From: a virus
DNA length: 25,486 bases
Strand: one strand, 5' to 3'
Virus record (IMG/VR): IMGVR_UViG_3300024264_000158
Location: 1 to 25,486 of that record
This document shows, one piece after another, positions 1 through 25,486 of the stretch. The position numbers and the translations under genes are program-made. How positions within the stretch are numbered: the stretch's first letter is position 1; the number at the start of each line of letters is the position of its first letter. The notes under the pieces are model-generated. The model searched no databases. It was not told the DNA's origin and saw only the letters and a list, made by a program, of their open reading frames with translations.

Positions 1-1
1 T

Positions 2-799
2 GCTGGATACAATTCAGGATCAGGCACTAACACCATACAACTTGATGCGAGACATGTGAGAATACCAGGTGATTTGACAGTCTCGGGCACATCAACAACC
101 ATTGATTCACAAACACTTTCGATAGAGGACCAATTCATCGAAGTGAACAGAAATAACTCCACAGCGGGAACCGAAGATTCTGGTATATTTTTCAACCAAG
201 GTTCTTCCAACAACCAGATTTTATACTATGATGCTGACCAAACAGAGTTCGTGATTGGATCCACAACACATGCGGCATCAGTATCAGCAATCACAAATAT
301 CACAACAGGCAAATTGAAGTTGGCAGATCCAACAGAATCGGATCACGCGGCAACAAAAGCCTACGTTGACCTACAAGTTGGCGGAGGGTTCAGCCTCAAG
401 GTGGCGGGCGATGACTCAACACAGATCACTGTCGCAACAGGAAACACCCTACAGTTCACGGGTGGATCGAACATCAACACAGCAGGTGCAGAACCTGACA
501 CAATCACTTTGAATTTAGACAATGATCTAACAAACATCACTTCAATAACATCAGACGCATCAAATGGTAATTTAGAATTGAAAGCGAACGGAACAGGACA
601 CATTGTGATCAACGACATATTGACATTTTCAGCAATGGCATCTGATCCAACAGCGACGGCACAGACAAAAATTTACAACAAAACAGCAGGCGGCGGAGGT
701 ACAGGTCTGTACTTCAGGAACTCAAACATAGGTTCTGGTGCCGTAGGCGAACTGATAAGTAAGAGTAAGGCAACCGCATTAGCGATTGCACTAGGATAA
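2..799 (+). CDS. Fibre-like virion structural protein, 5' end outside window
   Basis: The frame is open from base 2, so this is the last 265 residues of a longer gene; the GTG at 56 is an internal codon rather than a convincing start. The first visible residues (AGYNSGSGTNTIQLDARHVR) run straight into a GDLTVSGTSTTIDS cassette that recurs in three other proteins of this window, followed by IEDQFIEVNRNNS, an FFNQGSSNN stretch and a D-x-x-EFVIGST end. A 'DPTESDHAATKAYVD' segment matches the KKYVDD linker of the paralogues. The C-terminus (KIYNKTAGGGGTGLYF ... ELISKSKA) is of a kind I associate with T4-like phage structural proteins. Its role is presumably a tail fibre or appendage. The next gene starts 4 bp after the stop, so it probably shares a transcript. 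The structural class is fairly sure; the exact position in the virion is unknown. Confidence 0.75.
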   Translation, partial: AGYNSGSGTNTIQLDARHVRIPGDLTVSGTSTTIDSQTLSIEDQFIEVNRNNSTAGTEDSGIFFNQGSSNNQILYYDADQTEFVIGSTTHAASVSAITNITTGKLKLADPTESDHAATKAYVDLQVGGGFSLKVAGDDSTQITVATGNTLQFTGGSNINTAGAEPDTITLNLDNDLTNITSITSDASNGNLELKANGTGHIVINDILTFSAMASDPTATAQTKIYNKTAGGGGTGLYFRNSNIGSGAVGELISKSKATALAIALG

Positions 800-803
800 T
801 AAT

Positions 804-1118
804 ATGGCGATAACAAATTTTCAAGTAGCGGCAACAACAGGTTCGGCCGCATTCACGGCATCAGCGGACACGGCTGTAACAGTGATATACATCACTAACA
901 AGACTGACGGTGACGGAACTATTGATGTGTACGTTACTCCAAATGGTGCAACTGTTGGACCAAATTATCTAGTATATTCACAGTTGACAGTAAAGGCCAG
1001 AGACACATACATCATAGACACCGAGAAAATGATTTTAGAGACAGGTGCAAAGATTTACATAGCGGCACCAGACTCGGCGGCACAATTCAACGCCACTATA
1101 TCAACTATAGGATTATAA
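804..1118 (+). CDS. Small beta-rich virion structural protein (104 aa)
   Basis: A 104-residue protein starting MAITNFQVAATTG, with alternating hydrophobic residues throughout and almost no predicted helix. The central 'GDGTIDVYVTPNG' and the following 'ARDTYIIDTEKMILETGAKIYI' resemble small beta-sandwich proteins encoded beside fibre genes in marine T4-like phages. It follows the upstream fibre gene by 4 bp and precedes the next gene by 5 bp, with AGGAT-like sequence near the start, so the three genes look like one co-translated group. No enzymatic motif, signal peptide or membrane segment is visible. It could be a fibre tip, an adaptor or a decoration protein; the function is inferred from context only. 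Confidence 0.7.
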   Translation: MAITNFQVAATTGSAAFTASADTAVTVIYITNKTDGDGTIDVYVTPNGATVGPNYLVYSQLTVKARDTYIIDTEKMILETGAKIYIAAPDSAAQFNATISTIGL

Positions 1119-1123
1119 TAATC

Positions 1124-1591
1124 ATGGGTAGATTTGTAAAAAACCCAGAGATAGGAGACAACGGTTCTGCTGTCAAGATTCCAAATGTGACCACAGCACA
1201 GAGGCCCAGTGGAGTAAATGGACAAATAATTTTCAACACAACGCTATCAAAGTATCAAGCATACAACGGATCGGCATGGTACAACATTTCAGATGCATCT
1301 GGAGAGAAAACACTGACCGTGGACACATTCCAAGGAGACGGTTCAACAACTGTGTTTGGAAATGGATCAGGTAACACACTTGACGGATCAACAGCGGCCA
1401 ACTTAACTGTTGAACCCACCAACGCAACTGATCTACAGATTTTCATTGGTGGAGTATACCAGATACCAGGAACCCATTACACCTACTCCGGCGGAGCGAT
1501 CACATTTGGATCAGCACCCCCAGCCAACAACGGATCAGACAGCGGACACATCGTGGCCGTGATACACAATCTCCACAAACTAGGCGCTTAA
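1124..1591 (+). CDS. Short fibre-module protein (155 aa)
   Basis: A 155-residue protein made almost entirely of two cassettes. Residues 17-56 are the 'KIPNVTTAQRPSGVNGQIIF' unit ending in an NGSAWYNIS motif; closely similar units occur in the 346-, 803- and 854-residue proteins. Residues 68-150 are the 'GDGSTTVF ... IFIGGVYQIPGTHYTYSGG' unit that ends the 346-residue protein and lies inside the 803-residue one; this unit is widespread in phage tail proteins and is usually written VYVDGVxQxPxxxY. The protein is therefore a minimal fibre or appendage component. It is the last gene of the first plus-strand group and is convergent with the minus-strand gene 12 bp downstream; no terminator hairpin is visible between them. 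Confidence 0.72.
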   Translation: MGRFVKNPEIGDNGSAVKIPNVTTAQRPSGVNGQIIFNTTLSKYQAYNGSAWYNISDASGEKTLTVDTFQGDGSTTVFGNGSGNTLDGSTAANLTVEPTNATDLQIFIGGVYQIPGTHYTYSGGAITFGSAPPANNGSDSGHIVAVIHNLHKLGA

Positions 1592-1603
1592 TTTTTTTAT
1601 TTC

Positions 1604-2470
1604 TTAATTGATTTGACCGAATGGTCTCCAACTGCCAGGTGTACCACCTTTGATACATACCCACCCGATCGGGTGATTCATTTCTGGCTTGTCATTCCAA
1701 ACTATTGACCCTGTGTCCCATCTTTCTTGTGTGGGTGCCTGTGATCCTGATGCGAAAGTTCTTTCAGCAAACTTGATGTTGCCAACAACGTGTAGGCTTT
1801 CCTGTGGATTCTTGGCTCCTATACCCAACTTGCCTGTCACTGTGACATTGGTCAATGGATCATCCTGATTGCCTAACACTATGTCACCGTTTGACTTACA
1901 GGTTATCCTAGCCGTGTTGTCTGTTCCTATGGCGAACGCCGCCGGAGAATGTGTTCCAACGTAGGCATTTTTCTCGTGCATGGTTGTTATAACTTCGTAG
2001 CCATCAACGTTGACTGAAAACTCTGCTGACGGTGCCTCTGTGTTGATTCCGACCCTTTTCTGTGATGCGAAAAGTGTCTTGTCAACTTGCAGGTTTTTTA
2101 AAATTCCCAGTTGAGTTAGAGAACTTGTCTTCACACTCTTGCCCAAAGTGTCCTTCCAGATCACTTCGTTGTGATCTATCATGACCGCTTCTGTGACATT
2201 CAGTTTTGGCACCTGTGCCTCTACATATTTCAGATTCTCAACCGTGACTGTTCCCTTGACGACAAGGTCATTTTTGATCTCTATCTTGTCATCGTTGACT
2301 GTGATCTGTACGGATTCCGCCTGATCCTTGATGCCTGTACTGTTGAAATCTGTTATCCTGCCACCGTGTATGGCATCTCCGCTGATAGAATTTTCATACA
2401 CATCAACCTGTCTGACGTCAACACGTTTCTCGGCCACTCTCTCGATCTTGTTGATAGGTAATAGTGTCAT
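1604..2470 (-). CDS. Minus-strand fibre-like structural protein (288 aa)
   Basis: A 288-residue protein with two 'VGI.T..P' repeats: RVGINTEAPSAEFSVNVDG at residues 139-157 and LGIGAKNPQESLHVVG at 215-230. This is the same signature as the N-terminal head of the large plus-strand fibres (RVGIGT..P..TL.V.G). A GTVTVENLKYVEAQVPKLNV segment near residue 73 resembles the GDLTV cassette. The C-terminus (GSIVWNDKP ... IGWVCIKGGTPGSWRPFG) is of a type that closes many phage tail fibres. The ATG at 2470 lies 8 bp after a late octamer on the minus strand and has no Shine-Dalgarno sequence. It is probably a fibre or adaptor component. Its orientation against the surrounding array suggests inversion or independent acquisition. 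Confidence 0.75.
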   Translation of the reverse strand: MTLLPINKIERVAEKRVDVRQVDVYENSISGDAIHGGRITDFNSTGIKDQAESVQITVNDDKIEIKNDLVVKGTVTVENLKYVEAQVPKLNVTEAVMIDHNEVIWKDTLGKSVKTSSLTQLGILKNLQVDKTLFASQKRVGINTEAPSAEFSVNVDGYEVITTMHEKNAYVGTHSPAAFAIGTDNTARITCKSNGDIVLGNQDDPLTNVTVTGKLGIGAKNPQESLHVVGNIKFAERTFASGSQAPTQERWDTGSIVWNDKPEMNHPIGWVCIKGGTPGSWRPFGQIN

Positions 2471-2478
2471 ATAATGAA

Positions 2479-2486
2479 TATTTATG
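2479..2486 (-). promoter_or_regulatory. Late promoter octamer for the minus-strand fibre gene
   Basis: On the minus strand it reads CATAAATA, one mismatch from the T4 late consensus TATAAATA. With the usual 5-base gap the predicted start site is 2473, giving a 3-nt leader (TAT) before the ATG at 2470. Confidence 0.6.
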
Positions 2487-2512
2487 GTTGATCTCCGTCG
2501 TTGTGTTTATTT

Positions 2513-2520
2513 GGTAAATA
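2513..2520 (+). promoter_or_regulatory. Late promoter octamer for the 1231-residue fibre gene
   Basis: Reads GGTAAATA. The predicted transcript starts near 2526, leaving about 8 nt (GTAGTATT) before the ATG at 2534 and no Shine-Dalgarno sequence. It is divergent from the minus-strand octamer at 2479-2486, 26 bp away. Confidence 0.5.
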
Positions 2521-2533
2521 TCAAAGTAGTATT

Positions 2534-5500
2534 ATGGCAATTAACAGAATAAGTGGTGATATATTAGAATCGAACCTTATACGTTCGAGCGATCTGGCGT
2601 TCAATACGAATCTACTGTACGTGGATGTGGCAAACGGAAGGATCGGTGTAAAGACAGATTCTCCAGGCAATTTCGCCCTGGATGTCAACGGTAACACACG
2701 AGTACAAGGTAACCAGACCATCACCGGAGACCTGACCGTACAAGGTACCACCACAACCATAGACTCTCAACAACTAGTTGTTGAAGACAACATCATAACC
2801 ATAAATGAAAATGCATCAGGTGCCACGGACGCTGGTATAATGATCAATAGGACGGCAGAGAACAACGCATTGTTCATCTGGGACGAGACCTTAGACAAAT
2901 TTAGATTTGGTACTACTACACAGGACGGATCGACAGTCACAGACTATTCCAATTTGACTTTGGCCAAAGTGCAGGTTGGAGAACCGGCCGCGGATTCAGA
3001 CGCATCCACAAAGAAATACGTGGATGATCAGATATCAACTGTGTCATCTAGTGGTATAACAGGAGACAACGTTGAACTGAGACTGCCCACAGACTCAACC
3101 TTCGGCGATGGTGCTTACCTAGGACTTACGAGTTCTACTTCGGTCACACAGGCCATCGATGACTTGAACGAGACCATAGAAAACGTCAGGGCGGGAACAT
3201 ACCTTAAATCGGTTTCTTTCGTGGCAGATGCCACTGCGATCAGTGCCGGCGACACTGTGACACTAACGATCACAACGGTGCCAACTGCAGGTGCTGACAC
3301 CAGATACACCATAACATGGGGTGACAGTGATACCACAACAGGCACATCAGATTCAACACCGAGCCACACATACGCATCGGGTGGAACATACTCTGTGACA
3401 GTGAAAGCGTTCGAGAATGACGCGGCCACAACTGACTCATCGGGTTCATTTGCAACATCGACTAGAACAAATTACATAGTGGCCTCAACGGCAGAACCTG
3501 TGTTGACGTTCGCCATGTACGCGGCCGCATCAGGAGGTTCGGCAATCACGACTGCGGACACAGGAGACACTGTCTACCTACAGAACAACTGTACAAACAC
3601 ATCAGGTGCAACGGTCACATACGACGTTGACTGGGGAGACGGAACAGAGAACACAATCAGCGGTGACGGAGTGGCGGGTGGTTCAAGTGCCAACGGCGGA
3701 TCACGTCTAGCACACACTTACACCAACGCCAGTGGCGACGACGGATCAACAGTGGCAGGTACGGGTGCAGGAGATACCAAATATGCGATACGTCTTAGAC
3801 TGCTTACACACTCGACTGCGAACCCTAGCGTTATTCCCAAAACGGCCACAAACAATTTCGAAGTGTATTCAGAACACACACCACTTTATTCAACAGCAGA
3901 CTCAACAATCAGGGGCATCAACGAGGAATCAACATCAGGTTTCCCTGTGACATTCACTAACAACACAGCGACCAATCCTGGTAGCAACTCCGATTTCAGT
4001 GCCACACAGACATACAGTTGGGACTTCGGCGAGGGTGCGAGTGCAACTGTGGTCAACATAGGATCAGGCGGCTCTGGTGACACGGGAAATACAATCACGA
4101 ACACATTCAACTTGACTTCGGGACAACAGTCGGGTGGTACAACAAGTACATTCACAACCTCATTGACACTGGCAAACGGACACGATAATTCAACTTTCGT
4201 CAAGAACATGAACATAATAGTTGAACCAGATGTGAGGGCCAACATAGCCGGCACGGCTGTGACAGTTAACACAGGTTCAGGCGATAACAGTCTATCATTG
4301 TATGATGTGGTCGACCTTGACGGTGCTGACAGGGCCATAGCAAGATTCACTAACACCTCACAGAATGCGGACAACTATGTGTATGATTTCTTCGATGACT
4401 CAAGTTCTCTAGTCACTGTTGGCGAGGATGGATCAACTGCAGGTACCATTGGTGCAACCATTGACAAAGATTATTCAGGCACATCAGCAGGAAACATAAA
4501 CTTCAGATTCAGGGCATCAGGAACACCAGACACATTCTTCCAGGATGACGAAGAAACAATAACATTCGTGATGAAATCAACTCCAAGTGCACCAAACGGA
4601 TTGAGCAGTTTCAGTTTGGCATTGTCGGACTCGGCACAGGGAACTTCACCCAAGTTGTGTGCAAGTTTCACTGACAACACCAGTTCAGCGGACACACTAG
4701 CGGCAGGAACGTCATTGAGTTCAACAACTGCCAGAAGGTACACAAGCACATCAACCATTGACACGACCGTCATGAACGGTTTCCTAGTCAACGACGCCAA
4801 CGGCACAGGTTCAACTGTTAACCAGACCGTTACAGCATCAATCAACGCCAGCGCCGCAGGTGCTAGGACGTACACCACATCAGAAGGTGGTGCCAACAAC
4901 GGAACATTCACCAGACTGGTCACATCAGATCACAAGGACTATGACCAAGTGAACAGTTCATATCCACAGAGATTATACCTGGTCGCTGATGCCAAGATCA
5001 CACAGGATCTAGCAGACTACTCTGTTGGATTGAGTGCCCAGAGATTGGAAAGTTCAGCAGGTGGTAACACAGGATATGTACACGTGTTGAAGGACGACAT
5101 CACTGCGACACCTACAACAACGATAGGTACAGTGGCAGAGGGAACAGCAGGAACCAAGCGTTACGTGTCGGGTATTCCGTACTACAACGCAGGATCTCCC
5201 ACAGTCACAGTCACTGGTACTACAATCGAGAATTTCACGGGACAGGCCTACCAAGACACCACGTCACCACACGAAGTGGACAACGACACCAACCAGGAAT
5301 CAACTTCAGGCAACGTCATAACAGATTCAAATTTCACATACGCACAGGTAGATGGCTCTTCGACAATGCTGTCAAGTGGTGTACCTGTCACAGACACGGG
5401 AGTTGGAAGTGCCTACACCATAGGCGCTGTCACAGTGCCCATCACGAGCTCGGGTGTTAGGTCGGTCAAGACCATCAAAGCAAGAAGTAAGAACGCGAAC

Positions 5501-6229
5501 GGAACAGGAAGTTACGACAGTTCTTCAACAAAAATTCAAGTGTACACTGCATCATTGCTATCTTTAGACGATGAAGCGGATGGTATAACTGTATCAGATT
5601 CACTGGGCGCCGGCTTCGATGACGACGCTGTGAGAATAAGCGGGTTTGGATCCCTGTCAGGTGACACACCGTCCTTGAACGATTCTTCAAATGCCAACTA
5701 CTACACGGATCACGCATGGTCGGGTGCAGTCACAGTGGCAGGGACCAACGAAGCCATATCAAGATTTGGAACGATCAAACATTTCACCACAGACCTGAGT
5801 TCAGGTTACCTACCAGCGGGTCCAGACCTGGCAACAGGTAGGTCAGGAGCACAGTACTACACTTTCGCTTTCAGAAGGACAACGATGGCCAACTTCACTG
5901 TTAGACTGTCTGGAACTGTGTCAGGCGTGTTCATCGCGGCTCCAGGCACAGCAATTGACTCGGCATCTGGATTGAACGGATGGTTGACTGCCGGTGAAAC
6001 TTACGCAGGTTCTGGTGTGCCGGGTTCAGACACAGGCAATGGTGGAAATGGATCAGATGGATGTGCGTTTACATCAGGAGACAGAATTTTAGACGGTACG
6101 AGTTATTCTAATTCAACATTCACTTTGACACTGGGTTCAGAGAATGCCACGAATGCCACAGGTAACAACGTGCTGGTCAGGATCAAACTTGAATCGGGAG
6201 ACAGTATAACAGCACTGAGCATTGAATAA
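2534..6229 (+). CDS. Large fibre protein with PKD-like domains (1231 aa)
   Basis: The start is ATG 2534 rather than the upstream codon at 2501, because MAINRISGDILESNLIRSSD aligns with the heads of the 803- and 854-residue fibres and the late octamer lies in between. Order: head with a degenerate VGI.T..P motif (1-55); GDLTVQGTTTTIDS to WDETLDKF cassette (64-126); a DASTKKYVDDQI linker (157-168). Next come at least three PKD/Ig-like beta-sandwiches: ITWGDSDTTTG with PSHTY...GGTYSVTV (about 224-318), VDWGDGTEN with LAHTYTN (322-444) and YSWDFGEG (468-564), plus a possible fourth (598-682). A long beta-rich region follows, then a C-terminal domain with FAFRR, GLNGWLTAG, GGNGSDGCAF and VRIKLESGDSITALSIE. 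PKD folds in phage structural proteins are thought to bind surface carbohydrate weakly. The gene overlaps the next one by a single base (TAATG). Confidence 0.8.
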   Translation: MAINRISGDILESNLIRSSDLAFNTNLLYVDVANGRIGVKTDSPGNFALDVNGNTRVQGNQTITGDLTVQGTTTTIDSQQLVVEDNIITINENASGATDAGIMINRTAENNALFIWDETLDKFRFGTTTQDGSTVTDYSNLTLAKVQVGEPAADSDASTKKYVDDQISTVSSSGITGDNVELRLPTDSTFGDGAYLGLTSSTSVTQAIDDLNETIENVRAGTYLKSVSFVADATAISAGDTVTLTITTVPTAGADTRYTITWGDSDTTTGTSDSTPSHTYASGGTYSVTVKAFENDAATTDSSGSFATSTRTNYIVASTAEPVLTFAMYAAASGGSAITTADTGDTVYLQNNCTNTSGATVTYDVDWGDGTENTISGDGVAGGSSANGGSRLAHTYTNASGDDGSTVAGTGAGDTKYAIRLRLLTHSTANPSVIPKTATNNFEVYSEHTPLYSTADSTIRGINEESTSGFPVTFTNNTATNPGSNSDFSATQTYSWDFGEGASATVVNIGSGGSGDTGNTITNTFNLTSGQQSGGTTSTFTTSLTLANGHDNSTFVKNMNIIVEPDVRANIAGTAVTVNTGSGDNSLSLYDVVDLDGADRAIARFTNTSQNADNYVYDFFDDSSSLVTVGEDGSTAGTIGATIDKDYSGTSAGNINFRFRASGTPDTFFQDDEETITFVMKSTPSAPNGLSSFSLALSDSAQGTSPKLCASFTDNTSSADTLAAGTSLSSTTARRYTSTSTIDTTVMNGFLVNDANGTGSTVNQTVTASINASAAGARTYTTSEGGANNGTFTRLVTSDHKDYDQVNSSYPQRLYLVADAKITQDLADYSVGLSAQRLESSAGGNTGYVHVLKDDITATPTTTIGTVAEGTAGTKRYVSGIPYYNAGSPTVTVTGTTIENFTGQAYQDTTSPHEVDNDTNQESTSGNVITDSNFTYAQVDGSSTMLSSGVPVTDTGVGSAYTIGAVTVPITSSGVRSVKTIKARSKNANGTGSYDSSSTKIQVYTASLLSLDDEADGITVSDSLGAGFDDDAVRISGFGSLSGDTPSLNDSSNANYYTDHAWSGAVTVAGTNEAISRFGTIKHFTTDLSSGYLPAGPDLATGRSGAQYYTFAFRRTTMANFTVRLSGTVSGVFIAAPGTAIDSASGLNGWLTAGETYAGSGVPGSDTGNGGNGSDGCAFTSGDRILDGTSYSNSTFTLTLGSENATNATGNNVLVRIKLESGDSITALSIE
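3203..4579 (+). other. Array of PKD/Ig-like domains within the fibre gene
   Basis: Encodes residues 224-682 of the 1231-residue fibre. Successive units carry the PKD signature of a W-G/F-D-G/F turn (TWGDSD, DWGDGT, SWDFGE) and, in the first two, an HTY strand; units are about 95-120 residues. The last (YDFFDDSSSL) is degenerate and only a suggested copy. Confidence 0.6.
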
Positions 6230-7269
6230 TGGCAATAACTGACGCAAAAAAAGTAGATTATCTTTGGAAGAAATTGGGTTACGGTGCCACCAAGACTGAC
6301 ACCAATGCGGCCAAGAAAGCACCCAACGAAGCCATAGCATCGCCATTACTATTAAGGGGTGACAACACCTGGAACAAAGCATCAAGCATTCCTACGGTGA
6401 TGCCGGGATCGAGTGCAGGTGTGGTAACTGTCTATCCCACGAGTGCACCAGACGAGACAACAAACGACGGAACAGCGACGGCCAACAGGACCTGGAAGAC
6501 AGGCCTGACCGACTGGATACCACCGGAAATTGGCTCAACATACCAGGTAAAGGTTTACATACACACTGCCAGTGATGCCGGCAACGCCGCCGCATCAGGT
6601 GACCAGGTGTTCGCGACAGGTTCAGGCAACGATGACGAATGGTTCTTTGACTACCAGTCTGGAGTGCTACACTTCATAGGTGCAAACCTACCAAACGGAA
6701 TTTCATTCACGGGCAAATCAGTTTACATATCCGGTGCCAGATACACAGGCACAAAAGGCTTACAGAATTTATCTACATCAACAGGTAACACAGAGTTCAC
6801 AGCGAACAACATTGGTAACATAGTGACCAATGCGGACATGACGTTCACCACACAGGGAACGGGACTGTTCGACTTCAACACGACGACGGGTTTGGTCGTT
6901 CCGACAGGAACAACAGGAGAAAGACCATCCGCACAGGAAGGTATCATACGCTTTAATACTACAACGGGCAAATATGAGGTCTCCCTGGACGGTTCGACCT
7001 ACACCGCGTTGCGTACAGAGGCCGCGGCCTCAAGCATAACCAAGGACGTGTTCACCGGTGACGGTTCATCAACACAGTTCACCATGACAGTGACACCAAC
7101 CAACGCCAAGAACATAATAGTCTACGTGGATGGTGTGATGCAGGAACCTACAACCAACTACACCGTTGCTACCAACGTGTTGGCGTTCACAGGTGGTGAT
7201 GATGGATCTTCCATAGAGGCACCACATGTAGGTGCACGTGTGGTTGTGATGCACGGCTTCGCTGACTAA
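6229..7269 (+). CDS. Fibre-associated structural protein (346 aa)
   Basis: A 346-residue protein whose ATG overlaps the stop of the preceding fibre gene (TAATG), suggesting translational coupling and perhaps assembly of the two products together. The N-terminus (MAITDAKKVDYLWKKLGYG) differs from the fibre heads. Residues 102-174 (STYQVKVYIHTAS, then EWFFDYQSGVLHFIGANLP and YISGARYTG) are of a type I associate with structural proteins of cyanophage-like myoviruses. Residues 222-262 are the GERPSAQEGIIRFNTTTGKYE cassette, and 270-344 the GDGSSTQFTMTV ... IIVYVDGVMQEPTTNYTV cassette, both shared with neighbours. It is convergent with a minus-strand gene, the two stops overlapping within 4 bp. 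Probable fibre or collar component; exact location unknown. Confidence 0.77.
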   Translation: MAITDAKKVDYLWKKLGYGATKTDTNAAKKAPNEAIASPLLLRGDNTWNKASSIPTVMPGSSAGVVTVYPTSAPDETTNDGTATANRTWKTGLTDWIPPEIGSTYQVKVYIHTASDAGNAAASGDQVFATGSGNDDEWFFDYQSGVLHFIGANLPNGISFTGKSVYISGARYTGTKGLQNLSTSTGNTEFTANNIGNIVTNADMTFTTQGTGLFDFNTTTGLVVPTGTTGERPSAQEGIIRFNTTTGKYEVSLDGSTYTALRTEAAASSITKDVFTGDGSSTQFTMTVTPTNAKNIIVYVDGVMQEPTTNYTVATNVLAFTGGDDGSSIEAPHVGARVVVMHGFAD

Positions 7270-7625
7270 TCTATCACAATACCTTTTGCTGTATATAATA
7301 TCTTGTGCTTGATGTACTTGTCCGAGAAGATGTTGTATCTACCGATCTCCCTGTCCACCTCATAACCAATGGTGGCCTGCTCCAGTATGAAGTTGTACAC
7401 ATCCGGGCCCTGCTCGAACCCCACGTTGAACCCTTTCATGTTGTATTCTTCGCTGACTGTAAACTTGCCGGTACATGATGCTTTGAGGAAATTCTCGATC
7501 TTGCTACGCATGCCATTCATCTCTTTCACAATGTCGGGACGTTCCTCGAGCACCTTGAGACCCCTGTTCTGGCAGTGTGGAGGCCACAACACTTTTATGA
7601 TGTAGTTGGTTGCTAGATCCGTCAT
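7266..7625 (-). CDS. Hypothetical protein (119 aa)
   Basis: The ATG at 7625 (MTDLATNYIIKVLWPPHC) is chosen because it overlaps the stop of the upstream gene in an ATGA arrangement; the longer reading to 7709 would lie inside that gene and begins with an unconvincing MQPAQDQT. The 119-residue product is soluble-looking, with mixed charged and hydrophobic segments and no recognised motif. Unlike its neighbours it is not Thr/Gly/Asn-rich, so it is unlikely to be a fibre. It is translationally coupled to the 176-residue protein and probably works with it or at the same time. Its stop (TAG) overlaps the stop (TAA) of the convergent plus-strand gene within the four bases CTAA. Confidence 0.65.
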   Translation of the reverse strand: MTDLATNYIIKVLWPPHCQNRGLKVLEERPDIVKEMNGMRSKIENFLKASCTGKFTVSEEYNMKGFNVGFEQGPDVYNFILEQATIGYEVDREIGRYNIFSDKYIKHKILYTAKGIVID

Positions 7626-8152
7626 TTTTTCAATTCCTCCATGTCCTTGAACAACACACACTCTGCGTTTGAACAGTAGTCCAACTGTTTGGTCTTGGGC
7701 GGGTTGCACAGGAAGTAGAACTTCATGTCCGGGTGCAACATTATCACTGACCTGAGATCCTTCAACACCTTGGGGTTTGATATGTCATAGCCCACTAGCA
7801 TTATCCTCTTCTCAGTCAATCCCAGTGCTGTCAGCAGGGCCAATGTCTGGTCGTCGGTGTTGACATCTAATGTGAGATTGAACTGTGGGGATATGGGCGG
7901 GAAACTGTGAACTTGATCATAAAACACGTACTTTTTGTACAGTTCTGGTGTGGTCACACAGTCCACAGGTGAAGGTCGCTGTTGCAGGAACCATAACAGG
8001 TCCTTTTCCTGCCTGGTCCACACATAATCTAGGTGACCCGCGTCGTGCATGTGGTCCGAAACACTGATTATAGGGCCGTATTGGCTCAATTTATCCATTG
8101 GAACTTGGCTCTTGTTCCTGCCCAGTACCGTGATATAGTTGTGCTTTTTCAT
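7622..8152 (-). CDS. Hypothetical protein, possible Rossmann-like fold (176 aa)
   Basis: A 176-residue protein beginning MKKHNYITVLGRNKSQVP. A first strand (YITVLG), an internal IMLVGYDIS strand-turn near residues 117-125 and a third strand MKFYFLCNPP near 143-152 hint at an alpha/beta Rossmann-like arrangement, but no catalytic motif can be named. I considered a DUF115-like or glycosyltransferase-like fold because of the VGYD turn and could not support it further. The gene has its own minus-strand late octamer (GTTAAATA), which leaves a predicted 4-nt leader, and lacks a Shine-Dalgarno sequence. It is coupled by a 4-bp ATGA overlap to the 119-residue gene. The composition is cytoplasmic and unlike the fibres on either side. 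Confidence 0.65.
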   Translation of the reverse strand: MKKHNYITVLGRNKSQVPMDKLSQYGPIISVSDHMHDAGHLDYVWTRQEKDLLWFLQQRPSPVDCVTTPELYKKYVFYDQVHSFPPISPQFNLTLDVNTDDQTLALLTALGLTEKRIMLVGYDISNPKVLKDLRSVIMLHPDMKFYFLCNPPKTKQLDYCSNAECVLFKDMEELKK

Positions 8153-8161
8153 ATCTTACGG

Positions 8162-8169
8162 TATTTAAC
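8162..8169 (-). promoter_or_regulatory. Late promoter octamer for the 176/119-residue gene pair
   Basis: On the minus strand it reads GTTAAATA, then CCGTA; the predicted start at 8156 gives a 4-nt leader AGAT before the ATG. It is divergent from the plus-strand octamer 21 bp away. Confidence 0.55.
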
Positions 8170-8190
8170 GACGTAATAATCCCGGTTTCA

Positions 8191-8198
8191 AATAAATA
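8191..8198 (+). promoter_or_regulatory. Late promoter octamer for the 803-residue fibre gene
   Basis: Reads AATAAATA followed by CCTACA. The predicted start is 8204, giving a 41-nt leader that contains a strong AAGGGG ribosome-binding site (8231-8236), 8 bp before the ATG. This is one of the few long-leader late units in the window. Confidence 0.65.
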
Positions 8199-8244
8199 CC
8201 TACAGTTTTGCAAGACAATCAATTATCGATAAGGGGATAAAACA

Positions 8245-10656
8245 ATGGCAATAGGACGAATAACAGGACAGATGTTGTCTGCCAACCTGGCAAGATCAGG
8301 TACAGACTTAACATTCGAGACAAATTTATTAGCCTTAGATGTATCAAACAGCAGGGTAGGTATTGGAACGGCTTCGCCGGCAACAACACTACACATATCT
8401 GCCACGGATGCACTGAGACTACCATCAGGAACAGATGCACAGAGACCGGGTTCACCAGCCAATGGTGACATGAGGTACAACTCAGATCAGACAACGATCG
8501 AGGGATATGCCAACGGTGCTTGGGCCAACCTGGCATCAGGTACTGAGCTTAAGGACAGTGACGAGGACACTTCAGTCAACGTTGAACCAAGTTCAGACGC
8601 TGACGAGATACACATATCAACAGGTGGAAACCAGACCGCGATATTCAGGACTGCTTCTACTCAGTTGGGTGTAACACAACTTTCAAACACAGCATCAACA
8701 ATCACAGGTTTGGTTACAAACGGTGACATCACACTGACTCCAAATGGAACAGGTGTTGTCGTTGCTTCAACTGGCTTGAGTGCAAATGATCAAAACATCA
8801 CTAACGTAGGCGACATCGCAGTTGATACAATCAGTGCAGATAGTACGACAGTAGGTGTAACACTGACTGACAACACAGCGTCGGCTTTGGACATCAAGGA
8901 AGGTTCAAACTCATACTTGAAGTTTGACACTACCAACAGTTCAGAGTTGATCACAGCAAGTCAGGCCTTGACAGTTGCGACTGGTAAAACATTAACAACA
9001 GACACGGCGGACATCAACGGTGGTGCCATTGACGGAACAGCGATTGGTGCCAACTCAGCATCAACTGGTGCTTTCACATCAATAACGGCATCAGGTAATG
9101 CCACTATATCAGGAAACTTGACGGTAAATGGTACAACGACAACCATTGATTCAGAAACATTAACTATTGAAGATCCGCTTTTAACATTGGCGAAGAACAA
9201 CTCAGGTGGAGCGGCCAACACGTTTGACCAAGGTCTATTCTTCAACAGAGGATCAGATGACAACGTATCATTCTTATGGGATGAATCAGAGGACCAATTC
9301 GCGTTTGCAGTTACATCAGGTGAGGACGGAACAACAGCAGGTGCAGTAACAATCGACAGTTACGCGGGTGTAAAAGCAGGTGTCATGACAGTTTCAGATT
9401 TAGAAACAGGTTCGATCTCAGCGGCAGACGGTACAGCGGCGGCGACTATTGCCAACTCAACAGGAGTTGTAACAGTCCCAAGTGCAGTATTAACTACGGC
9501 AGACATCAACGGTGGTACAGTTGACGGTGTTACGATCGGTGGTGCATCAGCAGGTGCTGGTACATTCACTAACTTGACTGTTAACACAGACGTAGACATC
9601 ACTGACTCAGGTGGAGATGGTACCATGGACGGTGTCATAATTGGTGGTTCGACTGCGGCGGCGGCTACATTCACAACTGCAACTGCTACCAACGTACAAG
9701 CAACCAACATCAAGGCCAATGACGGAACAGCGGCGATTGCCATTGCTGACTCAACAGGTGCAGTTACAATTTCAACTGCTGTTGAATTAGACGGTGGAAA
9801 CGTAACGATCAACGAGAGTTCAGCGGCGGTTGACTTCAGAGTTGAATCAAATGGACACGCACACGCATTGTTCATCGATGGTTCTGAGGATCACGTTGGT
9901 ATCAAGACTGCCACTCCAGCATATGACTTGGACGTTTCAGGTTCAACTTATTCTCTTAGACTGCCGCAAGGTAGCACAGGTGCTAGACCAACTGGTGCAA
10001 CAGGTATAATCAGGTTCAACACAACAACTGGGTTATACGAGGGTTGTGCAGATGGATCTACGTTCATCAACTTTGCGACGACCGGTGACGCACCGACTTT
10101 CACTAAGGAATCAACGACAGGTGATGGATCAACTACCACGTTCACTGGTTTCTTCAGCACTGCTCCAGAATCAGCGAACAACGTTTTCGTTTACATCGAC
10201 AACGTGTACCAAGAACCAACTGAGAACTACAGTGTTTCAGGTACCAACATCACATTCACTTCTGCCCCACACAGTGCGGCTAGGATTTTTGCGATCACAG
10301 GTGCTGACAACAGTTCGTTGGTGACAGGTGGTGTTGCTAGAACAGAGACAAGTTCGGTCAACTTCACTTCAAGTGCGACAACTATCATGAGTTTCAACGC
10401 ATCTACATACAGATCGGCGGAGATATTCATACAGTTGACAGACACTGCCAATACTGAGTACTCAGCGATGAAAGGTGTTGTTATACACGATGGATCAACA
10501 GCATACATCACTGTGTCTAGTATCACTAACACTGGTTCTACAGACTTGGCGACAATCACTGCAGAGCACGACGGTTCAAGCACAGTAAACGTCAAAGCAC
10601 AGAGTACAGGTGGTCAGACAGCGGCCAAGGTACAGTACTCGGTTGTAGCGGCGTAA
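8245..10656 (+). CDS. Modular fibre protein (803 aa)
   Basis: The start is fixed by AAGGGG 8 bp upstream and by the MAIGRITGQMLSANLARSGT head shared with two other fibres. Order: head with RVGIGTASP (1-50); RLPSGTDAQRP ... EGYANGAWANL cassette (58-98); repeats of an 'NGG..DG..IGG.SA.AGTFT' type (about 254-281, 418-445, 456-484); GNLTVNGTTTTIDSETLTIE to LWDESEDQF cassette (289-356); HVGIKTATPAYDLDVSG (550-566); RLPQGSTGARP ... FNTTTGLYEG (572-605); GDGSTTTF ... VYIDNVYQEPTENYSVSG (626-684). The final domain (about 707-803), with VVIHDGSTAYITVSSITNTG, is homologous to the three tandem repeats of the 854-residue fibre. A terminator follows 29 bp after the stop. Its role is probably a long tail fibre or virion appendage; no peptidase or lyase motif is seen. 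Confidence 0.82.
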   Translation: MAIGRITGQMLSANLARSGTDLTFETNLLALDVSNSRVGIGTASPATTLHISATDALRLPSGTDAQRPGSPANGDMRYNSDQTTIEGYANGAWANLASGTELKDSDEDTSVNVEPSSDADEIHISTGGNQTAIFRTASTQLGVTQLSNTASTITGLVTNGDITLTPNGTGVVVASTGLSANDQNITNVGDIAVDTISADSTTVGVTLTDNTASALDIKEGSNSYLKFDTTNSSELITASQALTVATGKTLTTDTADINGGAIDGTAIGANSASTGAFTSITASGNATISGNLTVNGTTTTIDSETLTIEDPLLTLAKNNSGGAANTFDQGLFFNRGSDDNVSFLWDESEDQFAFAVTSGEDGTTAGAVTIDSYAGVKAGVMTVSDLETGSISAADGTAAATIANSTGVVTVPSAVLTTADINGGTVDGVTIGGASAGAGTFTNLTVNTDVDITDSGGDGTMDGVIIGGSTAAAATFTTATATNVQATNIKANDGTAAIAIADSTGAVTISTAVELDGGNVTINESSAAVDFRVESNGHAHALFIDGSEDHVGIKTATPAYDLDVSGSTYSLRLPQGSTGARPTGATGIIRFNTTTGLYEGCADGSTFINFATTGDAPTFTKESTTGDGSTTTFTGFFSTAPESANNVFVYIDNVYQEPTENYSVSGTNITFTSAPHSAARIFAITGADNSSLVTGGVARTETSSVNFTSSATTIMSFNASTYRSAEIFIQLTDTANTEYSAMKGVVIHDGSTAYITVSSITNTGSTDLATITAEHDGSSTVNVKAQSTGGQTAAKVQYSVVAA

Positions 10657-10685
10657 GGCAAAACTAAAACCTTAGAGATAATTCT

Positions 10686-10727
10686 AAACGCCCCAAATGG
10701 TAAATACTACTGTTGGGGCGTTTTTTT
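10686..10727 (+). terminator. Intrinsic terminator after the 803-residue fibre gene
   Basis: An 11-bp perfect stem (AAACGCCCCAA pairing with TTGGGGCGTTT) encloses a 16-nt loop; the right arm runs into a 7-T tract at 10721-10727. The loop contains a late-promoter-like GGTAAATA. Confidence 0.85.
10699..10706 (+). promoter_or_regulatory. Late-promoter-like octamer inside a terminator loop
   Basis: Reads GGTAAATA, identical to the octamer upstream of 2534. The predicted start at 10712 would lie just before the right arm of the hairpin, so transcripts from it could not form the terminator. It is the only octamer seen in the gap before the gene at 10773. Confidence 0.45.
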
Positions 10728-10772
10728 ACGGCTCAATTTTATTAACACAAATCATATGGGATATATGGAACT

Positions 10773-11933
10773 ATGACAACAAGAAACTTTAGAGTACATA
10801 ATGGTATTTCGGTTGGTGATATCACGATATCAGCAAGTGCGAACACCATATCAGGTTTGGCAACGTCGGCACCAAGTGCAGACGGTGATGTGTCAAACAA
10901 GAAATACGTAGACGATTCGATCGCGGCGATTTCAACAACAGCAATCAACCAAGGTGACAGTAACGTAACAGTGGCTGACTCAGGCACAGGTGCTATCACG
11001 GTAACAGCAGATGCAACAGAAGTGGCAAACTTCGCTGTAGCGGCTACTACAATCACTGCCACTGGTGCGATCAACCTGACAGCAGGTTCGGACGTGGCAA
11101 TACCTAACGACATTGGTGTGCTATTTGGAACAGGTGGTGAGAAGATCGAATCAGACGGAACAGATTTAACTGTAACATCTACAGGTGCATTAAACTTGTC
11201 AGTAACAGGTTTAACAACTGTATCAGGTGCGTTAGCAGTATCAGGAGACTTAACGGTTAACGGTACTACTACAACCAACAACTCAGTTAACTTAACAGTA
11301 GATGATAACATCATTGAACTTAACTCAGGTATATCAACATCGAACAACGATGCGGGTATCATCATCGAGAGGGGTTCAACAGGTAACAACGCGGCGATAC
11401 TTTGGGATGAATCAGTAGACAAATTCACAATGGGTTTAACAACTGCAACAGCAGGTGATAAATCAGGTGGTATAACACTTTCTGGATTGGCTACATTGGT
11501 AGCGAACCTAGAGGGAACAGCAACAGCGGCGGAATATTCTGACGTTGCTGAAAGATTTGCATCTGACACAGCCTATGAAGCAGGAACAGTTGTTGCACTA
11601 GGTGGTGCTCAAGAGATCACGCAAGTAAACGAAGAAGGATCAGACGATGTGTTTGGTGTTATTTCTAGTTTAGACCAAGCGGCTTTCAAAATGAACGGTG
11701 GAGCAGGTAATGACGACACTCACCCATACATCGCAATGACGGGTAGGGTAAATGTTAAAGTTATCGGTTCAGTGAACAAAGGTGACAGACTTATATCTGC
11801 ATCAGTTCCAGGTTATGCTAGAGCGGCTACAAAAGCGGAATGCACAGCATTCAACGTTATTGGTAGAGCTTTAACTAGCAAATCTGAAGCGGGACAAGGT
11901 TCAGTATTAGCGGCAGTAAGAGTTAGCCACTAG
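10773..11933 (+). CDS. Fibre protein with conserved C-terminal domain (386 aa)
   Basis: The 386-residue product starts MTTRNFRVHNGISVGDITIS, a head different from the MAI.RI.G fibres. It then has a DVSNKKYVDDSIAA linker (39-52), a QGDSNVTVADSGTGAITVTA segment (60-79) that recurs nearly unchanged in the 854-residue fibre, and the SGDLTVNGTTTT to LWDESVDKF cassette (157-218). The C-terminal domain (about 254-386) has AEYSDVAERFASD, YEAGTVVALGG, VFGVISS, HPYIAMTGRVNVKVIGSVNKGDRL and VIGRALTSKSEAGQGSVLAAV. I recognise this as a recurrent C-terminal domain of phage fibres; whether it self-cleaves cannot be told. Translation starts after a weak GGAA at 10767-10770. The gene is bracketed by two intrinsic terminators, so it is its own unit. 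Confidence 0.8.
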   Translation: MTTRNFRVHNGISVGDITISASANTISGLATSAPSADGDVSNKKYVDDSIAAISTTAINQGDSNVTVADSGTGAITVTADATEVANFAVAATTITATGAINLTAGSDVAIPNDIGVLFGTGGEKIESDGTDLTVTSTGALNLSVTGLTTVSGALAVSGDLTVNGTTTTNNSVNLTVDDNIIELNSGISTSNNDAGIIIERGSTGNNAAILWDESVDKFTMGLTTATAGDKSGGITLSGLATLVANLEGTATAAEYSDVAERFASDTAYEAGTVVALGGAQEITQVNEEGSDDVFGVISSLDQAAFKMNGGAGNDDTHPYIAMTGRVNVKVIGSVNKGDRLISASVPGYARAATKAECTAFNVIGRALTSKSEAGQGSVLAAVRVSH

Positions 11934-11960
11934 TAAATACTCATACTTTTTAGTAGAATC

Positions 11961-11991
11961 AAAAGGCGGTCTTCGGATCGCCTTTTTTTTT
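11961..11991 (+). terminator. Intrinsic terminator with TTCG tetraloop
   Basis: The stem AAAAGGCGGTC pairs with GATCGCCTTTT (one G-T wobble) around a TTCG tetraloop and continues into a tract of nine T. It ends the 386-residue fibre gene. A late promoter octamer begins after a 5-bp gap. Confidence 0.92.
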
Positions 11992-11996
11992 AGGCG

Positions 11997-12004
11997 TATA
12001 AATA
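11997..12004 (+). promoter_or_regulatory. Late promoter octamer for the 854-residue fibre gene
   Basis: Reads TATAAATA, exactly the T4 late consensus, followed by CCTAT. The predicted start is 12010, giving a 78-nt leader, the longest in the window. The leader holds AAGGAG at 12073-12078, 9 bp before the ATG. Confidence 0.75.
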
Positions 12005-12087
12005 CCTATACTGCTGTCAGTCGGCAATGATAAAGAGACTGTGTATGGCATATGCTGTACTAACATTATTATAAGGAGTACCCCGGT

Positions 12088-14652
12088 ATGGCCATAGGTC
12101 GTATATCTGGGTCCGTACTGAAGTCAAATCTGACTAGGAATGGTACTGACCTGGCATTTGAAACAAACCTACTGTATCTCGATGTCACGAACAGTCGTGT
12201 GGGTATTGGTACTTCTGAACCCACAACAACATTACAAGTAAACGGAACAGTAACAGCCACAGCGTTCGCTGGGGATGGATCTAACCTGACGGGCATCAAC
12301 GTTGACACCAACATACAGTTGGTAGGAGACGACTCAACAGGTGCCACACTGGGAACCGGTGAGACATTCAAGATAGCGGGTGGTACCAACATCACCACAG
12401 CGGTCAGTGGTGACACACTTACAATAACAGGTGCCACTCCGGCGGTCACCGCGATGAACAATGCAACAGCCAATGAACTAGTGACTGTTGGATCAACAAC
12501 AACAGAACTAGACGGTGAGGCAAATCTCACATTCGATGGAAGCACACTTGCTGTTTCAGGTGCACAGACCATCACAAACACATCAACAGGTGATAGCCTT
12601 TTAATTACAACCACAGAAGACAGTTCAACAGCGGCACCTGTAATCACACTTAAAAGGAACAGTTCAAGTCCAGCAGATGCGGACTACCTTGGACAGATCA
12701 AATTCAAAGGTGAGAATGATGCAGACCAAGAGGTCGTGTATGCCAAGATCACAGCAAAAATACTGGATGCCAGTGATGGCACAGAAGACGGCATCATAGA
12801 ATTCGCACACAAGAAGGCAGGTTCAAACGTAATAACAGGAAGATGGAGATCAGACTCTCTACAATTACTTAATGATACTTCACTGACAGTAGCAGGTGAT
12901 ACCACAATAACAGGTTCATTGATTGCAGACGGATTAAGTTACCCAACATCGGATGGTAGTGCAGGACAGGTCCTTAAGACAGACGGTTCCGGAAATCTAA
13001 GTTTCACAACAATATCAACCAACAGCGTCTCACAAGGTGATTCCAATGTCACAGTAACAGACTCCGGCACAGGAGCAATAACCGTGGCCGCGGATGGTGG
13101 CACGATAATCACCATGAATGCCACAACGGCTTTGGACGCATCTGGTGTCACAAACGCGATAAGATTACCCAACGGTACAACCGCACAGAGACCAAGTGGA
13201 GCGGTAGGTGAGATTAGATACAACAGTAGCACTGACACCATAGAGGGTTACACCACAGCGGGTGGCTGGGCACAGTTAGGTGCCACGACTGCCACGTCAG
13301 AGAACACAGATGATACAACGACAGGCGATGGCACAGCCATCAGTACTACACAGGGAGTCATTGACCAGTTCGTCACAAGCAGTTTTGATTCGGCTTGGTA
13401 TCTAACAATTACGAGGGACGAGATCAACGACGAGGTCGCCACAGCCAAGCACAGCCTGGCACACAACGATTCATCAGCGGTTGTTGCCACATCACATGTG
13501 ACTGAATCTAACACCTCCAATGCATACCTCTCAGCACAGGCGGACGTGGCGGGCGGCAACGTGAGACTGCTGGGCACGGGTGGATCAGTTGTGAACTCGG
13601 TGAGCTTCTACCGGATAGCGGTGGGAGACAACACAACAGCGGGCACTACGGGTAACGTGATTACCTCGATAAACACGGACGTGGATTCCGCATCGGAGGT
13701 GATAGATTCATGGGCACTGGCCAATTACAGGGGCGCCAAGTACTACATCTCCGTCAACAACACAGCAAAAACAGAAGTTTCAAACATAGAGGCCATGGTG
13801 GTGCATGACGGCACAACAGCATACATCACACAATATGGAAATGTCAACACAGGATCAAACGATCTGATCAACTTGACTGCGGCCATCAATGGTGCCAATG
13901 TGGAATTGAGTGCTTCGGGCAATGAGCCAAACCTCACAGTGACCATGTACAAGATACTATTGGCGGACAATGAGTCGGCATCAACCGGAGACAACATAAA
14001 TGTAGTGGAGGCCACGACCGTGAGTTCAGCGGCCACGACCATAGACAGTTTCGCCACAACCGCCTACACGGGAGCGTTCTACGTGTTCACGGGATACAAC
14101 GCCACGGAAGGTGCGTCCAGCATATCAGAGGTGATGGTGGTGGCCAACGACGAGGCATACATCACAACGGGACCAATGGTGAGCTCGAAAGGCACGGACC
14201 AACTTACATTCTCCGCATCACTGTCGGGACAGACGGTCACGGTGCAGGCGGCATCCACATCAGGATCAAGCACCACAGTAAACGGTTACAGGGTACACAT
14301 GCTGAGGGGATCAGCAGGTGCATCAACGGCAGACACAGTATTAGTATCCACGACACAAACAATATCAGGTGCAAAAACATTCAGCAGTCCAATTGCATTA
14401 ACTGTGGGAAGTGATCCTTCTACTGCTACTAATAATGCACACATCTATGCGAAAGATGACTCATCAAGTGCAGAAGTGTTCGTGAGGGACGAAGCGGGTA
14501 ACGTTACAAAAATATCTCCTCACAACGAACAAGGTGAATGGGAATACTTCTCGAGAAACGTAAAAACTGGCAAGACTGTGAGAGTAAACATGGAAGAGAT
14601 GATCCGTGATATAGAAAAACTTACAGGTAAATCTTATATAAAAAACAATTAG
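12088..14652 (+). CDS. Modular fibre protein with tandem repeat domains (854 aa)
   Basis: The start is set by AAGGAG 9 bp upstream and the MAIGRISGSVLKSNLTRNGT head. Order: head with RVGIGTSEPTTTLQVNG (1-53); FAGDGSNLTGI linker (60-70); beta-rich body; QGDSNVTVTDSGTGAITVAA segment (316-335); RLPNGTTAQRPSGAVGEIRY ... GWAQLG cassette (359-398). Three tandem repeats of about 88 residues follow (424-511, 538-626, 652-739), each with a Tyr/Trp-rich first strand, an 'AMVVHDGTTAYIT'-type strand and a Y(K/R)I/V end. The C-terminus has TISGAKTFSSP (758-768) and a compact domain with VFVRDEAGNVTKISPHN, EWEYFSRN, TGK and VNMEEMIRDIEKLTGK, which I associate with the ends of other phage fibre proteins. 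Its stop overlaps the stop of the convergent Nudix gene. Likely a host-recognition or long fibre protein. Confidence 0.82.
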   Translation: MAIGRISGSVLKSNLTRNGTDLAFETNLLYLDVTNSRVGIGTSEPTTTLQVNGTVTATAFAGDGSNLTGINVDTNIQLVGDDSTGATLGTGETFKIAGGTNITTAVSGDTLTITGATPAVTAMNNATANELVTVGSTTTELDGEANLTFDGSTLAVSGAQTITNTSTGDSLLITTTEDSSTAAPVITLKRNSSSPADADYLGQIKFKGENDADQEVVYAKITAKILDASDGTEDGIIEFAHKKAGSNVITGRWRSDSLQLLNDTSLTVAGDTTITGSLIADGLSYPTSDGSAGQVLKTDGSGNLSFTTISTNSVSQGDSNVTVTDSGTGAITVAADGGTIITMNATTALDASGVTNAIRLPNGTTAQRPSGAVGEIRYNSSTDTIEGYTTAGGWAQLGATTATSENTDDTTTGDGTAISTTQGVIDQFVTSSFDSAWYLTITRDEINDEVATAKHSLAHNDSSAVVATSHVTESNTSNAYLSAQADVAGGNVRLLGTGGSVVNSVSFYRIAVGDNTTAGTTGNVITSINTDVDSASEVIDSWALANYRGAKYYISVNNTAKTEVSNIEAMVVHDGTTAYITQYGNVNTGSNDLINLTAAINGANVELSASGNEPNLTVTMYKILLADNESASTGDNINVVEATTVSSAATTIDSFATTAYTGAFYVFTGYNATEGASSISEVMVVANDEAYITTGPMVSSKGTDQLTFSASLSGQTVTVQAASTSGSSTTVNGYRVHMLRGSAGASTADTVLVSTTQTISGAKTFSSPIALTVGSDPSTATNNAHIYAKDDSSSAEVFVRDEAGNVTKISPHNEQGEWEYFSRNVKTGKTVRVNMEEMIRDIEKLTGKSYIKNN
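13357..14304 (+). repeat. Three tandem ~88-residue repeats in the 854-residue fibre
   Basis: Protein-level repeats at 13357-13620, 13699-13965 and 14041-14304. Shared features are an ID.(F/W) opening, a Y-rich strand, (M/V)VV.(D/N)..AYIT or its degenerate form, a TG/KGTD.L turn, an LSGx.V.(L/V) strand and a final YRI/YKI/YRV. A fourth copy closes the 803-residue fibre. Divergence at DNA level suggests old duplication. Confidence 0.7.
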
Positions 14653-15077
14653 ACTATTAAATCCAATATAGTCTGTAACTTACCTTTTATACTTTTATTA
14701 TTCAAAGTATTTTTCAGACCCATGTGTAGATTCTTGGGCCAGCACTCAAACGCGGTCCAGCAATAACCTGAATGTTCCTCATTTAGTTTAGGAATGAATT
14801 CTGCATCTATGGCCACGAGATATGTGTGGAAGAAGAACTTCTGATCGTTTGACGTGAACATTTCTAATGGTATAACTTTCTTGAATTTAGGTAAACTGCC
14901 TGTTTCTTCCTCTATCTCACGCTTCAGTCCCTCGAAGGCACTTTCCGTGAATTTGCTTTTACCGCCAACCAATCCCCACATGCCTTGTGTTTTCTTATCA
15001 GTCCTCTGTAGGAAAAGGAAACGTTTGGTGCTGGTAGCGTAGAACAGGGCACCCGAACAGACTATGTTTTCTTTCAT
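14649..15077 (-). CDS. Nudix hydrolase (142 aa)
   Basis: A complete Nudix box: G39-x5-E45-x7-R53-E54-I55-x-E57-E58-x-G60, with Ser61 where a hydrophobic residue is usual. Nudix enzymes hydrolyse a nucleoside diphosphate linked to another group, with Mg2+ bound by the REx2EE glutamates. The surrounding LQRTDKKTQGMWGLVGGK is typical of the MutT-like fold (strand, then WGLPGG-like turn with V for P). T4 encodes NudE, but family membership here cannot be decided from sequence alone. The gene is the last of the minus-strand group (15 bp after gp15) but has its own sigma70-like promoter, so it may be expressed earlier than the structural genes. It has no Shine-Dalgarno sequence. The stop overlaps that of the convergent fibre gene. 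Confidence 0.9.
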   Translation of the reverse strand: MKENIVCSGALFYATSTKRFLFLQRTDKKTQGMWGLVGGKSKFTESAFEGLKREIEEETGSLPKFKKVIPLEMFTSNDQKFFFHTYLVAIDAEFIPKLNEEHSGYCWTAFECWPKNLHMGLKNTLNNKSIKGKLQTILDLIV

Positions 15078-15082
15078 GCTAT

Positions 15083-15112
15083 ATTATAACAACTATGGGG
15101 TTGTAGCGTCAA
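15083..15112 (-). promoter_or_regulatory. Sigma70-type promoter for the Nudix gene
   Basis: On the minus strand: TTGACG (15112-15107), an 18-bp spacer, TATAAT (15088-15083), then 5 bp to the ATG at 15077. It overlaps the last codons of gp15. The expected start site is at or within a base or two of the ATG, so the transcript would be leaderless. Confidence 0.75.
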
Positions 15113-16535
15113 GGCTTGAGTTGTATCCTGGATCTGCCCCACCATCTAGCACTATGCTCCAATTACCTTGTGTGTACACACCCTCATAGGATTTGACCCA
15201 TTCTGTGCCATTGAACCTGTACTGTATACCCGTATTTAGGTTGGTCACGTAGTGTTGTGTGCTGTCTGGGTTTGATGCGTCAAATGCCACATTCCATTTA
15301 CTTGTTGAACTGTTGTATTCTATGATGTCGCCAACACTGGCAACGAGTGTTCCCCATGTCTGACTCTGGAAACTTGCTGTTGAATCACCTACGTCATTTA
15401 TTACCAAATATCTGTCACCGTTCACAGGTGTGCCTGGATCAAATGTTGCTGGATTTATTATTTTTTTGACTGCTGTAAGAGAATTGCTTGGTATCGTGTC
15501 GCCATCAATTGTGTACAATAAAATCGTATCATCAAGTGTTGACGTTGCTATGGTACCAACTATCTCATTTCCGTTTGGTTGTGTCAATCTTATCTGTGAT
15601 GTGCCGTTTGTTACTTTGCCATATTGATCTAACAGCACCTTCCAGTTAACCGCTGGTCCAAATGTTTCAAAAGGATCGTAGTTGCTTGGTTCGTTCGCAC
15701 CTGTTTGGAATCCATCTCCTCCTGATTTAACATTTGTGCCTGTTGAACCTAATAATCTTAGTTGGTTACCTGTAACTAATAATCCAAAGTTGTTTGGTGT
15801 GATGTAACTCCTAGATGTAAGTTCCCCGTCTATCAATCCTTTCGCTATGCCGCCATCGTCGTCGTATATGCTCATTATGATCTTTTGTACGACACCCAGT
15901 TTCTTGACTTTCACCGGTGGTGATAACCATATTGGCATACTGAATGTCAGTGTTGCAACATCTATCTCTGAATCCGCACCTACTGGTATGGTCCTCGAAC
16001 TGAATGTTGTGCCTGTCAACTCAACGTAACTCAAACTGGTCCAGTCAATGTAGTTGTCCGTTTTCTGTATCTCGAAGTCTGGGTTAAACAGATACAAGAT
16101 CTGTTCCATGATCTGTAATTTCTGATCTGTGTTAGTTGTCCAAATGTCCGCTGACACTTCCATCCTGAATGGTGAAGGCATCACTTTCTCAACCGTGTAT
16201 CCTGCACCCATCTCGTTGGTGTAGTTGCCGTCTGAGTCGATGCCTCTTTCTCTCAAATGCTGTTTCTCAATGTGATAAGGATTCTGCATCCTGTCCCTGT
16301 CGTAGTTTAATTCCCTTACATACGCCGCTATCCTAGGTGCGTACTGTAGTGCGTTCTCTGAATTGTTCCTGATTATGTTTGCTACCTGCCTTGTTGGATC
16401 TCCGTACACCACAGGCACTGCCCTTAATTGTACGGAACCATCACTGCCTTTGCCCGTCTCCACGGAGAAGTTGCTCAATATCCTAATGAATTGAGTGAGG
16501 AATTTCCTAACCTGTCCTTCGTAAAAGTGTAGCAT
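15093..16535 (-). CDS. gp15: Tail completion / sheath stabiliser protein gp15, extended (480 aa)
   Basis: T4 gp15 (272 residues) forms the hexameric ring at the top of the tail that locks sheath and tube and joins the neck. Here the first ~240 residues fit that family: MLHFYEGQVRKFLTQFIRIL, then VQLRAVPVVYGDPTRQ, a YAPRIAAYVRELNYDRDRMQ segment, MPSPFRMEVSADIWTTNTDQ, QIMEQILYLFNPDFEIQ and a TFSMPIWLSPPV strand. The remaining ~240 residues are an extension with LVTGNQLRLLG and a C-terminal 'YRFNGTEWVKSYEG', similar to a motif at the end of gp14. The product is thus much longer than in T4. The gene starts 2 bp after the gp14 stop and is probably translated from the same mRNA. Identification rests on remembered family sequence and on the gp13/gp14 context. 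Confidence 0.82.
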   Translation of the reverse strand: MLHFYEGQVRKFLTQFIRILSNFSVETGKGSDGSVQLRAVPVVYGDPTRQVANIIRNNSENALQYAPRIAAYVRELNYDRDRMQNPYHIEKQHLRERGIDSDGNYTNEMGAGYTVEKVMPSPFRMEVSADIWTTNTDQKLQIMEQILYLFNPDFEIQKTDNYIDWTSLSYVELTGTTFSSRTIPVGADSEIDVATLTFSMPIWLSPPVKVKKLGVVQKIIMSIYDDDGGIAKGLIDGELTSRSYITPNNFGLLVTGNQLRLLGSTGTNVKSGGDGFQTGANEPSNYDPFETFGPAVNWKVLLDQYGKVTNGTSQIRLTQPNGNEIVGTIATSTLDDTILLYTIDGDTIPSNSLTAVKKIINPATFDPGTPVNGDRYLVINDVGDSTASFQSQTWGTLVASVGDIIEYNSSTSKWNVAFDASNPDSTQHYVTNLNTGIQYRFNGTEWVKSYEGVYTQGNWSIVLDGGADPGYNSSLDATTP

Positions 16536-16537
16536 CC

Positions 16538-17707
16538 TTAATTGTCAGCCTTTGGTTTTAGTGCATCTGTCAAAGACTGCCTCTGTTTGACTGTTAATCC
16601 GTTTATTGTTGATTCTGTCGCATTGTTTACAAAACTTGTTTTATAGTTGCCCCTAGAATCATTGTTCGTTGTAGTTATTCTAACACTGTCTTCGATTTTG
16701 ACCCATCTGACTCCGTCGTACCTGAACAATCTGTTGGGTAAGAAATCTGTCCTCAAGAAGTAATCGCCTTGATCAACGCCGGATGTTGGAAATGTAATAC
16801 CAAATCCTGCTGGATTTCCGTTTGGTGCAACACCGTCTCCGTCCAAGTAGAATCCGTAGTGTGAACTTGCTGGTGTGTCTATGGTAGCATTCACCGTGTT
16901 ATCACTGCTGGCCCTCTGTGCTTCTGTGTTCACATTTTCTGTCCTGATGTTGCCTCTTTCATCGATTGGTGCAACATAGTATTGTTTGTAATTGAATCCT
17001 GCCTTTGGAGCATCCTGCTCTGCCTGTGCAACGATCTGATCGTTGATGGTTTTCTCTCTGTTGTATGTGCTCATGTAACTGGCAACTGATCCTGTAGTTG
17101 TTGCATCGCCTATGATGTCTTTGAATTCTTGTGAATCCACTAAAGTTTTCATCTTCAATCTTAGGAGATGTGGCCACCAAGTTTGACTAAATCCTTCCGC
17201 GGCTCTGTTCACATCTTCTACCACGTAGTATCTTTTCAATGCAATTGGCACACTCTCGTCTAGTGAATAATCTTCCTTCATGTGTGGGAATTCTATTACA
17301 TCACCACTCATTGGTTTCCTACCAATTCTTTCTACGATATCGTTCAAATGTACTGTAAGGAATAGTGTGTCATTCTGTAGGAACATACCAAACTGGGAAA
17401 GGTTGAAATCTGCATCTTGCACATTGTATATTCCTCGCACAGTGTACACATCGCTAGAATATTTCCTGTCTCTGTTTTCTAAAAATAATAAATCCTGTAT
17501 GGTAGTCTCGTTAAGATCTGATCCTGTCACCCTAGGCTGACTGGGACTCGCCGGTCCGTCTTTGTTTGTGTCTCCCTGATCGTAGGGTCCTAGATATTTG
17601 TGTAGGTGTAAGTCTGTGCCACCCACGGTAAACATCTCCTTGATGTTGCGATCGAAGAACTTGTAGTCATTGCCCTTTTCAGGCTTAAAAATGGATAATC
17701 TTGGCAT
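16538..17707 (-). CDS. gp14: Neck protein gp14 (389 aa)
   Basis: The start is placed at ATG 17707 (MPRLSIFKPEKGNDYKFFDR); the ATG 9 bp upstream lies too close to the late octamer and would be at or before the predicted transcript start. gp14 and gp13 form the collar to which the tail attaches after DNA packaging. The family shows in the first ~205 residues: GGTDLHLHKYLGP, IQDLLFLENRDRKY, YTVRGIYNVQDADFNLSQFG, FLTVHLNDIVERIGRKPMSG and KRYYVVEDVNRAAEGFSQTW. T4 gp14 has about 256 residues, so this protein carries a C-terminal extension ending in a LFRYDGVRWVKIEDSVRIT motif. It is the first gene of the minus-strand unit, transcribed away from gp13 from an adjacent late promoter. Confidence 0.85.
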   Translation of the reverse strand: MPRLSIFKPEKGNDYKFFDRNIKEMFTVGGTDLHLHKYLGPYDQGDTNKDGPASPSQPRVTGSDLNETTIQDLLFLENRDRKYSSDVYTVRGIYNVQDADFNLSQFGMFLQNDTLFLTVHLNDIVERIGRKPMSGDVIEFPHMKEDYSLDESVPIALKRYYVVEDVNRAAEGFSQTWWPHLLRLKMKTLVDSQEFKDIIGDATTTGSVASYMSTYNREKTINDQIVAQAEQDAPKAGFNYKQYYVAPIDERGNIRTENVNTEAQRASSDNTVNATIDTPASSHYGFYLDGDGVAPNGNPAGFGITFPTSGVDQGDYFLRTDFLPNRLFRYDGVRWVKIEDSVRITTTNNDSRGNYKTSFVNNATESTINGLTVKQRQSLTDALKPKADN

Positions 17708-17715
17708 ATCATACA

Positions 17716-17723
17716 TATTTATT
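17716..17723 (-). promoter_or_regulatory. Late promoter octamer for the gp14-gp15 unit
   Basis: Reads AATAAATA on the minus strand, followed by TGTAT. The predicted start is 17710, leaving a 3-nt leader (GAT) before the ATG at 17707. It is divergent from the gp13 octamer with 14 bp between them. Confidence 0.65.
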
Positions 17724-17737
17724 GCGTAGGCAATGAC

Positions 17738-17745
17738 TATAAATA
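17738..17745 (+). promoter_or_regulatory. Late promoter octamer for gp13
   Basis: Reads TATAAATA (full consensus) followed by TGAGT and then ATG at 17751, so the predicted first transcribed base is the A of that ATG. Upstream in-frame ATGs at 17733 and 17745 lie before or inside the octamer. Confidence 0.7.
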
Positions 17746-17750
17746 TGAGT

Positions 17751-18512
17751 ATGTCAGAACTACAAACAGGACAACAGGAAATTTTTGATTACGTCAAGAA
17801 CAATCTCGGTGACGGGATGATTGACGTGGAATTAGACCCAAAACACTATCAAACGGCACTGGAAAGGGCTGTGAACAAATTCAGACAGCGATCTTCGAAT
17901 GCTGTGGAAGAATCATATGCTTTCCTTGAATTGAAGAAGAATCAGAACACCTACATACTGCCAGATGAGATCATCAATGTGAGGAATCTTAACAGGAGGA
18001 CCGTGGGATCAAGGACTGAAGGTGGAGAAGGTGGTACATTGTTCGAACCATTCAACTTGGCCTACACAAACACCTATCTACTGAGGGCAGGTGCGACAGG
18101 CGGTTTGGCAACTTACTATGCTTTCGCATCGTACCAAGAACTTGTTGGCAAGATGTTTGGTAGTTTCATACAGTTCCATTTTGACGTGGCAACTAAAAAA
18201 TTAACTATCACACAAAGACCTAGGGCAGATGACGAGACAGTTCTGATGCACACAGATAACTACAGACCTGACATCACACTGTTCAAAGACATATATTCAA
18301 AACCATGGATCAGAGACTACACCCTGGCCGTGTCTAAGATTATGTTAGGTGAGGCCAGAGGCAAATTCAACACCATTGCAGGTCCACAAGGTGGTACGAC
18401 ATTGAACGGTGATGCGTTGAAGAACGAGGGACAGGCAGAGATCGAGAGACTGGAAGCAGACATAGGAAACTTCCAAGAAGGTGGAACACCACACAGTTTT
18501 GTTATTGGTTAA
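17751..18512 (+). CDS. gp13: Neck (head completion) protein gp13 (253 aa)
   Basis: gp13 joins gp14 in the neck that seals the packaged head. The start at 17751 gives MSELQTGQQEIFDYVKNNLG; alternatives at 17733 and 17745 fall before or within the late octamer. The N-terminal pattern 'GDGMIDVELDPKHYQTALER' corresponds to the T4 '[20 protein letters not shown]' segment. The C-terminus (WIRDYTLAVSKIMLGEARGK, then GGTTLNGDALKNEGQAEIE and a final FVIG) matches T4 gp13's WVKDYATALAKELNG ... GGVTIDGQRLIEEARLEKE ... ILVG. The length (253) is shorter than the 309 of T4. It is divergent from gp14 and followed by a 49-bp gap that holds the next late promoter. The assignment is strong because both ends match. 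Confidence 0.9.
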   Translation: MSELQTGQQEIFDYVKNNLGDGMIDVELDPKHYQTALERAVNKFRQRSSNAVEESYAFLELKKNQNTYILPDEIINVRNLNRRTVGSRTEGGEGGTLFEPFNLAYTNTYLLRAGATGGLATYYAFASYQELVGKMFGSFIQFHFDVATKKLTITQRPRADDETVLMHTDNYRPDITLFKDIYSKPWIRDYTLAVSKIMLGEARGKFNTIAGPQGGTTLNGDALKNEGQAEIERLEADIGNFQEGGTPHSFVIG

Positions 18513-18545
18513 CTTCTAGTACCAGATTCCTTTACCAAAAATCAT

Positions 18546-18553
18546 TTTAAATA
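18546..18553 (+). promoter_or_regulatory. Late promoter octamer for the 60-residue gene
   Basis: Reads TTTAAATA followed by CAAGT. The predicted start is 18559, giving a 3-nt leader (ATC) before the ATG at 18562. There is no Shine-Dalgarno sequence. Confidence 0.5.
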
Positions 18554-18561
18554 CAAGTATC

Positions 18562-18744
18562 ATGACAGATTCCAGATACAAAAAACTTCCTAGATGCACC
18601 TTGGAAGAATTAACCGATATGGTCGACGACCTAGAGAACATGTCTATACATGCCCTTAAAGAAAAGAAACTGAGTATGCGTAGACTGGTATTAACACAGA
18701 TTCATGATGTCAAAAAAGAGATTGAAAAACGTCTAAAAAAATAG
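18562..18744 (+). CDS. Small charged helical protein (60 aa)
   Basis: Sixty residues, MTDSRYKKLPRCTLEELTDM followed by Leu/Glu/Lys-rich sequence ending in EIEKRLKK. Nearly all of it after residue 12 looks alpha-helical and amphipathic, as in a short coiled coil or helical hairpin. No known motif is present. It lies between gp13 and gp1 in the same direction. A late octamer lies 8 bp upstream, and the -35 of the gp1 promoter falls inside its last codons. The size and charge would fit a regulatory or assembly-adaptor peptide, but there is no direct evidence. Coding status is supported by the promoter, the tight packing and the lack of any other gene in the space. Confidence 0.6.
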   Translation: MTDSRYKKLPRCTLEELTDMVDDLENMSIHALKEKKLSMRRLVLTQIHDVKKEIEKRLKK

Positions 18745-18750
18745 TATAAT
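18722..18750 (+). promoter_or_regulatory. Sigma70-type promoter for gp1 dNMP kinase
   Basis: TTGAAA (18722-18727), a 17-bp spacer and TATAAT (18745-18750), then 7 bp to the ATG at 18758. A start site 7 bp after the -10 box would be 18757, so the message would be essentially leaderless. The host enzyme could read it early in infection. Confidence 0.78.
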
Positions 18751-18757
18751 AAACCTT

Positions 18758-19411
18758 ATGCTGATAGGTGTAGTAGGTTTGATAGGTTCCGGCAAAGGCA
18801 CAGTCTCGGATAGGCTGGTAGAACGACACGGATATCAAAAAGACAGTTTTGCCAAAAGTTTAAAAGATGCCGTGGCGTCCATGTTCAATTGGGACAGAGC
18901 TCTCCTCGAAGGAGACACAGAATCCAGCAGGCAATGGCGTGAACAACCGGACAAGTTCTGGAGTGAGAAATTTGGCAAGCCCACAACTCCAAGATGGGTG
19001 TTGCAGTACTTCGGCACGGAAGTGATGCGAGGCCAGATGTACGACGGTATTTGGGTGGACAGTTGCATTGGTAGATACAAAGGACAAAACACCGTGATAG
19101 CAGACACAAGGTTCCCCAATGAAGTGAAACAGATCAGAGAACGTGGTGGCAAGATAATACTGGTCAAAAGGGGCCAGGATCCTGATTGGTTCGTTGATTA
19201 CACAGAGGGCAACATAGAACCCAAAGGCATACACAGTTCAGAGTATGCATGGGCCAAAGAAGAGTTTGATTTCGTTATAGATAACAACGGCACGAAAGAA
19301 GAATTATACGACAAGATCGACGACCTAATCGTCAGCGACAAGATCACCAACACGCCATCCCAATCTACGGGTACTGCCCAACCTCTGGCAATTGGCGCAA
19401 ACAGTTTTTAG
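18758..19411 (+). CDS. gp1: Deoxynucleoside monophosphate kinase gp1 (217 aa)
   Basis: The T4 gene 1 product phosphorylates dTMP, dGMP and hydroxymethyl-dCMP to diphosphates for phage DNA synthesis. A Walker A loop is present at residues 7-15 (GLIGSGKGT) after an N-terminal beta strand (MLIGVVG). A 'GYQKDSFAKSLKDAVASMF' segment, 'PRWVLQYFGTEVMR' and 'NTVIADTRFPNEVKQIRERG' with its conserved DTRFPNE follow, as in phage dNMP kinases of this family; the DFVIDNNGTKEELYDKID stretch is typical of their C-terminal half. The length is close to T4's 241. The last ~20 residues (SQSTGTAQPLAIGANSF end) are a low-complexity tail. It has its own sigma70-like promoter and no Shine-Dalgarno sequence. Its last 87 bp overlap the convergent HNH-like gene. 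Confidence 0.92.
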   Translation: MLIGVVGLIGSGKGTVSDRLVERHGYQKDSFAKSLKDAVASMFNWDRALLEGDTESSRQWREQPDKFWSEKFGKPTTPRWVLQYFGTEVMRGQMYDGIWVDSCIGRYKGQNTVIADTRFPNEVKQIRERGGKIILVKRGQDPDWFVDYTEGNIEPKGIHSSEYAWAKEEFDFVIDNNGTKEELYDKIDDLIVSDKITNTPSQSTGTAQPLAIGANSF

Positions 19412-19684
19412 ATTACTAGCAGAAGTATTCCTCAGATCACCGTCAACGAACAGCACATCCAGTTGTGATTTGTCCTGTGCTTTGAATCCACACAATTCAC
19501 ATTTCTTGTGTTTCTTGTATCCAGATCTCTGTAGTGCGGTCACACCTCCTACACGCTTGCCGGCCCGTTTCCTGATACAGGTGTCGCACCGACTACGCCA
19601 ATACACCCTACCATATCTCTTGTAGGCATAGGCCCTGGGTTTGGTCTTACACTCCGTACACAACGGTCTGTCCTTGTACTGCAT
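19325..19684 (-). CDS. HNH / endonuclease VII-like zinc protein (119 aa)
   Basis: The start is ATG 19684 (MQYKDRPLCTECKTKPRAYA), not the upstream codon at 19861, because a late octamer ends 5 bp before it and the extra 59 residues would overlap the gp18 leader. Four CxxC pairs are visible: C9/C12 with C33/C36, and C62/C65 with C96/C99. The second half has the layout of HNH endonucleases (CELCGF, then L-D-V-L-F-V-D-G-D-x-x-N, NLKTVCANCQ). Small proteins of this kind are common in cyanophage-like myoviruses and are related to Holliday-junction resolvase endonuclease VII. The usual His of the VHHxDG motif is replaced by Leu78-Phe79, and the last His by Gln100, so nuclease activity is doubtful. 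It may act as a DNA- or RNA-binding zinc protein. Confidence 0.75.
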   Translation of the reverse strand: MQYKDRPLCTECKTKPRAYAYKRYGRVYWRSRCDTCIRKRAGKRVGGVTALQRSGYKKHKKCELCGFKAQDKSQLDVLFVDGDLRNTSASNLKTVCANCQRLGSTRRLGWRVGDLVADD

Positions 19685-19689
19685 GTGTG

Positions 19690-19697
19690 TATTTACG
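19690..19697 (-). promoter_or_regulatory. Late promoter octamer for the HNH-like gene
   Basis: On the minus strand it reads CGTAAATA, then CACAC, then the ATG at 19684; the predicted first base of the mRNA is the A of the start codon. Confidence 0.55.
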
Positions 19698-19753
19698 TCG
19701 CCTATATAGGCACCTGGAAAACGGTAAATTCTGTCGTAAAAACCATACGATTG

Positions 19754-19761
19754 AATAAATA
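19754..19761 (+). promoter_or_regulatory. Late promoter octamer for the tail sheath gene
   Basis: Reads AATAAATA followed by ACTCT. The predicted start is 19767, giving a 34-nt leader with a canonical AAGGAG at 19785-19790, 10 bp before the ATG, as expected for a very abundant protein. Confidence 0.7.
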
Positions 19762-19800
19762 ACTCTAGTATATACGTAACTTGCAAGGAGAATACGAAAA

Positions 19801-22800
19801 ATGGCATTAACATCACCAGGAGTAGAGGTTTCAGTAATAAACGAAAGTTTCTACGTACCATCAGATGCGGGTACTACACCACTATTCATAGTAGCATCAT
19901 CACAGGACAAGAAAAACGGAGCGGGAGACGGCACTGCTGTAGGAACAACTACTGCCAACGCCAACACTGCTTACTTGATCTCGTCACAGAGAGAATTAAC
20001 AGAGACTTTTGGAGATCCAAAATTCTACACAAACGCATCAGGAACTTCGCTTAACGGTTATGAGTTGAACGAGTACGGCTTACAAGCGGCCTACAGTTTC
20101 CTAGGAGTTGCCAACAGAGCATACGTCCTAAGAGCGAACGTGGACACAGCAGATTTAGTTGGAAGTGCTACGGCACCAACAGCGAACCCAACAGATGGCA
20201 CATACTGGTTTGACCTTGCATCAAGCAGTTATGGTTTATTTGAGTGGTCTGCTACCAATCAATCTTTCACAACAATTACTCCAACACTTATCACTTCAAC
20301 AAGTGATCTAGTTGGCGGTGTCTCAACTGGTGCACCAAAAACTTCAATAGGGGTAATAGGTGATTACGCAATCAACACAACACACGTTACCAACAAGATC
20401 TACAAGAAGACAGCAAGTAACACTTGGGTACAAGTTGGTTCAACAGACTGGCACACATCTTTACCGGTAGTGACAGTTGCTTCAGGAACCACAGTAACCA
20501 GTGGACAAACTTTCGTAATGAACGGTGTTACAATTACAACTTCAGGCACAACACTTTCAAACGTTGCGTCAGTGATCGGATCAAATGTTACTAATGTGAC
20601 AGCAAGTGTAAACAGCACAACAGGCAACCTAGAAATCTTCCACAACGGTAAGGCGCTAGGTGACTCAACAGGTGGTGCTAACACAATCAGATTTGAAGAG
20701 GGTACTGGTGTACTAGCATCCTTAGGAATCACAGCAGGCGTTAAAAATGGTGTGAAACTTTTACAAGACAAACACACTAACAGACCTACCTGGAAGACAG
20801 CAGACGAGAACAGACCCAACGGTTCAGTTTGGTTCAAGACAACTTCTGCAAACTCAGGTGCGGCATTGGTGACAAAACTTTACAGCACAGCAAGTGCTAG
20901 TTTCTCTCAAGTTGCTAGTCCACTTTATGCCACACACCACTCTGCGATCTACAACCTAGACGCGGCGACTGGTGGAACTGCATTAAGCACAGGCACAGTG
21001 TACGCACAGTACAACGTGACTGAGGAATCAATGACAGCGGCCGATGCCGCAGATGCTACCCCTAACGTTGGTGATTTCCAACTGTTCAGATACGAGGGCG
21101 GTGCTACAACTATCACTAGTGGAAACACATCTCCAACTTTCACAAGTTCAAACACTTTCAAAATACAAGAGTCAGTGAAGAACCAAGAAGCATTAAACAG
21201 TGCGGTAACAGTAACACTAGGTGGTACTGGTGCTGATGACTTTATCGCGGCAGTGAACGGTGCAGGCCTAACAAACGTTTCAGCAAGTAAGACAACTGCT
21301 GGTGCGATCGTTATGACACACAAACTGGGTGGTGAGTTCAGAATGACTGAAGAAGGCATGACAGGAACACCATTAGCAGATGCAGGTTTCAGTGCAACGA
21401 CGGCACACAGTTATGGAACATACACTGCAAACAGTTCAACTTTGATCGACAACTTGTATGACCTACCAACAGGTGAGAGCCTTGACTCAAGTGCTAACAC
21501 AGGTATCATGGCAAGTAACTGGAAGAGATTGAGTTACACTGCATCAACAAGTGCTCCAAGCAATGAGCCAGCAGACGGCACATTATGGTACCACACTGCG
21601 ACAGACGAAGCAGACATCATGGCACACAATGGTACAACTTGGGTTGGATATGCGACAGCATACTCAAGCACAGATCCAAATGGTCCACAGTTCAAAGCAA
21701 CAGCACCAACTACGCAATCAGACGGTACTGCACTTGTGACTAACGACTTATGGATTGACACTTCAGACTTAGAAAACTATCCAAAACTTTACAAATACAA
21801 CACATCAGCAACTTTGAGTTCTACAAACACAGCGAACCAGGTTGCAGTAACTACATCAGGCGCGGCTTGGGAATTAGTTGACAAAGCAGACCAAACCACA
21901 GAAGACGGTATTGTGTTCGCGGATGCTAGATATCACACAGCGGCAGACAAGGCGGATTCATTGTCAACAGGAGGTGCGGGTACAGCCAGCTCAATCAAAG
22001 ACTTATTGAGTGACGGCTTCCTAGATCCAGATGCTCCAAACCCAGACAACTACCCACAAGGTATCTTGCTATGGAACACAAGAAGATCTGGTTACAATGT
22101 TAAGGAATACAAGAACAGTTACATCACAACTACGAAATATCCAGGAAGCGGTGCAACTGGTTTAGGTAACATCAGAGCAAGTAACGAGAGCGTATCAACT
22201 TACTTCCCTGACAGATGGGTTACTAAATCAAGCAACAACGCAGACGGTTCTGGTTCTTTCGGTAGGAAAGCACAGAGAAAAGTGATCGTTGAACAACTTA
22301 AATCAGAGATCGACACTAACCAAGCAATCAGAGAAGACCAAAGAGGCTTCAACGTAATTGCTTGTCCTGGTTACCCAGAGTTAATGTCAAACATGATCAA
22401 CCTAAACACAGACAGAAACAACACAGCGTTTGTAGTAGGTGACACACCTATGAGATTAGAAGGTACATCAACTGCAATCCAAAACTGGGCAAACAACACA
22501 GCGTCAGCACTTGACAACGGTGAAGACGGCCTAGTGAGCTCAAGTGATTACTTGGGTGTGTTTTATCCATCTGGTCAAACAACAGACAACACAGGTAAAT
22601 CAATTGTTGTTCCACCATCACACATGATGTTGAGAACACTGGCCAACAACGACAACATCGCTTTCCCATGGTTCGCACCATCAGGAACAAGAAGAGGTAT
22701 CGTTGACAACGCCACATCAGTTGGTTACATAGACACGGCGTCTGGAGAGTTTAAAACAATATCTGTTACGGAGTCAGTGAGAGATTCAATGCACGAGGTC

Positions 22801-23208
22801 AAAGTGAATCCAATCACTTTCTTCTCAGGTGCAGGAATCGTTAACTTTGGTAACTTGACTAAAACATCGGCAAGTTCTGCATTGGACAGAATCAACGCTT
22901 CAAGATTAGCAGTGTATCTAAGAACACAACTAGATGCAATCGCTAAACCATTCATCTTTGAACCAAATGATGAATTGACTAGGAACGAGATCAAGGGTGC
23001 AGTAGAATCATTCTTGTTGGAGTTAACAGGTCAGAGAGCATTGTATGACTTCCTAGTAGTTTGTGATGACACGAACAACACACCTACAAGGATTGACAGG
23101 AACGAACTTTATGTGGATATAGCAATTGAGCCGATCAAGTCAGTTGAATTCATCTACATACCGTTGAGAATCAAAAACACAGGAGAAATTGCAAAGTTAG
23201 GGAACTAA
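19801..23208 (+). CDS. gp18: Contractile tail sheath protein gp18, greatly enlarged (1135 aa)
   Basis: The sheath surrounds the tail tube and contracts at infection. The N-terminus (MALTSPGVEVSVINESFYVP, then FIVASSQDKKNG, LTETFGDPKFY, YGLQAAYSFLGVANRAYVLR) and the C-terminal ~380 residues (LLWNTRRSGYNVKEY, QRGFNVIACPGYPELMSNM, FPWFAPSGTRRGIVDNATSV, VNPITFFSGAGIVNFGNLT, INASRLAVYLRTQLDAIAKP, FIFEPND and VDIAIEPIKSVEFIYIPLRI) are classic sheath core. Between them, residues ~120-750 are a Thr/Ser/Gly-rich insertion. It has about five copies of a 'P.DGT.W(F/Y)' unit ending in Y.(Y/W)N...W..V (near 129, 186, 337, 590 and 647) and two copies of a longer beta/alpha unit (about 223-313 and 455-539). 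T4 gp18 has 659 residues. The inserts probably face outwards on the contracted and extended sheath. A strong AAGGAG precedes the ATG. Confidence 0.93.
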   Translation: MALTSPGVEVSVINESFYVPSDAGTTPLFIVASSQDKKNGAGDGTAVGTTTANANTAYLISSQRELTETFGDPKFYTNASGTSLNGYELNEYGLQAAYSFLGVANRAYVLRANVDTADLVGSATAPTANPTDGTYWFDLASSSYGLFEWSATNQSFTTITPTLITSTSDLVGGVSTGAPKTSIGVIGDYAINTTHVTNKIYKKTASNTWVQVGSTDWHTSLPVVTVASGTTVTSGQTFVMNGVTITTSGTTLSNVASVIGSNVTNVTASVNSTTGNLEIFHNGKALGDSTGGANTIRFEEGTGVLASLGITAGVKNGVKLLQDKHTNRPTWKTADENRPNGSVWFKTTSANSGAALVTKLYSTASASFSQVASPLYATHHSAIYNLDAATGGTALSTGTVYAQYNVTEESMTAADAADATPNVGDFQLFRYEGGATTITSGNTSPTFTSSNTFKIQESVKNQEALNSAVTVTLGGTGADDFIAAVNGAGLTNVSASKTTAGAIVMTHKLGGEFRMTEEGMTGTPLADAGFSATTAHSYGTYTANSSTLIDNLYDLPTGESLDSSANTGIMASNWKRLSYTASTSAPSNEPADGTLWYHTATDEADIMAHNGTTWVGYATAYSSTDPNGPQFKATAPTTQSDGTALVTNDLWIDTSDLENYPKLYKYNTSATLSSTNTANQVAVTTSGAAWELVDKADQTTEDGIVFADARYHTAADKADSLSTGGAGTASSIKDLLSDGFLDPDAPNPDNYPQGILLWNTRRSGYNVKEYKNSYITTTKYPGSGATGLGNIRASNESVSTYFPDRWVTKSSNNADGSGSFGRKAQRKVIVEQLKSEIDTNQAIREDQRGFNVIACPGYPELMSNMINLNTDRNNTAFVVGDTPMRLEGTSTAIQNWANNTASALDNGEDGLVSSSDYLGVFYPSGQTTDNTGKSIVVPPSHMMLRTLANNDNIAFPWFAPSGTRRGIVDNATSVGYIDTASGEFKTISVTESVRDSMHEVKVNPITFFSGAGIVNFGNLTKTSASSALDRINASRLAVYLRTQLDAIAKPFIFEPNDELTRNEIKGAVESFLLELTGQRALYDFLVVCDDTNNTPTRIDRNELYVDIAIEPIKSVEFIYIPLRIKNTGEIAKLGN

Positions 23209-23213
23209 TTTTG

Positions 23214-23221
23214 AATAAATA
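23214..23221 (+). promoter_or_regulatory. Late promoter octamer before the tail tube gene
   Basis: Reads AATAAATA; its last A is also the first base of the AGGAG ribosome-binding site. The predicted start (23227) lies downstream of that site, so a transcript starting here would have a 5-nt leader without it. Confidence 0.5.
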
Positions 23222-23225
23222 GGAG
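23221..23225 (+). promoter_or_regulatory. Ribosome-binding site of the tail tube gene
   Basis: AGGAG, 6 bp before the ATG at 23232. It would be used on read-through mRNA from gp18, because it overlaps the late octamer and is upstream of that promoter's predicted start. Confidence 0.65.
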
Positions 23226-23231
23226 AAACAG

Positions 23232-23858
23232 ATGGCAATATCAACTTTATCAAAATTTACAGTACCACTAGCAAACGATCAGAGTTCAGCATCACAGGGT
23301 TTATTGATGCCAAAACTACAGTATCGTTTCAGAGCAATCCTGGAAAATTTTGGAGTATCAACACCGAGATCAGAACTAACAAAACAAGTTATTGATATCA
23401 CAAGACCCAACTTGACTTTTGACAACGTGACACTGGATGTGTACAACTCAAAAGTTTATGTTGCAGGTAAACACACTTGGGATCCAATCACAATCACTCT
23501 AAGAGATGATGTCAACAACTCAGTTACTAAACTGGTTGGCGAACAGATCCAGAAACAGTTTGATTTCTTTGAACAGAGTTCAGCGGCATCAGGAATTGAC
23601 TACAAATTCACAACTAGAATTGAAATGCTAGATGGTGGTAATGGAGCAAGTACACCAAATGTGTTAGAAACATTTGAATTATATGGTGCATATGTTGAGA
23701 ACGTAAACTACAACACGTTAGCATACGCAACTTCGGATCCAGCAACTATCACAATGTCAATAAGATACGACAACGCAATCCAAACTCCAACAGGAACAGG
23801 AATTGGTACAGCGGTATCTAGAACGATCGGTACTCTAAGTACAGGTGGTGGACAGTAA
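23232..23858 (+). CDS. gp19: Tail tube protein gp19 (208 aa)
   Basis: Hexamers of gp19 stack to form the inner tube through which DNA passes. The sequence MAISTLSKFTVPLANDQSSA, QGLLMPKLQYRFRAILENFG, SELTKQVIDITRPNLTFDNV, KVYVAGKHTWDPITITLRDD, VGEQIQKQFDFFEQSSAASG, YKFTTRIEMLDGGNGASTPN, VLETFELYGAYVENVNY and ATITMSIRYDNAIQTPTG follows the tube protein of cyanophage-like T4 relatives almost segment by segment. T4 gp19 has 163 residues; marine relatives are longer, like this one. It follows gp18 by 23 bp, the order typical of these phages, and is followed by a strong terminator 30 bp after the stop. No oddity in the sequence itself. Confidence 0.94.
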   Translation: MAISTLSKFTVPLANDQSSASQGLLMPKLQYRFRAILENFGVSTPRSELTKQVIDITRPNLTFDNVTLDVYNSKVYVAGKHTWDPITITLRDDVNNSVTKLVGEQIQKQFDFFEQSSAASGIDYKFTTRIEMLDGGNGASTPNVLETFELYGAYVENVNYNTLAYATSDPATITMSIRYDNAIQTPTGTGIGTAVSRTIGTLSTGGGQ

Positions 23859-23888
23859 TACAAAAATTAAGTAAGCAATTATAACATC

Positions 23889-23915
23889 AAAAGCGTCTTT
23901 ATAGGCGCTTTTTTT
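23889..23915 (+). terminator. Intrinsic terminator after the tail tube gene
   Basis: The stem AAAAGCGTCT pairs with AGGCGCTTTT (one T-G wobble) around a TTAT loop and runs into seven T. It ends the gp18-gp19 unit; a late octamer follows after a 5-bp gap. Confidence 0.92.
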
Positions 23916-23920
23916 GTGGC

Positions 23921-23928
23921 CATAAATA
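23921..23928 (+). promoter_or_regulatory. Late promoter octamer for the second tube-fold protein
   Basis: Reads CATAAATA, then CGAGT, then ATG at 23934. The predicted first base of the mRNA is the A of the start codon. The in-frame GTG at 23916 lies between terminator and octamer and is rejected as a start. Confidence 0.65.
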
Positions 23929-23933
23929 CGAGT

Positions 23934-25325
23934 ATGCCAAGCATAAACAACTTCCTAAAAGGTTTCCAGGACGGATTACCAGGTATGAAAGACTACCAAC
24001 ACGCATCGAGATTGTACCTAGACGACAATTTCAAGTTGATGCCAAAACAGAAGTTCCTGTTCCACGTGGTTTTCAATACGGATGAGACCCTGTTCGTTGA
24101 TGGATTCAACGCCAACGAGAGGTATCAACTGAACATGTTAGTGAAAGCATGTGATCTACCCAAGTACAACATGAGTTATGAGGAGAAGACACAGTACAAC
24201 AAGAAGATGTATGCTGGTACCAGGATAGCGTACGAACCCGTGAACATTACATTCCACGATGACCACGCAGACACTGTGAATGCATTCTGGAAGAAGTACT
24301 ACGAATACAACATAGCGGATAGTATAGGCATGAACAGTGATCTTACAATAAACAACACCAAGGATGATTACTACGATTTTGGCGATGCGAGACAGACCAC
24401 CAAGTTTGGTATGGACACACCGAGGCAGAGACAGAAACCATACCTCAAGGGCATAGAGATTTTCGTGCTACACAAAAAACGTTTCACATCAATGACCCTT
24501 GTCAATCCAGTTATAGGATCTTTCTCTCACGACAATTTAGATCAGGCAGATGGTACAGGCGTTATGAACAACACAATGCAGATATTATACGAAACTGTGA
24601 TCTACAAATCAGGCATAGTAAACAAAAATAATGTACCAGGGTTTGCAACGATCAACTATGACAACTCTCCTAGTCCGTTGACCATACTAGGAGGAGGAAC
24701 AAATAGCATATTTGGTCCTGGAGGCGTCGTGGACGGCATCGGTTCTGTGATCAGGAATGTACAATCAGGAAATATCTTGGGTGCAATCTTAGGTGCTTCT
24801 AACACCTACAACAACGCCAAGAAGATCAAGAAGTCAGCCGTGAAAGAAGAACTGAAAGGTATTGCCAAAGACGGAATACTAGAAGTTGGGAAACAGGCGG
24901 GCTCGATAACCAACCCAGTTGCACAGTTCAGTGTGGGTGCGGCGGCCATAGTGGGTGCTTCAGCATTGGCATCAGCGAGGGGTACCGCGGACAACAATGA
25001 TCAGGCCAACAACACAGTTATAACAAATTCTGCTGTGGACAATGTGAACTTCCTGGGTGCAGATGAATCTTTCAATCTTGTGTCAAACAATAATAGTGTC
25101 AGAGACGAGATAGCGGCCGCAATATATTTCAGAGACATAGGTTCTCGTAAAGGTCTCACAATTTCTCAATCTAATATAGAGTATGAGGCATCATCTACAA
25201 ACATAAAAAACGTGTACACCAGCAAGGCAATCACAGATATAAGAAAATTAGTCACAGAGGGATATATAAAAATTGAAAGACAGACACAGGATGTCGATAT
25301 AGCAACAGAGAAAGCAACAATATAA
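23934..25325 (+). CDS. gp19-like tube-fold baseplate protein, candidate tube initiator (463 aa)
   Basis: The start at 23934 (MPSINNFLKGFQDGLPGMKD) is set by the octamer ending 5 bp upstream. Residues ~38-215 have the layout of tube-fold proteins: KFLFHVVFNTD strand, VKACDLPKYNMSYEEKTQYN, RIAYEPVNITFHDDHADTVN and FWKKYYEYNI, then GIEIFVLHKKRFTSMTLVNP and MQILYETVIY. Position after gp19 and this fold suggest the baseplate tube-initiator gp54 or a related hub/tube protein. T4 gp54 (320 residues) likewise ends in a Gly/Ser/Leu/Ile-rich tail. Here the C-terminal part has Gly-rich (ILGGGTNSIFGPGGVVDGIG) and small-residue hydrophobic stretches (VGAAAIVGASALASARG), then an Asn-rich linker and a charged end. 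The gp54 assignment is an inference; the tube-like N-terminal domain is fairly clear. The stop overlaps the next ATG by 1 bp. Confidence 0.7.
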   Translation: MPSINNFLKGFQDGLPGMKDYQHASRLYLDDNFKLMPKQKFLFHVVFNTDETLFVDGFNANERYQLNMLVKACDLPKYNMSYEEKTQYNKKMYAGTRIAYEPVNITFHDDHADTVNAFWKKYYEYNIADSIGMNSDLTINNTKDDYYDFGDARQTTKFGMDTPRQRQKPYLKGIEIFVLHKKRFTSMTLVNPVIGSFSHDNLDQADGTGVMNNTMQILYETVIYKSGIVNKNNVPGFATINYDNSPSPLTILGGGTNSIFGPGGVVDGIGSVIRNVQSGNILGAILGASNTYNNAKKIKKSAVKEELKGIAKDGILEVGKQAGSITNPVAQFSVGAAAIVGASALASARGTADNNDQANNTVITNSAVDNVNFLGADESFNLVSNNNSVRDEIAAAIYFRDIGSRKGLTISQSNIEYEASSTNIKNVYTSKAITDIRKLVTEGYIKIERQTQDVDIATEKATI

Positions 25326-25486
25326 TGGCTGAATTCTACACAAACTTACCACCAAAAGACAAGGACGAGTTGCAGAAGACCGTGGACAAATTGACCACCA
25401 CTGCCTATGAGACTGACTATGAATTTAATGTGGGAGACTACGATAGTACGATAGCATTCTTTGTGAAAAGAGATTTCTCAAGAACA
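25325..25486 (+). CDS. Unidentified virion-region protein, 3' end outside window
   Basis: The first 54 residues only: MAEFYTNLPPKDKDELQKTV, then DKLTTTAYETDYEFNVGDYD and STIAFFVKRDFSRT at the window edge. The ATG overlaps the last base of the preceding stop (TAATG), implying translational coupling to the tube-fold protein. The segment has a charged helix and then a beta-like stretch; no family is recognised. The position suggests another baseplate or tail component. Confidence 0.65.
   Translation, partial: MAEFYTNLPPKDKDELQKTVDKLTTTAYETDYEFNVGDYDSTIAFFVKRDFSRT

Follow-up and report, generated by a model that had tools for sequence, protein, structure and literature searches.

Receptor-binding proteins that otherwise differ have domains in common, mostly as a result of old shuffling and in some cases of recent shuffling (Smug et al. 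2023, PMC10684548). Genes for fibres and host recognition also differ between otherwise close marine phages, where they have been described as metaviromic islands (Mizuno et al. 2014, PMC3909814), and the host recognition cluster of pelagimyophages and cyanomyophages forms a hypervariable fibre island within the structural region, near the neck genes (PMC7029224). Here we describe a fibre locus on a 25,486-base IMG/VR fragment (the window, meaning the whole stretch of DNA that was analysed) from a marine, T4-like phage whose virion fibre genes stand in a row. The locus resembles the tail fibres of PMC10684548 in that domains are shared across its proteins, and it shares with the host recognition cluster a hypervariable fibre island placed in the structural region.

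The genes 3' of the fibre row encode a Nudix hydrolase, a sheath-completion-like protein and a virion structural protein (14649..17716, minus strand; a conserved flank that formed part of the core reference in the comparisons below), together with a head-tail adaptor, a nucleotide kinase, the tail sheath and two tube-like proteins. For the sheath and sheath-completion proteins, the closest counterparts are in jumbo T4-like phages, namely PA5oct with its relatives, Atu_ph07 and Phosso (34-47% identity). In PA5oct (Arenbergviridae), the structural-protein, sheath-completion and Nudix genes adjoin one another and a large fibre gene lies nearby on the strand opposite to the Nudix and sheath-completion genes, both as in the window. 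However, PA5oct has one large fibre gene at this place, whereas the window phage has a row of genes.

Repeated units and the fibre genes that carry them

Homologous units are common to different fibre proteins of the window, as in a mosaic tail-fibre locus. The four kinds of repeated unit reported in the sequence-only reading were all recovered: the GDLTV unit (A) in four copies, with in-frame translation confirmed at 68-262, 2723-2911, 9109-9312 and 11241-11438, and, by profile search, exactly five RP..IRFNTTT units (B; in the 155-, 346- and 854-residue proteins and twice in the 803-residue protein), three VYVDGV units (C; in the 155-, 346- and 803-residue proteins) and three MAI.RI.G heads (D; in the 1231-, 803- and 854-residue proteins). 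Three further units were absent from that list, namely K (P..D.DA.TKKYVD, three copies by profile search), V (VGDDSTG, two copies by profile search) and T, a C-terminal unit of about 96 residues that occurs once in the 803-residue protein and three times in the 854-residue protein. Similarity among the window's own proteins is far beyond chance in BLASTP comparisons (E 2e-20 for the 1231- against the 265-residue protein; E 9e-21 for the 346- against the 803-residue protein).

All fibre genes and units given here lie on the plus strand unless stated. Slot a (2..799) encodes a 265-residue fibre protein whose gene has its 5' end cut off by the left end of the contig, with units A, K and V placed by profile search at 62-265, 308-385 and 392-517. 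Slot c (1124..1591) encodes a 155-residue protein with B at 1169-1288 and C at 1310-1567, and is followed on the minus strand by the gene for a 288-residue tail-fibre-like protein (1604..2470; PHROG 23059, tail fiber). The 1231-residue protein of slot E (2534..6229) carries D (2534-2704), A (2720-2917), K (2960-3046) and a PKD domain (about 3215-3439), and the 346-residue protein of slot f (6229..7269) carries B (6883-7011) and C (7033-7254), the latter matching DUF4183 above the Pfam cut-off and, weakly, the T7 fibre N-terminal domain.

The remaining three slots make up the 3' part of the row. The 803-residue fibre protein of slot H (8245..10656) has a constant-variable-constant layout, with N-terminal units D (8245-8412) and B1 (8404-8532), a variable middle that contains A (9106-9315), and constant C-terminal units B2 (9946-10074), C (10096-10299) and T (10360-10644). 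In slot i (10773..11933; 386 residues), a constant N-terminus with K extends to 10934 and is followed by a variable middle containing A (11238-11441) and by a C-terminal domain (11496-11930), which occurs in discrete allele classes. Slot J (12088..14652; 854 residues) has a constant head D (12088-12255), a variable region with V (12310-12432) and B (13150-13278), three T units (13333-13620, 13675-13962 and 14014-14298) and a conserved C-terminus (14419-14649).

The T unit of H is a C-terminal beta domain with an AlphaFold model that is confident over residues 175-275. Aligned with VIA-align to the C-terminal domain of T4 gp9 (1qex), the model gave Z 14.0 and 2.1 A over 108 residues at 14% sequence identity, and the unit is accordingly predicted to have a fold like that of the gp9 domain. 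Weak matches to the corresponding Pfam family (PF23618, T4_gp9_10_C) were found in 4 of 37 relatives (best E 0.0074) and none for the window copy. The PDB entry of T4 gp9 (1qex) names it as the tail-contraction trigger and as the connector of the long tail fibres; in contrast to T4 gp9 and gp10, the T unit here ends a long fibre protein, and J carries repeats belonging to the same family. When solved structures were searched by sequence, profiles built from the C-termini of H and i and from the T-array of J matched nothing up to E 1, and Pfam searches with the J T-array gave scattered chance-level matches only. The model of the i C-terminal domain is poor (mean pLDDT 65), and a likeness of this domain to phi29 gp12 or capsid decoration proteins was set aside, the matches being weak and the model poor.

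Probable exchange of the segments between constant blocks in H, i and J

A scan with the 803-residue protein gave 64 loci, 53 of which (L082-L134) contain the same locus or a diverged form, and the comparison set therefore comprised 54 contigs, that is, the window and 53 viral contigs, some of them from near-identical phages. Loci given the provisional label 'H?' proved to be either slot c or an E-f fusion, and the final tree counts use their corrected labels. Gene order is identical across the set, except for additional or split genes in the vicinity of J and, in a diverged subgroup, the joining of E and f into one gene. All sequences are metagenomic contigs, and individual mosaics could be mis-assemblies, although mis-assembly is unlikely as a general cause because the pattern recurs in many samples at 60-95% identity.

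Across these contigs, both ends of H, i and J are conserved and the middle is variable. The middles are low in identity and variable in length, with intact H proteins between about 540 and 1,300 residues long and similar length variation in i and J. Even where phages are 90-92% identical to the window in core DNA, the middles of the three genes are partly unalignable; for example, L093 is about 91% identical to the window in core DNA, while parts of its H and J cannot be aligned. The edges of similarity, mapped at 60-base resolution in eight comparisons, fall at recurrent places: alignable sequence breaks off where the J head ends (~12,255) in all eight (weaker similarity soon resumes in two), several comparisons have a further edge near the K unit of the i head (~10934), and the class switch in the i C-terminus starts at ~11500. 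The opposite pattern is seen in L083, whose identity to the window is 89-91% at 11.4-12.3 kb and mostly 71-86% in the core (14.7-19.5 kb), as expected of an imported tract.

The C-terminus of i falls into classes with 77-92% or 45-55% identity to the window, with three sequences at 17-33% and none between. The class changes at least 11 times on a 43-tip core tree, against 13.7 times with shuffled labels, and all combinations of i C-terminal class, upstream gene class and number of T units in J were found. Similarly, pairwise DNA identities of the A units of H and i, the first B unit of H and the B unit of J hardly follow those of the core (r 0.02-0.10, versus medians of 0.42-0.63 for length-matched core blocks), whereas the end units D and C of H and K of i do (r 0.51-0.56) and the J head D (0.30) and the second B unit of H (0.22) are intermediate; these values rest on non-independent pairwise identities and describe the pattern rather than serve as significance tests. 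E and f, which lie upstream, show linkage with each other and little with the core. Segments of the locus are inherited independently of core genes, as in mosaic tail fibres, and exchange takes place mostly at the same slot of different phages, where it affects the sequence between the constant blocks of H, i and J. The proposal of a modular fibre locus diversified by recombination holds in this form, with exchange that is mostly allelic and located in the segments between the cassettes.

We consider it likely, with a probability of roughly 0.8, that old paralogous connectors are fixed per gene and in their order, and that the middles of H, i and J and the C-terminal block of i are replaced between related phages at the same gene. 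The constant blocks, which are probably under structural constraint, would supply the shared flanking homology for replacing middles at the same gene, and the C-terminal domain of i would be replaced as one block. Homologous recombination in co-infected cells would be the simplest reading of such replacement, with a recombinase that is probably RecA/UvsX-like, and the variable segments may bear the receptor-facing differences. A RecA-family protein is encoded in four relatives, among 12 partial records; a RecA-like gene is absent from the window's own fragment.

Transfers between genes and the fixity of the units

The middles do occasionally cross from one gene to another. The first count of best matches to a different gene took in near-identical contigs; recounted on 35 non-redundant contigs, such matches amounted to 48 of 1,922 middle segments of H, i and J (2.5%) and 6 of 2,003 cassette segments (0.3%), with none of these matches in the window. 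Six clear cross-gene tracts were found among the relatives. For example, i of L101 is 91-95% identical in amino acids to H of L102, against about 49-64% for the best same-gene match, and high identities also connect J of L119 with its own i (91%), H of L102 with J of L125 (91%), J of L109 with H of L104 (80%) and J of L121 with i of L113 (71-81%). At the DNA level, H and i match at 69-75% over 527-844 bases in comparisons involving L101, L102 and L106, and the longest of these matches run between gene i and the H genes of L102 and L106, spanning at the protein level the region of i beyond its head. Segments can thus enter another gene, though rarely, and this is the true kernel of the earlier idea of exchange among paralogues. 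A reading in which the constant blocks are standard connectors and H, i and J draw their middles from one shared cargo pool, rather than from per-gene alleles, seems to us unlikely.

The sequence-only reading had gone further, proposing that paralogous cassettes recombine with each other repeatedly inside the locus and so produce new fibre combinations. The cross-gene tracts and the H-i DNA matches speak for such a process, but they concern few segments and none of the window, and the cassettes themselves keep to their genes. The cassettes do stand in different orders in different proteins, as had been observed, yet the order within each gene is near-invariant across the 54 contigs: D-B-A-B-C-T in H, K-A in i, D-A-K in E, A-K-V in a, B-C in f and c, and D..B-TTT in J, in some cases with extra T triplets. 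A separate phylogeny for each cassette, the check that had been suggested, yielded trees that group by gene, with cassettes hardly ever crossing between genes. The number of changes of gene label was 2 for C and 2 for D (minimum 2 in each case), 5-6 for B (minimum 4) and 7-8 for A (minimum 3), compared with means of 35-85 for shuffled labels. The majority of the changes in A are between genes i and H; unit A moves somewhat between these two genes, and 'fixed' is not to be taken as absolute.

Copies in different genes likewise bear little trace of homogenisation. Their protein likeness is no higher within a genome than across genomes for nearly all gene pairs, and the same-genome excess of 1-2% in DNA identity seen for some pairs could be caused by shared base composition. 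For residues shared by paralogous units of the window, synonymous codons match approximately as codon usage predicts, which argues against recent copying between them; in same-gene comparisons with other phages, synonymous codon sharing is mostly 0.6-0.9. Unit A of H and unit A of i in the window share 19 of 30 codons against an expectation of 0.38, a signal that is lost after correction for 21 pairs. Neither mixed unit trees nor homogenised copies, either of which would indicate paralogue recombination or gene conversion, were found, the exceptions lying mainly in the middles. In addition, each unit matches several separate PHROG families and similar units are present in more distant phages, which fits an old origin. 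Swapping of cassettes among paralogues, with constant order per gene and codon sharing that carries no recent-copying signal, is improbable as the source of the diversity, and for units B, C and D the data from this clade already refute paralogue recombination.

Short exact repeats add little to this question. The 15-base match between 95-109 and 9139-9153 (ACAACCATTGATTCA) is exact as reported, and the window contains five separate stretches with repeats of 15 or more bases, which correspond to six repeated 15-mers where 0.7-1.5 are expected in shuffled sequence; one of the repeats (5108/24802) connects unrelated genes. An interpretation of the match as a trace of recent exchange was rejected in view of the other repeats and of codon sharing at the no-copying level, and the match is weak evidence and nothing special.

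Very fast evolution of the middles by point mutation and small indels under selection, without any exchange, would agree with their low identity and variable length. However, the i C-terminus forms discrete identity classes that do not follow the core tree, and tracts more alike than the core adjoin unalignable ones, which makes this explanation very unlikely. A programmed diversifier, whether a diversity-generating retroelement or an invertible fibre segment, is very improbable, for although such systems usually act on fibre genes and the locus encloses a fibre-like gene on the minus strand, no reverse transcriptase was found in 13 records, all of them fragments (in agreement with the sequence-only reading), no resolvase-family match indicating a serine recombinase was found in 12 partial records, and the 288-residue minus-strand gene keeps its strand in every relative that carries it.

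Comparison with known fibre systems

The layout of this locus separates the constant from the swapped parts of a multi-fibre apparatus unusually clearly, across dozens of uncultured marine phage contigs, and it corrects an easy misreading, in that repeated units in a fibre locus need not be the parts that are exchanged. The constant blocks suggest surfaces used in assembly or contact and the swapped segments are candidate host-facing regions, so that, once hosts are known, these contigs would serve as a natural basis of comparison when fibre segments are mapped to hosts.

The usual layout among the fibres of PMC10684548 is a conserved N-terminus with a variable C-terminus, whereas H, i and J are conserved at both ends and vary in between; the three genes do not have the constant-N, variable-C layout, which does not in itself define mosaic fibres. 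Similarly, the C-terminal part of the fibre is the most variable in the phages of PMC3909814, in contrast to the middle in the window genes, and metaviromic islands were defined by read recruitment. Compared with the host recognition cluster of PMC7029224, gene content and order are largely constant in the window clade and variation lies inside three genes, and the window's sheath and sheath-completion proteins have their closest counterparts not in those phages but in PA5oct, Atu_ph07 and Phosso. The locus is a case of mosaic fibre evolution of an already documented kind, and its constant-variable-constant pattern in three neighbouring genes is regarded as a departure from the usual layout that nevertheless belongs to that known kind.

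Split and apparently fused genes in the fibre locus of related contigs

Three of the 53 related viral contigs compared with the window (L112, L113 and L123) carry two reading frames in place of the single gene for the 854-residue fibre protein (12088-14652, plus strand). One of the two has 735-760 residues and the other 517, and both contain three copies of the T unit, a C-terminal unit of ~96 residues. In a diverged subgroup (L097, L098, L099, L131 and L130), the counterparts of the plus-strand genes for the 1231-residue (2534-6229) and 346-residue (6229-7269) proteins appear to be fused, with most of the 1231-residue counterpart absent; the apparent fusion product has 335 residues in L097, L098, L099 and L131 and 622 residues in L130.

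Minus-strand genes

Two overlapping minus-strand genes (7266-7709 and 7622-8152) lie between those for the 346- and 803-residue proteins, and neither matched a family in PHROG, a set of phage protein families. Among the relatives they fall into two classes, with roughly 68-93% or 26-40% identity to the window's genes. A cysteine-rich, zinc-finger/HNH-like reading frame (19325-19861, minus strand), which overlaps the start of the tail sheath gene, is conserved among relatives.

Tail proteins and similarity to known phages

The tail tube gene is followed by that for a second tube-like protein (469 residues; 23916-25325), and both matched the same PHROG families. Over its C-terminal half (4565-6223; PHROG family phrog_8578), the 1231-residue protein shares ~30% identity with hypothetical proteins from phiCbK-type phages of Caulobacter and Brevundimonas. 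At 1135 residues, the tail sheath (19801-23208) is longer than its relatives from jumbo phages, none of which covers more than ~69% of it.

Follow-up and report, generated by a model that had tools for sequence, protein, structure and literature searches.

Late promoters held at a fixed, short distance from the AUG probably give rise to a class of leaderless mRNAs beside a Shine–Dalgarno class in a lineage of marine jumbo phages. The boxes that stand at this distance before many start codons would be late promoters of the T4 type, recognised by host RNA polymerase carrying a phage gp55-type sigma factor, with transcription predicted to begin at the A of the AUG or one to three bases upstream. 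Such mRNAs would have no space for a Shine–Dalgarno sequence and would be translated by 70S ribosomes binding the 5′-terminal AUG, the route by which initiation on leaderless mRNAs mostly proceeds according to passages of PMC9031893. A second gene set under the same kind of promoter, including tail sheath and SSB, would carry leaders of about 25–85 nt with a Shine–Dalgarno sequence.

In the window (the whole stretch of DNA analysed, 25,486 nt), TAAATA was found five to eight bases 5′ of the ATG at 6 of 21 starts, compared with a mean of 0.11 and a maximum of 2 in 2000 shuffles of the upstream sequences with the 21 starts fixed. The pattern TAAATA-N5-8-ATG was present at 6 places, whereas 300 dinucleotide shuffles gave a mean of 0.71 and a maximum of 4. 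The gap is counted here as the bases between TAAATA and ATG, and starts of transcription are predicted by T4 geometry, with five bases between the start and an octamer that begins at −13 in T4 (PMC2988020). A preliminary description of this DNA had given five bases between octamer and ATG at 17751, 23934 and 19684 (minus strand), and re-reading gave a TAAATA gap of 5 at all three. It had placed leaders of 3–4 nt at 2470, 17707 and 8152 (all minus strand) and 18562, of about 8 nt at 2534 and of 34–78 nt at 8245, 12088 and 19801; the gaps re-read at these starts agree (Table 1). The Shine–Dalgarno sequences of the last three were also confirmed, as was the lack of one at near-AUG starts, where the box and its 5–8 following bases occupy the Shine–Dalgarno region. 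Gaps of 9–15 were found at 8152 (minus strand), 2534 and 23232. The spacings of the described octamers stood, with exact TATAAATA at only two window sites. Counting TATAAATA with one mismatch was dropped, since the 19 found against 15.8 expected are not commoner than chance, and the TAAATA core and its position were used instead. This core with its position, not the full octamer, is the common element. In three window genes a further start codon in the same frame stands at the box or 5′ of it (ATG 17733, ATG 17716 on the minus strand and GTG 23916), and by T4 geometry these codons would fall outside the mRNA.

Table 1. Promoter boxes and associated features of the window, in order of position; distances run from TAAATA or TATAAT to ATG, and classes and leaders are predictions by T4 geometry
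Feature	Position	Strand	Remarks
Gene with tail-fibre-like stretch (phrog_23059, residues 229–287)	1604..2470	−	Leaderless class
Late promoter box CATAAATA	2479..2486	−	8 bases 5′ of ATG 2470
Box GGTAAATA	2513..2520	+	13 bases 5′ of ATG 2534; leader about 8 nt, without Shine–Dalgarno; intermediate
Box GTTAAATA	8162..8169	−	9 bases 5′ of ATG 8152; leader about 4 nt; intermediate
Late promoter box AATAAATA	8191..8198	+	46 bases 5′ of ATG 8245; AAGGGG; leadered class (41 nt)
Late promoter box TATAAATA	11997..12004	+	83 bases 5′ of ATG 12088; AAGGAG; leadered class (78 nt)
Sigma70-like TATAAT (TGTTATAAT)	15083..15088	−	5 bases 5′ of ATG 15077 (NUDIX)
Virion structural protein, phrog_11591	16538..17707	−	Leaderless class
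Late promoter box AATAAATA	17716..17723	−	8 bases 5′ of ATG 17707
Late promoter box TATAAATA	17738..17745	+	5 bases 5′ of ATG 17751; leaderless
gp13-like neck gene, head-tail adaptor Ad2, phrog_211	17751..18512	+	Leaderless class
Late promoter box TTTAAATA	18546..18553	+	8 bases 5′ of ATG 18562
60-aa ORF, without family match	18562..18744	+	Leaderless class
Sigma70-like TATAAT	18745..18750	+	7 bases 5′ of ATG 18758 (dNMP kinase)
HNH-like endonuclease gene, phrog_2255 (E 1.6e-5)	19325..19684	−	Leaderless class
Late promoter box CGTAAATA	19690..19697	−	5 bases 5′ of ATG 19684
Late promoter box AATAAATA	19754..19761	+	39 bases 5′ of tail sheath ATG 19801; AAGGAG; leadered class (34 nt)
Box AATAAATA, then GGAGA directly	23214..23221	+	10 bases 5′ of tail-tube ATG 23232
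Terminator-like hairpin and T run	23889..23916	+	Few bases 5′ of next promoter box; read directly
Late promoter box CATAAATA	23921..23928	+	5 bases 5′ of ATG 23934
Tail-tube-fold gene, phrog_4542	23934..25325	+	Leaderless class

The spacing is real and reaches well past the window. Uncultured large marine phages make up the lineage, which is represented by hundreds of IMG/VR stretches. A count of box-to-ATG distances, for which the preliminary description had predicted a sharp peak at 5–8, showed that peak across 159 loci of relatives: among 615 distinct TAAATA-to-ORF pairs, 206 had gap 5, 81 gap 6, 65 gap 7 and 110 gap 8 (462 together), with one each at gaps 4 and 9, 13 at gap 10 and 16 over gaps 9–12. 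Ten sites at gap 3 reflect an ATG within the neck-gene spacer that opens another ORF. The loci were picked via two baits and near-identical contigs were frequent, and counts by distinct context and by family are therefore reported; the gene caller was crude and spurious ORFs are included. Across 49 families the modal gap was 5–8 in 16, 2–4 in 3, 9–15 in 4 and spread over 17–85 in the other 26, and inside families the gap slips between 5, 6, 7 and 8. TAAATA stood at gap 5–8 in 504 of 1545 distinct genes, compared with 2–175 for the other 14 A4T2 hexamers, of which the highest are overlapping registers of the TAAATA box. At the lower edge, gap 5, the A of AUG becomes +1 by T4 geometry, and the upper edge at gap 8 would mean a leader of 3 nt at most. 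The division into two translation classes with a common kind of promoter, as first proposed for the window, was supported by gene family, with the second class (sheath, SSB and others) having the TAAATA box about 30–90 bases upstream together with a Shine–Dalgarno sequence. Neither box nor called Shine–Dalgarno sequence was found at 369 of 1201 distinct called starts, miscalled ORFs included, and other non-Shine–Dalgarno initiation may be in operation besides the near-AUG box type.

By the preliminary description, loss of the spacing in homologues that keep the coding region would have counted against it; the homologues were found to hold the spacing while the surrounding sequence drifts. The gp13 gap was exactly 5 in 76 of 76 loci examined (50 distinct contexts) and in 5 further loci; the 76 were drawn from 80, L113 and L114 being without upstream sequence and L109 and L154, both with gap 5, left out. 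In the gp13-like family, 97 of 101 members were called leaderless and the other four had starts called too far upstream. The divergent promoters of gp13 and phrog_11591, with 43 bases between the start codons in the window, were kept in 76 of 76 relatives examined, the start codons lying 41–44 bases apart. Gaps were 6–8 in all 99 members of the phrog_11591 virion structural family and all 73 of the small-ORF family (18562). The HNH-like family has a start at gap 5–8 in 62 of 62 members (one a GTG); its 16 non-leaderless calls have such a start at or after the called one, at gap 5 (14 ATG, one GTG) or 8 (one ATG). Of 80 relatives, 77 have the tube-fold gene at gap 5 and three at gap 8, and a hairpin before the promoter of this gene is also visible in relatives' upstream sequences; in the MAG MED657 its gap was 4 (three loci, one MAG), which strict T4 geometry would disallow. 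Four homologues of the 1604..2470 gene, in large contigs, had gap 6 (three) or 8 (one), and four of the 2534 gene had gap 8 (two), 13 (one) or 10 (one). In the MTKKLED family the exact hexamer was truly lost in 4 loci (3 contigs). On the leadered side, the family of the 12088 gene had a gap of about 83, and the tail sheath family combined Shine–Dalgarno sequence and box in 73 of 74 members. The loci for baseplate wedge proteins (two) and for the hub (one) were not of the leaderless type although these proteins are low-copy in T4, which makes the idea that the split may set protein dose a loose one.

Start codons at or before the box are, in the relatives compared, inconsistently kept. An in-frame start codon overlaps or precedes the box in 41 of 50 gp13 contexts, with the ATG at −6 absent in 9 of 50, and the tube-fold GTG in the box region is present in 17 of 17 contexts but out of frame in L231 and MED657. 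A start inside the box region is therefore possible for some genes, and the nine gp13 contexts, L231 and MED657 argue against it.

A partial signature of the start site was detected. The sixth base after the box was a purine in 82 % of 75 leadered sites, with T as the fifth base in 51 %, and in 98 % of 85 gap-8 sites, preceded by T in 82 %. Gap-6 and gap-7 sites mostly have a pyrimidine in this place, T (60 %) or C (50 %), and by T4 geometry the choice of start must therefore shift there, for example to the A of AUG. The base before the ATG was T at 63 % of 342 predicted leaderless starts, 20 % of 210 Shine–Dalgarno starts and 33 % of two other classes. A gp55-type sigma gene (phrog_12791) was found in both MAG bins that contain the lineage (G021 and G022; E 2.6e-85 and 6.6e-82) and in 0 of 14 control genomes, and on the MAG contigs with this gene 2 of 7 sites and 9 of 20 sites showed the promoter pattern; no such gene was found in 20 fragmentary viral contigs or seen in the window. 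Confidence in the leaderless explanation is tempered by the gap of 4 in MED657, by the other available start codons and by the unevenness of the start-site signature.

Among the other explanations, the one that survives best, though still unlikely, holds that the promoters are real but that read-through transcripts make most of the protein, near-AUG starts being a minor addition. In 32 of 35 distinct contexts of the MTKKLED family, an open frame of at least 60 codons ends at the box, with its TAA as stop codon, so these genes directly follow another gene, and the Shine–Dalgarno sequence of the tail-tube gene at 23232 would by T4 geometry be transcribed only from upstream and be carried only by read-through mRNA. 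However, read-through would be hard to rely on for divergent genes and for genes behind terminators, and selection on near-AUG transcripts is needed to explain why the gap distribution is cut off so sharply.

As a general T4-like design, a possibility touched on in the preliminary description, the spacing fails, since in six named T4-like or jumbo phages nearly all ATAAATA sites near an ORF stand further from its ATG. Among sites with a near ORF, ATAAATA stood at gap 5–8 in T4 at 0 of 38, Syn9 at 0 of 24 and P-SSM2 at 1 of 38 (220 of 252 kb scanned), and in part genomes of Atu_ph07 (200 of 490 kb) at 0 of 32, PA5oct (100 of 287 kb) at 1 of 28 and Phosso (100 of 469 kb) at 0 of 19. Whole genomes were scanned for T4, Syn9, HTVC008M, Mosig and Melnitz, and RaK2 was compared at the tail-tube region only. 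T4 late promoters (gp55/gp33/gp45) and those of the lineage are alike in an 8-base TATA-like box with a TAAATA core, in serving head and tail genes and in a gp55-type sigma gene; unlike in T4, the first two octamer bases are poorly conserved in the lineage. The pelagimyophages HTVC008M (12 of 30, these 12 being among 15 listed TAAATA sites) and, more weakly, Mosig (7 of 39) do show the spacing, with gaps of 5, 6 or 8 preserved in pelagimyophage homologues (24 of 31 phrog_429 homologue loci examined), whereas Melnitz has it at only 3 of 31 sites (P=0.10). HTVC008M and Mosig resemble the lineage in being T4-like, in gp55 (present in HTVC008M, annotated in Mosig) and in having TAAATA five bases 5′ of the ATG of tail-tube-like and phrog_429 genes, but are Kyanoviridae of 141–147 kb that form a separate clade with a smaller share of such sites. 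Genome compaction, in which minimal intergenic space would put promoters near start codons with leader length unselected, has in its favour the short, divergent gp13 spacer (43 bases in 68 of 76 loci), but is highly improbable given the edge after gap 8 where a smooth tail would be expected, the long leaders retained before sheath and SSB in the same phages, and the counts in T4, Syn9 and P-SSM2. Least probable of all is that TAAATA near ATG serves translation, as an A/U-rich signal on longer read-through mRNAs, instead of being a promoter. In favour of this, the starts with neither box nor Shine–Dalgarno sequence suggest that non-Shine–Dalgarno initiation may be common, and gap-6 and gap-7 sites are without a purine at the T4 start position. 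Against it, the same box lies far 5′ of Shine–Dalgarno-led genes, with a purine where the transcript would start; the box also lies in divergent pairs and, at 23934, directly behind a terminator, and TATAAT lies at a like distance in two families.

These TATAAT families are metabolic (the dNMP kinase family gap is mostly 6), and because of them the selected feature is probably the distance to the AUG. The preliminary interpretation is supported, with start sites predicted from T4 and a pattern wider than late promoters. Its extension to a genome-wide leaderless strategy, in which gp55-type TAAATA and sigma70-type TATAAT promoters would both start RNA at the AUG, with a leaderless mode for virion proteins of low copy number and Shine–Dalgarno leaders for those made in greatest amount, is unlikely. 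On this view the infected ribosome may be tuned for leaderless initiation, for example via phage-encoded bS21. This protein is encoded by HTVC008M, Mosig and Melnitz and on a contig of MAG G022 that resembles the lineage, and was not found in T4, Syn9, P-SSM2, RaK2 or viral contigs G001–G010. As a cause of the spacing bS21 was rejected as not discriminating, since Atu_ph07, PA5oct and Phosso carry it yet are without the spacing.

In a contig scan of genomes, 31 stretches matched a search pattern and 3 were confirmed, which placed the lineage in the MAG bins Candidatus Pelagibacter Bin_64 and Rickettsiales MED657. As a pointer to the host this is a weak hint, because the phage sequences have 34–45 % GC compared with 28 % in the SAR11 sample. 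TATAAT-N5-8-ATG exceeded the reversed-pattern control in 13 of 13 genus members, mostly modestly, and a position scan for a leaderless signal in SAR11 (177 starts, 200-kb sample, one genome) gave no clear peak. The 4 tRNA genes in 17 lineage stretches gave no host clue.

Leaderless phage mRNAs were known before, in lambda cI and phiYS40. In the Thermus phage phiYS40, leaderless mRNAs are reported together with an increase in host IF2 and a decrease in IF3, according to a review (PMC3594737); phage and host differ from those of the lineage, where leaderless mRNAs are predicted. Lambda cI is a single gene, whereas the lineage has a conserved class across the late regulon. According to PMC3160421, a gene with a TA-like signal some 10 bp 5′ of its start codon is most probably leaderless; such bacterial genes have host sigma70-like boxes, while the lineage has mostly the phage late box, with TATAAT in two families. 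What the sequences suggest as new is a T4-type late regulon divided into leaderless and Shine–Dalgarno classes, with start sites predicted. A literature search, with subscription journals mostly outside it, found no description of leaderless late mRNAs in T4-like marine phages, and no promoter terms were found in the text of PMC12753301. Late promoters were not predictable in pelagimyophages according to passages of a 2020 survey (PMC7029224), and if the leaderless explanation is true it might account for late promoters missed there by the cyanophage method. It would also mean that in a group of marine phages virion genes, those for neck and terminase among them, are translated by leaderless initiation, that start-codon-proximal promoters would help to annotate phages in metagenomes, and that infection by these phages would be a natural system for the choice of the ribosome between leaderless and Shine–Dalgarno mRNAs.

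The distance from the TAAATA core of the T4-type late-promoter octamer (the box) to the start codon (the gap) was counted across relatives of the window, taking each TAAATA no more than 100 bases from an ATG with an open frame of 60 codons or longer (159 loci, 615 distinct sites). The sharp peak at 5–8 bases proposed in the preliminary description was found, with 206 distinct sites at gap 5, 81 at 6, 65 at 7 and 110 at 8; flanking gaps of 3, 4, 9 and 10 held 10, 1, 1 and 13 sites. Control permutations of the TAAATA letters gave their highest counts where they overlapped the box. The modal gap was 5–8 in 16 of 49 families, 2–4 in three, 9–15 in four and 17–85 in 26. All octamers and spacings named earlier were present in the window. 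Exact TATAAATA occurs at only two of its boxes, the constant part being TAAATA, which lies 5–8 bases upstream of 6 of 21 start codons (shuffled upstream regions: mean 0.11, maximum 2, 2000 shuffles). At 10686–10727, upstream of the gene at 10773, a terminator-like hairpin (CCCCAA...TTGGGG, followed by a T run) holds a GGTAAATA box in its loop. Three large genes (2534, 8245 and 12088) have in common an N-terminus of the type MAI-RI-G--L--NL-R.

Spacing was conserved at the neck gene gp13, where the gap was exactly 5 in all 76 homologues examined (80 found; 50 distinct contexts) and in five further loci, including both metagenome-assembled genome (MAG) bins. For the tube-fold gene, the gap was 5 in 77 of 80 relatives and 8 in three; the Rickettsiales MAG MED657 is a natural exception, with a gap of 4 (L248, L249 and L268) in a family otherwise at 5–8. 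The gp13 promoter has a divergent partner, with the two start codons 41–44 bases apart in 76/76, leaving hardly any space for leaders unless the promoters sit within the opposite gene. Both genes have alternative in-frame start codons: an ATG six bases ahead of the gp13 start, overlapping the box (41 of 50 contexts), and a GTG ahead of the tube-fold box (17/17). As nine gp13 contexts lack the upstream ATG, and the upstream tube-fold codon does not keep the frame in MED657 (gap 4) or in L231 (gap 7, where an out-of-frame ATG replaces the GTG), the true start of both genes would be the ATG after the box.

The two translation classes suggested earlier for a single box type find support in the grouping of families: families with gaps of 5–8 (leaderless-type) and families with a box farther upstream and a Shine–Dalgarno (SD) sequence (leadered).

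Promoter arrangement by gene or family (class counts from a simple gene caller)
Gene or family	Position	Strand	Arrangement
gp13			leaderless-type 97/101
Tube-fold gene			leaderless-type 100/100
phrog_11591 neck gene			leaderless-type 99/99
MTKKLED family			leaderless-type 80/84
Small ORF family			leaderless-type 73/73
Virion structural protein phrog_14802			leaderless-type 71/71
Terminase large subunit			leaderless-type 41/41
MNPKNSQ family			leaderless-type 30/30
HNH-like family			leaderless-type 46/62; 62/62 allowing starts further in and one GTG
Sheath			leadered (box and SD) 73/74
SSB			leadered (box and SD) 13/14
dNMP kinase	18745–18758		TATAAT 7 bases before ATG, kept in relatives
NUDIX	15077–15088	minus	TATAAT 5 bases before ATG, kept in relatives

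The major head protein gene (phrog_138) has no box, with SD called in 2/3 loci. In the tail-tube gene (23214–23232), GGAGA directly follows the box (the gap is 10 in 77 of the family's 85 calls with both SD and box), so by T4 geometry this SD would be usable only on read-through mRNA. GTG lies exactly 5 bases after TAAATA in two minus-strand genes, at L142 and L241, which are possible leaderless GUG starts. Neither box nor called SD was present at 369 of 1201 distinct called starts, and other non-SD initiation may therefore operate in the lineage.

TATAAT replaces the late box at the dNMP kinase and NUDIX genes, with lineage gaps mostly of 6 and 5, respectively, and may form a sigma70-type leaderless arrangement alongside the late one. 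Across the lineage, TATAAT was at gaps 5–8 in 109 of 311 distinct sites, peaking at 5 (39) and 6 (56). Next among the hexamers came the controls TTAAAT (99/326), whose sites can coincide in part with the late box, and TTATAA (58/271), which can share bases with TATAAT; the median control gave 16/285. At the one portal locus, TATAAT stands 5 bases before the start codon. That two different boxes have this spacing in common argues that selection holds the distance to AUG, and hence a 5′-terminal AUG.

The T4 octamer begins at −13 (PMC2988020), which places +1 at the sixth base after it. This base was a purine in 82 % of 75 distinct leadered sites (preceding base T in 51 %) and in 98 % of 85 gap-8 sites (after T in 82 %). 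At gap-6 and gap-7 sites it was mostly T or C, and transcription starts there probably shift from the T4 position. T immediately precedes ATG at 63 % of leaderless starts (342 distinct), as against 20 % of SD starts (210) and 33 % in the two other classes. The lower edge of the gap range would mark the point where a shorter gap removes AUG from the mRNA, and the upper edge a 3-nt leader.

The window carries a T4-like neck and tail region of jumbo-phage type (25,486-base IMG/VR record). Among named phages of the collection, the tail tubes closest to its own belong to Sinorhizobium phage Phosso (47 %), Agrobacterium phage Atu_ph07 (44 %) and Pseudomonas phage PA5oct (40 %). The lineage is common among viral contigs, with 484 stretches confirmed by one bait and at least 599 among the 600 matches listed for a second. 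Lineage contigs in two MAGs, Candidatus Pelagibacter Bin_64 and Rickettsiales MED657 (L247, L248, L249, L264–L273), carry gp13 and late sigma genes, with portal and baseplate genes also in MED657; this co-binning hints weakly at a Pelagibacter or 'Rickettsiales' host.

A gp55-type late sigma factor (phrog_12791) was detected in both MAG bins with lineage gp13 and in HTVC008M, Atu_ph07 and PA5oct; it was found in 0/14 control genomes and in none of the 20 lineage viral contigs searched, all fragments. The sigma-bearing MAG contigs showed the same promoter pattern (gap 5–8 at 9/20 and 2/7 sites). ATAAATA at gap 5–8 was near-absent from T4 (0/38) and Syn9 (0/24) and, over the part of the genome covered, from P-SSM2 (1/38), Atu_ph07 (0/32), PA5oct (1/28) and Phosso (0/19). 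It occurred in HTVC008M (12/30; P=8e-10, binomial test with A5T2 controls), Mosig (7/39, P=0.004) and Melnitz (3/31, P=0.10 against A5T2 controls). In pelagimyophage contigs, HTVC008M included, the gap before a tail-tube-like gene was 5 at 14 of 15 loci and 6 at the other; before the phrog_429 gene it was 5 at 18 loci and 8 at six (24 loci examined, 31 found). In Phosso, Atu_ph07, PA5oct and RaK2, the box of the tail-tube gene stands approximately 25–45 bases upstream, together with an SD-like sequence. The near-AUG spacing is thus present in the focal lineage and a separate T4-like clade, and was not seen as a trait of the closest named structural relatives. A bS21 ribosomal protein gene (L355, G022:C5:42599-42748) lies on a MAG contig with the lineage promoter pattern; bS21 was also present in HTVC008M, Mosig, Melnitz, PA5oct, Atu_ph07 and Phosso, and was not found in T4, Syn9, P-SSM2 or RaK2.

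A survey of pelagimyophages notes that late-promoter prediction failed there (PMC7029224), which near-AUG spacing might explain. Leaderless phage mRNAs as such are already known, being described for lambda cI (PMC9031893) and phiYS40 (PMC3594737), and a paper on AR9 calls phage transcripts often leaderless (PMC5312081). A T4-type late regulon divided into leaderless and SD classes was not found in the literature searched, relative to which this division is new. From the spacing we infer start sites and leaderless translation in the lineage: the near-AUG boxes would be gp55 promoters giving mRNAs that start on AUG or right beside it and are translated leaderless, alongside an SD class.
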